A DNA stretch of 64,000 nucleotides from NCBI GenBank assembly GCA_030710605.1, contig CP092886.1, forward strand, positions 165,570,573-165,634,572. Direction: 5' to 3'. Every line of letters begins with the position of its first letter. The first letter of the stretch is position 1. This stretch comes from Cordylochernes scorpioides (lineage: Eukaryota; Arthropoda; Arachnida; Pseudoscorpiones; Chernetidae). Position numbers and translations under genes: made by a program. Positions 1-64,000 of this stretch are shown here, one piece after another. The notes under the pieces were generated by a model that saw only the letters and a program-made list of their open reading frames with translations, did not search any database and was not told the DNA's origin.

Positions 1-320
1 ACAAAAACGGTTTTAAAAGTTCTTCCATTGATATTTTCAAAGAAAATTGGCCCAAAAATAAAAGAAGAAGTGAACCCACACAAAACTGTAACTCTGTGCT
101 GATGAAGTGGTATTTCTGTAAAATTCCTAGGGGTTTCTGTTGCCAAAATGAGGCAGTTTTGAATGTTAAATTCTCCCTTTAGATAAAAGTGAGCATCATC
201 TGTTCTTAGAACATTTGACAGCCAGTTTCCATCAATATCAATTTGCCTGAAAACCCATGCAGCGACTGCATCCCTTAGAAAATAAAAATAAAGCAGTGAT
301 AGAGACGCGTGAACCTAAAG
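1..320 (-). pseudogene. Tc1/mariner-type transposase fragment (off left edge)
   Basis: The minus strand reads open through this stretch and resembles the catalytic region of arthropod Tc1/mariner-like transposases. A block with TDDAHFYLKGEFN is followed by VTVLCGFTSSFIFGPIFFE, the spacing seen around the second catalytic Asp in that superfamily. The family enzymes cut and paste DNA between terminal inverted repeats. The fragment continues beyond the window and has no visible start or terminus here, so it is probably a dead copy. The family call is by motif resemblance only. Confidence 0.55.
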
Positions 321-329
321 AATGTTTCG

Positions 330-2297
330 CAATTAAGATCTTTCATATTACTCAATTTATTATTATAGATTCATAAAAAATATAGCAAACATTTTAGCGC
401 TATTCTATCAACCTTTGAATAAATATTGTAGATGGAATTGTACGAAAGAATATCGAATGTTATTTTTAAAATGTAAATCATTATTAATGGACTATGGACT
501 AGGCGTAATTCTGAGTCATAGAAATTATAGAAAGGAAGAATGCCCTATAGCCTTTGCTTGTAGAACATTAACTGAAGCGGAAAAACGTTTCTCTCAACTA
601 GAAAAGAAAGCGTTGAGCATACCTTTGGCGTTGAGAAATTCAGACAATACTTACTGGGACGAAAATTTGAATTGGTCACAGACACCCGTTCCTTAATTCA
701 CATATTTTCACCTCATAAACCAATTCCCATATGTGCATTATCCAGAATTAAAAGATGGTCCTTAAAATTAGCTGCATTTAATTATACTGTGGAATTTCGA
801 AAAACTAGTGATAATTCCAATGTTGACGCATTGTCACGTCTTCCTTTAGAATCGAGTGTCAGGGAGTCTCTTGATGAAGACCAGGTACTTCTTCTCAGGA
901 GGTTGAATGAGGTACCGTTCTCTTTTATGGAGGTGGCATATGAGACGCCCCAAGATAAAATACTGTCTATATTATTAAGGAATGTTAGATAAGGCAACTG
1001 TGTGGAAATTCACAAGGGTACCGAGAGAAAACCCACTAGCTCCTCATTATAAGATCAATGAGGAATTAAGTTTGGAGTTTGGTTGTCTTCAATGGCGTGA
1101 AAGAGTGGTAATTCCCCAAAAATTAAGATCTTTAATTTTAAATGACTTGCATGAAATACACATGGGGATTGTTAAAATGAAGATGATTGCCAGGAGGTAT
1201 TTTTGGTGGCCAGGCATAGACAGTAACATCGAGGAGTTACCTAGAGAATGTAGAGTATGCCAAGAATCGGCAAGCATGCCCCCGGCTACCATCTCGGAAT
1301 GGACTTGGCCCGAAAAACCGTGGCATCGACTTCATCTTGATTTAGCGGGTCCGTTCATGGGAAGAATGTTTTTGGTTCTCGTGGACGCATACTCAAAGTG
1401 GATAGAAATTTTTATCATCAAAGATATTACCAGCCAAACGATTATAAATCATCTTAGAGAAATTTTTGCCAGATTTGGATTGCCCTAACATTTGGTTACA
1501 GATAACGGAAGACAGTTTGTCTCCGGTGAATTCGAGCAATTTACCAAAATGAATGGTATACGGCACACTAAGACCAGTCCGTATAATCCTAGTACAAATG
1601 GTTTAGCTGAGAGATATGTAAGAGAGTTTAAAAACCTTTTGAGAAAGAATAATGGGAAGGATGATTTAGAGACGAATCTACAAAGATTCCTATTTGCTCA
1701 TAGAGCATTCCGCCAAACTGTAATAAAGGAATTCCCCCGCGTAACTGCTAATGAAGAGAAGTTTAAGATCAAGATTCTCGAATTTAATACCAAGATAGGA
1801 AATCCGCGAGAGGTATTTCATGAGGCCGTAAGAAGGCAGGAGCAGTTTACTACAGTTTGCTAGGTTTATTTCCGCAACTATGCAACTGGACCTAAACGGT
1901 AAAAAGGTACCATTTTGAAATTACTGAGCTACCGTCACTACCTTATAAGTTGCGAGGGCGTCGTGTATAAGAGGCATATCAATCAATTGCGACCTGTGAG
2001 AAAGAAACAAGTGGAGACAAGACATTTGATACTTCCTCGAACATCAGGAGAGAAGTCTGTAGGTGGAAGTCAGAAATAAAGTGAAGAGGAGGTTCCAGAG
2101 GTTACATCAGGAAACAAGGAGGAGACTGCTTCTGTGCACGTACCCTCTTGCACTCCTAGACCAGGGCCTGTTGCTGTGCACGTGCCCTCTTGCACTCCTA
2201 AACCGGAGTCTGCCGCTGTGCAAGTGCCCGTCCGCAGTCCTAGATCTCAGAGAGCAAGGAAACCCCCAGACCGACTGGAGTATTATTAAGGGGGAGC
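330..2297 (+). pseudogene. Gypsy/Ty3 pol 3' half: RNase H and integrase
   Basis: The order is the RNase H beginning (DYGLGVILSHR, then TLTEAEKRFSQLEKKALS), a frameshift near 630, the RNase H end (VDALSRLPL, 672-992), then integrase from 982. The integrase has a zinc-finger region (ECRVCQES), D in LVLVDAYSKW, D in VTDNGRQF and E in NGLAERYVREFK. An in-frame TAA lies at 1486-1488, just before VTDNG. The frame is open again to 1863, then degraded. A proline-rich C-terminal tail with three repeats of a VHVPSCTP-like unit runs to about 2290. Reverse transcriptase and gag are absent. The second copy at 62.25-64 kb, in inverse orientation, shares the same TAA. This is a retrotransposon relic, not a working gene. 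Confidence 0.85.
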
Positions 2298-2466
2298 TGT
2301 GTTGTGTATGTAAATAGATGAAGATCATTTGCATTCTTTAAAGTCTCAGTATGTAAGAATATATGTGTATATAAATTGAACATTTTTTGTTGGCCAAACG
2401 AAAAGAATAAGAGCTAAAAAAAAGAGTCATGGTCAAGTTTGAGTTGTTGTACATCTAATTACGACA
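2298..2466 (+). repeat. 3' LTR of the left Gypsy copy
   Basis: The LTR begins TGTGTTGTGTATG right after a purine tract (AAGGGGGAGC), as expected of a polypurine tract, and ends ACGACA. It contains a TATAAA-like stretch near 2370. The inverted copy at 62115-62250 has the same two ends but lacks about 33 bp inside. Termini were set by comparing the two copies. Confidence 0.7.
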
Positions 2467-4020
2467 CAACCTTAACAACATCCATCCTTACCTCACTGAA
2501 GACACAAAGGTTGCCTGTTATGCAGATTATATAGCCATATGGCACACAAAGTATAGAAATATCAGAAAAATACTGAACACATCAATGAGAAGTGGGCAAT
2601 GAAACTCAAAATGACAAAAAACCCAATAAACACAAACCTATAGGTCTCCTTCACTGACAGGTAAAAGGGCATGAATTTAACTCTAAAATAAGCATAAACA
2701 ACCATATAATTGATAAAATTTGTTCTCCAAATTACCTAGGTGTGATACTTGATGAGGAATTGCGATTTACAGAACACATAATTAGCACCTCAAATAGAGC
2801 TACCAGAAACCTGAACATTCTGAGAAGGCTATGTGGAACAAATTGGGGAGCAAAACCCAAAATTCTCAGAACAACATATATCACCTTAATAAGGCCAATA
2901 ATGTAATATGCAACACCCGTCTGGATTCCCTCAAGTTCATCACTAAAAAGAAGACTAGACAGTGTTCAAGCAAAATCGGCAAATTAATCACTGGTTCTGT
3001 TTTAAATACCAACAATTAGAAAATTCAGAGAGAATGTGGTCTAGACCTACTTGAAAGCAGAAGACAATTTAAAACAATAAAATTCACCAATAGCTTAAAA
3101 ACTAAAGAAACCGAACACATATCCCATAGAACCTATTTAAAATGGACACAAAAAGAAAGGCTCAAAAGATCTTCAACACTTCAGTACGACAACAATATTA
3201 GAAAGAGCATAAATATGAAACATAATGAATTTCGATTTCGAGAATAACCAATATTTCCTACCCCATTGCCATCAAATGTAATCATCAATCTTAACCTGAA
3301 TGAACCCTGCAATAAAAAAAAAGAGAACAAAAACATTCTTAAAAAGAAAGGACTTAACACAATTGGTTTATGCGATCAGATAAATTATTTAACAGCATAT
3401 ACAGATGGATCATCAGACCTTACCATAAGTAATGGAGGGGCTGGAATTAACATAATACTGCAAGATGGAACATACATCAAAATCAAAGAAGGAGCAAGAA
3501 AGATTCCGTCAAACTTCACTTGTGAACCGACAGCTATCTGGAAAGCTCTTGATGTATGCCTTAACCAACTATCCCTGCATCAAGCAGAAGGAATTATAAT
3601 ATACCGTACAACGACTTCATATCCGATCTAGAAGCAATTCAGAAGGGCAATACTATAATCACACAGAACATACATTCGTTACTTACTCAACTGATATCAT
3701 TGGAGAATAACTGCATTCTACAATGGATTCCTGCCCGTTGGGGTAATGAAATGGCAGTTGAATTTGCAAAGGAAGCCAGAAAGTTGAGCCAAAGGAAAGA
3801 ACAAATGTCATTATTTGACTTTAATGCTTTTGCACACAAAATACAAGATAATTAAACAAAAAATAAGAAAAGATCAAAATGTGAAATAAACTCCGAGAGA
3901 AAAATGACAAAACTATAACAAGATTTAGAAGAATACATTATAAAGGATGACAATACATCCAGATGGCACAAGAACCTATAGAACATGCAACAACTGTCCT
4001 GGTGAGGAACTAAATTAATT
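2467..4020 (+). pseudogene. Degenerate Jockey/I-type LINE fragment (RT end and RNase H)
   Basis: The translation falls into short broken pieces. A reverse transcriptase palm remnant (YADYIA in place of YADD) lies near 2520. The thumb-region phrase NYLGVILDEELRFTEHI lies near 2735. An RNase H-like open stretch (AYTDGSSDLTISNGGAGI) runs 3266-3631, and a C-terminal zinc-knuckle-like tail sits near 3960. This is the order found in Jockey/I/R1-clade non-LTR elements. Several stops and frameshifts make it dead. It lies between the Gypsy LTR and the 4.0-kb repeat, a position that is empty in the inverted copy at the right end of the window. Confidence 0.7.
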
Positions 4021-4023
4021 AGT

Positions 4024-4540
4024 AAAATAAACATAATCGATACTGAGAGAGAGTTGAATTAAAAAATTAGAAATTTATTATTTTCGAAATATAAATATCT
4101 GAGAGGATTCCAGCAAATCGCATCTAAAATAGCATTTTTTTTTTGCTACATGTTTTAATTTGCATATACCTTTTTTACATATCTCAGATTGTATTTAAAA
4201 ATCGTTAACCATTTCTTCTAACTTTTGGCGAAATGGTGTTTTATTAATTTATCATTTGATATTATTTGGGTTCTTTCCTGGTATTCAAAAAGGAAAAATA
4301 CGTGTCGTTCAGTTATATTTTTCAATTTATCAAACAATTTGGCCGCTGAATCGCTGATTCTGATAGAGCGCCATCTAGCGAATAAAGTTGTAACTAAAAT
4401 CAATTTCGAATTTTTCATTATTTGCCATAAAAAATCCCATTGCATCCTGAACACAATGGTGTTTACCGCATTGCTCTAGCGCAAATATTCGCGGAGTTAT
4501 TAATTTTTAAAGTTGTGCGGGACTTTTGGATCACCCTGTA
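4024..4540 (-). repeat. Unclassified repeat, copy 1 (inverted copy at 61.5 kb)
   Basis: About 515 bp that match 61528-62045 in reverse complement. One terminus reads TACAGGGTGATCCAAAAG, resembling the ends of some DNA transposons. A 78-79 codon frame (4218-4454 minus; 61612-61851 plus) stays open in both copies and ends in KLIKHHFAKS, so it may be a remnant of a coding sequence. No known domain is recognised. The terminus abuts the truncated BEL/Pao element at 4541. Confidence 0.6.
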
Positions 4541-6663
4541 TGTGGAATGATCTCATTTTCCCTACAGAAGTTCATATCTTTTGTGACGCTAGTCAAATCG
4601 GCTATGGAGCTGTAGCCTATTTGAGGAGCGAAACGGGACGAGAAAATACTCTAACTTTGATTTGGAGCAAAGTCAGATTAGCTCCTATGAAGAGTATTAC
4701 GATCCCTCGCTTGGAATTAATGGCCATGGTACTAGGAGCTAGACTAGCCAAAGCAATCCAAGCTGCCTTGAAGAGAAAATGTGAAACAACTCTTTGGTCT
4801 GACTCTACTACCGCGCTAAGTTGGATAAAGAAATAAATTGAGTGGAGAGTTTTCGTGAGAAACCGAGTCAGAGAAATACAGGCCACTACCAATTTGAACG
4901 ATTGGAGGTTCGTTCCTAGTCAGTTGAACCCGGCCGATCTTCTGTCTCGAGGTTGCCCTCCAAGCCAGTTTGTGCAAAGCAGATGGTGGGAGGGCCCCGA
5001 ATGGTTGAAAAAACCTAAAGAATTCTGGCCCAATTCAGAGTTCTCGATAAATCCAAAAGAAATAAATGCTGAAGAAAACATTATGAAAACCAACATTAAT
5101 TTGAACATCGATTATAAAGACTGGTTACTGACAAGGAGGTCTAATTACTCTCTCAACATCAGGATAATGTCCTATGTTTTAAGATTTTTAGGGAAACTTA
5201 AAAAACAGTCAACTGAAACAGGACCTTTGAAAGTTTCAGAATTAGACTTGGCAGAAAAAAAGCTTATCCGAATGATTCAGGAGAAAGTCTCCATAGAGAA
5301 ATCGAATGCAACCAAGAGTTTTAAAATATTAAAAAACACTGACGGACTTTGGTGTGTAGAAAGCAAACTTTTACATGGACAGGTCCCAGAAGAATTTAAA
5401 ACTCCTATCATTCTACCAGGCGACCATCCCTTCGTAGAGCAACTTATATGGGAAGTGCACCTGAAGAATGGACATGTAGGCGTGCAATTCATTTTATCAA
5501 AGCTGAGAGAGAAATTTTGGATAATCAGGGGAAGGAAAACGATAAAGAAAATTATCAGTAAGTGCATTGCTTGCAAGAGACTTAAAGAAAAGTCTCTGCA
5601 AAGACCAATGGCAGCTTTGCCAGAAAACAGAATTGGACTGGGCAAACCCTTCCAAATTACAGGAGTTGATTTATTAGGCCCTCTTCATTTGAAAGAAGGT
5701 GGGAAAGTGTGGGTAGCCGCCTTTACTTGCGCCGTCTATCGCGCTATTCATCTGGAGTTGGTGAAGAGTTTAGAGACAGGAGTCTTCATGATGGCCCTCC
5801 ATAGGTTTATTTGTCGGAGAGGGCGCCTCGAGAAAATATATAGCGACAATGGTACCAATTTTGCAAAACTTAATAGAATATTCAAGAGATTGGATTGGAC
5901 TAGAATTGAAAGGGAAACCTCAATTAAAAGGATACAATGGATTTTTATCCCTCCTTCTGCTCCTTGGTGGGGAGGATTTTGGGAAAGAATGGTTAGGACA
6001 ATAAAGGAAATGTTGATAAAGATGCTAGGTCACAGGAAGCTGAAATATGTACAACTGCAGACTGCCCTTTGTGAAATCGAATCTATCATTAATAATCGAC
6101 CCCTCACTTATGTCTCTGAAGACGACAATGATCTAAAACCGTTAACTCCTAATGAGTTTTTACAAAATGGTCCAGAGTCTAGCTTTCCTGAATTTGAAAA
6201 TTTAAAGCCAGAAATGTTGCACACTAGATACAGAGAGTTAGGTCAACTGAAGAGAGAATTGAAGCAGAGATTCTTAAAGGAATATTTAGGCGCGCTGATT
6301 CAGAAATCCGAAAATATTGATAGAAGACAGTTGAAAGTAGGAGACGTTGTACTGATCGGGCAAGAAAATCTTAAAAGAATGTTTTGGCCTAAAGGGCGAA
6401 TAGTAAATCTCATACCAGGAAAAGATGGAATAGTGAGAGTGGCCCATGTTAAAACATCCACAGGAACCTTGATCAGGGCTCTACAACGCTTACACCCTCT
6501 TGAAATATCCTCGAATGTTAAGACGATTCAAATGGACAATTCAAATACCGAACCCCAATCTGATGCATTTTTAGGAAATAGGCCCAATATTGAATCCAGG
6601 GTCTCTAGAAATAGATATGGTAGGGTAATCAGAAAGCCTGCAAGGTATGACTCGAAGGACTAG
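4541..6663 (+). pseudogene. BEL/Pao pol: RNase H, integrase, DUF5641-like C-terminus
   Basis: It begins inside the Pao-type RNase H (VHIFCDASQIGYGAVAYL; WSDSTTALSWI). A single in-frame TAA at 4834-4836 interrupts it, and a 602-codon stretch follows to 6663. That stretch holds an HHCC zinc-binding region (H..H in VHLKNGHVG, CIACKR), an integrase core with D in GVDLLGPL, D in YSDNGTNF and E in WGGFWERMVR, and a C-terminal part (LKVGDVVLIG, RVAHVKTSTGTLIRALQRL) typical of BEL/Pao. Gag, protease and RT are missing because the unclassified repeat abuts the 5' side. The integrase itself looks uninterrupted, so loss of function comes from truncation and the stop. A 3' LTR follows. Confidence 0.88.
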
Positions 6664-6826
6664 TAAAAGTACCTGTAGAAAAAAAAGGGTGTAATATGTG
6701 TATTCTTTTATGTGTATTTTATGTAATGTAATAGGCTTATCTACTCTTGTGTGTATTGTGTATATAAATGCTCTTTTGTCTTATACTTAATTTTGGCTTC
6801 TTTCGGAGCAAAATTATGTGGGAGAA

Positions 6827-7656
6827 TGTTAAAACTATTTTATAGATCCTTTACTTTTTGTACATAGAAGGAAGGTCTTAGGTGAAGGGAGACAACGAGC
6901 AAGACATCTATATCTATAGATAGCCCCAGCTGAGACGAGGGGGCAAAGGTCAGCAGCGGGGAGGCAAAATCACGTGGACACCGGCGATGTGATTGGTTGT
7001 TCTGAGGGACAACGGGGGCGTCATATTGCGTCAGTTGGCAGGATTCCTTTGTTAGAGGCAGCGGACCAGGTTGAGTTCCCTTGCCAGGCGGAGCAGACGC
7101 GCCAAGAAAATCCTACAAGCAGCGTCTTGTGGACGGAAAAACGTCGAAGAAAATCCTACAAGCGGCGACTTGTGGACGGAAAAACGTCGAACAAAAATCC
7201 CACAAGCAGAGTCTCGTGGACGGGAAAGGACGCATTGGAGTATCCCTCAAGCAGCAGCTTGAGAGCGGAAAAGACACTTAGACAACCAACGAGTCGCGAC
7301 GATTGGACATCGCACAAGACAAGCCAAGCCAAGCCAAGCCTGCGACGGTGCTGCCACGAGGTACTGTGTAAACAAACGCTCGACACCCCCCCGCCATTTA
7401 TTTTTATCTCCCTTCCCTGAGATTAGTTAATTTTTTTACTTTCTTTTTTGCTTAACCTTGTTTATTTTTTTTATACATAATTCCATAGATATAAGTATAA
7501 TTTAGCTTAACCTTTTTTCTTGTTTTTTTACCCTTAATTCTTTATATAAGTTTAATAGTTTTTATCCCTTTTGTTTTTAATCTTTAAAATAAAACCTTTT
7601 ATTATACTGTGTTTCTGTGCATTTATTTCCCCCATTGTTTTCCTTTCAGTCGATCA
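6827..7656 (+). repeat. 3' LTR of the BEL/Pao element
   Basis: The LTR starts TGTTAAAACTATTTTATAG directly after the purine-rich GTGGGAGAA, and it contains AATAAA near 7590. The right end (CGATCA) is uncertain because no partner LTR is present. About 7095-7260 holds three to four imperfect 45-bp repeats built on GTGGACGGAAAAACGTCG and a CTACAAGC block. These make three overlapping frames look open, but none is a credible gene. Confidence 0.6.
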
Positions 7657-7695
7657 CCATTTATTTTTTTTTTAAACGAACACGAACAATATGTG

Positions 7696-7742
7696 TGTTC
7701 CGCTTACCGGGCAGATGCCATGTCCACTAGGCTACCCTGGAC
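7696..7742 (-). repeat. Truncated tRNA-like repeat fragment
   Basis: The 5' two thirds (acceptor strand, D arm, anticodon arm) of the tRNA-like unit described at 10882, with the T arm missing. It sits just beyond the BEL LTR. Confidence 0.6.
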
Positions 7743-8395
7743 CTATATATGTGTGTGCATACAACAAAACAAAAACGTATTTATTTGATCTTCTCTGTGA
7801 AGAAGACACAAATTTGGATTATTGAATAACCCACAATATCAACTCTTTGGCAGCTTCGGCTGATTACCTCAAGTAGGATGTAGAGAAATCAGAGCGACCT
7901 CTTTAATAATGAGAGCCTTCCATAGTCTGAAACCATTGTATACGTGCTGACCTTTGTTCTAAAGCTGGTGTTTAAAACGTGTATATGAATATCATTTACA
8001 TATAGATAATAGAGCAATCCATAAATAAATCTTTAAATAAAAAGGCATATATTGGGTCAAAATATATGCCTTTTTATTTAAACATAGATAATGTTTGGGT
8101 AGCGATTGCTTTGGATGTGTTAACGTACTTCTTCCTTAAGCTGAAGCCAAATATTTACGACTTTGATGAATCAAAAGATTTTAAAAATGATAGAGTTGGT
8201 AGAGAATTATATTTAGGTAACACATTCCAATATTACTGAAAATACGACAACACTCACATGTTTGACAGCGCCATTGTGGTCACCATGTTCAGGCATCGTG
8301 ATTGTTGCCACGGGGTCCAGGATTTTGGCCTATTAGCGCCACAGACCAAATTAATAAAAATCATACAAATACACAGAAGCATATGTATATATATA
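7743..8395. repeat. AT-rich stretch with decayed hammerhead and a short palindrome
   Basis: No gene. About 7906-7955 is a decayed member of the TGTA/TACA hammerhead family (GAAACCATTGTATAC survives, the CTGATGA box does not). About 8025-8090 is a palindrome around GGCATATATTGG, a family also seen near 16.8, 32.9, 38.5 and 48.9 kb. Confidence 0.5.
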
Positions 8396-8617
8396 CACTC
8401 ATGGACAAAACTTAAGGAAATTGAACCTTTTAGCATGTATATCGATATTCACACAATAACTCTGAAAGATATTTGATACACAGTGACCTTTATTGAAGAC
8501 ACACGAGATAATCAAGTGTGAGCAAAATTGCTTCTGTCTCCTAAAAAAAAAAAAGAAAGAAGAAGACGACCCGTGAAAACAAATACTTTACACTTCTTCA
8601 AATTTTGTCCATGAGAG
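8396..8617. mobile_element. Mariner-type MITE (CACTCATGGACAAAA family)
   Basis: Terminal inverted repeats CACTCATGGACAAAACTTAAG and its counterpart ending TTTTGTCCATGAGAG, flanked by TA on both sides, as for Tc1/mariner insertions. Other copies lie at 23909, 25147, 25400, 31418, 44990, 45214 and 56369, with a half copy at 32400. Non-coding, about 210-220 bp. Confidence 0.75.
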
Positions 8618-8782
8618 TATATATATATTTAGAATTATTAACGCTTATTTTGGATTAAAATAATTTATTAAAACATCCAATATTTCGATGAGGCTATATA
8701 TATATATATGAAAAAATGCCTGCACATTTCTTGATTTCTCATGAAGCCTCTGGGACCAAAGCATTTTTGGTCGTAGAGGTAC

Positions 8783-8836
8783 AGCCTGCACCACGCTGAC
8801 GAGGGCCAACAGCCCGAAACTCGTTCGTGGTTGGCT
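8783..8836 (+). ncRNA. Hammerhead ribozyme motif HH1 (type I, CCACG family)
   Basis: The order is stem I 5' strand AGCC-TGCA-CCACG, core CTGACGA (8796-8802), stem II GGGC/GCCC with loop CAACA, core GAAA (8816-8819), a two-pair stem III, then GTT with predicted cleavage after T8825. The stem I return strand is CGTGG-TT-GGCT. All conserved core bases, including the G-C pair closing stem II, are present. Stem I is interrupted by an internal loop, as in natural type I hammerheads that use loop contacts. It lies in a Penelope-like repeat (8700-8900) with the CTTGATTT / TCAAGAA flank also present at 19.4-19.6 kb. Activity is inferred from the fit, not shown. Confidence 0.75.
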
Positions 8837-9104
8837 TTTCTTGATTTATCAAGAAAATGGGTTAGCCAAATATTAAGGAACAGGCTAAATCAACGTTTAG
8901 AGGCGTTTTATTAAATCAATACTAAGATATTAATTTTTATAATCCATCTGAAAGAAAACCGAATTATAATGTCATAGGCAATTTGATTTTCGAAATATCA
9001 GTAAAAATTTGTCCTTAATAACTTTTAATATTGGAGTAAGGTCTGTAGAGATAATATTTGATATGTGAAAAGAAACACATTGCCAAAAATAATTAATACA
9101 CATT

Positions 9105-9496
9105 TTTCGAAACTATTTTAAAGGCGTAAGATTCTTTTTGAAAATAAACAATTTCTACTGTCTTTACTGCAATGGAAAAATTAATGGAAGGGCCTGGCTC
9201 ATCAGTGGTGAACCCTCCCAGCGGTTTCGCCAGTTCAATCTACCATACCGCTGTTATATTGCATTTTTTGGAACTTTCTTTTATAGTGATACTGTTGCTA
9301 GACTCTTGGAATGGGTATTTTAGAAGAACTGGCGAAACAGCTGGGAGGGTTCACCACTGATGAGCCAGGCCATCCCATTAATTTTTCTATTACAGTAAGG
9401 GCAGTAGAAATTGTTTATTTTCAAAAATAATCTTACGCCTTTAAAATAGTTTCGAATTTTAATAACAGATGGCGCGCTAGTGCATCATAATACACA
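9105..9496. repeat. Palindromic element family 1 (GCGTAAGATTC), with asymmetric tail
   Basis: Two long inverted arms each run from TTCGAAACTATTTTAAAGGC through the block CTACTGCCCTTACTGCAATG, GGGAGGGTTCACCACTGATG and CTGGCGAAAC. Only the right end carries the extra tail AACAGATGGCGCGCTAGTGC. Other copies or parts are at 18637, 22690, 23310, 27595, 30830, 39795, 41853, 47440 and 48931. No coding capacity. The tail on one end only recalls the tail described for Penelope elements; that comparison is inference. Confidence 0.7.
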
Positions 9497-9597
9497 TTTT
9501 AACGATAGATGGCAATTGAATTTAGAAAAAAATAATATAAAAATAACAATCTTTAGAGAGTATTCTATATTAATTTTATTCAAAGGCAATTAGAAGA

Positions 9598-9620
9598 GGG
9601 GAGGGGGGGGGGGGGGGGGG
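9598..9620 (+). repeat. Poly-G run
   Basis: A nearly pure G tract of about 18-20 bases within GGGAGGGG context. It may form quadruplex structures, and its length is prone to assembly error. Confidence 0.8.
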
Positions 9621-9804
9621 TTAAGAGATTAGTACTCCACCGTAGTACTACACAAATCTCATCTAGCATTATACTTGCAATATAGTATTATGTTACTTCT
9701 CATCTTGTATAATAATAAAATGGATTTCTTAATAGTCATATATATTGAAGGGAGTTCTATAATTGTCATATTATAGGTAATTTACATATGTGACATCTCC
9801 TCAC

Positions 9805-9879
9805 TTGGTCATCTGACGACATAGCTGAGTTGACAAGTCCTCCATCGAGAACGGCGCTGTCCACATCCGCCAAGGTCGC
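9805..9879 (-). CDS. Host gene exon, 75-bp repeat exon copy c
   Basis: On the minus strand the acceptor is TTATAG and the donor GTGAGG. The 75 bp read 25 codons in phase 0, starting ATLADVDSAVLDGG and ending MSSDDQ. Two homologous exons lie upstream in the gene, at 11249-11323 (ATSADVDSAV start) and 19110-19184 (ATLEDAESIV start). All three begin AT-x-x-D and end in an acidic SSxDD-like motif. The peptide is short, acidic and low in complexity, with no recognised domain. As the length is a multiple of three and both ends are phase 0, skipping it would keep frame. Confidence 0.65.
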
Positions 9880-9975
9880 CTATAACCATCACAATCATCG
9901 TAAAGATAGAGGCTGCCTGGTCGGCATTCATAGCGCTTAAAATTAAAGATGCTTCGGCCAGTAAATCTTTTTATC

Positions 9976-10016
9976 ATCTCTACTTTTCGACAAAAATCTT
10001 TTGTCCTCGTCAGGAG
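9976..10016 (-). ncRNA. Hammerhead-like motif, CTGACGAR class (decayed)
   Basis: The minus strand reads CTC, CTGACGA, an extra G, a GACAAAA/TTTTGTC hairpin, GAAA, then AGTA in place of ACGT. The core is close to consensus but stem III is altered and a base is inserted between the core and stem II, so activity is doubtful. It pairs with the plus-strand motif at 10332. Confidence 0.4.
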
Positions 10017-10019
10017 CAA

Positions 10020-10330
10020 ACAAAAATTAAAACATTTGGCAAAGCGTTAAATATTATATATTTTAAAATATATATTAATCATATTTATATAAAAGGGCGT
10101 AACTGGGTCTGTAAAGAAAAAAAAAACATTTTTTTTTCTCAAAATATTTCGAGAGATTGCTCCCTCTTTATATGATGTAAAATATATAATATAAGGTTAC
10201 AAATTTTTATATGAACTTAATTGATGGATCGCCTTTTGACTCAAAATATATCAATTAATTATTTATAATTTAAATTAAATAATTACTAATAATTTTTAAC
10301 GCTTTGCGCCAAATTTTTAAATTTTTGTTC
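10020..10330. repeat. AT-rich interval with GGATCGCCTTTTGAC repeat
   Basis: No gene. It contains GGGCGTAACTGGGTCTGTAA followed by A/T runs and ATGGATCGCCTTTTGAC, a pair of motifs that recurs in hairpin form at 46070-46230. Confidence 0.45.
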
Positions 10331-10331
10331 G

Positions 10332-10370
10332 CTCCTGACGAAGACAAAAGATTTTTGTCGAAACGTCGAG
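10332..10370 (+). ncRNA. Hammerhead-like motif, CTGACGAA class
   Basis: CTC (stem I), CTGACGA (10335-10341), an extra A, stem II GACAAAA/TTTTGTC, GAAA (10360-10363), then self-complementary ACGT, C at the cleavage position, and GAG closing stem I. Only the extra A departs from the canonical core. The loop-less ACGT could act as stem III only by pairing between two molecules. A near copy is at 28212. Confidence 0.5.
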
Positions 10371-10687
10371 ATAATAAAAATATTTACTGGCCGGAGTATA
10401 TTTATTTTAAGAGCATTACAATTATATATATATTATTGATGAAATTTTTTCGGGAGAGAGAGAATATATTGATCTCTAAGAGCAAAGGTTGCCTCTCTTG
10501 TCAAAATAGATGCCAAAAACTAGACCCTCTACTCGTACGTTACAATATTAATAGTTAAGAAAAAGGCCTCTCCTTATCGTGAAACTGAAATTTACACGCT
10601 ATGGAGATGGCTTTTTCTTCATTTATCCACCTTATTTCAGTACAATTTCACATTTTTACTATTTTTTCACAATATTAATAACTCTTC

Positions 10688-11146
10688 ACAATTCACCCTT
10701 TCATACCTCATCCAAAAGGTTAGAAATAATCGTTATTTCTCCTTGAAATAAAATTTGATTTTTCGTTGGAAAGAAGCACATGCGGGATAGTATTTCAAAT
10801 GTCGTTTTAGAGTCACAGGCCGCATTGTATTATATTATATTATAAATTACTTTATGTATTATTTACGAACGGAAAAATATGTCCAGGGTAGCCTAGTGGA
10901 CATGGCATCTGCCCGGTAAGCGGAACAATGTGGGTTCGATTCCCATCCCTGGACACTTTTATTTTTTCCGTTTATCATTACTCTTCACAATTCACCCTTT
11001 CATACCTCATCCAAAAGGTTAGACATAATCGTTATTTCTCCTTGAAATAAAATTTGATTTTTCGTTGAAAAGAAACACATGCGGGATAGTATTTCAAATG
11101 TCGTTTTACAATCACAGGCCGCATTGTATTATATTGTATTATAAGT
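10688..11146 (+). repeat. Tandem 294-bp unit carrying a tRNA-like module
   Basis: The segment from TTCACAATTCACCCTTTCAT to GGCCGCATTGTATTATATT occurs twice, starting about 294 bp apart, with the tRNA-like module between the copies. A further unit lies inverted at 45360-45655. The module is flanked by the same bases at each locus, so it belongs to the unit and is not a chance neighbour. Confidence 0.65.
10882..10954 (+). tRNA. tRNA-like sequence (apparent anticodon GGT), repeat-borne
   Basis: It folds by eye into a cloverleaf: acceptor TCCAGGG/CCCTGGA, D stem GCC/GGC, anticodon stem TCTGC/GCGGA with loop CCGGTAA, and T arm GTGGG TTCGATT CCCAT. The A box (TAGCCTAGTGG) and B box (GGTTCGATTCC) are intact, and a T-rich tract follows. 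The loop gives GGT (Thr), but position 33 is C where tRNAs have U. With the copies at 7696 and 45501 this suggests a repeat-borne tRNA relic or SINE head, not a functional tRNA gene. Confidence 0.5.
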
Positions 11147-11248
11147 ATTAATAATGTTGGATTCCTAAATATTCATATATATCTTACACGACGCGATATA
11201 AAGACCATATATTAGATAATTCACACATTTGACATCATTTATTCTCAC

Positions 11249-11323
11249 ATCGTCTGCAGACGACATGGTGGAATTAGCTGCCAGTTCGCTATGCACGGCG
11301 CTGTCCACGTCTGCCGAGGTCGC
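11249..11323 (-). CDS. Host gene exon, 75-bp repeat exon copy b
   Basis: Minus-strand exon with acceptor TTGTAG and donor GTGAGA. It is 25 codons in phase 0, starting ATSADVDSAVHSE and ending TMSSADD. It is closest to the copy at 9805, sharing ADVDSAV, and more distant from 19110. The Gypsy element at 11.5-16.7 kb and the 17-18 kb minisatellite lie in the intron between this exon and 19110. Confidence 0.65.
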
Positions 11324-11498
11324 CTACAATAACCACATTCATATATTAGGCATACAGTGAGAGTTTGGGAAGCATAAGTCTGAATTACACACATGTTTTA
11401 AACCACAATTTACTTCAGGTTTCTCTTAATATTACAGTTTTATATTGCATTTTGCACATGTTTGACTTTTAGAAAATATATTTTTTGATTGATGATAT

Positions 11499-11691
11499 TG
11501 TCGCGGTAAGAATTGCAAGCAACAGGCGAAGATAAATCGAACGATAAACGTTTATTGCTGCCAACGAGCAGACCACCCAAATCAAAGAATACACGAATAT
11601 ATATAGCAATCATTAATTCAATATATGCAAAACAAGCACAAACAAAATCTAAAACTTAATTATGTAAAACAATACAACAAATAACGCTACA
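11499..11691 (-). repeat. Gypsy 3' LTR
   Basis: In element orientation it runs TGTAGCG...CGCGACA, preceded by a purine-rich tract (GGAGAGGAGGGCA). It matches the other LTR base for base by eye. Confidence 0.9.
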
Positions 11692-11726
11692 ATGCCCTCC
11701 TCTCCAAAAGGACAGCGTCCTCGCTG

Positions 11727-12863
11727 TCAGACGGTAGGCTCATCCTCGGGTAGGTCCAGTTGTTCGTCCGGGTCACGGTAGTTCTTCATTCTCACTACGT
11801 GCACAATTTCCTTTGGCTTACGACGGCGGTTAGTAGTGTCTAGACTTTCGACTTCGTACGTCACATCCGAAATGCGTCTCGTCACCCTATAGGGGCCGAA
11901 ATATCGTTTTATTAATTTTTCGGATATCCCTATTTTCCGAACGGGTATAAATATCCATACTTTATCGCCTGGCTGATAGCTCACTTCTCGATGTTTGGCG
12001 TCGTAGAGTCGTTTATTGCCCTCTTGCGCTCTCAGTGTATGTATCCGAGCCAATTGTCGCGTCTCCTCTGCTCGGGTCACTATCTCTCGATTATAGTCCT
12101 CTTGATCTTCATCTTTTAAAAGAGGAAACAATGTATCCAACGTAGTTTCAGCTTCTCGTCCATAGATGAGATCTCGTCCTGAATGGGGTGAATCCGGTGG
12201 TGTCCTGCTTCGCCGTATTGTAAGCAAACGTGATGAACGGAAGAATAACGTCCCATTCCTTTTGTTCGACGTCCACATACATTGACATCATGTCGGCCAG
12301 GGTTTTATTAAGTCTCTCAGTGAGACCATTCGTCTGAGGATGGTACGCCGTAGTAAATCTCTGAGCCGAAGAGCAAAGTCCCGTCAGCCGGATATTAGTT
12401 TAGACTGAAAAACCCTACCCCGGTCAGTAATTATTTCTCGTGGTGCCCCATGTTTAAGCACTACGTCCTCCAGGACGAACTTGGCCACTTGCTGAGCGTC
12501 TGCCGATGGTAAGGCTCGGGTGATAGCGTATCGCGTCAGATAGTCTGTGCAAACTATTATCCATTTATTTCCTAAATGGGATATTGGGAATCTTCCGAGG
12601 AGATCAATTCCGACTCTTTGGAACGGAACAGAGGTGGGTGGTATCGGTTGCAGCAACCCGGGCGGTCGCAAGGGAGCATGTTTACGACGCTGGCACTCCC
12701 TACAGTGACCGACATATTTTCTTATGCTCCTCAGAAGACCTGGCCAAAAATACTTCCTCCTAATTCTATCGTGGGTTTTAGCCAACCCTAAATGACCGGC
12801 AGTTGGATTATCGTGGAGACTTCTGAGGACGTCAGGGCGCAAATGCCTGGGGATCACCAATAG
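11727..12863 (-). pseudogene. Gypsy integrase region, frameshifted
   Basis: The N-terminal part (12384-12860) has the HHCC zinc-binding motif (H..H in HDNPTAGHLG, C..C in HCRECQRR) and the core with D in GIDLLGRFP and D in IITDRGRVF. One frameshift near 12397 moves reading to another frame, where the E-containing region (TNGLTERLNK) is found. A second shift near 12185 restores the frame for the C-terminal part (11727-12278; LIYGREAETTLDTLF, PGDKVWIF, KLIKRYFGPYRV). The C-terminal region resembles the usual Gypsy GPY/F module. Neither shift lies in a long homopolymer. Confidence 0.85.
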
Positions 12864-15244
12864 TCACGGTTGCCCCACTGGGTCGAAATTCCGCTTGTAA
12901 AGAGCTCCATTGATTATTTTGAAGCGGTTTTGATCGTTCTTCAAACATTCCTCCGATATTCTCACAATTACCGGATCTTTCCGCTGTTTCGCGACGATAT
13001 CAGTTAAAGCAGCTAATGTTGGTATGTCATCTTCGGCTTCCCCTGGGTTATTCGCTTCGATTGGATTGCGTGAGAGACAATCGGCATCTTGATGTTTTCT
13101 GCCGTTTTTATATACCACGTTCACATTGTACTCCTGAAGTCTTAAGGCCCACCTGGCCAGTCTTCCCGACGGGTCCTTCAGGCCCGAAAGCCAACAGAGC
13201 GAGTGATGATCCGTCACAATTGTAAACGAGCGCCCAAATAGGTATGGACGGAACTTGCCGATCGCCCAAATCGCGGCAAGACACTCCCGCTCCGTTGTTG
13301 AATAATTTTTTTCAGCTGTTGACAGCGTTCTTGATGCATATCCAATCGGTTTTTCACTTCCTCCCTGGACCTGGACCAAAACCGCACCAATTCCAAACCC
13401 ACTGGCGTCGGTGTGCAGTTCGGTCGCATACTTTTCGTCAAAGTGGGCCAAGACGGGTTCCGACGCGAGTGCCAACTTCAAGGATTCATAGGCCTGCCGT
13501 TGATCTGGTCCCCATTCGAATCTGGTGTCCTTTCTCAACAACCTGTGTAGTGGTTCAGCTTTTTGAGCAAAATTCTTAATGAAACGACGATAATACGAGC
13601 ACATTCCAATGAAACTTCTTACATCAGTGAGGGATTTGGGAGTAGGGAATTTGGACATAGCATCAACTTTACCCGGGTCGGGGTGCACGCCCTCTCCATC
13701 CACCAGATGCCCAAAAATGCTTAGTCGTTTTGTTCCGAACAAGCACTTGTCTGGATTTAACACAAGTCCAGCCTTTGAGAGACACCTGAGAACTAATTCA
13801 AGGCGTCGAACATGTTCGTCAAAGGTGGGTGAAAACACAATAATATCGCCCAGGTAGCAAAGACACATTGACCACTTCAACCCCCTCATCAAGGTATCCA
13901 TCATTCTTTCAAATGTCGCTGGGGCGTTACATAATCCGAAAGGCATAACTTTGAACTCGTACAATCCGTCGGGTGTAATGAAGGCGGTCTTCTCGCGATC
14001 TGCCTCATCCACCTCAATCTGCCAGTAACCAGAACGGAGGTCCATGGAAGAATAATAACTCGCCCCTCTTAAGCAATCGAGTGTATCGTCAATCCTTGGT
14101 AGTGGATATACATCCTTTTTTGTGATTTTATTCAGGTGTCTGTAATCGACACAGAAACGCCAACTACCATTTTTCTTTTTCACTAATACCACAGGAGAGG
14201 ACCAAGGGCTTTCGGAAAGCTGAACTATACCTCCTTTCAACATTTTGTCGACCTCATTCTGAATGGTTTGACGTTCGACCTGCGACACTCGATATGGACG
14301 GCGTTTAATCGGGGGATGGTCCTCTGTATTTATCTTGTGCTTGGCTGTGCTCGTCAGATTAGACGGAAACTTACTAAATTCAAATAAGCCGCTGAAACTC
14401 CCAAGTATCGAACATATCCTGGTCCTTTCAAGCATGGATAGATCAGGGCTTATCATCGAGGTAATGTTTGGAGAGTTTTCTTGTCCAAGAATCCCCTGCC
14501 GATTGGTGTCCGAAGCATCACCGATGACCGCCAGCTGACCCTCTTCCAGTACCTGTATCTCTCCAATACACATTCCTTTGGGGACAGTTCGATCACATTC
14601 GCCGATGTTGGTTATCCAAATTCTCCCTTTTCCATGCTGGACAGCGAAGATCGAGGCGGGAACCATCAGATCACGTTCTAGAAAGAGGATCCTCGAAGGC
14701 TCCATTACGACATCACTCACACCGAGTATAGCTTCGCTGATTACGTTTATCTGCTTGGTCGATCCAGCGGGGATTATAAAGCTATCGTCGGCGGCTACAG
14801 TTTGGAATATGCTCGAAGAATCCTCTGGTAGTTCTGCTTTTTCTAACAGAATCTCGGCGCTACCACAATCGATTATAGCCCTTGACGCCTCCAGAAAGTC
14901 CCAACCGAGAATGATGTCGTGGCTACAACTTGGTAAAACGATGAATTCAAACGGCTGTACCAATCCGTTTATTTCTAAACGTAAAGTACATCGGCCCCTG
15001 GAAACGATATATTTCCCGTCGGCAACTCTAAGTGTCATGCCAGCGTCACTGAACATAGTCTTTTTGTGTTGTTGTCTAAAGTGGTCCGAAATAACCGAAA
15101 ACGAAGCGCCGCTGTCGACAAGGGCAGGAAAAGTTTTATCGTCAATAGTAACGTCAACTATATTCTGTGATAGTTTAGCGGCTATGAGCGGCGGAGGATT
15201 TATAATCTCCTCAGCGACCTTACCTCCAGAGAAGGGCGCTTGCT
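12864..15244 (-). pseudogene. Gypsy pol: protease, reverse transcriptase, RNase H
   Basis: The protease catalytic motif (ALVDSGAS, about 15105-15119) is followed by FIVLPSCSHDIILGWDF. RT follows with FCVDYRHLNKIT, YSSMDLRSGYWQIEV and MPFGLCNAPATFERMM. The catalytic box reads CYLGDIIVFS where the family has YxDD, because the codon at 13848-13850 encodes Gly and not Asp. RNase H has LHTDASGFGIGAVL, ERECLA and TDHHSL. A TGA at 12864-12866 interrupts the frame before integrase, consistent with a CGA to TGA transition. Pol lies in the -1 frame relative to gag, whose stop immediately follows a GGAAAAC run, so a -1 frameshift is the likely expression route. RT should be inactive. Confidence 0.9.
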
Positions 15245-16539
15245 CTAGTTTTCCTCACGATAAGGTGATCGGCCAGATCGTCGGCTTGGCGATATCGAGG
15301 GGCGACGTTCAGCTGGGGATCGGCCACGACCTGGATAGGGCGACGGGCTTCGATAACTTGCGCGGCCTGGGGTTTCATTGCTATTATAGATCGTTCGCGG
15401 GCCGTTCTGGACAGGATGGTATCTCCCCGGTGGCTGTCGATCCACCATCCCTCGCCGCTCTCGGCAGTACCTGGCGACGTGACCCGGGCGTCCGCATTGG
15501 AAACAAACGGGAATATTATCCACCGTCCTCCATTCTTCAGTCTTTCTTCGGGCAGTTGTCAGCCTTGTAGGACTTTGCTGCTGGTAATACGGGGGTGGTT
15601 TCGCTGGTCCTTCAAATTGGCGGCGTTGTTCTCGGTAGTATGGACCCTCCTCCGCTATTGGGGTCAGATTTCTCTCAACCTCTTCATGAATAATTTTCTT
15701 CAAGGAGTTCACCTCCGGCACTATAGACTCGGAATGTAGGGCACTTTTAATTTCTTCTCTCACGATTCGTCGAATCAGATCTTCCAGAGACGAGGAGTTT
15801 GGTTGCTCTATACTTGCGACGTTAGGGAGTCGCTCAAACCTTGGTTTCCCGATGCGTCGCTGCTTGCAAGCCTCCACTTTTCGGCAACAATCGACAAAGG
15901 CTTCAACAGTATCAATTTCCTTTATCAAGACGACCTGATAGACATCTTCTACCACACCTTTCATTAGATGTGCCACTTTCTCTTCTTTACTCATATCGGG
16001 ATTCACCTGCCTACACAAGCTCAGAACGTCTTGGATATAGGATTCACAGGATTCTGTACTCCTCTGAGCTCGACTCTGAAGGTTGTCCTTAGCGCGTCTG
16101 AGAAGGACACCGCTATTGTCGAATGTCCGGCTAAACATCTCCTTAAACATATCCCACGAATCCATTCCTTCTTCGTTGTTATCATACCATTGGCCAGCGG
16201 TCCCTTCCAAAAAGAATGGTGCGTTCGCCAATTTCATCGTGGCATCCCAGCCGTTAGATCTCGCAATACGTTCGTAATCCTTTATCCATTTGCCACAATC
16301 CTCCGTTCCATTGCCGCTAAACACAGTTGGGTTTCTTGTCAAATGTTTGCAAGTATTTTTTTTTTTTTAACACCCGTGTTAACTCCAGCCGATATTGACA
16401 TTTTTCTGATTGGCTTCTTCTTTTCGTCGGTATCAAAACGTGGCTCTAGGCCTTCTAGGCGACGGCTTCTTCTGACAGAGGTATCCGTGATGGTATCGGT
16501 ACCCAGCTTCTCCACCACTTGTCGCGGTAAGAATTGCAA
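15245..16539 (-). pseudogene. Gypsy gag (capsid and nucleocapsid), interrupted by an A13 run
   Basis: The main frame (15245-16342, about 365 codons) has a Ty3/Gypsy capsid-like region (KWIKDYERIA, GTAGQWYD, RSTESCESYIQDVL) and one zinc knuckle CFQCGRPGHVARYC near residue 278, then an Arg/Ser/Pro-rich tail. The first codon shown is TTG, so the real start is probably upstream. The frame 16339-16539 begins MQFLPRQVVEK and ends after a run of lysine codons. The two are joined across 13 consecutive A residues (16356-16368 region), one base out of register. Either the A tract lost a base, it is a sequencing error, or slippage is used. Confidence 0.85.
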
Positions 16540-16712
16540 GCAACAGGCGAAGATAAATCGAACGATAAACGTTTATTGCTGCCAACGAGCAGACCACCCA
16601 AATCAAAGAATACACGAATATATATAGCAATCATTAATTCAATATATGCAAAACAAGCACAAACAAAATCTAAAACTTAATTATGTAAAACAATACAACA
16701 AATAACGCTACA
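16520..16712 (-). repeat. Gypsy 5' LTR
   Basis: A 193-bp LTR with the same ends as the copy at 11499. The right flank starts ATAT, matching the bases left of the other LTR. Confidence 0.9.
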
Positions 16713-16794
16713 ATATTAATGATAATGATATTTCCATATTTATTTAGAAATATTATTTTTTTCACACAAATATACAATAAATGCATCGTATATA

Positions 16795-16905
16795 TATATT
16801 GTTCTGAAAACAGAGCAATCCATACTTAAATCATTAGATAGTAAAGAGGCATATATTGGATTGAATAAAATATATACCTTTTTACTATCTAATAAATATA
16901 TCTAT
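16795..16905. repeat. Palindromic GGCATATATTGG repeat
   Basis: GAGCAATCCATACTTAAATC leads into an inverted pair around GAGGCATATATTGGATTG and ATATATACCTTTTTAC. Same family as 8025, 32870 and 38480. Confidence 0.5.
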
Positions 16906-17055
16906 TAAAATATATATTAAAAATAAATATAAATACAAAAAAAATTCTAACAGAAGGTCATATATTTAATTTTTTCGCAAATATTTTTACTTTTCAGAAT
17001 AAGAAAAGTCGATAATCTACTTATATAATTGCCTTAATCTGAAGCTCACGGATAG

Positions 17056-18173
17056 AATGCGCGCCCATTGGCTGCCGGCGAACACGTGTCCTCCCTGCCC
17101 CCCTCTAGACAACCCTGTTATCAGCTGTGTGATACATACACCTGTCTATAGCGGCCATTCTAGACAACCCTGTTATCAGCAGTGTGTTACATCCACCTGT
17201 CTATACAGACCACCCTGTCTAAAGCGACCACTGACCACCCTGCCTATAGCGACCACTCTAGACAACCCTGTTATCAGCTGTGAGATACATCCACCTGTCT
17301 TTACAGACCACCCTGTATATAGCGGCCATTCTAGATAACCCTGTTATCAGCTATGTGATACATAAACCTGTCTATAGCGGCCACTCTAGACAACCCTGTT
17401 ATCAGCTGTGTGATACATCCACCTGTCTATACAGACCACCCTGTCTATAGCGGACACCTTAGGCAACCCTGTTATCAGCAGTGTGATACATACACCTGTC
17501 TATACAAACCACCCTGTCTATAGCGACCACTCTAGACAACCCTGTTATCAGCCGTGTGATACATCCACCTGTCTATAGCGGCCATTCTAGACAACCCTGT
17601 TATCAGCAGTGCGTTACATCCACCTGTCTATACAGACCACCCTGTCTAAAGCGACCACTGACCACCCTGCCTATAGCGACCACTCTAGACAACCCTGTTA
17701 TCAGCTGTGAGATACATCCACCTGTCTTTACAGACCACCCTGTATATAGCGGCCATTCTAGATAACCCTGTTATCAGCTGTGTGATACACACACCTGTCT
17801 ATAGCGACCACTCTAGACAACCCTGTTATCAGCTGTGTGATACATCCACCTGTCTATACAGACCACCCTGTCTATAGCGGTCACTTTAGGCAACCCTGTT
17901 ATCATCAGTGTGTTACAATCACCTGTCTATACAGACCACCCTGTCTATAGCGGTCACTTCAGGCAACCCTGTTATCAGCAGTGTGATACATACACCTGTC
18001 TATACAGACCACCCTGTCTATAGCGGTCACTTCAGGCAACCCTGTTATCAGCAGTGTGATACATACACCTGTCTATACAGACCACCCTGTCTATAGCGAC
18101 CACCCAAGACAACGTTTTTAAAATATATTCGCACTCGGGTAAACCCCGGGCGTTGCCCGGGCCATTCGTCTAG
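17056..18173 (+). repeat. Minisatellite in a Helitron-like fragment
   Basis: About 17100-18110 is an array of 55- and 73-bp units built from CTAGACAACCCTGTTATCAG, GATACATCCACCTGTCTA and CACCCTGTCTATAGCG. The 73-bp form has one more copy of the last block. The array ends in CCCGGGC-GTT-GCCCGGG (18145-18161) followed by CTAG then T, the hairpin-plus-CTRR end of Helitrons. A 5' Helitron end was not located. Frames open here are by-products of the repeat. Confidence 0.7.
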
Positions 18174-18179
18174 TTATTC

Positions 18180-18890
18180 TATAAACGTTCAGAAATAGCT
18201 TACTATTATGATGAGGTTTCGAGAGGATGATATTCATGTATCAAACGATGCACTTCTCCCTTCAATTATGCATTAGGACATTGCGTTATGTTTATCACGT
18301 CAGTAAAAAAAACTTTACTAATGGGGATAAGGAATGAACCACAAAACCAGTTTGGGGAAATTCGGACAAAAGTCAACCTGTATATTTGTATCATATGATT
18401 TCGGGCTCTCGCCTGATTATTTACCCCTGCTACCTCAACAGCTTAAACATCCTTTTGGTAAATTCGATTTCATACTATACACTTATAGACATAACTCCTC
18501 TCGTAGGATGTTATGAAATCGAAGCTGTCCTTGTACTGATGAGGGTCATAGCCCAAAACCATGGTATACAGGCTGGCTTTTCTCTGAATTTGCCTTGTTG
18601 TTTTGGCTCATTCCTTATTACCAATAGTTTTTTTACTAGGGCGGTAAACATAATGCATTGTATCATGCACTAGCGCGCCATCTGTTATTAAAATTCGAAA
18701 CTATTTTAAAGGCGTAAGATTCTTTTTGAAATTAAACAATTTCTACTGCCCTTACAGGCCCTCCCTTTAATTTTTCCATTGCAGTAAGGGCAGTAGAAAT
18801 TGTTTAATTTCAAAAAGAATCTTACGTCTTTAAAATAGTTTCGAATTTTGATAATGCATTGTCCTAATGCATAATTGAAGGGAAAAGTGC
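18180..18890 (+). repeat. Penelope-like repeat (TGTA/TACA hammerhead family), interrupted by family 1
   Basis: The inverted ends are ATGCATTAGGACATTGC / CATTGTCCTAATGCAT. The arm holds a damaged hammerhead (18532-18570). A family 1 palindrome (18637-18860) sits inside, between two copies of ATAATGCATTGT, a 12-bp target duplication. Confidence 0.65.
18532..18570 (+). ncRNA. Hammerhead ribozyme motif, broken (G12 to A)
   Basis: TGTA, CTGATGA, stem II GGGT/GCCC, then AAAA where GAAA is required, a self-complementary ACCATGGT stem III, A at the cleavage position and TACA. Only the first base of GAAA differs from an intact core. Loss of G12 should abolish activity. Confidence 0.65.
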
Positions 18891-19109
18891 CTCATTTATA
18901 ATTAATTGTATATGAGATCACTAAACACACACATATTTTTTAATTAATTAATGACAGTTATTTTGGGAGACGAGTCGTTAAAAAATTCAATATTTAAATA
19001 CAATAAAGAATTTCTTAGCCTTCACTAAAATAAATATAATCAAGATATATGATATCTAGGTGTCTCAAGCTCTCTATATTGAACTCTGACATCATCATCT
19101 CTCTCTCAC

Positions 19110-19184
19110 ATCATCCTCAGAGGAGGTGGCAATGATGACCATTACTTCTTCCAGCACGATGCTCTCCGCGTCCTCCAAGGTCGC
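19110..19184 (-). CDS. Host gene exon, 75-bp repeat exon copy a
   Basis: Minus-strand exon with acceptor TGTGCAG and donor GTGAGA. It is 25 codons in phase 0, starting ATLEDAESIVLEEV and ending TSSEDD. It is homologous to the exons at 11249 and 9805. Acidic, no recognised domain. Confidence 0.65.
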
Positions 19185-19424
19185 CTGCACACAATCTCAT
19201 CACACAGGTTCCACATGATTACTTTTTACACACCATTTTTATATTAATATTCAAATTGTGACTGAGTTTCTTAACTATTTTTATTCTGTGTTAAACAAAG
19301 TATTTATGTAAGCGATAGTTACCTAAAAATTATTTGAAATGAGGAAAATTTAATTATCCTTATAAAAAATAAGTATTTAAAGTCAAATGTGTAGGAAGTG
19401 CGGAATATAAAAAAAAAAAACATT

Positions 19425-19915
19425 TCTTGGTTTCTCAAGAAGCCTCTGGGACCAAAAATCTTTTTGGTCACAGTGATACAGCCTACTCCACGCTGACGAG
19501 CGCCAACGACGCGAAACACGTTCGTGGATGGCTTTTCTTGATTTATCAAGAAATTGGGTTGGCCAAATATCAGGGAACAGGCTGAATCAATATTTAGTTG
19601 ATTTCTGTTCTACCAGATGGCGCTCTGCCATCTGAAAAGCACATGTGCTCCTGGTCAGGATATCCTTTTTTATTTTATATATATATATATATATGAAAAA
19701 AATAAAACAACAACATATTTGACATATCTTGACTGCTCATATGAGCATTTTTAGATAGCAGAGCGCCATCTAGTGGAACAAAATTCTAGTGGGTAGGCTA
19801 AATATCATTGAACAAGTTAAATCAATGCTTAGTTAATTCTTTTTCTACTAGATGGCGCTCTGCCATCTAAGACATGAGCTATCAGGATATGTCTTTTTTT
19901 GTTTTTAATATCAAC
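19425..19915 (+). repeat. Penelope-like repeat (CCACG hammerhead family) and tail palindromes
   Basis: A hammerhead-bearing block is followed by ATTTATCAAGAAATTGGG, then by the tail ACCAGATGGCGCTCTGCCAT to TGCTCCTGGTCAGGATAT. A second tail pair follows at 19735-19915. The tail alone recurs as a near-perfect hairpin at 52385 and in parts at 32290, 37620, 40780 and 48590. Confidence 0.65.
19480..19533 (+). ncRNA. Hammerhead ribozyme motif HH2 (type I, CCACG family)
   Basis: AGCC-TACT-CCACG, CTGACGA (19493-19499), stem II GCG/CGC, GAAA (19513-19516), a two-pair stem III, GTT with predicted cleavage after T19522, then CGTGG-AT-GGCT. Stem II differs from HH1 in sequence but still closes with G-C. 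Confidence 0.7.
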
Positions 19916-19989
19916 AACCGACCTTTTTTCTATAAATATATATGACAAAGAGTTTCGGGAGGATGATCTTCATGTGTCAAAAGAGGCAC

Positions 19990-21300
19990 CTCTCCCTTTA
20001 AATATGCATTAGAACACAATTCAATATGTTTATCACCCAAATGAAACTGGAGTTGTGACGCAGTACTGAACACTAGTAAAGTTTTTCTAGGGTGATAAAT
20101 ATAATCCATTGTTTTGATGCATAATTAAATGGAGTGGTACACACATGCACTTATACCTTTAATTATGCATTAGAACACAATTCAATATGTTTATCACCCA
20201 AATGAAACTGGAGTTGTGACGCAGTACTGAACACTAGTAAAGTTTTTCTAGGGTGATAAATATAATCCATTGTTTTGATGCATAATTAAATGGAGTGGTA
20301 CACACATGCACTTATACCTTTAATTATGCATTAGAACACAATTCAATATGTTTATCACCCAAATGAAACTGGAGTTGTGACGCAGTACTGAACACTAGTA
20401 AAGTTTTTCTAGGGTGATAAATATAATCCATTGTTTTGATGCATAATTAAATGGAGTGGTACACACATGCACTTATACCTTTAATTATGCATTAGAACAC
20501 AATTCAATATGTTTATCACCCAAATGAAACTGGAGTTGTGACGCAGTACTGAACACTAGTAAAGTTTTTCTAGGGTGATAAATATAATCCATTGTTTTGA
20601 TGCATAATTAAATGGAGTGGTACACACATGCACTTATACCTTTAATTATGCATTAGAACACAATTAAATATGTTTATCACCCAAATGAAACTGGAGTTGT
20701 GACGCAGTACTGAACACTAGTAAAGTTTTTCTAGGGTGATAAATATAATCCATTGTTCTGACGCATAATTAAATGGAGTGGTACACACATGCACTTATAC
20801 CTTTAATTATGCATTAGAACACAATTCAATATGTTTATCACCCAAATGAAACTGGAGTTGTGACGCAGTACTGAACACTAGTAAAGTTTTTCTAGGGTGA
20901 TAAATATAATCCATCGTTTTGATGCATAATTAAATGGAGTGGTACACACATGCACTTATACCTTTAATTATGCATTAGAACACAATGCAATATGTTTATC
21001 ACCCAAATGAAACTGGAGTTGTGACGCAGTACTGAACACTAGTAAAGTTTTTCTAGGGTGATAAATATAATCCATCGTTTTGATGCATAATTAAATGGAG
21101 TGGTACACACATGCACTTATACCTTTAATTATGCATTAGAACACAATGCAATATGTTTATCACCCAAATGAAACTGGAGTTGTGACGCAGTACTGAACAC
21201 TAGTAAAGTTTTTCTAGGGTGATAAATACAATCCATTGTTCTGATGCATAATTAAATGGAGTGGTACACACATGCACTTATACCTTTAAATATACATTAG
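19990..21300 (+). repeat. 161-bp tandem array, about eight units
   Basis: Successive units start 161 bp apart (for example 20151, 20312, 20473) and differ by only a few bases. Each unit has inverted ends (TTATGCATTAGAACA and GTTTTGATGCATAA) and an inner inverted pair TTTATCACCC / GGGTGATAAA, so the monomer itself is hairpin-like. It corresponds to the terminal part of the TGTA/TACA hammerhead family at 18.2 and 30.6 kb, without the ribozyme. Confidence 0.85.
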
Positions 21301-21739
21301 AACATTGCACTTTTTCATCTCTTGTAAAAAACGCAAAGAAGATGATGAAAAATAAGCCACAACACTAGTTTTGCCAAATTAAGACAAAGGTCAACAACTT
21401 GTATACCATGGTTTCGGGCTAAGGCCCTCATCAGTACAGGAGCTGCTTCGATTTCACAACATCCTACGAGAGGAGTTATTAATTCGACCGATTTGATAAC
21501 TCCTCTCGTAGGATTTCAATGAAATTGAAGCTGCCCCTATACTGATCGAGCTTTAGTCCCAAACCATGGTATACAGGTTGTTGACCTTTGTCTGAATTTG
21601 CAAAAAAATGATGTTGTCGCTCATGCTTTACCACAACCTTTTTATACTGGGGCGATGAAAAATTTCATTGTTCTAATCCATATTTAAAGGGAGAGGTGCC
21701 GCTTTTGGTATATGAATACCATCTTCTCGCATTACCTTA
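21300..21739. repeat. Palindromic element with two hammerhead arms
   Basis: Arms around 21390-21480 and 21490-21600 are inverted copies of the TGTA/TACA family. The left arm holds an intact minus-strand motif, the right arm a damaged plus-strand one (CTGATCGA, CAAA in place of GAAA, 21542-21563). Confidence 0.7.
21400..21438 (-). ncRNA. Hammerhead ribozyme motif HH3 (type I, TGTA/TACA family)
   Basis: On the minus strand: TGTA, CTGATGA (21428-21434), stem II GGGC-CTTA-GCCC, GAAA (21412-21415), self-complementary ACCATGGT as stem III, A as the cleavage base (between 21404 and 21403), then TACA closing stem I. All core bases match the hammerhead consensus. The 8-nt palindromic stem III leaves a two-base loop, so an active form may be a dimer. 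Confidence 0.75.
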
Positions 21740-22498
21740 TCTCTATATATATATAAAAATGAATGTCTGTGTGTGTGTGTGTGTCCTCTATGGATTCAAA
21801 AACCATACATCCAATCGCCGTGAAATTTTGGGATATTATTAGGTGTATCCCCGGAAAGGTTTACGAAAAATAATTTCTTGAATATCTTTAATACCCTTAG
21901 AGTTATTTGCAGATTTGTAGCTTTAACTCACAAGCAGCGCCACCTTGCGACGGAGATAGGCTTAGGTCTGCCCCACCCCGTGAGAGAATGGATCCGTCCG
22001 GCCGACAGTCCAAGTACCCACCGACCAATCAGGGCAGAGTTGGTGACACAGCTGTGCCAAGTAGACAAGAAAAAAAGCCTCGCGGGAGCTTGCCCAAGAT
22101 GACCTCCGGGAACTTCGTCCATCTTCCATAAACGACCATGAATTTATTCAACCTTATCGAGTATTTTTCAAGGGACCGGGAAAAAATGTTCACTAGATAA
22201 AACGATGATTTTGTAATGTAGAAAATTAGGAAAGACAAAATTCAGAATGACACGGCACACAGGGACCGGGAAAAAATGATCACTTTATCAGTTTCAAATT
22301 ATCAAAATATATCTATTTCTTTTTATAAGTTTATAGAGAATTGTTTTAACAAATGTTCGTTAGACAGACCTTTACTCGGGTACCGATTAATATTGATTTT
22401 ATTCAAGTGACCGGGAAAAAATGTTCACTTTATCGAGAGATTCGTTAGACAAACCTTTACTCGGGTAAAACACGGGCGAAGCCGGGTACATCCGCTAG
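21740..22498 (+). mobile_element. Non-autonomous Helitron
   Basis: It starts TCTCTATATATATATAAAAA after an A, and carries ATGAATGTCTGTGTGTG. It ends in a GC hairpin (GGC-GAA-GCC within CGGGCGAAGCCGGG) and CCGCTAG followed by T. These are the 5'-TC, 3' hairpin, CTRR and A|T insertion features of Helitrons. No Rep/helicase gene is present. Open frames around 21900-22130 overlap and have no recognised product. Confidence 0.8.
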
Positions 22499-22689
22499 TG
22501 TTTTATATTTTTCTCAATAAAGGTCCTCTCTAGGATTCCTATTACAATTCAGACAATGGTAGACCATTGAATAAACACAGTACTGGTCATCCAGTAGAAG
22601 CATAAGCTAAGGAAATGGAAAATTGGTTTAACATAGTTCAATGGTAATGAAAATGTTATTATATATGCAAGTGTGACAGTAATATTATA

Positions 22690-23125
22690 ATAAATTAAAA
22701 CTATTTTGACGCGCCAATGGTATTTTTTGGAATAAAACAAATTTTTACTGCCCTTACTGCAATAATAAATTAATGGGAAGGCCTAACTCATCAGTGGTTA
22801 ACCCTCCCAGCGGTTTCGTCAGTTCAATCTACGATACCACTGTAATATTGTATCGGGCTGTTTTTCTTTTATACCGATACTGAAGCTGAACTTTCGGAAA
22901 ATGTATTTTAAATGAAGAGTTCAGCTTCAGTATTAGTATAAAAGCAAAACAGCCCTATGCAATATTACAGCTGTATGGCAGATTAAACTGGCGAAATCTC
23001 TGGAAGGGTTCACCACTGATGAGCCAGGCCCTCCCATTCATTTATCATTGCAGTAAGGGCAGTATAAATTTGTTTTATTTTAAAAATAATCATACGCGTC
23101 AAAATAGTTTAAATTTATTATAACA
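22690..23125. repeat. Palindromic element family 1
   Basis: Long inverted arms as at 9105, around a central inverted pair AAAGAAAAACAGCCC / CAGCCCTATGC. In the left arm the minus strand has CTGAC-GAAA and CTGATGA-GTTAG where the right arm has CTGGC and GCCAG. Confidence 0.65.
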
Positions 23126-23225
23126 GATATTGCATAATAGCAGTAATATTACTTAAGGAATCTTTAGAGGAAAATGATAAAATAAATCGGTTTTAAAGAT
23201 AATGTTTTCGAACAGAAATACTTAC

Positions 23226-23279
23226 AGCTTCATCTTGGGGCACGCCTTCATCATTCTGGCCTTGAATGACCTCGTCCTC
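23226..23279 (-). CDS. Host gene exon, 54 bp, acidic
   Basis: Minus-strand exon with acceptor TGTTAG and donor GTAAGT. It is 18 codons in phase 0: EDEVIQGQNDEGVPQDEA. It is strongly acidic like its neighbours. Support is the matching splice sites and frame, and the absence of similar sequence elsewhere in the window. Confidence 0.6.
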
Positions 23280-23309
23280 CTAACATAGCACACACACCAT
23301 TTAATCTTT

Positions 23310-23595
23310 TTGACGCGTATGATTCTTTTTGAATAAAACGATTTATACTGCCCTTACTGCAATTATAAAAATAATGGGAGGGCCTGGCTCATCAGTGGTG
23401 AACCCTCCTAGCGGTTTCGCCAGTTTAAACTACCATTTTTAAATAAAACATTTTTCTACTGCCCTTAGTTCATTATATATATTTTGTATAATTCCAGAAA
23501 GGGCAGTAGAAGATTGTTTTATTTAAAAAGAATCATACGCGTTAAAAATAGTTTCAATTTCTGATAACAGATGGCGCGCTAATGCATCTTATTTA
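23310..23595. repeat. Palindromic element family 1
   Basis: Shorter copy with the AACAGATGGCGCGCT tail at the right end only. It lies between two host exons. Confidence 0.65.
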
Positions 23596-23655
23596 TACAA
23601 TTTGGTGATAGAACGTAGGATGATGTGGATGAGTTGTTGTATGATGAGTACTCAC

Positions 23656-23721
23656 CTGGGGGATGTTGATGGCAGAGCAATTCTTCAGCACATCCACCAC
23701 TGTGACGGCGGATGATTCTTC
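23656..23721 (-). CDS. Host gene exon, 66 bp
   Basis: Minus-strand exon with acceptor CACATAG and donor GTGAGT. It reads 22 codons in phase 0, beginning EESSAVTVVDVLKN and ending SAINIPQ. No domain recognised. It precedes the 54-bp exon at 23226 in transcript order. Confidence 0.65.
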
Positions 23722-23908
23722 CTATGTGAACATCACCGATATCAGAGTCAATGGATTACTTTGACGATATACCGATTAATTGTGCCACAGGAAGCAATAG
23801 ACTATACTCATAGTATATACTATAATATAACTACAATAGTATATACTATAACTCAAAAATACCATAATCATTTCTATAAAAAGAAATATCACCTCTTCAG
23901 TCAAAATA

Positions 23909-24111
23909 CACTCATAGACAAAACTTAAGGAAGTTATACCTTTTAGCATGTATATCGGATTCAGGCAATAACTCTGAATGATATTTGATACACAGTGACC
24001 TTTATTGAATACACACGAGAATACCAAGTGTAAACAAAATTATGTCTGTCTCCTTCAAAAGAACAGACGACTGACCACATTAAAGACTTAACTTCCTATT
24101 TTGTCCATGGG
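23909..24111. mobile_element. Mariner-type MITE (CACTCATGGACAAAA family)
   Basis: Ends CACTCATAGACAAAACTTAAG and TTTTGTCCATGGG, flanked by TA. Internal sequence matches the copy at 8396. Confidence 0.7.
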
Positions 24112-24189
24112 TATAACTATGGAATACAATATATCTTTAAAATATAGTTATATATTTATTGAATATATCGTATATTCAAAACAAACATG

Positions 24190-24500
24190 CCTAATTATGC
24201 ATTGATGGCTACCTTCTTCGTGTTATCTGTCCCCACATAGAGGTCGTTCAAGGAGAAAGGACAAAGAAGGCCGGAAGCCTGAGAGGTGAAGCTGCTTCAT
24301 AAAAGAGTTGTTGTGAGGATTCCCCGCCAAATTAAATGACGTCGGTTTGTCCTGTGTGACGTCAGGATCGATGGCAGTCAGGTGACACTACCTGGGCTCT
24401 CTGATTGGATCACTCTAATTTTGAATTTAAGTGACACGTAACAACCGGCCTTCATTACTATATACAGATTGTATTTGTCATTTATTTCCTTACATTACAT
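24190..24500. other. Unassigned interval with two CRE-like sites
   Basis: No gene or repeat recognised. It contains TGACGTCGG and GTGACGTCAGG within 30 bp, matching cAMP-response-element cores, in a locally GC-richer stretch. It could be an enhancer or promoter, or chance. Confidence 0.3.
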
Positions 24501-24519
24501 TTCCCATTACATCAAACGC

Positions 24520-24930
24520 TTGTTATTAAAATAAAAACAGAAATTCTTCAGGGAAAGTTTCTTTTAAAAATATTTTTTATTTAAAAAATATCTCGAGCTT
24601 TCGGGCAAGTAAGCCTTTCTACGGGAGAAAATGCTTTACATGATTAATACGCCAATAAAATATGATTTAAAATTAAATAAAGTCCATTCACTGTTTACAT
24701 TTGTTTTAAGGTATAAACAACGCGGGCTTCTGTTGCGCGTGCTTCACTTGGAGGTAATGGGCTGGGCTCAGGGAATATAATGTTATAAATATCCGGAATA
24801 TCTATTCTTCTGTTAATACTATTATAATTTCTGGATATGATGGGCTTACTTGCCCGAAAGCTCGAGATATTTTTTAAATAAAAAATATTTTTAAAAGAAA
24901 CTTTTCCCTGGAGGATTTCTGTTTTTATTT
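24520..24930. repeat. Palindrome with outward hammerhead-like arms (GAAAGCTCGAG)
   Basis: Arms AGTTTCTTTTAAAAATATTT and its inverse bound the element. The left minus strand reads CCGTAGAA, AGGC-TTACTT-GCCC, GAAAGCTC, GAG. The right plus strand (24838-24868) reads TGATG, GGC-TTACTT-GCC, CGAAAGCTCGAG. Stem II, GAAA and stem III are kept, but the CTGANGA box is damaged in both. Confidence 0.55.
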
Positions 24931-25146
24931 TAATATTAATTCAAGGGATTATTTTATCGAATCAAACACATGTACTAATTTACGCAAAGAAATTGGCATT
25001 TAGTCTCGTGGTATATATAGCCATAGCATATATTTATAGCCAATAACTTAGTTAAATCACTAGTTTGATGATATATAAAATCTGGTGGACAAAAAAAATA
25101 GAGATATCTTGGAGATTGTGGGCAGGGGATCTCTACTGACTATATA

Positions 25147-25356
25147 CACCCATTGACAAAAAATAAAGAAGTTGTACTTTTTAACATGTATATCGGGATT
25201 AAGACAATAACCTTGAAAGATATTTAATACACAGTGACCTTTATTAAAGACACACGAGATAACCAATTGTGAACAAAATTGCCTCTGTCTCCTTAAAAAA
25301 ACAGATGACCGGTATCATCAAGGACTTTCCAGTTCCTTAAGTTTTGTTTATGAATG
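25147..25356. mobile_element. Mariner-type MITE
   Basis: CACCCATTGACAAAAAATAA to TTTTGTTTATGAATG, flanked by TA. Same family as 8396. Confidence 0.65.
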
Positions 25357-25399
25357 TATATATATATATAGTTTAATGTCAACAACCAGTGACTATATA

Positions 25400-25609
25400 C
25401 ACTAATGAACTTAAGGAAGTGGTAAGTCTTTGATGACGCCAGTCGTTGTTTTTTTTTTTTTAAGGAGAAAGAGGTAATTTTTTTCACACTTCTTTATCTC
25501 GTGTCCTCAATAAAGGTCACTGTATCAAATATCATTCAGAGTTATATAGTCTGAGAATCCCGATATACATGCTTAAAGGTACAAATTCCTTAAGTTTTGT
25601 CAATGAGTG
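25400..25609. mobile_element. Mariner-type MITE, opposite orientation
   Basis: CACTAATGAACTTAAGGAAG to TTTTGTCAATGAGTG with TA flanks. Internal sequence is inverted relative to the copy at 25147. Confidence 0.65.
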
Positions 25610-25774
25610 TATATATATAGTTTATTGTCATTAAGCAGTGTAGATCTTTCTCCCCACAATCGTCAAGACTATTGTCCAACAGATAACAAACTAGTTATTT
25701 GACTATGTTCCTGGGGACAATATATGTCCTTGCATCCCGACTATATATTAGAATTGAAAATTAACATATACACT

Positions 25775-25935
25775 GGTTTCTAAAATTAAGCTAACAAACA
25801 CTAAATCTTTACTGGCAATGCGTTTCTTTTAAATATCATCAAATATTATCTCTACATTTTATTATATTTAAAAGAAATGCATTGCCAGTAAAAATCTATT
25901 TGTGTAAAATTTTAACGATAGATAGCAATTAAATT
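25775..25935. repeat. Palindrome around a GGCAATGCGTTTCTTTT arm
   Basis: ACTGGCAATGCGTTTCTTTT and its inverse AAAGAAATGCATTGCCAGT flank a short AT-rich centre. A related piece is near 9050-9110. Confidence 0.5.
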
Positions 25936-26143
25936 TAATAAACATTAAATCCTAAATAAAAAATATTAATAACGAAAAATAATAAAAATCATTATATGAT
26001 ATACAAATTATATCACACGGTTTAGCTAGCCAATAAAAATAGTTTTGTCTATCCACCTGAAAATTTTCGTTCAAAACAATTCTATTTTCTTTGAGGAAAC
26101 TAAAATTAAGTGTTTGTTACCTTAATTTTAAAACCAAGGTATA

Positions 26144-26422
26144 CTCAGACCTCGCTTTGCGTCGGGGTCACGTTCCAAAAAAAACACGACGCAAATTGAA
26201 ACGACGCAAAGTGAAAATATGTGAAGGCGCAATCAAAAACAAAGGTGTTGCCATAATTTAGGAAAAAAAATTAAAAATATATATTAAAAAATTAAAGACT
26301 CGAATCCAAAACAATGCATCTTCGAAAATCTAACGACGCTCAGTGAAAATCAGTAAAAATTAATCAACGACGCAACTTCGAAAAAAACGCAAAACGAAAC
26401 GACGCAAAGCGAGGTACTGGTG
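26144..26422. mobile_element. Pogo-type MITE (CAGACCTCGCTTTGCG ends)
   Basis: Inverted ends ACCTCGCTTTGCGTCG / CGACGCAAAGCGAGGT, flanked by TA. The interior repeats GACGCAA-type motifs. No transposase. Confidence 0.65.
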
Positions 26423-27594
26423 TATATCTCTTTTTCTACAGATTTTGCCAAAACATTTATAATCACAAACACCGAACCGAATGAAAATAATCACATGCAC
26501 AAATTGAGACCCACAAAAATACAAACTGACATTAACAAAACACATATACGCTCCTATATATGCGAAAACATGTACACACCAACCCATGAACGTATATATT
26601 ACACATAGACACGGAAATATACATACTCAGATTACATGCATGTACTTCTAATTGCACACATAACACAAAAATACAAACGATCGCAAGCACACGCATGCGC
26701 ATAAATAACACCATCAGTCACATGCACTCAAGTCCTCTCTATAAAACTTCAGTCACTTTTTGACTCTCACAGGGGGCAGCTAGGTGCTAGATTAACATCC
26801 ACCTGTTTATATAGCAAAAAATATTCAGAAAAATGAAAAAAATATATATTCCAAGTGGATCATAACCAGCAAAAAGGAGGAATTAACGTTAAGACTATTT
26901 TGAGCCATTTTTCTTTTTTTGCTTATTAAACTATTTCTAATGTAATGATAAATATTAGAAGAGTATTTCTCATCAGTGGTGAACCCAAATATCGCAGTAG
27001 GGATAGTAGAAGTCAAGTAATTTAAAACAAAAATGGTGCAAATAAGTTCCAAATGTAATATAAAGATGGCGCTAAATACATCAAATCTGAAAAAGAGAAT
27101 AAAGGGGACAACTATATTCTTTTTTAACATTGTCTTCTTTAAAATCATGTTTATCACAAATAGAGCCCCATTACTATAGCCTCGCGGTTGCCGGGAATAT
27201 AAATTGAGGCAAATCCAATTTACACTCGTCACCTTCAAATGGAGAAAACATTTTCACGATATGACTAAACCAACAGCTTATAATTCCCTTAGGATTTCTT
27301 TTGGAATTTTTGTCTTGTTCATATACAATAATCAAGTTGTTTAATTTTCTGGCTCTTTACAATACAGAGAGAAATCGAGTTATTTTCTCAACATTTCTCA
27401 CAATTTCGAATGAATATGAATTTTGAACTTTGATCTTTGTAAGGAGTATTGAATCGTTCAGATGGGGGGTTGTTTTGAAAAATATTGAGAAATGCAAAGC
27501 TATTGGCATGTGTTAGTGAATTGGCTACGTTAAATCGTATTTAAAATGGTATTTAGCGCATCTATCTATAGAAATATCATTTATAATCATTATT
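26423..27594. other. AT-rich interval, no gene found
   Basis: It contains a stretch rich in ACACAT/CATGCA (26460-26720) and a decayed family 1-like piece with AAGATGGCGCTAAAT near 27064. Open frames are short, repetitive and not credible. Confidence 0.4.
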
Positions 27595-27845
27595 ATGTAT
27601 GAAAATTCGAAACTTTTATAGACGCGTATGATTCTTTTAGAAATTAAACAAATTCTACTGCTCTTACTGCAATGTAAAAATTAATGGGAGGGCCTGGCTC
27701 ACCAGGGTTCACCATTGATGAGCAAGGCCCTCCCATTAATTTTTCCATTGCAGAAAGGACAGTAGAAGTTGTTTATTTTTAAAAAGAATCATACGCATCT
27801 AAAATAGTTTCGAATTTTCATAACAGATGGCGCGCTAATATATCA
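27595..27845. repeat. Palindromic element family 1, near-perfect hairpin
   Basis: AAAATTCGAAACTTTTATAG arms around a shortened centre with AACAGATGGCGCGCT tail on the right. Confidence 0.65.
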
Positions 27846-27989
27846 TAAATAATAATTGTGTGTAGAAATATTTTTGTCTTTTAAAATTTAAAAATTTCGC
27901 TATAATAAGGATTCCCAATTTCACAGATGTGTAAATATTAAATTAGCAATTACAAAGTCATATATAAAACGCTTCAACTCTTTTTTTTA

Positions 27990-28330
27990 TTCACCTGATC
28001 AAAGGAAGCTTTCGGGCAAGCCCTTCTTCACCTAAGGCTATAAAAAAGCAATAGAGAGATTATATAATATTTTAAAAGAGGAATCTATGTATAAATATAG
28101 TACATAATTGAATATACATATTTATATAAAAAATAGACACTTCGGCCAGTTGGAGTTTTTTATTTTCTCAACGTTTCGACAAAAAATCGACAAATGCTTT
28201 ATTTTTATTTACTTCTCCTGACGAAGCCAAAAGATTTTTGTCGAAACGTTGAGAAAATAAAAAACTCCAACTGGCCGAAGTGTCTATTTTTTATATAAAT
28301 ATGAATGCCGGCCAGGCAGCCTCTATCTTT
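27990..28330. repeat. Palindromic hammerhead-like elements, two classes
   Basis: At 28010-28045 the minus strand reads GTGAAGAA, GGGC-TT-GCCC, GAAAGCTT, CCT. From 28130 an inverted pair CACTTCGGCCAGTTGGAG / CTCCAACTGGCCGAAGTG encloses a truncated minus-strand and a nearly intact plus-strand CTGACGAA motif (28213-28256). Confidence 0.55.
28213..28256 (+). ncRNA. Hammerhead-like motif, CTGACGAA class
   Basis: TTCTC, CTGACGA (28218-28224), an extra A, a stem II hairpin with one mismatch, GAAA (28243-28246), ACGT, T, then GAGAA pairing fully with TTCTC. The core is canonical apart from the extra A. Confidence 0.5.
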
Positions 28331-28403
28331 ACGATGAATATACATAATTGAATAAATTTGAATAATTAACTATGAGCAGGTTAGCAATGGTCAGTACACT
28401 TAC

Positions 28404-28518
28404 CGAGGATAGGTCAGCCATTTCCACCTCGCAGGTCATTGGCTCCGTTGAGGTCATCACTCGTTCTTGATTGGTCAGGGATTTTATATGGAAGTCTTCA
28501 CCGTCGCATTCACACAAC
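28404..28518 (-). CDS. Host gene exon, about 115 bp
   Basis: Donor GTAAGT is clear. The best acceptor is AAATAG before GTTGTGTGAATG, giving an open frame with CECDGEDFHIKSL and MTCEVEMADLSS. This length (3n+1) breaks the phase-0 rule of the other exons, so the acceptor may be wrong or this exon has an asymmetric phase. Confidence 0.5.
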
Positions 28519-28539
28519 CTATTTCAATTTCCTACTCAA

Positions 28540-29120
28540 GCCAATTTTCGTGGGTTCTATAGAGTAGGTAATGGACTATTTCTAATTGATATAAGGCAAC
28601 AGCTTGTTTTAAATTAAAATTCATCATGGAACGCGACAAACCTGAATTACGACGTCCCCCAAATAAATCAAAGTACGACATTTGCCAATTTTTTATCAAT
28701 AAAGATTTTGATGATCTCCTCCCCCACTAACAAATTGATGTAATATTTTAAAGTCGCAATAAAGATGGTTTTTGTCGTGAATTCATTATACATAAACAGT
28801 GATAATACATCAAGAATATTATTGTTTCAAGATAATTAAAAACACACTTACCATTTATAAACATTGTCATCCAGGTGGAGATAAAAGGGTTCCGGGAATA
28901 AGTTTGTTTAAAAAACCTTATTCTCGGAAGGCTGATATTTCCACATTGATATTGAAAACAAAAGATTATTTTCCTGAACTATAAACATTGTTGTTACAAT
29001 AAATTTGTTTATAACACACAAAGAATGTAATATATATTTTCTCTCCCTTTCAATATAATTAATATTTAAAATATGTAAAAATTAATTTGTATATAAAAAT
29101 AGTATATATCATCAATTTAT
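28540..29120. other. AT-rich interval, no gene found
   Basis: Nothing recognised beyond short AT-rich stretches. Confidence 0.4.
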
Positions 29121-29170
29121 TATCGTGATACTCCTGTTGAAGGACTGACAAGTCCGAAAGCTTGAAAATA
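29121..29170 (+). ncRNA. Hammerhead-like motif, CTGTYGAA class
   Basis: CTGTTGAA, stem II GGAC-TGACAA-GTCC, GAAA, then AGCTT. Position 6 is T where the hammerhead core has A, as also at 43547, so this class is probably inactive or a different fold. Confidence 0.4.
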
Positions 29171-29279
29171 AAATTTTGAACAAGAAACTTAGCCCTGGAA
29201 GCTTTATTTATTTTATAATATAATAAAATCCTTAATTAAATTCAATCAAATTACAATGAGCCGGGATACACCCAAAATG

Positions 29280-30540
29280 AATTCAAAAGCCACACATCTG
29301 ATAATATCTGATAGTTATTCTCATAATTTTCTGTAATGACCAAGTGTTTCTTGTGGCGGCCGCAAAGGGGCGTACGTCTAGCATTCTCAAGAAAAAATGG
29401 CTGAGATGAAAGCGTTCAACAAGGAATTACGAGATGCTGTAAACCTGTACCTAAGCAGATCTATTAAATGACGTTGCCGTTAACGTGGGAAATATTTTAA
29501 ACTCCAATAGAATAAAAGTTTATATTGCATTATTCCCGACGGATTGAAGTTTCTCAGCGAAAATCAAACATATTAGACTCGCAAAAATTTCTTCTTGCAC
29601 AAGTCTCGGAAGCTATCAAGAGTAATTACTCGATTATAATCGAAGCATTATACAATAGTTGTCTAGTAGTCAACAAATATGGATGAATACAATAATGTTT
29701 GCTCAAGGACTTCTCTTTGGTTTATATAAAGTCTACAAGACCCCAGTCACGGTTCAGAATGTCGTGGTCCATTTGAATGAGGAAAGCGAAGACTAGAACG
29801 CGACTAATTCCATACTCACCGTTTCAATGATACGCTAACCTTGACGTATGCACGGTGAAATCTATGGTCATTGGACATGCGTCGGACCTGGAAGCTGTTG
29901 TTGGATTCTGCGCTACCTGGAGTATAGGAGCTCCATCTATGCTTCCGTCCTGTGGTGAATCTGTATAAGACCGGTGGTCTTAATAAAGCTGTATGTGTGT
30001 GGATAATACTGAGTTAAGTCCATGTTCTACTATAGATTCACGACTGTGCATACCATTCTGCAGGAGTGTCTTCATGATAAGAAAAATTACAGTAGGAGGA
30101 TATATGAACAATGAATAGTTGAAAAACTTTTGTTCGGGATGGACAATCGTGGTTTGTTCTGTTTAGAAGAATGGGTTAGAAATATAATATTGAAAGTATA
30201 TTTGAAGACATCAAGTTTATCACCTTCCCAGATATAGCGGTTGCAGTGGTGTGTTCTGATAATGTGTTTTAGAAGAATGCGGAGGGGAAATATAATAGCA
30301 CTCCTGAACATGACGCCAGGAGTCGGCCTGGTATGAATACGAAAATAGCAATAGGAAAGCGTTCTGTCACATCAGTGATGTCATTTACGGACCATCGTGA
30401 TGCTGTAGGCTAGATGATGAGATGTCCTGTAATTAGTTTCGTCTCTTAAAGTCTCATTGTATGTTTATTCAATCACCCGAATTTTCGCGCCTCAAGTAAA
30501 GAAGATATAATAAATGCAGAGTGTGTTGATGAATTCAATA
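29280..30540. other. Unassigned interval, possible decayed coding sequence
   Basis: Base composition is less AT-rich than neighbours, but stops break every frame. On the minus strand a good donor (ACG then GTGAGTATGG) ends at about 29818, with candidate acceptors TTCCAG or CATAG 50-70 bp upstream. It could be one more host exon or an unrecognised mobile element. Confidence 0.3.
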
Positions 30541-30589
30541 AAGCAGTTTAAATGTATTTTTTAAAAGGGAGATGTTCCTATTTAAAACT

Positions 30590-30970
30590 ATCATTGTTCC
30601 CCTCTTTTACAATATACTTTTTGACGCCACTGTACTGATGAGGCCCAAAGCCCGAAACCATGGTATACAGGATGACCTTTTGTCTGAATTTGCTAGAACT
30701 GGTGTTGTGGCTCATTCTCAATCATCACTAGTGAAGTGTTTTACTAGAGAGATACACAGTGTCATCGTTCTGATGCACAATTAAAGGGAGATCTGCCTCT
30801 TTTGCTCCACTACATTATAAGAAATTTGAACTAATTTTGACAAGTATGATTCTTTTAAAATAAATCAATTTTCTACAGCTCTTACTGCAATGATAAAATA
30901 ATGGGAGAGCCTGACTCAAAAGTGGTGAACCCTCCCAGCGGTTTCGCCAGTTTAATAGCGCGATGATGCA
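30590..30970 (+). repeat. TGTA/TACA hammerhead family element, then family 1 half
   Basis: The ribozyme arm is followed by GGTGTTGTGGCTCATTC and the tail GATGCACAATTAAAGGGAGA. A half copy of family 1 follows from about 30830. Confidence 0.6.
30631..30669 (+). ncRNA. Hammerhead ribozyme motif HH4 (type I, TGTA/TACA family)
   Basis: TGTA, CTGATGA (30635-30641), stem II GGCC-CAAA-GCCC with one C-C mismatch, GAAA (30654-30657), ACCATGGT, A at the cleavage position (30665), TACA. Core bases are intact; the weakened stem II may lower activity. Confidence 0.65.
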
Positions 30971-31262
30971 TTATATCAATAATAATATGTTTTAAAAACA
31001 CTATATTATATAGAGAGGGAAGTTAGATGATACACAATAGACGTTCAACATTGGCTTCCAGGAGGTTAATCACGAGATATGAGTGGACCAATCACATCGA
31101 TAGACAACCACTAACTGGTGTCTAATTAACCACTCCTGCTAATGACTGCCTACATTTTCACTTTACGAGTGACCTGAGACCGTAAATGGTAATCCTTTCC
31201 GTAGCTAGAGATAATAGATGACGCAACCGCTCGGCGCCAGGGACGGATTTATGCAAATTTAC

Positions 31263-31310
31263 CTTGGTCAGTGTTCTGGAGACCCATCGTCGTTTCCTTG
31301 GTCCTTGTGT
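31263..31310 (-). CDS. Host gene exon, 48 bp, basic
   Basis: The minus-strand acceptor GTGTAG is preceded by a good branch-point context (TTTACTAAC), and the donor is GTAAAT. It reads 16 codons in phase 0: TQGPRKRRWVSRTLTK. The basic cluster would suit the cytosolic side directly after the hydrophobic exon at 41145, if the two are joined. Confidence 0.6.
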
Positions 31311-31417
31311 CTACACAAGTTAGTAAAGTAAGAGATATATACTTACGTTTTTTTATACTCAGCAATGAAGATCATAAATATATATTTTTAACGCTACCTT
31401 TTTAAAAAATATATATA

Positions 31418-31635
31418 CACTAATAAACAAAACTGAAGGAAGTTTTATCTTATAGCATGTAAATCAGGATTCAGACAATAACTCTGAAAGATATTTGATG
31501 AACAGGACCTTTATTGGAAACACACAAGATAACCAAGTGTGAACAAAATTGCTTCTGTCTCCTTAAAACAATTTTAAAAATAGACGACCGGTGACATAAA
31601 AAACTTTCTACTTCCGTAAGTTTTGCCTATAAGTG
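31418..31635. mobile_element. Mariner-type MITE
   Basis: CACTAATAAACAAAACTGAA to TTTTGCCTATAAGTG between TA dinucleotides. Same family as 8396. Confidence 0.65.
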
Positions 31636-31639
31636 TATA

Positions 31640-32860
31640 TAATTAAAACCTATTTATACATATTTTATACTGAAATGGATAAAAATTAAAAGAGAGAGGG
31701 TATGGCTCATCAGTGTTGAACCCTCGCGGCGGTTTTGCCATTTCAATCTTCATACCGCTTTAATATAGTATTAGACTGAATTTCATATATACCCTTCATT
31801 TGCTATTGAATACAGTAAATTGATGTTTTAAAATAACTATAGAAATGTGGTTCTTGGACTGTAGAAATTTATATTATCAATTATTCGTGATGTTTCGGCT
31901 TTTTACCATGGTCAGTCAACAGTACTGAATCTACATCTATTCGTCACGCGTTGCAAAAAGGTTTTACCGAAGCGTCACGAACAATTTACCCATTTATATT
32001 TGGTCTGGTTGCCATGTAAAGTGACATCCCATCATTAAACTAAATTTTAAAATCTGTTTTTCTCTTATTTTTTAATCGTTTGGAAATCATTTATCCTGGT
32101 TCTCTCTTTGCCTTACTTATTTTCTTATTCATTCCCTTACTTTAAAGCACGGTAACTTAAAGGAATCAGTGACATTTTCATCTTTGCTGAATGTTAAAAA
32201 TACAAAGAAATTTCATTTATTTCATTCAGCACATCACTTAATATTTTTTCCGACTTGAATACATCAATATTTCATATTAATTATATTAAAAATAAAAAAG
32301 GCATATCCTGACCAGGAGCACATGTGTTTTACAGATGGCAGAGCGACATCTGGTGGAACAGAAATCAACTAAACATTGATTTAACCTGTTTCCTGACATA
32401 TGGGATTACCAAGTGTGAACAAAATTGGCTCTGTCTCCTTCAAAAAAAAAAAAAAAAACACAGACCACTGGCTACATCAAAGACATTCTACTTCCTTAAG
32501 CTTTGTCCTTGAGTGTCTCTTCTCCTTATCCTAAATATGTTTAAAAAAAAAAAGACATTGAATTTCGATTATATAAAAACACAAAGTTACTTTAGAAGGG
32601 CATTCGTATACCAAACGTATCTCGTCTCTATTTAAATATGCATTGAAGCAATGAATTTTGTTCATCAGCCTAGATCGAACTCAAAGGAGGCGATAAAGAA
32701 TGAGCTACAACACAGGATGGCTTTTACCTGAATTTTAGAAAATGGTGTTGTGTTGCTCATTTATATCATCACCTTTAAGTATTTTCTGGGTTGTTAAACC
32801 TATTGCATTGTTTTAGTGCTTATTTAAAGGGAGAAGTGCATATTTTGGTATATATATAAT
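31640..32860. other. Intergenic or intronic stretch with partial repeats
   Basis: A decayed family 1 piece (31690-31760), a CCACG-family tail (32290-32400), half a mariner-type MITE (32400-32516) and a decayed TGTA/TACA-family tail (32600-32860). No gene. Confidence 0.5.
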
Positions 32861-32864
32861 CATA

Positions 32865-33012
32865 TTTTGATCCAATATATGTCTTTTTAATAGAAGATAT
32901 ATACATATATTAGCTAATAAAAAGGCATATATTGGATTGAATAAAATATTTATTTGCCAATCCAATATATGCCTTTTTGTTATCTAATGATTTAAATATG
33001 GATTGCTCTATT
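32865..33012. repeat. Palindromic CCAATATATGCC repeat
   Basis: Inverted copies of GGCATATATTGGATTG around a short AT centre, ending in GGATTGCTCTATTTTC. Confidence 0.55.
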
Positions 33013-33034
33013 TTCAATATATATATATATATGT

Positions 33035-34975
33035 TATATTAAATTTTTATTTAGAAATGTTATATAAAGTATTATTTAAAATGTTATATTAAAATATTGT
33101 TTTATTTAAAAAAAAAATGTATTTCATAGATACAAATATTCTGTTAAATCGACCGCCAGAGGTCGCGCTTTGCATATAAATACTCATTGTTGTTCTTCCC
33201 CGTTGGCCGTTTGTTTGTCATAACATTTGTAAGCTCCATCATACCAATATACGTTAGATCGTTGGTCAGAACAATTTGCTCCTGCCATGGCTCCTAGGAA
33301 GAAGAAGAAGAATGCCGAGAATGCCGAGAAGCCCCTCGTAACCCTCGCCCAACTGGAGATGGAGAACGAAGAGGTGAAGCAGAACTTCGAGCAGAAAATA
33401 CAGAATCCTTACCCTACCTCCCGATTTTACCTGCTCCAAAGCCTAATGGAATTCATGAACTTACGGTCTGAGCAGATCAAGGCCCTCATTGCCGAGGTAG
33501 AGAACCTCTCTGGCACCCTCGCGTCCTTTAAGGAACTGGACGAAATCAAGCCACAGACAGCCTGCCACAGCACTCAAACCAGCCCTTCTCCCTCCTGCAA
33601 GGAAACCAGCACTCAGACTGACCCCACCAAGCCCGCCACTCCCGCTCCAACCAAAAGGAAGCAGCCTGAGGCTCCCTACCCGCCCGCAAAGAGGACCAAC
33701 CTCAATGGTCCCGCAAAACCTGCGCCCTCCCGCGTCCCCAAGCCTGCGGCCGCCCAAGTGGTCCTCCATGGGGAAAAATCGGCGGCCCACACAGTGGTCA
33801 TCTCTGATGACCCACAGGCTGACCCAAGAGCAATGCTTAAAGCTGTCCGCGCTGCCCACACTCTACCCCAAGGCGTTTGGGCCTCCCTGCGAACCAAAGG
33901 GAAGCTTGTCCTCCACTCCAGCAACCCCGATACCATCCCAGCTGTTACCACCTCCCTGGCCAACAAGCTGGATGGCATGAAGGTCCGCCAACAGAAGGTG
34001 ATCCTGCCTCGCATCTGCCTCTTCAAAGTGGATGAGGAAACATCCAACTCCACCATTGAAGAGACGCTGCTGGAAACCCCTGCTGTCAGCCAACTCCCTG
34101 GGGACAAGGTGGTGCGCGTGGCGCATCGCTCTGCACCCAGAAACGGGACCTGCACCGCCTTCATCGAGGTGGACCTCACGACCTTCAGAGCTCTGGGAAA
34201 TCGTGGTGGATGGTGTGATCCTCAACTTCGAGGAGTCCATCCGCGCACGAGTCTGCTTCCGCTGTTGTGGCTTCGGCCACAACTCTGCCCAATGCACCAG
34301 AGCTCCCACGTGCTTCCACTGCGGTGAAGGCGGCCATGAAGGCCGTGCCTGCCCCTCAGTTGCCGACTGGCACACTTCCAAGTGCGCCAACTGCTGTGCC
34401 AAGGGCCTCCCAGACAAGCACGAGGCGAGAGCCTCAAGCTGCCCCATCTTGAAGCTTAGAGCCCTCAAGTTCTAGGCTTCCAGGACCTCCTGCCTCCTCA
34501 ACTGGCCTCCATCCAGGCTTCTCACCCATCAAGGCGCTGTTTCCTTGACCTCTCCAGCTTCCTCCCCCCTGCGATGACACCTCCACTGCCAGATCCTAGG
34601 ATCCCTTGCGATGATCCCTGGCCACCCATCCCCAGGCCCCCCAACTATGCTTTGTATATATTCCGCTTTATGCGTCCATCGGGGCTCAAAAATCATTCAT
34701 TTTGGTTAGCAGCCCCGTAAAATAAAGATATTTTCTCTTCCCCGTTGGCCGACCCAAAACTTTGTAATTATGTAAATAATCTTTTCATTTTTTTTATTCT
34801 TACGCCTTAAGCCAGGCGGTACTTTTTCCGAATTATGTTTATCCTATAGCTCAATTAAAGCAATCTTTTATCAAAACTATTTTTATTATTATTCTTTCAA
34901 TTTTTATGCCACGACTGCTCAACCAGATGATCCAAAACAACAGAAATCTTATTAATTTTATTTTAAATATAATAT
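33035..34975 (+). mobile_element. ORF1-only LINE-type element
   Basis: A GC-rich gene with AT-rich, conserved flanks. The flanks match both ends of a shorter relative at 40065-40600 (CGACCGCCAGAGGTC on the left; TTATTCTTACGCCTTAAGCC and CCACGACTGC on the right). There is no endonuclease or RT frame after ORF1. It has AATAAA near 34720. The shared ends argue that it is a full unit, not a chance truncation. Confidence 0.65.
33287..34475 (+). pseudogene. LINE ORF1 (gag-like, zinc knuckles), one frameshift
   Basis: The first frame starts at 33287 (MAPRKKKKNAENAEK, a lysine-rich N-terminus), runs through a coiled-coil-like segment and a Pro/Ala/Lys-rich linker, and is lost near 34200. The second frame (34032-34475) continues with VVDGVILNFEESIRARV and three Cys-rich knuckles: CFRCCGFGHNSAQC, CFHCGEGGHEGRAC and CANCCAKGLPDKHE. 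This is the domain order of ORF1 proteins in Jockey/I/R1-type LINEs, which bind RNA and form particles. The translation start has CTGCCATGG around ATG. Confidence 0.8.
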
Positions 34976-34976
34976 A

Positions 34977-35578
34977 CTAGCGAACCCGGCCACGCGTTGC
35001 TGTGGCTAAATTGTAATATGTCAAATTAACATTATACTAAACTATTCAGTACAGTAAAGTTAATATTCACTTATAAAGATAAAAATGTTTTAGCCGATCT
35101 AAAGCCCTACGGGATTGAGAATGGAACGTTACGTTAAAATTTGAAAGTGATTTTTATATATATAGATAATATAGCCCTTCATTGTAATCAGTGATTAGTA
35201 TCACTGCCAGCGAGTAAATGTCTGCGCCCGTTGACTCCCGGCGAGCAAGTGACTGCTCCCGTCGGCAGCCGGCGAGCAAGTGGCTTCCCGGCGCATGCGC
35301 GCGCACAGGGAAGCCACGTGCTCGCAGGCGGCCAATGGGCGCGCCCCGCCATCAGATCCACCGCGTTCTAGAGGGCGCTGATTGCGAGTGAATTTACGTT
35401 TAATTGTAAATAAAAATGCAACGAAAGGTTATTTCTAAAGAGTAATTAGCCAGAAACCATCCCTGTAGTATACTAAACATCTTCCCAAAGTTTCATCACG
35501 ATTGGTTGAGCGATGTAGAAGATTATCACTCACGGACGGACCAACGGACCAACAAACATCCATTTTTATATATATAGA
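34977..35578 (-). mobile_element. Non-autonomous Helitron
   Basis: On the minus strand it starts TCTATATATATAAAAATGGA after an A, includes GTTTGTTGGTCCGTTGGTCC, and ends GGCCGGGTTCGCTAG followed by T. Same end rules as at 21740. It lies directly at the right end of the ORF1-only element. Confidence 0.75.
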
Positions 35579-35599
35579 TATATATATATGTATGTATTT

Positions 35600-36118
35600 G
35601 CGCGCCAATTGTAATTGAGAATTAAAACACATTTCTTCACATATCACTACTAATAATTCCATAAAAACGTATCCTATTTAATCAAATAGCCCAATAAATC
35701 GTATCTCGCTCTGTTTATTAAACTGGCGAAACATCTAGGAAGGTCACCTATGGATGAGCCAGGTTCTCATTGAAGCAGGGGCAGTAGCAAATAATTTCTA
35801 TCTGATCAAATAGCATTATCTGATTGAATTCATATTATTGTATAATTACTATGTATAGTGATCTGGAAATTTAAACTGAGGGTTCACCCCATTGATGAAT
35901 CAGGTTCCCCCAATATTTCACAACCACATTCCTATTAATTGCAGAATTTTGTGTCATGAATTTATTTCTAAAATAACTCTCACACATAATTTACTGTTTA
36001 AAATATCTTGTTTTAAATTTGACAATTTATGTACTCCCAAAAATGTTTGTAATTTGTTACAAATATTCTCTTTAGTGATTATCTATATTTCAGATATATA
36101 TCTCTCTTTAATATATGC
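35600..36118. other. AT-rich interval with decayed family 1 pieces
   Basis: AAACTGGCGAAACATCTAGG (35719) and AGGGTTCACCCCATTGATG (35880) are old family 1 remnants. No gene. Confidence 0.45.
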
Positions 36119-36880
36119 ACTAAATGTAAGTGTGTGTGGGTGTAGTGATGTGTGTAGTGTGTGTGGCGGGGATAGTGGGCATGGTATATGTAGTTGTGTG
36201 TGTGGTATGGTATTTGTAATATGTGTTTTGGTGCGAATGTATTGGTGCGCATGTGTTTGTGTGATGTGAATTTGGTTTGCGCAATGGTTGAGCGTAGAAA
36301 GTGTGTAGTGAGGTGTGTGTGTGGTAGGTGTGGTGTGTGCAGGAGTATGTATGGCGTGAGTGTATTGGTGTGCATGTGTTTATGTTGTGTAAATATGTAA
36401 ATATTTCTGGTTGGATCAAGTCGATATTATGTTGTGTAGTAGTGTGCGTTTGGTTTAGCGTGGTGTATGCTTAGCCTGTGTGTGTGATTGTGTGTGAGTA
36501 TGGTGCGTGTGTGTTTGTTTAGTGTGTATGTGGGGTTGTGTGTATTAGTGTGCATGTGTATATGCGGTGTGATGTGTAATGTGTGTGATGTGGGGTCTGT
36601 GGTGTGGTGGGTGTGATATTAATGTGGTATATTGTGTAGTGTGTGAGAGGTATGCGGTGTGGTGTATGTGGTGAGGTGTTTGTAGTGTGTATTTGTGCGT
36701 GCGTATGTGTATAGTGGCGTGTCTCTGATGCGCGAAGTGTGTCGTGAGGTATGTGTGTATATGGTTTGTGTCTGGTGAGATGTGGGTGAAGTCTGTACGT
36801 GATATGCTTAGTGGTGGGCGCGTAGTGTGTGGTGTATGTAGTGTGAGTGGTGTCTGCACTGGTATATATGGTGTGATGGT
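36119..36880 (+). repeat. GT-rich low-complexity tract
   Basis: More than 700 bp of degenerate GTGTGTRTGG-type sequence with strong strand asymmetry (G and T on the plus strand). Open frames on both strands follow from composition. Confidence 0.8.
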
Positions 36881-36954
36881 GGGTGTATCATCATCTTAAT
36901 AATTCATATTATTATCATCAATATTTATCTCCCGCGTAAATATCTCTTTACATG

Positions 36955-37255
36955 TTATAGGAGACAACAAACCTTGCTAATGTATAAGGTGAGGAGCCGA
37001 CAATGCCTGGCTCCTCGTCCAAACATTCAGCTACGGGTAGGAATGGGAGAACATAGTGTGAAGACAAAAGAAGGCCACACGACCATGGTTACCTCAGTTA
37101 GGCTGACACCTGGAGAAGATGCAGATCCAGGGGCGGTACCAGATATGGCTGCTCAATTCTACAGCATGACGGCAATGCTGGTCATGACGTCAGAGAAGGC
37201 GGAGCCTATATACCGCAATCCTTCTCCTCCAATGAACGGTTTGGCATAAGGCGGG
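36955..37255. other. GC-richer island; possible exon or promoter
   Basis: On the minus strand an acceptor-like CCCGTAG at about 37030 and a donor GTTTGT at about 36970 frame an open stretch ECLDEEPGIVGSSPYTLA. The plus strand has TGACGTCA (about 37188), a GGCGGAGCCTATATACC TATA-like box and a 91-codon frame (36974-37249). Neither reading is strong. Confidence 0.3.
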
Positions 37256-37700
37256 AATACGTGAACTTTAAATTGATTGGGTGAATATCTACCTATATTT
37301 TCCAAGGTGACAATGTTTGTTTTATTTCAGCGCCATTTTGGATAAATATTTCTCACAGGCGTTGTCTTACTGATTACAAAGATAGCTTTACTTACAAATA
37401 AGGGAGTTCTAATTTTAATATTTGAGGCCTAAATGTTTATTTAACATATGCCGTAGTGAAGAAGTTCAAAGAGCTTCTTAATAAAAGTAATATGGCACGT
37501 TCAAAAAACACCACTTATTATATAATTTTGTAAAATTTAGTTACAGCTATTCACATATAAATTTACGCATGTTATATACGACATGCATATATATACATGT
37601 GAGAAAAGTAAGAAAAATTATAAATGATATTTGATTCACTAGATGGCGCTCTGCTATCTGAAACGTTCAAGTGAGCGGTCAGGATATGCTATTTTTATTT
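37256..37700. other. AT-rich interval
   Basis: No gene. A CCACG-family tail remnant (CACTAGATGGCGCTCTGC) lies at 37637. Confidence 0.4.
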
Positions 37701-37709
37701 TTAATATAT

Positions 37710-37935
37710 ATATGTAGATCGAAATTTTGCCGGAAGGAAATTGATCTAAAGAGACAAGGGTCGACTCTCCCGTCAAAATAGACGTCTAAAACCAGACGCC
37801 ATCTATTGACCGTCGCCGCAACTAGCGGCCTCGGGTCGGTGACAAAGCCACAACGGTGACGATCAATAGATGGCGTCTGGTTTTAGACGTCTATTTTGAC
37901 GGGAGAGTCGACCCTTGCCTCTTTATATATATATA
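37710..37935. repeat. Palindrome of the CCTAGA hammerhead family (tail only)
   Basis: Inverted copies of TCAAAATAGACGTCTAAAAC and GCCATCTATTGACCGTC flank GCAACTAGCGGCCTCGGGTC. The same tail follows the ribozyme at 42386. No ribozyme core here. Confidence 0.65.
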
Positions 37936-38464
37936 TATATATAAATTTTCATTTTCTTTATATAAATATAAAAGTATTTTATTTCATATATCTATAACGA
38001 TATTTTATTTTAAAATATACTTGGAGAAAGAAAAACAAAAGTGAATAAATGTTTTGAGTAAAAAAATTAAAATAAGGTAAACGGAAAGAGGGAGGGGGTG
38101 AAAAAGAAGAAAATATTTTCCAGGTATAAGAATTATAATATCTTAGATATTAGACATAGGTTGACATACGACATTATTATCTGAAATATATATATTTCGA
38201 GATGATGAGCCATGCTCTCTTATTTTTCAATTTTTTTATTTATTGCATCAATAATACTTTTTTATTATATGTAACTGGCAAAAAAAGTAGCGTTAAAAAT
38301 TAGTAACACTTTTCAACGATAGATGGCGTTAAATTAAAAATTATCATATTTGAAATTTGATTTTATAGTAAACCTTTGTAAATATATAATTCCCCCTTAT
38401 ATATTATAATCATTTAACACTATATATAATTTTCTTTTGTTAACATATTAAATCAGTACAATAT

Positions 38465-38895
38465 ATTTTGTTTTGAAAATAGAGCAATCCAAAAATAAAT
38501 CTTTGATTAAAAAAGCATATATTGTATCAAAATATCATTTATTTTACCAATATTTCAGTTGGCTGAACGCCAACCTTTATCAAGGTGTTATAACATATTT
38601 AATGTGTGTCAACAACAAACTCAGCGCCACATAACGTCAACAGAATTAAGTTTTAAAAATATTTTGTTATATTCAATGGGGAGAAAAATTTTGATATATA
38701 TATATACTCAGCGCCACATAACGTCAACAGAAAACAAAACAATAAAAAACTTAATTTTGTTGATGTTATGTGGCGCTGAGTTTGTTGTTGACACACATTA
38801 AATATGTTATAATACCTTGACAAAGGTTGGCGTTCAGTCAACTTAAATATTGGTAAAATAAATCATATTTTGATTCAATATATGCTTTTTAATTA
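38465..38895. repeat. Large palindrome (TTGGCTGAACGCCAACC arm)
   Basis: Arms run GAGCAATCC, ACCAATATTTCAGTTGGCTG and AACAAACTCAGCGCCACATA, with inverse copies to 38890. Half an arm recurs at 48805-48920. Confidence 0.7.
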
Positions 38896-39079
38896 AATTT
38901 ATTTTTGTATCTTTCTGGTTTTGGAAGGAAAGTGTCGGTTGGAATGTACGATAAGTTAGGTGGATGTATTTAACTATAGTTACAATAAGAAATTACGCGG
39001 ATATTTAAATTAATTGATTATAAATATGAAATTAATGAATATGTAAGCAATATTTACCTAGAAATTATTTGAAAGAGGA

Positions 39080-39320
39080 AAAATAAAATGAGGTAAAAAG
39101 TTTCTTTTAATTTTGAATTTGTAAGCTTAGAGCAAATATAATGCTCTTCAACGGGCTGATACTCTATGTACAATCTCTTAAAAAAAATTGTATAAAGATT
39201 ATTATGAGATTGTACATAGAGTATTAGCCCGATGAAGATCAGTATATTTGCTCGAAAGCTTGCAAATTCAAAATTAAAAGAAACTTTTTACCTCATTTTA
39301 TTTTTCCTCTTTCAAATTAA
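39080..39320. repeat. Palindrome with outward hammerhead-like arms (CCGWTGAA)
   Basis: The left minus strand reads CCGTTGAA, stem GAGCA/TGCTC, then TAAGCTT. The right plus strand (39218-39262) reads CCGATGAA, a stem with one mismatch, GAAAGCTT. The left arm has lost GAAA; both have C at position 4 of the core. Arms are bounded by AGTTTCTTTTAATTTTGAAT and its inverse. Confidence 0.55.
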
Positions 39321-39329
39321 TGAATATAA

Positions 39330-39790
39330 TTCATTGAAGATTCTGCTTATAGGTTGAAGTTGAGTAGATAATCCAAGATAACAATGACTGACGATCCTAG
39401 TAGATAAGGAAGGCGAAATCGCTGATAGGGTTCCCCACGATGAATCAGGCCGTGTTTTTATCTCAAGTATTTGTAAAAATGTCGTTAAGATATTTTTTTA
39501 ATTATCGCACAAATAGTTTTAACATTTTAAAATACCATTTTTTAGCGGTGAGGTGGTGTTTATGGAATTTGTTGATTTTGTTAAAATTTTGTTGACATTT
39601 ACAATAAATCGTCTTCAGTAATGATCCGTCATACAGATATGCCTGATGTCAAATACAGTCAATTGGTGTAGTAGAGAAACCGCTGGGAAAGGTTATTGTC
39701 GATGAACCAAGTTCACCCAATAGCTTTGTTACCTCAGATATAGTAGGCAATTGGGTATAAATAAATCTTCAAATCAATATTTAATATAAA
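39330..39790. other. AT-rich interval with old repeat remnants
   Basis: Decayed family 1 fragments (CGATGAATCAGGCC near 39440; AAACCGCTGGGAAAGG near 39685). No gene. Confidence 0.4.
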
Positions 39791-39794
39791 GTAT

Positions 39795-40010
39795 CAAAAT
39801 TCGAAACTATTATAAACGCGTATGATTCTTTTTTAAAAATAAACAATTTCTACTGTCCTTACTGCAGTGGAAAATTAATGAGCCCGGCCTTCACATTAAT
39901 TTTTACAATGCAGTAAGGACAGTAGAAATTGTTTATTTTTAAAAAAGAATCATACGCATCTATAATAGTTTCGAATTTTGATAACAGATGGCGCGCTAAT
40001 GCATCATAAT
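39795..40010. repeat. Palindromic element family 1
   Basis: TATCAAAATTCGAAACTATT arms, with the AACAGATGGCGCGCTAATGC tail on the right only. Confidence 0.65.
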
Positions 40011-40064
40011 AAAAAGTATGAAAATATAACAGTCTCTGATAGTTTAGAGAGAAAAGAGCAATAT

Positions 40065-40600
40065 ATATATATATGTTATATAAAAATATTACTTTATTTT
40101 AAATTATAATTTCATAGATTCAAATACTCTGCTAAATCGACCGCCAGAGGTCACTCTTCCCCTATAAAACTCGTTGTTGTTTTATTCCCGATGAATTTGA
40201 TAAAAGTACTTCCAGGCTTAAGGCGTAAGAATAAAAAAGAAAAGCTTATTTACATAATGTACAAATGTTTTGAGCCGGCCATCGGGGATAGAGAAAATAT
40301 AGTTTTACTTTCGGTTAGTAGCCCGTGAAACTATATTTTCTCTATCCCCGATGGCCGGCTCAAAACATTTGTACATTATGTAAATAAGCTTTTCTTTTTT
40401 ATTCTTACGCCTTAAGCCTGGAAGTACTTTTATCAAATTATGTTTTTATATATCTTTTAAGCTCAATTAAAGCAATTTTTAATCTTTACTATTTTTATTA
40501 TTTTACTTTCAAGATTTTAACCACGACTGCATTACCATAGCATCATCTCAGCAATTCCAAAATCGAGCAGAATATTCCTTATTTAAAATATAATATATAT
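40065..40600 (+). mobile_element. Hairpin derivative of the ORF1-only element
   Basis: Both ends match 33035-34975, but the interior is replaced by an inverted repeat of about 105 bp per arm (40196-40305 and 40330-40438) made from the 3' untranslated region. The arms run from TTTGATAAAAGTACTTCCAG and include GAGCCGGCCATCGGGGATAG. The loop is CTTTCGGTTAGTAGCCCGTG. Confidence 0.7.
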
Positions 40601-40635
40601 ATATATATGAAGTAAACGAAAAATTGCGCTACAAA

Positions 40636-40740
40636 TTTTAAAATAAAACTATAACCTTTCGCAATAAGTTTCTTTTATTATGATATCATAGTAAAAGAAA
40701 CTTATTGCGAAAGGTTGTAGTTTTATTTTAAAATATATAT
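40636..40740. repeat. Short palindrome (TTTCGCAATAAGTTTC)
   Basis: TAACCTTTCGCAATAAGTTT and its inverse around TTATTATGATATCATAG. It resembles decayed arms of the ribozyme-bearing palindromes but has no core. Confidence 0.45.
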
Positions 40741-41144
40741 ATATATATATATGAAAAATAATAAAAAAATATAATCTTCCATATAGAAATGCTCATGAGC
40801 CTGGTCAGGATATGCCTCTTTTGTTTTTAATATATATATATAATGGCGGGCGGTTGGCGTTTCTTGCGCTCCAGGGGCCTGGGTTATCCTTATTTCTCTC
40901 TATATAGAATGGAAAAATAAAGGCGAAGAAGAGAGAGAGAGAGGTGTCTATAATTCAATATAAATAAATATAGGAGTAATTTATGCGATGCTACGCATCA
41001 TAAATAAAACATATATTTTAAACATTGTTCTGTCAAATAGGATTTGGAATAAACTATAAATGCAATAATTCGAATCATAGTGAGAATTATTTCGAATAGA
41101 CAATTGTCGGTGATAAGAGATCATGAGTTTATTGGAATATATAC

Positions 41145-41270
41145 CACGATCTGATCTATTATGGCAATTGCTTGAAAGATGACAACCATGAGGAGAAGTG
41201 CGTTGTAGATTGATCTCGAGAAATCTCTGGGTAAATAGATGTAAAACGATATGTCAACGGTGTCTACCGC
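41145..41270 (-). CDS. Host gene exon, 126 bp, hydrophobic
   Basis: Minus-strand acceptor TTGTTAG follows a pyrimidine and branch-point-like context; donor GTATAT. It reads 42 codons in phase 0, starting AVDTVDISFYIYLPRDF and containing a hydrophobic run NALLLMVVIFQAIAIIDQIV that could cross a membrane. Without the splice it would stop eight codons later. Joined to the basic exon at 31263, the run would be followed by a positive stop-transfer cluster. It might follow the membrane exon at 53246 as an alternative to the last exon at 51060. Confidence 0.55.
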
Positions 41271-41852
41271 CTAACAAATATCTACTAGTCTCTCCACACA
41301 CTAGATAGTTAAGTTAAGTAGTTAAAATAATCTAGATGTCATATAGCGCGAGAGCGGAGAAAAAGATGGAGTACTCACCGCGCCAAGATCAGCAATGACG
41401 TAACATAATCAGCGCCCTCTAGACGCTCATTGGTCAAGAATATAAAAACAAATTTAAATCTGTTTTAAGATATATTTGAACTATTCTTTTTATTTATGCC
41501 ATTTTATTCTTGAATTATTTATATCTTCTATCGTCTTATCTGTTATGGGAATAGGTTCACCATAATAAATCCCATATATCGTGTTTTGTGATCCAAATAA
41601 AATTCCGTGACATTTAACCTATGATTGCTATCGCTAAAGGTTATTTGCTCTAGTTATGTTTAATGTGGCGTTATAAATCGATCATCAATATTTTCATGGA
41701 TTTATCAACTATACGTTATAAACAAAGTAAATAATGCTATCAATTGATGTATTACTGTTAATTAAATTCAATAGACGTGGGAGACGAATGAATTTAAGAA
41801 TGATCAAAAAGTCGTTTTTATTTTAAATATTGTATTAATATATATTATATAT

Positions 41853-42115
41853 TATCATGCATTAGCGCGCCATCTGTTATCAAAATTCGAAACTATTATA
41901 GACGCGTATGATTCACTTTGAAAATAAACAATTTCTACTATCCTTACTGCAATGGTAAAATTAAAAATTAAACTGGCCAAACCGCTGGGAGGGTTCACCA
42001 CTGATGATCCAGGCCCCTCCCATTAATTTTTCCATTGCAGTAAGGACAGTAGAAATTGTTTATTTTCAAAAAGAAGCATACGCGTTTATAATAGTTTCGA
42101 ATTTTGATATATTAT
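41853..42115. repeat. Palindromic element family 1
   Basis: The tail (ATTAGCGCGCCATCTGTT) is on the left here, so orientation is opposite to 39795. Confidence 0.65.
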
Positions 42116-42289
42116 ATATATTTATAAAATGCGAAATGATCAAAATCTTATATTTTAAAATTTAAAATAATAGGGTATAAAGTGATTTAAAAATACGAGT
42201 TTTAATTTGAAAGATATCAAAAGATTACTCCATCATTCTCAGTTTTTTAATGTTTTAAATATTTACATATATGTATATATATATATATA

Positions 42290-42580
42290 TAGATGGAAAT
42301 TTGGCCCAGCCACTTTGCCAGCTAAACACCTCTTTGGCAGATTGTGAAGATTCCATAAGATCCCGTGTGGATCTCATGGAATAAAGTCCGCCCTAGACTG
42401 ACGAGGGCCATTAGCCCGAAACCATGGTTTCTAGGTGGACGCTTTTTAGTCTGCCAAAGCTGGTGTTGTGGCTTTGTCACCGACCCGAGGCCGCTAGTTG
42501 CGGCGACGGTCAATAGATGGCGTCTGGTTTTAGACGTCTATTTTGACGGGAGAGGCGACCCTTGACTCTTTAGATATATA
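42290..42580 (+). repeat. CCTAGA hammerhead family element
   Basis: A ribozyme arm is followed by CCAAAGCTGGTGTTGTGGCT, ACCGACCCGAGGCCGCTAG and the AATAGATGGCGTCTGG tail. Related copies: 37710 (tail palindrome), 46370 and 52670. Confidence 0.65.
42386..42440 (+). ncRNA. Hammerhead ribozyme motif HH5 (type I, CCTAGA family)
   Basis: GTCC-GC-CCTAGA, CTGACGA (42398-42404), stem II GGGC-CATTA-GCCC, GAAA (42418-42421), ACCATGGT as stem III, T at the cleavage position (42429), then TCTAGG-T-GGAC. Stem I is a perfect six-pair helix plus an outer four-pair helix across an internal loop. It has the best stems of the five intact motifs. Confidence 0.8.
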
Positions 42581-43119
42581 TAAATATAGCGTATGCCTCT
42601 TGGAAACGGTATCGAAAAGTTTTCAGAGATATTAGTATGACACCATTTTTTCGTTTGTAAACATTTATAACCAGTTAACATTGGAAAAAGGAACGCAATT
42701 GCTTGCATTATCCATAAATATTCTTTATATTATTTTAAAAATATATTTTATATATAAAATAAAATCCATACGAATCCATACATGCGTTAATTAAATTTTG
42801 GATTCAATGGATCGCCAAATCAATTCGAAATTTATTTCAAAGGTTTCTCTAAATTATTTTTGAGAAAGAATAACCTTTTTTACTTCTTCTATATATATAT
42901 ATAATATTTTATATTATTGGATGAAAATGGCTGTACTCTCTATTGTAAACATGAACCGTTCCTTCGCGATTCTGGTTCAAAATAACTTTATTAGGTTACA
43001 CTTATCAAGAGTAATCTAGTTCAAAAATGTGAAAAAATAGTACAATTGTGATATTGTACTGGGATAAGGTGCATAAATTATGAAAAAGGCATCTCCTTAT
43101 CATGCAACTGAAAGTTGCT

Positions 43120-43345
43120 GATGGCTTGCGCCATCTATCGGAATAAATATCAACTATTCTTGTTGATTTTTAATTATTCCAGAATTGGCCAAATACCCAT
43201 TCATGATTAATCAAGATATGCTAACCACGGACTATTCATTGTACATTTATGTATATTATTTTTATTGTATATTCATTTATTGGCCAACAGCCCGAAACGC
43301 GTCCGTGATTAGCTTTTCTAGTCCATAAATGTACAATGAATAGTT
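43120..43345. repeat. Decayed CCACG-family palindrome
   Basis: Stem I strands survive (GCTAACCACGGA; TCCGTGATTAGC) and the right arm keeps GGCC-AACA-GCCC GAAA, but CTGACGA is gone. Confidence 0.5.
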
Positions 43346-43429
43346 ATGTACAGTGGTTCATCATATATATAAGCTAACTAATATTTACAATCTGTGGCTA
43401 ACAATTAATAGGTAATCCCATAATATTAG

Positions 43430-43620
43430 GTTCAAATCAATAAGCTTGGGGGATAAGTCTCTTTTAAATACATTTATTTCAAGCTTTCGGGCACAACCGC
43501 CCTTCACAGGAAAACTTTAGTAGCTATTATAATTTTTCCTGTCGAAGGGCGGTTGAGCCCGAAAGCTTGAAATAAATGTATTTAAAAGAGACTTATCCCT
43601 CAAGCTTATTGATTTGAACA
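43430..43620. repeat. Palindrome with outward hammerhead-like arms (CTGTYGAA)
   Basis: The left minus strand reads CTGTGAA, GGGC-GGTTGT-GCCC, GAAAGCTT. The right plus strand (43547-43580) reads CTGTCGAA, GGGC-GGTTGA-GCCC, GAAAGCTT. Flanking arms AAATACATTTATTTCAAGC are near-perfect inverses. Confidence 0.55.
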
Positions 43621-43624
43621 TTTA

Positions 43625-44390
43625 CAATCTGTATATAATCCAGTTTGTACCATCTGCTGCGCGTTACTTCCAGTAATATGAGTGGATAATGTTTCGAATA
43701 TATTATTTATTGTGTTTGTGTTATTGTATATGTATAGAACTTGCCTTGATCTGAGGTCCTTTTTGTTGTTATTGTTTTTTCATTATAATCTCAGTCTCTT
43801 TGAAATGTTCAGTTTGGAAGTTTACGTTCGTAGAATTTTAATGGTATTTTTAATATAGCCATCTTAATTTTAAATTTTAGAAACATTTTTGATGATTCAA
43901 TAATTATTGAATGTCCTACGTCTAAGGGGGTAAAAATTATTCTTTTTAGGGTCTTATTTTGAGAGGGTTGCAAATTTTAATATGGTATTTTTGGTGCAAT
44001 TAAAACTTTGGTATTCACATGTAAGAATGGGCCTAATTATTGAAAAAGTGTTCTTTTTCGCCAGTTAGTGTTAATAACACAGTTTACTTGTATTACTTTA
44101 AACAGAAGTGAGAGTCTGTCTGTGCTGCATTTACGAGGTTAATTCTGATTTCAAAGAGTTTTTGGAAATACAAGTAATGATCCAAATTAATTCTTCATAT
44201 ATCGAACACTGTCTTTTCACTTGAGAGTGTCATTGAGGAAACTTATTTCTTTGATCTACTCTTTTATTTCTTGGGTGCGAAAAGGTATAGCTTCTGTCTC
44301 ATTTCTATTCGCCAATTTACACCATATCTCTTGAGCGTCTTGTAAATTGAGAACCTTGCTAGAATTTCTTTTGTTGTAGAGAGTTGATTT
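43625..44390. other. AT-rich interval, no gene found
   Basis: Nothing recognised. Confidence 0.4.
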
Positions 44391-44394
44391 CTCA

Positions 44395-44985
44395 CTAAAG
44401 GATTGTAAGGTCAGGTGATTATTTTATTTCACAAAAGTGGAATCTCATTGGCGGTTGGTTATGTCGGGTCATTTTTTGGTTTAGAAAATCGATCTCTCAT
44501 TGGTGGTTGTGCTATTTCAATTCGTTTTTTGAGTTTGCAAAGCTGATGTCTTATTGGGGGTTGGGATATATCAGGGCATTTTCGTGTTCTCCCATTTGAA
44601 GTTAGATCATTCCTTATCATTTTTGATTTTCTAAAGGTAGTCTCTCTTTGGAAGTTGGTTACCTAAGGTCATTTTTGAGTTTAAAAAGATGGTCTCTCAT
44701 TGGGAGTTGGGTTATATGAGGTAATTTTGGAGTTTACAAGCGTGTTCTCTCATTGAATATTATGTTATTTCAAATCATTTTTGAGTTTACAAAGGTAGTC
44801 TCTCATTTGAGGCTGGTTATATCAGTTCAATTAGTTACTATACAAAGGTGGTGGTTAGTTATGTAAATTATTTTTAATTTTAAAAAGTTGGTCTTTTATT
44901 GGAGGTTATTTATATTACGTCATTTTTGACATTACTACGGTGTTCTTCCATTTGAAGTTCGTTATGTCAGATTATTTTGACCAGG
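44395..44985 (+). repeat. Degenerate tandem repeat, period about 60-65 bp
   Basis: Repeated phrases TCTCATTGG-GGTTGGTTAT and GGTCATTTTTGAGTTTACAA alternate about nine times with much divergence. Confidence 0.6.
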
Positions 44986-44989
44986 GTTC

Positions 44990-45345
44990 ATTATAGAAGC
45001 TAATGAAAAAAACATAAGAAAATGGAAATCTTTGATGTCGCCGGTCATCTTTTTTATTTTTTGAAGAAGACAGAGGCAAATTTGTTCACAGTTGGTTATC
45101 TCGTGTGTCTTCAATAAAGGTCACTGTGTATCAAATATCTTTCAGAGTTATTGTCTAAATCCCGGTATAAATGCTAAAAGGTGCAACTTCCTTAAGTTTT
45201 GTCCATGCGTGAATATTGGTTATCTCGTGTGTCTTCAATAAAGGTAATTGTGTATTAAATATCTTTCAAAGTTATTGTCTAAATCCCGATATGAAGGCCA
45301 AAAGGTAAAACGTCCTTAAGTTTTGTCCATGCGTGTATATAAGAA
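44990..45345. mobile_element. Two mariner-type MITEs in tandem (second truncated)
   Basis: Two right halves ending TTTTGTCCATGCGTG occur about 130 bp apart. Same family as 8396. Confidence 0.6.
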
Positions 45346-45359
45346 ATGTAAAACAACAC

Positions 45360-45655
45360 TTGAAGTTACACCGCATGAGTTTCTTTTAAACGAAAAATCA
45401 AAATTTATATCAAGGTGAAATATTGACTATTTCTAACCTTTTTGGATGAGGTATGAAAGGGTGAATTATGAAGAGCAATGATGAACGGAAAAATAAAAGT
45501 GTCCAGGGATGGGAATCGAACCCACAATGTTCCGCTTACCGGGCAGATGCCATGTCCACTAGGCTACCCTGGACGTATTTTCCCGTTCATAAATAATACA
45601 TAAAGTAACTTATAATACAATATAATACACTGCGGCTTGTGACTGTGACTTGTGA
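45360..45655 (-). repeat. tRNA-bearing 294-bp unit, inverted copy
   Basis: Matches 10688-11146 in reverse complement on both sides of the tRNA-like module, with moderate divergence. Confidence 0.6.
45501..45573 (-). tRNA. tRNA-like sequence (apparent anticodon GGT), repeat-borne
   Basis: Identical to 10882-10954 by eye except one base in the variable loop. All stems, A box and B box are kept, and C33 is also kept. Conservation of the module while flanks diverged suggests it mattered, at least as a pol III promoter. Confidence 0.5.
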
Positions 45656-45679
45656 TATAAGAAATGTGCATTTTGTAAA

Positions 45680-47235
45680 TCTTATTTTACCTAGTAAGTC
45701 TCTTCGTATGAAAAACGAATTAGTTTTGCAGATAGGTATTGTGGCTGAGGGTATTTTTAAAAATGTATAGGCTAGATTTCGGTTAAATCATTTACTATTT
45801 TAATAATATCCTTAAAAAAATTTCTACGATAACTTTCCACATCACGCAATTAGAAATTAGGAACTCCTTTGATATCAACTTTTCTTTAGAATCCATTTTT
45901 ATGCAAATTTCAGATAAACCCCTGTCATCAATTAACATAAGAATTTTAAATCTTTTTGATCATAAAGGCTTTCGGAGCGTACTAAAAAATTCCACACATT
46001 TAAAAATAAGATATATTATTTTGTGTGTGTGTGTGTTTATTTTAAAACTAAATCTCTAAACTATATTTTAAATTTATATAAAAAAAAGGGCGTAGCTGGA
46101 TCTGTAAAGAAAAAAAAACATACAAATTTTTCCCTAAATATTGCGAGAAAAAAAAATGTTTTTTTTTTACAGATCCAGGTACGCTCTTTTTTACATAAGC
46201 GTATTTAATGGATCGCCTTTTGACCCAAACTATATTTTAAATATTTCTATGCGTGAGATAGTTTCCTTTAAACCTCCTCTCAAAGACACTGAAATATACC
46301 TAAATATTTAGATGGTAATTTTGCTGTTATAAAGTTGTGAAACTTGTAGAAAGGTCACCGTCGAGATAGACGCAGAGACTATTGCGCCATCTATTGACCG
46401 TCTGTGCAAACTAGCAGACTTGGGCCGGCGACAAAAGCTCCACACCAACTTGGTAAACTCAGGAAGCTGAGGTGGAGACCATGACTTTGAGATAAGGTCC
46501 TGGCCAATCCCGGGTTGTCTTTGATTTCATTTTTTTGCTTATCCTTAGTACATGTGGTGCAGGCCATGGTGAGTAGAAGAAGGCGACTACTTTTACTGTA
46601 AGTGCACCACATGTCAACACATGTAAAAAGCAGTTCGACTTTGCACTTACAAATGTACCAGAGCCCCGTTTGGTTACTTTTACTCACTGGTGGAGTTGGA
46701 ATTTTGCAAGAATCAGGGGTCATTGGAGCATTATTTTTAAATCAGAAAAAGATGCCCAATGCGGTAATCGAACCCGGGTCATACGGTTTAGACCGATCTC
46801 CCATTGATTTCATAGAAGCTTCCATTAATGATGAACTGCATATTTTCCATTTTTACCAAAAGTACTGATAGAACAGAGTTTAAATGTATATTTGTATTGC
46901 ATTTATATTCTATTAATATGGTGGCTTCACAAAGAGGGGTAACACAATAATTAAACAAAGAATTAAGAAGCATTTTTATTGACACAAAAATAGGAGACAT
47001 CTTGTTTGATCAAAATATAGAAAATGGCAAAAATAGGAATCAACTAAGACTAGCTAATATGACTCAATATTTAATAAGGAATGATTGCAAAAATTATATA
47101 AATGAGATCAACTTATAGATACTTTAAAAAATCATATTTAAAATATAACGACATCTTAAAAGCAAAACATATATTTGGAGCATAAAAATATTCTTAAAAA
47201 AACGTATACAAAAAATAATATATGCTCTTGAAAAA
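45680..47235. other. AT-rich interval with hairpins
   Basis: 46070-46230 is a hairpin of GGATCTGTAAAGAAAAAAAA and its inverse, with ATGGATCGCCTTTTGAC. 46370-46540 is a decayed CCTAGA-family copy. No gene. Confidence 0.45.
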
Positions 47236-47239
47236 ATGA

Positions 47240-47971
47240 AATTGACCGTGAAAACAATATATATGCAACTTTTACTTATAATACCAATAATATAAATGTA
47301 TACCTTTTGCGTGATATCATTTAAAATTATGTTTAATAATTTTTTAAAATCACATTAAAAAAAAAACGAGGTCTTAAAATCAACACATATATAATATTTT
47401 AGGGCATAAAAACGTATACAATAATAATAATAATATGATGCACTAGCGCGCCATCTGTTATCAAAATTCAAAACTATTTTAAAGGCGTAAGATTCTTTTT
47501 GAAAATAAACAATTTCTACTGCCCTTACTGCAATGGAAAAATTAAAGGGAGGGCCTGGCTCATCAGCCACTGATGAGCCAGGCCCTCCCATTAATTTTTC
47601 CACTGAAGTAAGGGCAGTAGAAATTGTTTATTTTCAAAAATAATCTTACGCCTTTAAAATAGTTTTGAATTTTAATAATAATAATAAAACATATCAACTT
47701 GAAAAATGCGAAATAACTATAAAAAACAATATATATGCAATTTTTACTTATAATACCAATAATATAAATGTATACCTTTTGCGTCATATAATTTAAAATC
47801 ATGCTTAATAATTATTTAAAATCATATTTAAAAAAAAACGACGACTTTAAAGCAACACATATATATTTTAGGGAATAAACATATTCTTTAAAAAAACGTA
47901 TACAATAATAATAATAATAATAAAACCATATGAACTTGAAAAAAAGCGAAATTAACTATAAAAACAATATA
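47240..47971 (+). repeat. Tandem duplication of an AT-rich unit, with family 1 inside
   Basis: ACTTATAATACCAATAATAT-type sequence occurs at 47275 and 47745, and the beginning of a third copy at 47950. A family 1 hairpin (47440-47670) sits in one copy. Confidence 0.6.
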
Positions 47972-48148
47972 CAGTTAAACCTGTCTATAGCGCCTCCTCT
48001 AAATATCGCCTCCCTCTATATAGCGCCCGGTTTTAAATACGTAGTACGATGCGATTTACATTAAAAGTGACCTGTCTATAGCACCCCCTCTTTATAGCAC
48101 CCTATTTTGGTGAGTCCCAAAAGGGGGCGCTATAGACAGGTTTAACTG
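47972..48148. mobile_element. MITE with CAGTTAAACCTGTCTATAGC ends
   Basis: Perfect inverted ends of at least 23 bp (CAGTTAAACCTGTCTATAGC and inverse), flanked by TA. The same site is uninterrupted in the tandem copies at 47265 and 47730, which gives the empty site. Its CCTGTCTATAGCG motif is also the core of the 17-18 kb minisatellite. Confidence 0.8.
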
Positions 48149-48199
48149 TATATGCATTTTTTACTACTAATAATAATAAAATATATATGTATACCTTTT

Positions 48200-48580
48200 T
48201 ATATCATTTAAAATTATTTTTTATGGATGGCAACAAATCTAGAACGTTGATTTTAAAATGAATATACATTTCGCATTCAATATGAATGCCTTTGATAAAT
48301 TTGGCTGAATATTTTGGCACAAAAACTAAGCCATATAAAATCATAGAAATTGTAAAACATCAGCACTATTTCAATAATATAAAATGAAAAAATAAAATTT
48401 TGCATTTCAACACTGATTGTTGTATGAAATATTTTGATCGGGTGGAGGTTTCAATTTCATTCAAACAGTAATTCCAACATTTAAATATCTTATCTACGTG
48501 CAAAATTTTCATTAGTGCAGAAAATATATCTTTATTTTCAACGCGTTATTTTGATTTAGAAAGAGTAAATATATATATAA
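48200..48580. other. AT-rich interval, no gene found
   Basis: Nothing recognised. Confidence 0.4.
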
Positions 48581-48584
48581 CAAT

Positions 48585-49085
48585 AAGGCATATTCTGACC
48601 GCTCCTATAAGTGTCTTAGATGACAGAGCGCCATCTAGTGCAACAAAAATGAACTAAACGTTGATTTAGCTTTTTACATGATATTTGGACAACTCATCTA
48701 AAATGCTCATGTAAGCGGTCAGGATATGTCTTTTTTGTTTTTAATATTAACACTTGGCCTTTTTATATTTTTAATTATTTTTCATTTATATATATATATA
48801 TTATTGTTGTTGACACACTTTAAATATGTTATAACACCTTGATAAAGGTTGGCGTTCAGCCAACTGAAATATTGGTAAAATATGTGATATTTTGATCCAA
48901 TATATGCCTTTTTAATTAATATATATATATATATAATATGATGCACTAGCGCGCCATCTGGGAGGGTTCACCACTGATGAGCCAGGTCCTCCCTTTAATT
49001 TTTCCATTGCAGTAAGGGCAGTTGAAATTGTTTAATTTCAAAAAGAATCTTACGCCTTTAAAATAGTTTCGAATTTTGATATATA
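48585..49085. repeat. Cluster of repeat pieces: CCACG tail, 38.5-kb arm, family 1
   Basis: Tail palindrome 48590-48750, an arm of the 38465 palindrome (48805-48920), and an internally deleted family 1 copy (48931-49080). Confidence 0.6.
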
Positions 49086-49389
49086 TATATATTCTCAGAA
49101 TTTCAACAATATTATCTTTAATATTTATTTTTCAAATAATTATTCCTTACATATTTGCATATTAATTTGCATACTAGATAGCGCCATCTGTATTTTAAGG
49201 ATGGAATTATTCAGCGCCATTTCTCTATAGATTTTTATTCTTCTGTTTAATAATTGTAGAATTTGTTAAAATCTTATACGAATGAAAGAAAAAGAAATAG
49301 CTCTTAGTAATTCTCCATTCTCAATATATAATAGGAAAAAGTAGAAAAATGTTTTCTGGTTAAAAACAATCTGAATAAAAATATATATG

Positions 49390-50167
49390 CAGTGGAACTT
49401 GGATAATTCGAAGCCCAAGCGACCAAGAAATTTGAATTAAAGACGTTTTGAATAAAAGGCTTAAAAGTCTATGGACCAAGATAAATATTTGAATTAAAGA
49501 CGTTTTGAATAAAAGGCTTAAAAGTCTAGGGACCAAGATAAATATTCGAATTAAAGACGTTTTGAATAAAAGGCTTAAAAGTCTAGGGACCAAGATAAAT
49601 ATTCGAATTAAACGCGTTTTGAATAAAAGACTTAAAAGTCTATGGACCAAGATAAATATTCGAATTAAAAACGTTTTGAATAAAAGACTTAAAAGTCTAG
49701 GGACCAAGATAAATATTCGAATTAAAAACGTTTTGAATAAAAGACTTAAAAGTCTAGGGACCAAGGTAAATATTCGAATTAAAAACGTTTTGAATAAAAG
49801 ACTTAAAAGTCTAGGGACCAAGATAAATATTCGAATTAAAAACGTTTTGAATAAAAGACTTAAAAATCTAGGGACCAAGATAAATATTCGAATTAAAAAC
49901 GTTTTGAATAAAAGACTTAAAAGTCTAGGGACCAAGATAAATATTCGAATTAAAAACGTTTTGAATAAAAGACTTAAAAGTCTAGGGACCAAGATAAATA
50001 TTCGAATTAAAAACGTTTTGAATAAAAGCCTTAAAAGTCTAGGGACCAAGATAAATATTCGAATTAAAAACGTTTTGAATAAAAGACTTAAAAGTCTAGG
50101 GACCAAGATAAATATTCGAATTAAAGACGTTTTCGAATTAAACACGTTCAAATTCCAAGTTCTACTG
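49390..50167. mobile_element. Pogo/Tigger-type MITE filled by a 57-bp minisatellite
   Basis: Inverted ends CAGTGGAACTTGGA / TCCAAGTTCTACTG. The interior is about 12 copies of a 57-bp unit (for example starts 49531 and 49588) containing GACTTAAAAGTCTAGGGACC and AAATATTCGAATT. Because 57 is a multiple of three, long frames stay open on both strands (224 and 263 codons) with 19-residue repeats. These are not credible genes. Confidence 0.8.
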
Positions 50168-50169
50168 TA

Positions 50170-51055
50170 TATTTATTAATGTAATTAATATTATAAATAT
50201 ATAATTTTTTAAAGTTCAATTTATTATTTTTTATTGAAACGATATCAACAAATGGTTCGGATTTTCACATCAGCAAATTTGATCTGTGAAATATGGGAAT
50301 AAAATGTCATTGATGTGTACGATGCCCATATGATAAAACAACCATCACAACATTAATGTAAATAGAACGATCTTTAATCCACTTCTTATATTTTAAAAAG
50401 GAAAATAATGCACCAGAGAGAAAATTTTATATCGGTAAAAAACCCATATGTGTGAAAAGCATATCAATAAAACTTTTAGAACATTAGGTAGGTTACTATT
50501 GTATTAAAATTTAAAATTTAAAGTTTGAAATGCTAATAAAACATATCAACATGTGAAAAACAATAAGTGTAAATATGAACATGTGCATTTTTTAATTAGG
50601 AACGAGCAACCATAGCAAGCATCATGTTTGTTGTATAAAGTATGTATTGGCACACATTTCAGCATCAACCGCAAAAAAACAGTAAAAAAAGGTAAAACAT
50701 CTTATTAAAACTAGTGATTAATATCGTTTTTTTATAAAAAATATTATCGTTAAAAATAAAATAAGAGTAAATAGCATTTTTTAGATTAATTAAGATTTCG
50801 GTGATACATTTTATAATTGATTTTAAACAAATGCTTTAGAAAAATTCAAATTTAGTTTGTCATATATACGTCTAATCCAAATTTCTATTAAAAATGTATT
50901 TACCTCAAAAAATCATTTTATATCAGAGAGAGAGAGAGAGAGAGAATTTCCATCTCATTATCAAATCCAGAAAAAGAACAGAATATCGTATACAATATCC
51001 AAAGCATGATAAAATGTCTATTCCAAGAGATTTAGAGGGCGCTTTCTTGTGACGC
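50170..51055. other. AT-rich interval
   Basis: No gene; a (GA)n microsatellite at about 50926-50945. It would contain the 3' untranslated region of the exon at 51060. Confidence 0.4.
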
Positions 51056-51059
51056 GGTC

Positions 51060-51128
51060 TTAGACAGCGAACTGACGGACGATATCTTGGGGAGTCGGGT
51101 CGTCCTGATTACGTCGGCAGCATGAGAT
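51060..51128 (-). CDS. Host gene last coding exon (alternative 3' end)
   Basis: Minus-strand acceptor TTTGTTTCAG, then 22 codons in phase 0, ISCCRRNQDD ... IVRQFAV, and TAA. After the membrane exon at 53246 it would give a short cytosolic tail with a Cys pair (possible palmitoylation) and a C-terminal FAV, a pattern that fits class II PDZ ligands. Those roles are inference. Confidence 0.55.
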   Translation of the reverse strand: MSCCRRNQDDPTPQDIVRQFAV

Positions 51129-51274
51129 CTGAAACAAAAATTGATTTCTTAAGAATTTTATAAGGGAAGACAAGCATCATATTTATGCGAAGAATAGCCA
51201 CGCAGTAATTCCTAAAATTACCACGACAATAAAAGCAAGCAACAACAATTGCTGCTGAAAATATGAGATGAAAT

Positions 51275-52240
51275 CTCGACCACTGATGTTGGCGCATCAA
51301 TGGTTGAGTAGAGCGCAGATGGTGACGAGAACGCCAGAGCAGACGGCTCAGGTGTTGGAGTCTCCTGGGGATGGACAGGACAGTTCACCCCAGACAATGA
51401 AGCGGCAGGGCTGAAATATGTCAAGGATGTCTGCTTAATGGGTACAGATAGCTCCGCGGCTGATGTAAGGAAAGAGTAGTTTTGGAAGACATGGGCTTGG
51501 AGAATAGAAGCTTCGACTTCGGGCATGATCTGATGTCCTGATATGAGCCTGACGTCCTCCATTGTCCCCGAAGGACTCGAAGAAATCTTCGAAACCCCCG
51601 GAAGATTTCGGAGGGAAAGCCATCCCACTCTGCCGCATTCCCTGTTGGCAGGCAGCCGATGGCAGCAGCGAACTCTTTTTTTGCCGATCCCGTTACGTTG
51701 AAGTGGATCGCTTTCCTCGAAAGCAACCTTTGGAGTGAAACCATGCAAGAAGTTATGGCTGTCCTCCGGTGAGCACAAAGGGCAGGAAAAGCGCAGTTAG
51801 GTTTGAGAAGGCCAAGTCTCTTACCGCTGCTCCTGTAATTATTCGTCCCGCGCTGTTGTAGAATGTGTCGACGGCGTTTCCCTGCAAAGAAGTCGAATAG
51901 CGCGCCCAAGGTCCGGCAGGGAGGGGTAGCCCGAGTTGGACACATGTTCGAGCCTGGCTTGGACAAACTTCCTCGTTCTCGAAATGTAGTCGCCATCGTT
52001 ATTGATCAGGATGCGAAGGAGCTTGAAGGTGGAGGCCAGATACGCCGTGATATGCCCCCATCGCCCTCCAGATTTCCCCATTTTGCATGTACTTGATGTT
52101 TCCCAAGGCCTCGACGAGGAGCGTCTCCACTGTCCCAACGAATAACACAGATCGAAGCATGCTGCTGATGCATGGTGAACGAGATTCCGGGGTTTGATGT
52201 ATATGAATCATGCTAAAGGTTTTCAGCAAGTTCACGACTA
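51275..52240 (-). pseudogene. GC-rich degenerate coding island, unidentified
   Basis: Minus-strand frames stay open in relay, with switches near 52050, 51980 and 51560. They include LGNIKYMQNGEIWRAMGAY, LLRILINNDGDYISRTRKF and FNVTGSAKKEFAAAIGCLP. The switching suggests one decayed coding sequence without introns, such as a processed pseudogene or unknown mobile or viral gene. Family not recognised. Confidence 0.35.
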
Positions 52241-52384
52241 TGAAGATCCGTTTTTTTAGATTTTTGCAATTTTAGTAGTAAGAGAGAATTCGTGGCCATC
52301 TTAGAAGTAGAAAAAAATGTTTTACACACAATAAAGAATGAGTAATTTATATAAGAATACGTCTCTTTAACATATATATTTATA

Positions 52385-52555
52385 AAAAGAAAGCATATCT
52401 TGACCAGGAGCACATGTGCTTTACAGAAGGCAGAGCGCCATCTGGTAGAACAGAAATCGACTAAACATTGAACAATCTGTTCCACCAGATGGCGCTCTGC
52501 CTTCTGTAAAGCACACGTGCTCCTGGTCAGGATATGCTTTCTTTATATTTAATAT
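52385..52555. repeat. Near-perfect palindrome of the CCACG-family tail
   Basis: GAAAGCATATCTTGACCAGG and its inverse enclose AGAGCGCCATCTGGT / ACCAGATGGCGCTCT. Confidence 0.75.
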
Positions 52556-52669
52556 CAACACCTGACCCACTTATTTTTATTTTTTCTATTGTTTTTCATA
52601 TATACTTATATTTTAAAAATAATTATTCTTTAAGAAAGTACTCCTTTCACATCAAAATAAGCTCTTAAA

Positions 52670-53040
52670 CTAAGCGCCACCTATTAACCGTCTCCACAGA
52701 CTAGCGGATTCGGGTCGCTGACAAAACCACAACGCAAGGTTTTAGACAGAAATTTTGCCAAGCCACTTTTTTCCAGATAAACAGCTGTTTTGAAAATTCT
52801 GGTGTTTTCGTGAATATCGTGCGGATCTCATGAAATCAAAGCCGCTCTGAACTGACGAAGGCCGTTAGTCCGAATCCATGATTACTAGGTGGGCGCTTCG
52901 AATTTGTAAGGCTAGCGTAGTGGCTTTGCCACCGACCTGAGTCCTCTAGTTTTCGGAGAAGCTCAATAGATGGCGCTCAGTTTAAGCCTTTATTTTGCCG
53001 GGAGAAGCGATCTTTTTATAGGTCAATATTCTTCCGGTAA
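52670..53040. repeat. CCTAGA-family element with broken hammerhead
   Basis: Inverted ends TAAGCGCCACCTATTAACC / CAATAGATGGCGCTCAG. The ribozyme arm (52841-52893) keeps CTGACGA but has GAAT for GAAA and a mismatched stem II. Confidence 0.6.
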
Positions 53041-53245
53041 ATTTCCATTTATAATTATTCTTCAAGATCGTATGGCATACTTTTTATGTAATTAAGATCC
53101 ACCTGATTCCAGAACAATTTCACGTGTGTGCTTTTTTCATTTTTTTTTTTTTGTAAAATTAAAGGAATGAAACAAATGCATCAATGTATTCCAAGTTTTC
53201 TCTATTCAAGCATCGCGAACGTGGGTTAAAAGAATAACGACTTAC

Positions 53246-53401
53246 CTCCAGACGGCCGATGAGGATTATGACGAAGAACAGAAGCGCCAAGATCACGATC
53301 CACGAGACGATAAACATCGTCTCCGACAGCCATTTACTGAGGACGAAGAAAAAGCCGATAAAAAGAGCAGCAAGGAAAATGCTCCAGCCGTACATCAGCA
53401 C
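53246..53401 (-). CDS. Host gene exon, 156 bp, two membrane segments
   Basis: Minus-strand acceptor GTTCAG and donor GTAAGT, 52 codons in phase 0, starting VLMYGWSIFLAALFIGFF. Two hydrophobic stretches (residues about 4-21 and 29-48) are split by SKWLSET, so the exon probably encodes a membrane hairpin. The frame is clean and the neighbouring DNA is AT-rich. No family recognised. Confidence 0.75.
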
Positions 53402-53479
53402 CTGAACAAACACTTTGTTATTGATTAATGGAAACCACATTTTATTTAAAATTTTGGTCATTAAAAAACAATTTATCAC

Positions 53480-54480
53480 CTGTACATCTCTCTATAAAAA
53501 CGCAGCGAATTATATGTAATAATTTTATTAGATTTTTCATTGACATTCTAAATAGGAGATATGCATGTTTTAATGGAATTAAGAGAGAAAAATTTATAGT
53601 GTGACCGAAATAAATGAACCCAGTTTTCAATAAACTTATGAAATTTTTGCTAGAATCTAAACAAATGAAATTTCAATAATAAGTGAGTTGTCGTATCTAT
53701 AACATCATAAAAAAGGATAATTTTAAAATTATTTTTCTTTAATATTGATCTATTGTTATAAATGATTCCCATTATCTTTTGATCGATTATTTTTTGAGAC
53801 TAAGAACAAAGTTGTAAGAAACATTCTTACAAATTTCGAGAAAATATACATCATTCATCTATATGTACCCTTGAATCTAATGATGATGTTGGGTATTCCT
53901 GCATTCGTTCAATCCTATAGATAATACCAAAGCATCCAATCTGAGTGTCTGATCAATGGCGTGTTTACTCAAACATTTCCTTGAAAATGACTTCTTTCAA
54001 TCTTCTTATCAGTACATTTCCAGCCAGGTTTGAGATACGAGAGCTACTACAGTTTTACTGGAACCATGTACATTTATAGCCGTCGAATAAAGGAACTGAG
54101 ATTCACACTTAACGGTTTATAGAACTTGTGAGTTTAAAAACTGACCATTTTGTGCTTTCGATAAGTTCGACTGTACACTTCCTGGTACGTCCTTAATGTC
54201 CTATAAAGGTAAGACTTGCTACGTTATCTAAAAGAAATTCGAACTACTTTTGTGAACCTTTCTTCATCTATGGAAAACTCTGATAACTATGCTTGAAAGA
54301 AGGAGTGTTTTATTCTAAAATTGAAACAATGAGTTGTAATGAAAATATATAAATATAAAATGCATATTATCCCCCATTTTATTTAGAAAAATACGGTTAA
54401 TCTTCACAGTTTAAAAAAAAATATATATTGCAAATTGAAAAATAATTTATTTAAAAAATAAATTATTAATTTTTTACACT
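53480..54480. other. Intron, no other feature found
   Basis: AT-rich, no repeat family from this window recognised. Confidence 0.4.
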
Positions 54481-54483
54481 TAC

Positions 54484-54519
54484 GTTCTCCTTGATAGCTT
54501 GCCATAACTCAGAGAGTCC
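54484..54519 (-). CDS. Host gene exon, 36 bp
   Basis: Minus-strand acceptor GTTTCAG and donor GTAAGT; reads GLSELWQAIKEN in phase 0. A microexon, accepted because both splice sites are strong and frame and phase fit the exons on each side. Confidence 0.6.
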
Positions 54520-54559
54520 CTGAAACACAACAATATGATATTAAAAAGACAATCAGTAT

Positions 54560-55760
54560 AGCGATGGGTTTAATACAATTTTATTACTCTGTCGTATTGC
54601 TTTTTAGTCATCATGGTTTCGACAGATTTAGTCAGGTTTCCTGGAGTGCATGATACTAATGACCCACGATGAGATGGAGGCTAAAAATGCCTTCATTTTC
54701 AGAGGAGCGAATTGCTGAGAAAAGCTATTTGGCCGAATGTTACAAGGCTGGCAATGCGTCTGCGATAAGGGCCAGCGATTTGAGGCTGAAATTTTGGGCT
54801 CTATAAAAAGAGACGTCTAATTCCTGTACCACGGGAGAGCTGGGCGGTTAAAAAGAGGTGATATACCGTCTGTAACCTTTTTAGATAATCGTGACAGGTT
54901 GTATTTAGAGCTGTTTGCCAGAGGGAAGGATTTGCCTAGACGTAGCCATGGGTAAAGTTATGGAAGTGTTTTTCCAAGACGTTTATATGAAAGGTAAGTC
55001 CTAAGGCGGCTTAGCGCGAAAGCATTTTTCCGGGAATATCTTTTTGTGTGATATTGGACATATATAAGACTTTAGATTTGAGAGTTGGATCTAAAACAAG
55101 CGTTATCTCTTCAATTAGATCTGATCGAGCTAAGTCAGGTGTGCATATTGCCTTCAGATAAGATCCTGGATTGTAGGCATAATTTATACTAAGCTGAAAG
55201 ACTATTAGTTTTGTCTGAAATACCGAGAAACCAGGACGATGGCTGAAGTATTAGATACTCTGACATAGAAGAACCGATTTGGGAGTCAGAATTGGATGTG
55301 TCGGTAACACTTGGATGTGATGTTACCGTCTCCAAGTACGGACTGAAAGATTTCAGGCATCTAAATGATATATATTTAAGTACAGCGGCAACATGCCGAG
55401 ATTTGAAGGGACCCTATTTTATCGTTTAAGGTAATTTATTTGAGATTGAATTATGATATCTAAAAGAGAACTGTCGATATGGAAATTGCTGATATAGTGG
55501 GTGCTGAGTGGCAACCTTGAGAAAAGATACTGCAAACTCCAGAGTGCCCTCCCTAGAAAATGCGCGACCAGGATGATGCTCCATAGATGACGACAAGGAC
55601 TACCCCCGATTTGATTAGACGGCTTTCAGTCTTGTATGAGAGAGAAACAAAATTCTACTTGTAAGACGGGGAAGTATGCAATAGCATTGGCGTATTAGCC
55701 TCTGAAGGTGAGAGACAAAATTACTCGTTTGGTCGAACTGGATCCCCAATATGATGATTT
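54560..55760. other. Unassigned interval, possible decayed coding sequence
   Basis: Less AT-rich than the surrounding intron, with GAT- and AGGA-rich wording on the plus strand, but every frame is broken. No family recognised. Confidence 0.3.
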
Positions 55761-56368
55761 ATTGATATACTGGGCAATTATATATAGTAATTCATATATT
55801 TTATTTACATAATAATATATATAATATTTATATTATATTTATCAAAATGTGATAGGATCAATAGAAACTAATAGAGAAGGCTGAAAGTATGTTTGCATGT
55901 GTATAGTCGGCGTGGCATAATAAATGAAAATATTCAAATATTTTCATTCTTTCGTTGCCTGTTGTTTCACATTCTAACTATATATTTTTATAAATAAAAT
56001 TATATTTCACATTTATATCTCTGTATTCAAAGTATTTTAATTAATTAGAAAATCATGAATTTACCTATTTACAAGTTTACAGTTTATATCTCGAGCGTCC
56101 GCTACATATATCTAGAATTCCTCAAGAGTCCACTGTATCCTCTTTCACACCAATACTCACTATTCTTGGGCGTTGATCCATTGCGATCTCAATGATGTCA
56201 CTCCGATCAAGCTGTCATCACCATCCACAAGATTTTAAAGTCATTCAAGTCTGGAAATAGATGGACTGAAGGCCAAAATAGTTTAAGGAGGAGGAAAAAG
56301 CCTAAGAAAATACGGTAAAAACGATTTCCCATAGAGCAGGAAGGAATTACAGAATAAAGAAAGATGTA

Positions 56369-56578
56369 CACTCATGTACAAAACTTAAGTAGAAATTCTT
56401 TGATATCGCCGGTCGTCTGCTTTTTTTAAATAAGAAGAAAATGAAATTTTGTTCACACTTGGTTATCTCGTGTGTCTTAAATAAAGGCCACTGTGTATCA
56501 AATATATTTCAGAATTAGTGTCTGAATCCCGATATACATGTTAAAAGGTACAACTTCCTTAAATTTTGTCCATGAGTG
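56369..56578. mobile_element. Mariner-type MITE
   Basis: CACTCATGTACAAAACTTAA to TTTTGTCCATGAGTG. Same family as 8396. Confidence 0.65.
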
Positions 56579-56912
56579 TGTGTGAACCAAAAGTAATTTC
56601 TATTTCCATTCAGTTTAAAATGCTAAAATAATTCCATTAAAAGAGCCCAAATCAATAAATATAAAAATGAAATTTCGAGAAAAAGTATATTTATATTGCC
56701 GTAAATAAGAAAATGTTTTGTAACTAAATTTTGTCTCAATATATTTTAATACCCTTATTTATCCGGGTAATTATAAAGTTTATTCATAACTAGGGCCCTT
56801 TTTCTGAGAACATTTAAATGGAGATATTTGAAAATGAATCGAACACTATTACTTGCGCAGGTCTGAGTTTCAACAAGATAGTGGGGACGAGGATAATGAG
56901 AGGGATACTTAC

Positions 56913-56972
56913 GCTGGGTACATCGTCGGGACGGGGCTCATCAAAGCGGACGTAAGAACTCCCAAGACGTTC
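56913..56972 (-). CDS. Host gene exon, 60 bp
   Basis: Minus-strand acceptor TTTTGCAG and donor GTAAGT; 20 codons in phase 0, ERLGSSYVRFDEPRPDDVPS. Its DEPRPDD resembles the NDEPRQ end of the exon at 57770, so the two may share ancestry. Confidence 0.65.
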
Positions 56973-57159
56973 CTGCAAAATTTCTTTATATATATATTTT
57001 TTAAAGAAAAAATCACTTCGCTCCAAAAAATATGAATATGGTTAGTAAACATATAAACTACAGAATACCGTACAACAAAATACCTATATGAAGAGAAAAA
57101 CATATGAAGCTATACCTTCTTCTATTGAAGCGAATTCAAGCTTTCGAGCATACTTTTCA

Positions 57160-57765
57160 TCAGCTAAACTTTGGATCGTGATTCCGAATATGATGAGGAA
57201 CATATCCTTTATCAGTTGAACTGATGATTGTGGTACAGAGCATAATGACGACAATGCCCTTCATAATCTAAAATTAGGATCGCGATGCCGAACATGATGA
57301 CGGACATGTCTTCATCACAGTTAAACTGATGATCATAATGCCGAACATGATGACGGGCATGTCTTCATCGCAATTAAACTGATGATTGTGATGCCGAACA
57401 TGATGACGGGCATGTCTTCATCACAGTTAAACTGATGATCGTAATGCCGAACATGATGACGGGCATGTCTTCATCACAGTTAAACTGATGATCGTAATGC
57501 CGAACAAGATGACGGGCATGTCTTCATCGCAATTAAACTGATGATCGTGATGCCGAACATGATGACGGGCATATCTTCATCACAGTTAAACTGATGATCG
57601 TGATGCCGAACATGATGACGGGCATGTCTTCATCACAGTTAAACTGATGATCGTAATGCCGAACATGATGACGGGCATATCTTCATCACAGTTAAACTGA
57701 TGATCGTGATGCCGAACATGATGACGGGCATGCCATTACTCAGCTGAACTGAGGATCGTGATAAC
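57160..57765 (+). repeat. 53-bp minisatellite
   Basis: About 10 units, for example 57352 and 57405 for GACGGG, built on ATGCCGAACATGATGACGGG and TCTTCATCACAGTTAAACTG. It lies in the intron directly after the exon at 57770, ending within a few bases of its donor site. Confidence 0.8.
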
Positions 57766-57769
57766 TTAC

Positions 57770-57856
57770 TTGGCGGGGTTCGTCATTGGATCCATGCCCA
57801 GGACGTTCAATCGTGAAGGTCAGGTCACTCTTTGGCCGAGTCGAGGAAGGAGTCTC
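57770..57856 (-). CDS. Host gene exon, 87-bp repeat exon copy c
   Basis: Minus-strand acceptor TTTCCAG and donor GTAAGT. 29 codons in phase 0, starting ETPSSTRPKSDLTFTIERPG and ending NDEPRQ. It matches the exon at 58314 almost fully and the one at 59901 more loosely. Hydrophilic and Pro/Ser-rich, likely a flexible segment before the membrane exon. Confidence 0.72.
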
Positions 57857-58313
57857 CTGGAAATATTCAGGTATAAGCAAAATATCTAAATTTATTGTGT
57901 GTGGGATACATTATTTAAAAGTTCAAAATTAAGCAGCACCAGAAATTTATCTACGAATTCTAAAATATCAATATTAAAAGAACAACTGCTAAATTTTTGA
58001 CTGAATATAAACAGTCAATTCTTTTTTCACTCTCCACCCCTGGTTATTTTCAATTTCTAGTGAACTCGTTCCAAACTCTTCTCTACAATCTTAATGTCAA
58101 CGACACAATTTCTCTATTATGGGTCAAAAGTCATTCAAGAACCTTTGGAAACTGATGGAGTGATTCCATTGCCTGTTCCGCAGATTCTTCCTCTTCTAGT
58201 TCAGCTATTGCATTCTATACCGACAAAATATAAATGCGAAACTATATCTTTTATATTTGGTGTTGGAAGAAATATTCGTGTATTTTTATTTTAGACCTTA
58301 TATTTCAACTCAC

Positions 58314-58400
58314 ATGGAGTGGTTCATCATTGGATCCATGTCCAGGGCGCTCAATCGTGAAGGTCAGGTCGCTCCTTGGCCGAGCCGAGGAAGGAGTCTC
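58314..58400 (-). CDS. Host gene exon, 87-bp repeat exon copy b
   Basis: Minus-strand acceptor ATCCAG and donor GTGAGT. 29 codons in phase 0, starting ETPSSARPRSDLTFTIERPG and ending NDEPLH. Similarity to 57770 extends into the intron upstream of the acceptor (TATTCAGGTAT-AGCAAAATA), so the duplication included flanking DNA and is recent. Confidence 0.72.
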
Positions 58401-58639
58401 CTGGATATATTCAGGTATGAGCAAAATATCTAAATTTATTGTGTGTGGGATACATTATTTAAAATTCAAAACTAAACAGCACTAAAAATTTATCTACGAA
58501 TATTTTAGAATATTGAAATTGAAGATTACCACACCCGACGCCTCTCGTATTTTTGAGAAGTCAATAGTCCAGTGCAAGGTCACACAGCACGAAAAAGCCC
58601 AAATCTTAAATAATTCAGAAAGAGAAAACTTCTCGAGTT

Positions 58640-59640
58640 GAAGAAAATATAAGACCGATAGAGGAATTAATTCAGCAAAGAAATCGTGTCGACATATTCT
58701 GGGAGGGTGACATAGATGAATATGTTCTGGACTGAAACGATATGAACAGCGTGGATCAGGAAGGCGCATTCACGGCAAAGCAAGACGAGCTACAGCACCG
58801 CCACAGGCGTAGAGGAAGAAATCGCGCAACAAAATATACCATCAATTTGAAAATGGACATCGCGGCTACTGAGTATCCGCGAGAAGAAATCCAAACTTCA
58901 GGCGATAGAATAGCAAACAACGAGCTGTGCCCGCTATCTTTTGAAGAACCACGGCCCTATGCTAGGTCGGTCGCTAAACAGCAAGACGGCAGTCAGGCGT
59001 TGGCACTGATTGAAGGTGGAAAGAAAGCCCGAGTTGAAACGTATTTCTACAAACGAAGTGCGACGCTTATCCTGGCGTCACGCTTTAGAAGGATTGATAA
59101 GCCTCATGTGGCCGGAGTTTTCAAAGAAAATAAAAGGACCTCCTGCGCTGATCAGGGACGAACAGCTTTTTTTTGGAGGAGGGAAGTGTTAGGACTATGG
59201 CAGAAAGGAAGATTCAATGGTGAGTTTATCAGATCGGGGAGAACATGTGCGTGTCAAGAAAAGGATAAATAAGTAAGTGATACTGGCACCAGGCGGGGGG
59301 GAGTGACCGCGGGATCAAGTAGGAAGCTAAACAGCGGCCGTTCGACAGAGACGATGCTCTCTCAAGAAAGCGCTGGAGTGTTCCGGAAGCAAATATCCAA
59401 ATAGATAGCAGCTGTTGGCCTGTCCGCGGAAGTTTCCTGAAACTTGCCAGGCCGTATTGGCGACTGAACTGTACGGGGCGGACTGCTAGGTTTAAAGTGG
59501 ACAGTGAGACAAGTGTGTCGGTCTACAGCGGCAACAGGTCGCCTAAAAGTCGTCCAGGCCGGACGTGGACTGTGTATGTGAAGTAGGACGCTTTGCAAGG
59601 GTGATATCCACAGTGCCAAGGATCCTTATGATGGCGGAGG
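58640..59640 (+). other. Unidentified open frame and GC-richer interval
   Basis: A 176-codon plus frame (58742-59272) starts MNSVDQEGAFTAKQDELQH and includes RSATLILASRFRRIDKPHV. Adjacent sequence in other frames also looks coding-like. No domain is recognised. It lies in a host intron on the opposite strand, so an unclassified mobile or viral relic is as likely as a nested gene. Confidence 0.3.
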
Positions 59641-59900
59641 AAGTCTCACTCATTTTATTCCTTCAAGTTCGTACCACTCTGATAAAGTCCTAGCTCTAAC
59701 TGCAACCCTTTAAGAACTCACGTGTCGTCTTTATGCCATCCTTATCAGATAAATAACACAAACGGATTTGGGGTGCAGACCCGGCAATATTATACATTTA
59801 GATCTTTTTACTTTCTTCTTAGACTCCTGTAAGATTCTATATAACATAAGATCTCTTAATAGAAGGTGTTTGTGATTGTTTTTGTGTGTTTACCACTTAC

Positions 59901-59987
59901 ATGGAGGGGGGTGCCATCAGATCCCTGCTTAGGGCTCTCAGTAGTAACGGTCAGGTCCCTCTTTTCCGGAACTGGTGGAGGAACGTC
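59901..59987 (-). CDS. Host gene exon, 87-bp repeat exon copy a
   Basis: Minus-strand acceptor TTTTCCAG and donor GTAAGT. 29 codons in phase 0, starting DVPPPVPEKRDLTVTTESPK and ending DGTPLH. It aligns end to end with 58314 and 57770 (DLT, ES/ER-P, GS, P-LH). It is the first exon seen in this window; the gene's start lies beyond or was not recognised. Confidence 0.7.
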
Positions 59988-60709
59988 CTGGAAAAATTCA
60001 TACATGAGCGAGACATCAAATCGTGTGTATGTGGAATATGATTTTAAAACTTAAAATTATACTGGGTTACAAAAATGTTCGTCGAATATATTCCGAAATA
60101 TAAATAAAATTGAATGATCAACTTCCTTTACTATTGGACTGAAAATAAAGAGCTTCAGACATTTAGTCTAGGAGAGATAAATGTTTTAAAAAATATATTT
60201 TTCTTTATAATCTTACCTATATATAAAAATCGCAGTTTTCCATCATTTCGCCTTATTGAATTGCTAATTAATCGTTATAGGGATTGACTTGAGCTGAAGC
60301 ATTTCTTTGTCGAATTATAGGTCTTAGTCAGATTAGGACTATAATGTAGCGCTCTCTCTCTATTCATTTTTATTGATTCGTAGTACGTATTTTGTAGTAT
60401 TAGTTATTTAGCTTATTATGATGCGTATATTTTCGTATTTTGATTTAGTTTATTAATGAAAATTGTGAGCACCGTTATAATTGAATTAACAGAATATTAA
60501 CACAATTATTTTAATTGTAAAAATATCGCTATCTATCTCTCTCTCATAGAAAAGTACTTCAAAAAGAAGAAAAAAACCTACCTCTCTCATTATGATTCAA
60601 TACCGATATGTAATTAAAATATACAAGTATCAGAGTCATCAATCAACAATTCTGTCACCGTTTGCTTTTGTGAATGGAATAAATACCCAAATATGGTCCT
60701 TTTTTATAA

Positions 60710-60780
60710 GCATCGGTGGTTCAGTGGTAGAATGCTCGCCTGCCACGCGGGCGGCCCGGGTTCGATTCCCGGCCGATGCA
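60710..60780 (+). tRNA. tRNA-Gly(GCC)
   Basis: A complete cloverleaf: acceptor GCATCGG/CCGATGC, D arm GTTC-AGTGGTA-GAAT, anticodon stem CTCGC/GCGGG with loop CTGCCAC (GCC), T arm CCGGG-TTCGATT-CCCGG, and discriminator A. A and B boxes match the pol III consensus, and a run of ten T follows directly as terminator. Looks functional. Confidence 0.93.
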
Positions 60781-60870
60781 TTTTTTTTTTACAATTTTTA
60801 AAACTCATTTATATTATTATTAAAATATACAAGTATCAGAGTCACCAACAATTCTGTCACCGTTTGATTT

Positions 60871-60934
60871 TGGTTCAGTGGTAGAATGCTCGCCTGCCAC
60901 GCGGGCTCCCCGGGTTCGATTCCCGGCCGATGCA
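60871..60934 (+). pseudogene. tRNA-Gly(GCC) pseudogene
   Basis: A tandem copy of the tRNA and its upstream flank (CAAGTATCAGAGTCA, ATTCTGTCACCGTTTG), with a deletion of roughly 50 bp that removes the 5' acceptor strand. The variable loop also differs (CTCC for CGGC). The T-run terminator is kept. Confidence 0.85.
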
Positions 60935-61527
60935 TTTTTTTTTTACAATTTTAAAAACCCATTTATATTATTAAAATATATGTGCTTTTCCTGTCTATGT
61001 ACAGATTTATGGTCTATGTACACAAGTATACAAGTATGTATACAAGTTATTTGCAAATTGCGTTGCAAATTTGCCCTTTCGCTCGCAAGCAGCGCCTCTA
61101 GCGGTGAAGATGGGAGGTAATATCAGCTGACCTAATGGACATGTAAAACGTGTTTTAACAGGACATAGAGAAAAATCTGGAAAATATATTTTTCGGATTT
61201 TTAGTCAAGAAAAATAAATTGACAGGTTCTGGGAAAAAAGTAGCTGTTTTTTATTCAGAAATGATGATGACAATATTGCTGTATCATATTTGATTATCAG
61301 ATACAAAATTATATCCGGAAAAATTCCAAAAAGCAGAGACCACGGGTGAATCCAGTTCATTTTTAGTATGCAGGAACAAAATTCTAACAGAAAAACATTC
61401 ATTCGAGCAGAAGACACAAAGCCAGATCATCTTTTTATAAAAATATCGCTTCTCAGACACAAAGTTTGGAGCGGGACGTTTCACAAGAATGACATCCACG
61501 GCGCCAATTTATAATTGTAACGAATAG
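60935..61527. other. AT-rich interval, no gene found
   Basis: Nothing recognised apart from a CGCAAGCAGCGCCTCTAGCG phrase near 61085, similar to wording in the Helitron at 21.9 kb. Confidence 0.4.
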
Positions 61528-62045
61528 TACAGGGTGATCCAAAAGTCCCGCACAACTTTAAAAATTAATAACTCCGCGAATATTTGCGCTAGAGCAATGC
61601 GGTAAACACCATTGTGTTCAGGATGCAATGGGATTTTTTTATGGCAAATAATTAAAAATTCGAAATTGATTTTAGTTACAACTTTATTCCCTAGATGGCG
61701 CCCTACCAGAGTCAGCGATTCAGCGGCCAAATTGTTTGATAAATTGAAAAATATAACTGAACGACACGTATTTTTACTTTTTGAATACCAGGAAAGAACC
61801 CTAATAATATCAAATGATAAATTAATAAAACACCATTTCGCCAAAAGTTAGAAGAAATGGTTAACGATTTTTTAATACAATCTGAGATATGTAAAATAGG
61901 TATATGCAAATTAAAACATGTAGCAAAAAAAAAACTGATATTTTAGATGCGGTTTGCTGGAATCCTCTCTGATGTTTATATTTCGAAAATAATAATTTTC
62001 TATTTTTTTAAATTCAACTCTCTCTCAGTATCGATTATATTTATT
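61528..62045 (+). repeat. Unclassified repeat, copy 2 (inverse of 4024-4540)
   Basis: Starts TACAGGGTGATCCAAAAG and matches the left copy throughout with scattered differences, including the 79-codon frame 61612-61851. Confidence 0.65.
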
Positions 62046-62114
62046 TTAATTCATTTTAGAAATATTTATCTATATCTGATGATTTATTTTACTCTGGAAT
62101 GCCGTTTTTGTTTT

Positions 62115-62250
62115 TGTCGTGTCCAATAAAGAGCCTCAAATTCTTTTCGTTTGCCCAACAAAAAATGTTCAATTTATATACACATTTATTCTTAAATAAT
62201 GAGACTTTAAAGGATGCAAATAATCTTCATCTATTTACATACACAACACA
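62115..62250 (-). repeat. 3' LTR of the right Gypsy copy
   Basis: Minus-strand TGTGTTGTGTATG to ACGACA after a purine tract AAGGGGGGAGA. It is 33 bp shorter than the left copy. Confidence 0.7.
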
Positions 62251-64000
62251 TCTCCCCCCTTAATAATACTCCAGCCGGTATAGGGGTTTCCTGGCTCTCT
62301 GAGGTCTAGAACTGCGGACGGGCACTTGCACAGCGGCAGCCTCCGGTTTAGGAGTGCAAGAGGGCACGTGCAAAGCAACAGGCCCTGGTATAGGAGTGCA
62401 AGAGGGTACGTGCACTGAGGCAGTCTCCTCCTTGTTTCCTGATGTAACCTCTGGAACCTCCTCTTCACTTTATTTCTGACTTCCACCTACAGGCTTCTCT
62501 CCTGATGTTCGAGGAAGTATCAAATTTCTTGTCTCCACTTGTTTCTTCCTCACAGGTCGCAATTGATTGATATGCCTCTTATACACGACGCCCTCGCAAC
62601 TTATAAGGTAGTGACGGTAGCTCAATAATTACAAAATGGTACCTTTTTACCGTTTAGGTCCAGTTGCATAGTTGCGGAAATAAACCTCGCAATCTGTAGT
62701 AAACTGCTCCTGCCTTCTTACGGCCTCATGAAATACCTCTCGCGGAGATTTCCCATCTTGGTATTAAATTCGAGAATCTTGATCTTGAACTTCTCTTCAT
62801 TAGCAGTTCCGCCGGGGAATTCCTTTATCACAATTTGGGGGAATGCTCTATGAGCAAATAGGAAACTTTGTAGATTCGTCTCTAAAGGTTTCTCAAAAGG
62901 TTTTTAAACTCTCTTACATATCTCTCAGCTAAACCATTTGTACTATGATTATACGGACTGGTCTTAATGTGCCGTATACCATTCATTTTGGTAAATTGCT
63001 CGAATTCACCGGAGACAAACTGTCTTCCGTTATGTGTAACAAAAAATTAGGGCAATCCAATTCTGGCGAGAATTTCTCTAAGATGACTTATAATCGTTTT
63101 TCTGGTAATATCTTTGATGATAAAAATTTCTATCCACTTTGAGTATGCGTCCACGAGAACCAAAAACATTCTTCCCATGAACGGACCCGCTAGATCAAGA
63201 TGAAGTCGATGCCACGGTTTTTCGGGCCAAGTCCATTCCGAGATGGTAGCCGGGGGCATGGTTGCCGATTCTTGGCATACTCTACATTCTCTAGTTAACT
63301 CCTCGATGTTACTGTCTATGCCTGGCCACCAGAAAATACCGTCTGGCAATCATCTTCGTTTTAACAATCCCCATGTGTATTTCATGCAAGTCATTTAAAA
63401 TTAAAGATCTTAATTTTTGGGGAATTACCACTCTTTCACGCCATTGAAGACAACCAAACTCCAAACTTAAATTCCTCATTGATCTTATAATGAGGAGCTA
63501 GTGGGTTTTCTCTCGGTACCCTTGTGAATTTCCAGTTGCCTTCTCTAACATTCCTTAATACTATAGACAGTATTTTATCTTGGGGCGTCTCATTAGCCAC
63601 CTCCATAAAAGAGAACGGTACCTCATTCGACTTCCTAAGAAGAAGTACCTGGTCTTCATCAAGAGACTCCCTGACACTCGAATCTAAAGGGAGACGTGAC
63701 AATGCGTCAACATTGGAATTATCACTAGTTTTTCGAAATTCCACAGTATAATTAAAAGCAGCTAATTTTAAGGACCCTCTTTTAATTATGGATGATGCAC
63801 ATATGGGAATTGATTTATGAGGTGAAAATATATGAATTAAGGGTCGGTTGTCTGTGACCAATACAAATTTTCGTCCCAGTAAGTATTGTCTGAATTTCTC
63901 AACGCCAAAAGTTATGCTCAACGCTTTCTTTTCTAGTTGAGAGAAACGTTTTTCCGCTTCAGTTAATAATGTTCTAGAAGCAAAATCTATAAGGCATTCT
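62251..64000 (-). pseudogene. Gypsy/Ty3 pol, second copy (off right edge)
   Basis: Inverse orientation to the 330-2297 copy. RNase H (63436-63990; TLLTEAEKRFSQLEKKALS, VDALSRLPL) stays in one frame here, unlike the left copy. Then a small deletion breaks the frame near 63460. The integrase (63047-63349) has ECRVCQES and LVLVDAYSKW. The TAA before the second catalytic block is shared with the left copy, and the catalytic Asp is further changed to His (VTHNGRQF). The C-terminal repeats near 62290-62420 match the left copy. The element continues beyond the window. Confidence 0.85.

Follow-up and report, generated by a model that had tools for sequence, protein, structure and literature searches.

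Minimal hammerhead motifs in short non-coding elements of the Cordylochernes scorpioides genome and their probable link to Penelope-like retroelements

Hammerhead motifs and element remnants in the window

The window, a 64-kb stretch of the Cordylochernes scorpioides genome (contig CP092886.1), contains hammerhead ribozyme (HHR) motifs in several families of short elements and in end insertions of Penelope-like elements (PLEs) (Table 1). Model R2, built from 16 HHR loci outside the window in the same 2.62-Gb genome, matched eight window motifs at E ≤ 5e-5 (range 9e-20 to 5e-5), with an additional match to an HHR fragment. A strict HHR descriptor with all rules applied was matched at 42392–42435(+) and 21400–21438(−) and in none of 60 shuffles, and a version allowing one core mismatch gave three window matches compared with a shuffle mean of 0.2 (maximum 2, 20 runs). 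The words CTGANGA and GAAA are both complete at 8791, 19488, 21400(−), 30630, and 42392 within the R2-type families, in agreement with the count of five complete canonical cores in the sequence-only reading. Two further complete cores belong to PLE-type HHRs at 10331(+) and 28214(+), a type that was missed by model R2 and came to light through inspection of the sequence and a pattern search.

Table 1. Hammerhead-bearing elements and related features in the window. R2 match gives position, strand, and E-value.
Feature	Position	Strand	R2 match	Details
Family B/D-type element fragment	8720..8895	+	8785+, 9.6e-19	HHR 8791–8830, stem I CCACG/CGTGG
Left arm with tail, old palindromic PLE-end insertion	9894..10055	−		Degenerate PLE-type HHR ~9977–10017
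Right arm without tail, PLE-end palindrome 9894–10432	10288..10432	+		PLE-type HHR, complete core, ~10331–10371
Family A HHR (TGTA/TACA)	18532..18570	+	18525+, 1.1e-15	GAAA mutated to AAAA
Family B/D-type element	19423..19678	+	19482+, 1.3e-12	HHR 19488–19527; compensating change gives stem II GCG/CGC
161-bp tandem array	19825..21412			Repeat period 161 bp
Family A palindrome, hairpin centre	21354..21621			
Intact family A HHR, left arm of 21354..21621 palindrome	21400..21438	−	21389−, 3.7e-15	
Degenerate family A HHR, right arm of 21354..21621 palindrome	21531..21586	+	21531+, 2.4e-6	
Solo palindromic PLE end insertion	28115..28332			Tail on right arm only; PLE-type HHR ~28214–28254(+); bordered by 12-bp repeat TGAATATACATA or overlapping TACATAATTGAA
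Family A HHR, complete core	30630..30670	+	30624+, 3e-14	Stem II mismatch
Family C palindrome, truncated before HHR	37712..37934			Left end at outer site, right end at inner site
Family C element	42280..42581	+	42387+, 8.6e-20	HHR 42392–42435 (CCTAGA/TCTAGG); left, very short inverted outer end; right, inner end
Family B palindrome	43026..43345		43270+, 0.023	Left arm 43026–43232 to outer site, right-arm fragment 43282–43345; HHR fragment 43270–43318
Diverged family C element	52740..53056	+	52841+, 4.6e-5	Degenerate HHR 52841–52898

In the motifs, three helices surround the CUGANGA and GAAA core in the order of type I. Across the 2.62-Gb genome, the core pattern has 31,232 matches and the reversed pattern has none, while exact 40-mers of family B with both stem I strands occur 7,956 times and the corresponding family A search gives 182, each with a control of 0. 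Minimum free energy folds of five HHRs were unexceptional when compared with shuffles (z 0 to −1.6). Stem I pairs as CCACG/CGTGG at 8791–8830, as TGTA/TACA in family A, and as CCTAGA/TCTAGG at 42392–42435, and the covariation across families that had been proposed on this basis was borne out by the 16 outside copies, in which both sides vary in five of six pairs and 93.8% of stem I cells pair (at most 39.8% in slid controls). The percentage paired and the covariation score were each reached by 0 of 500 shuffles; two weaker measures, pairs changed on both sides (366/500) and further pair types (498/500), were not above shuffles. Judged from their sequences, the window motifs are real, minimal type I hammerheads, for which self-cleavage is a prediction.

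The curated Rfam hammerhead models gave nothing at gathering threshold in the window (best sub-threshold scores, 19.1 of 52 bits for HH9 and 17.3 of 48.5 bits), literally the outcome that the sequence-only reading had named as its own refutation. RF00163 was also without a match in the whole genome, where 74 of 285,298 candidates were scored. This negative is not taken as decisive because RF00163 was likewise silent in 14 of 14 control genomes and was run without a positive control. Family F (CYGTNGAA...CGAAAGCTTGA), where U replaces the A of CUGA and stem I is weak, was not counted as a hammerhead, nor was family E (CTGGCGAAAC...CTGATGAGCCAG), where the core words are permuted and there is no space for stem I. 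The initial figure of about 18 motifs did not stand as given, since it needs the PLE-type copies (9977−, 10331+, and 28214+) and a degenerate family without the CUGA word (43560+, 43481−, 29155+, 24595−, 24855+, and 28006−). Judging by its sequence, the 161-bp array is probably an amplified piece of the family A tail palindrome.

Element units and insertion products

The units are non-coding and measure ~320 bp in family C and 338 bp in family B, with family A being more diverged, and they occur singly, in tandem, or as head-to-head palindromes. One family B tandem array of 338-bp units, within the ~150–450 bp range of metazoan non-LTR retrozymes and with one HHR each, holds five HHRs and no ORF between units; only ~1–1.5 units were observed in families A and C. 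The loci were taken from exact-core searches in one contig, so that the statistics on HHR integrity and 5′ ends are biased. Merging of near-identical loci was restricted to fully identical ones (L001–L003 were counted separately). Among 80 clusters, 41 are single-arm, 32 are “−+”, and seven are compound; “+−” never occurs alone, and a “+−” step lies inside three of the seven compound clusters. Same-family neighbors within 1 kb among the first 100 genome sites comprise seven “−+”, seven tandem, and one “+−”. The earlier description of short, non-coding, palindromic elements in several families is upheld, but the palindrome is one form of insertion product and not the basic structure of the element. 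At least 23 arms are longer than one unit, and their template was therefore multimeric or circular.

The 3′ ends cluster at 147–162 and 193–209 in family B and at 140–157 and 174–182 in family C, with a few outliers, and the 5′ ends are scattered. Using inner and outer end classes that were defined after inspection of the data, one inner and one outer end were found in 28 of 29 classifiable palindromes, and in 26 of 27 once the duplicated loci L046/L047 and L035/L053, recognized by flank comparison, were merged. The starting set comprised 34 palindromes (32 “−+” clusters and the compound L032 and L035), of which five were left out because an end fell outside both classes (L008 twice, L059, L061, and L063). 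The tail between the two 3′ end sites spans ~26 nt in family C, ~46 nt in family B, and ~34–40 nt in the resident PLE, representing an optional tail of the PLE kind, with those of families B and C just outside the published 30–40 nt. A stem-loop whose loop contains the inner end is predicted for families B, C, and A and for the PLE, based on one or two sequences each.

Target duplications of at least 9 bp were found in 20 of 25 rows, corresponding to 19 of 24 events, compared with 14.5% in swapped-flank controls; many of these repeats consist of simple TA-rich sequence. The combination of inverted head-to-head copies and short target duplications at AT-rich sites, with AT-richness assessed by eye, is that of PLEs. 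No poly-A tail was recognized by eye at the 48 ends inspected. A hidden short inverted end on single-arm copies exceeded shuffles in three of 31 rows (window 42299, window 8720, and L068), a sample that leaves out 16 single clusters; in L068 the hidden end and the opposite end belong to one type, and another hidden end was seen by eye in L054. Such ends are mostly absent on single-arm copies, and therefore the palindrome rule is not universal.

The two arms of one palindrome often have derived differences in common (16 in L019, 13 in L034, and 19 in L029), which limits a reading of two different templates to some palindromes. Arms without any common derived difference occur in L016 and L053 (13 and 37 differences), and two templates are suggested by the sequences of L016, L053, and L017.

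Resident Penelope-like elements

The genome contains at least 146 GIY-YIG matches, among which 11 head-to-head pairs, 1.4–4 kb apart, were recognized by eye. Locus L074 has head-to-head ORFs of 784 and 695 aa, and RVT_1 and GIY-YIG domains were found in L074 and L072. The resident PLEs (L072–L074) have an ORF for reverse transcriptase (RT) and GIY-YIG, which is lacking from the non-coding units of families B, C, and A. Locus L071 was rejected as a PLE partner; it has an N-terminal GIY-YIG but no RT match in its 483-aa frame, no HHR match better than E 1.3, and no Rfam match in its centre.

The PLEs of this genome have their own minimal HHR, followed by a stem-loop and then a tail, in a head-to-head layout. 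One arm with the tail and one without were seen by eye in all six PLE palindromes with both ends visible (L072, L033, L049, L067, and window 28115–28332 and 9894–10432), and the two window insertions belong, as solo ends, to the PLE represented by L072 and L074. The B and C units had no sequence similarity to four PLE loci beyond the HHR core. A tblastn search with one PLE protein gave no match in the window and none in L001–L070, and the only blastn match there was an 83–91-bp piece from the end of the ORF, in the region of L024/L025/L036. The claim that no RT lies nearby accordingly holds for that protein search in the window but not for PLE end insertions, which are present. The connection to Penelope, which had been set aside, is supported by these insertions, with their PLE-type HHR, and by the PLE tail pattern. 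Overall, the earlier observation is confirmed and its interpretation supported, both in part.

Proposed insertion mechanism and alternatives

The elements are best explained, with a probability of about 0.75, as non-autonomous, non-coding HHR retroelements of the PLE type, with insertion by a two-ended form of target-primed reverse transcription. The palindromes of these elements share an unusual end pattern, readable directly from genome copies, with those of the resident RT-coding PLEs, and Penelope machinery is therefore the likely engine of their copying. Multimeric or circular element RNA would be cleaved at unit boundaries by the predicted activity of the HHR, perhaps only as a dimer via the palindromic stem III (ACCATGGT, ACGCGT) or with the aid of a protein. 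A PLE protein with RT and GIY-YIG endonuclease, the genes for which are present in the genome, may bind the stem-loop ~150–200 nt downstream of the HHR and cut both strands of an AT-rich target. Both target 3′ ends would prime cDNA on the element RNA, one strand starting at the inner site in the loop of the stem-loop and the other at the outer site just after it, which would yield the ends observed. The two cDNAs would meet at variable points and be joined, giving the observed head-to-head palindromes with ~9–14 bp target duplications, while an unprimed end would give the observed single-arm or tandem copies.

The units might instead be pseudo-LTRs of other autonomous PLE families in this genome, left solo or in tandem, with no separate non-autonomous lineage. 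The window insertions at 28115–28332 and 9894–10432 are exactly such solo ends, and the PLE loci compared are four among at least 146 GIY-YIG matches; however, the tblastn search with one PLE protein was empty in L001–L070, the tandem 338-bp units have no intervening ORF, and 31,232 cores seem many for solo ends, so that this origin is considered unlikely, if with some substance. The palindromes might also have formed once insertion was complete, or through self-priming of a single cDNA as proposed for rotifer Penelope palindromes (available text of PMC3846280), which would fit the finding that most derived differences are common to both arms in several palindromes. Fold-back copying of one cDNA should nevertheless give equal ends, whereas 28 of 29 are unequal, the arms of L016 and L053 have no derived difference in common, and both arms are enclosed by one target duplication, making either of these routes improbable.

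L1 twin priming also yields head-to-head 5′ inversions, which would suit canonical metazoan non-LTR retrozymes mobilized by LINEs. The ~300-bp tandem HHR units and target duplications likewise fit the published description of such retrozymes (available text of PMC7229834). This alternative has little chance, however: both palindrome ends lie at two fixed positions inside the unit, with one of each in 28 of 29 cases, and no poly-A tail was recognizable by eye at 48 ends. Moreover, as far as sequence indicates, the HHRs are minimal, with an open-ended stem I and a loop II of 4–5 nt, and they lack the closed loop I needed for the canonical contact between the two loops. MITE-like or fold-back DNA transposons with an acquired hammerhead-like sequence would also be non-coding, palindromic, and high in copy number with target duplications, yet they are a very remote prospect, as the arms are unequal in length and may exceed one unit, 5′ junctions vary, ends differ by a 26–46 nt tail, and single-arm and tandem copies exist.

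A more far-reaching reading, at less than even odds, takes PLE-type retrotransposition as an inherently two-ended process. Each target strand may receive its own start site from the ribonucleoprotein, as a rule inner for one and outer for the other, with two RNA molecules as templates that are perhaps dimerized via the palindromic stem III of the HHR. The small hammerhead RNAs may be SINE-like parasites of PLEs, with tens of thousands of copies here. The one-inner-one-outer rule, which single-cDNA self-priming does not explain, is a concrete and testable constraint on PLE integration.

Comparison with known systems

Metazoan non-LTR retrozymes are similar in having non-coding tandem units of ~170–400 nt with a type I HHR, although theirs are canonical with loop contacts and those found here are minimal and PLE-like (PMC7229834). 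The available text of that paper does not describe palindromic insertion with PLE ends, nor does it contain the word “inverted”. For the enzyme that mobilizes animal hammerhead retrozymes, PLEs are named there as a “strong candidate” only (PMC7229834, 2020). Plant LTR retrozymes likewise carry an HHR and are non-autonomous, presumably being mobilized by the enzyme of another element (available text of PMC4918200), but differ in having LTRs, a type III HHR, and 4-bp duplications (per PMC7229834).

The endonuclease-containing Penelope of Adineta vaga has an inverted pLTR, a 9-bp duplication, and a tail on one inverted copy (PMC3846280). Its likeness to the elements described here includes an end formed by the inverted pLTR, head-to-head junctions, target duplications of 8–10 bp, a 31-bp tail on one inverted pLTR, and unrelated sequence captured in trans, whereas it is low in copy number and coding, and “hammerhead” is absent from the available text (PMC3846280). 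PAc of Anolis, a Penelope/Poseidon PLE, has an HHR and starts reverse transcription at two sites separated by a 30–40 nt tail, with the start in an internal stem-loop of the RNA and an AT-rich target of which both strands are cut and extended (available text of PMC11167929). The elements of C. scorpioides resemble it in the HHR, the two start sites with a tail between, the internal stem-loop, the AT-rich target, and, in the proposed mechanism, the cutting and extension of both strands; unlike the window elements, PAc is coding, with start sites inside its ORF (PMC11167929). Furthermore, the start site of PAc is reported as equal for both strands (PMC11167929), whereas nearly all classifiable palindromes here are mixed.

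Hammerhead motifs in the window and genome

The sequence-only reading counted five motifs with a full core, and CTGANGA and GAAA are indeed complete in five. A strict descriptor accepted two hammerhead ribozyme (HHR) motifs in the window (0 in 60 shuffles), and one allowing a single core mismatch brought in a third (shuffle mean 0.2, maximum 2, 20 runs). The covariance model R2, trained on 16 HHR copies that all lie outside the window, recovered eight window HHRs (E 8.6e-20 to 4.6e-5) and an additional fragment (E 0.023). The proposed total of about 18 HHRs in 8783-43580 is reached only when copies of the Penelope-like element (PLE) type and a degenerate family without the conserved CUGA are included.

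Stem I pairs CCTGTA with TACAGG in family A, ACCACG with CGTGGT in family B, and CCTAGA with TCTAGG in family C. Among the 16 outside copies, both sides change in 5 of 6 pairs, and the covariation score exceeded all 500 shuffles, which bears out the claim that stem I covaries; the plain count of pairs with two-sided changes was not above shuffles in these copies, being reached by 366 of 500. An Rfam search of the window returned nothing at threshold and weak sub-threshold matches only. Taken literally, this outcome goes against the initial interpretation, which had named the lack of a model match above threshold as one possible refutation. For the window HHRs, homology, covariation, and genome-wide counts in our judgment weigh higher than the Rfam negative. 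The core pattern CTGANGAGGGCN{3,7}GCCCGAAAC has 15,602 and 15,630 matches on the two strands of the same genome (2.62 Gb, 24 contigs; reversed pattern, 0), a family B exact 40-mer including both stem I strands has 4,003 and 3,953 copies (control, 0), and a family A pattern including stem I has 94 and 88 matches (control, 0).

Positions and strands of features in the window
Feature	Position (strand)	Remark
HHRs, strict descriptor	42392-42435 (+), 21400-21438 (-)	
PLE-type HHR copies	9977 (-), 10331 (+), 28214 (+)	
PLE palindromes	28115-28332, 9894-10432	
Family E	9186 (-), 9329 (+), 22775 (-), 22988 (+), 23376 (-), 30903 (-), 31694 (-), 41973 (+), 48946 (+)	nine matches, ≤10 mismatches
Family F (degenerate)	24595 (-), 24855 (+), 28006 (-), 29155 (+), 43481 (-), 43560 (+)	also at loci L045, L066
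GATGGCG	9468 (+), 19616 (+), 37797 (-), 42516 (+), 43129 (-), 52488 (+)	examples
Tandem array	19825-21412	161 bp x 8.1 copies, 98% alike

Units, ends, and target duplications

Loci of families B and C were picked by exact HHR core within the first 9 Mb of a single contig, which also supplied the family A loci. The family B unit is 338 bp; one locus (L031) carries five HHRs in tandem, and its four compared full units differ at 1 or 2 positions. The family C unit is 320 bp, and L023 spans slightly more than one unit with a terminal overlap of 64 bp. Mapping the units onto the fetched loci gave 80 clusters, comprising 41 single-arm copies (about half), 32 "-+" palindromes, and 7 compound or tandem arrangements. 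The "+-" order never occurred alone and appeared as a step inside three compound clusters. Same-family neighbours within 1 kb among the first 100 genome-search sites were "-+" in seven cases, tandem in seven, and "+-" in one. At least 23 arms are longer than one unit, and thus their templates would be multimeric or circular RNA. A second short inverted end, sought in 31 rows, was above shuffles in 3 only.

The outer 3' ends cluster, with few outliers, at two sites in family B (147-162 and 193-209) and in family C (140-157 and 174-182), whereas the 5' ends of both families are scattered. Using class limits that were set after the ends had been seen, both ends were classifiable in 29 of 34 palindromes, and 28 of these combine one inner with one outer end; L004 has two inner ends, and none has two outer ends. 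Flank comparison identified L046/L047 and L035/L053 as duplicated loci, and merging them leaves 26 of 27 independent palindromes with mixed ends. A stem-loop is predicted in families A, B, and C and in the resident PLE (1-2 sequences each), and the inner site falls in its loop.

The flanks of 25 insertions have a common match of at least 9 bp in 20 (19 of 24 events), compared to 14.5% in a swapped-flank control. Clear repeats outside simple TA repeats measure 14 bp (L057), 12 bp (L037, L052, L033, and L016), and 11 bp (L027). On this basis, a palindrome represents one insertion event.

Resident Penelope elements and proposed mode of insertion

A genome profile search for GIY-YIG (PF01541) gave at least 146 matches with 150 of 17,015 candidates scored, with at least 11 head-to-head pairs among them, spaced 1.4-4 kb by eye. 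Three loci (L072, L073, and L074) code for RT followed by GIY-YIG, as confirmed by Pfam in L072 and L074, and in L074 two ORFs (784 and 695 aa) lie head to head. A minimal HHR (TTCTC-CTGACGA-stem II-GAAAC-GTT-GAGAA) lies 3' of the ORF in L072 and L074; the L073 sequence ends before this position. A stem-loop (CTGGCCG/CGGCCAG) is present in L072 and the window PLE copies, which also have two alternative ends approximately 34-40 nt apart. By eye, the tail between these ends is on one arm only in all six PLE palindromes with both ends visible (L072, L033, L049, L067, and the two in the window), and the copy at 28115 has a 12-bp repeat on both flanks.

In the in vitro study of the PLE PAc, RT has two start sites, which flank the tail, and starts in an internal stem-loop, AT-rich DNA is cut with both strands cut and extended, and a protein-assisted HHR is present (PMC11167929). 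In Adineta vaga, Penelope has an inverted pseudo-LTR (pLTR) and duplications of 9 bp, and one of the inverted copies carries a tail (PMC3846280). The window elements have the same marks as these accounts give but are non-coding, and we therefore read them as putative non-autonomous PLE-type hammerhead retroelements, which would be inserted in trans by a PLE protein with priming at both target ends.

Alternatively, the units may be pLTRs of autonomous PLE families other than those read; an autonomous PLE ending in family B or C sequence may exist. Between the B and C units and the four PLE loci read, the HHR core is the only shared sequence. The unequal palindrome ends speak against one cDNA copied back on itself. 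Comparing arms by their differences from the unit in 13 palindromes, those of L016 and L053 have no common differences and those of L017 have one, which suggests two template molecules. Most differences are common to both arms in L019, L021, L034, and L029, consistent with a single template or with sister templates.

HHRs in PLEs (reportedly described in 2014), animal retrozymes, and inverted PLE ends are already known. Among the non-subscription papers listed, no title or abstract opening describes hammerhead palindromes bearing PLE tails, or the one-inner-one-outer end rule.

Related repeats

In family E palindromes (CTGGC-GAAAC...CACCA-CTGATGA-GCCAG), the HHR core words follow the type II order; stem II is perfect, but there is no room for stem I. 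Most copies of family F read CYGTNGAA, a GGNC/GNCC hairpin, and CGAAAGCTTGA; they are hammerhead-like, with U replacing A in CUGA, and stem II has compensating changes from copy to copy. The window contains the word GATGGCG 29 times (2.9 expected; maximum 9 in 100 shuffles), and in several of these families it falls in the tail portion of the element.

Locus L071 (G000:C1:8986700-8992300) is a palindrome whose two arms of 1,529 nt face head to head and are reported to be 100% complementary; it carries an open frame with an N-terminal GIY-YIG. Its centre resembled large-subunit rRNA by eye, without confirmation from Rfam. Judged from its sequence, the tandem array appears to derive from a family A palindrome tail and may be a nascent satellite from a retroelement end. 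At L042 (1748-2032), a family A element is directly upstream of a 94-codon ORF starting MSGDVPRFTGLAKYF, and so its HHR could be in or near a gene's transcript.
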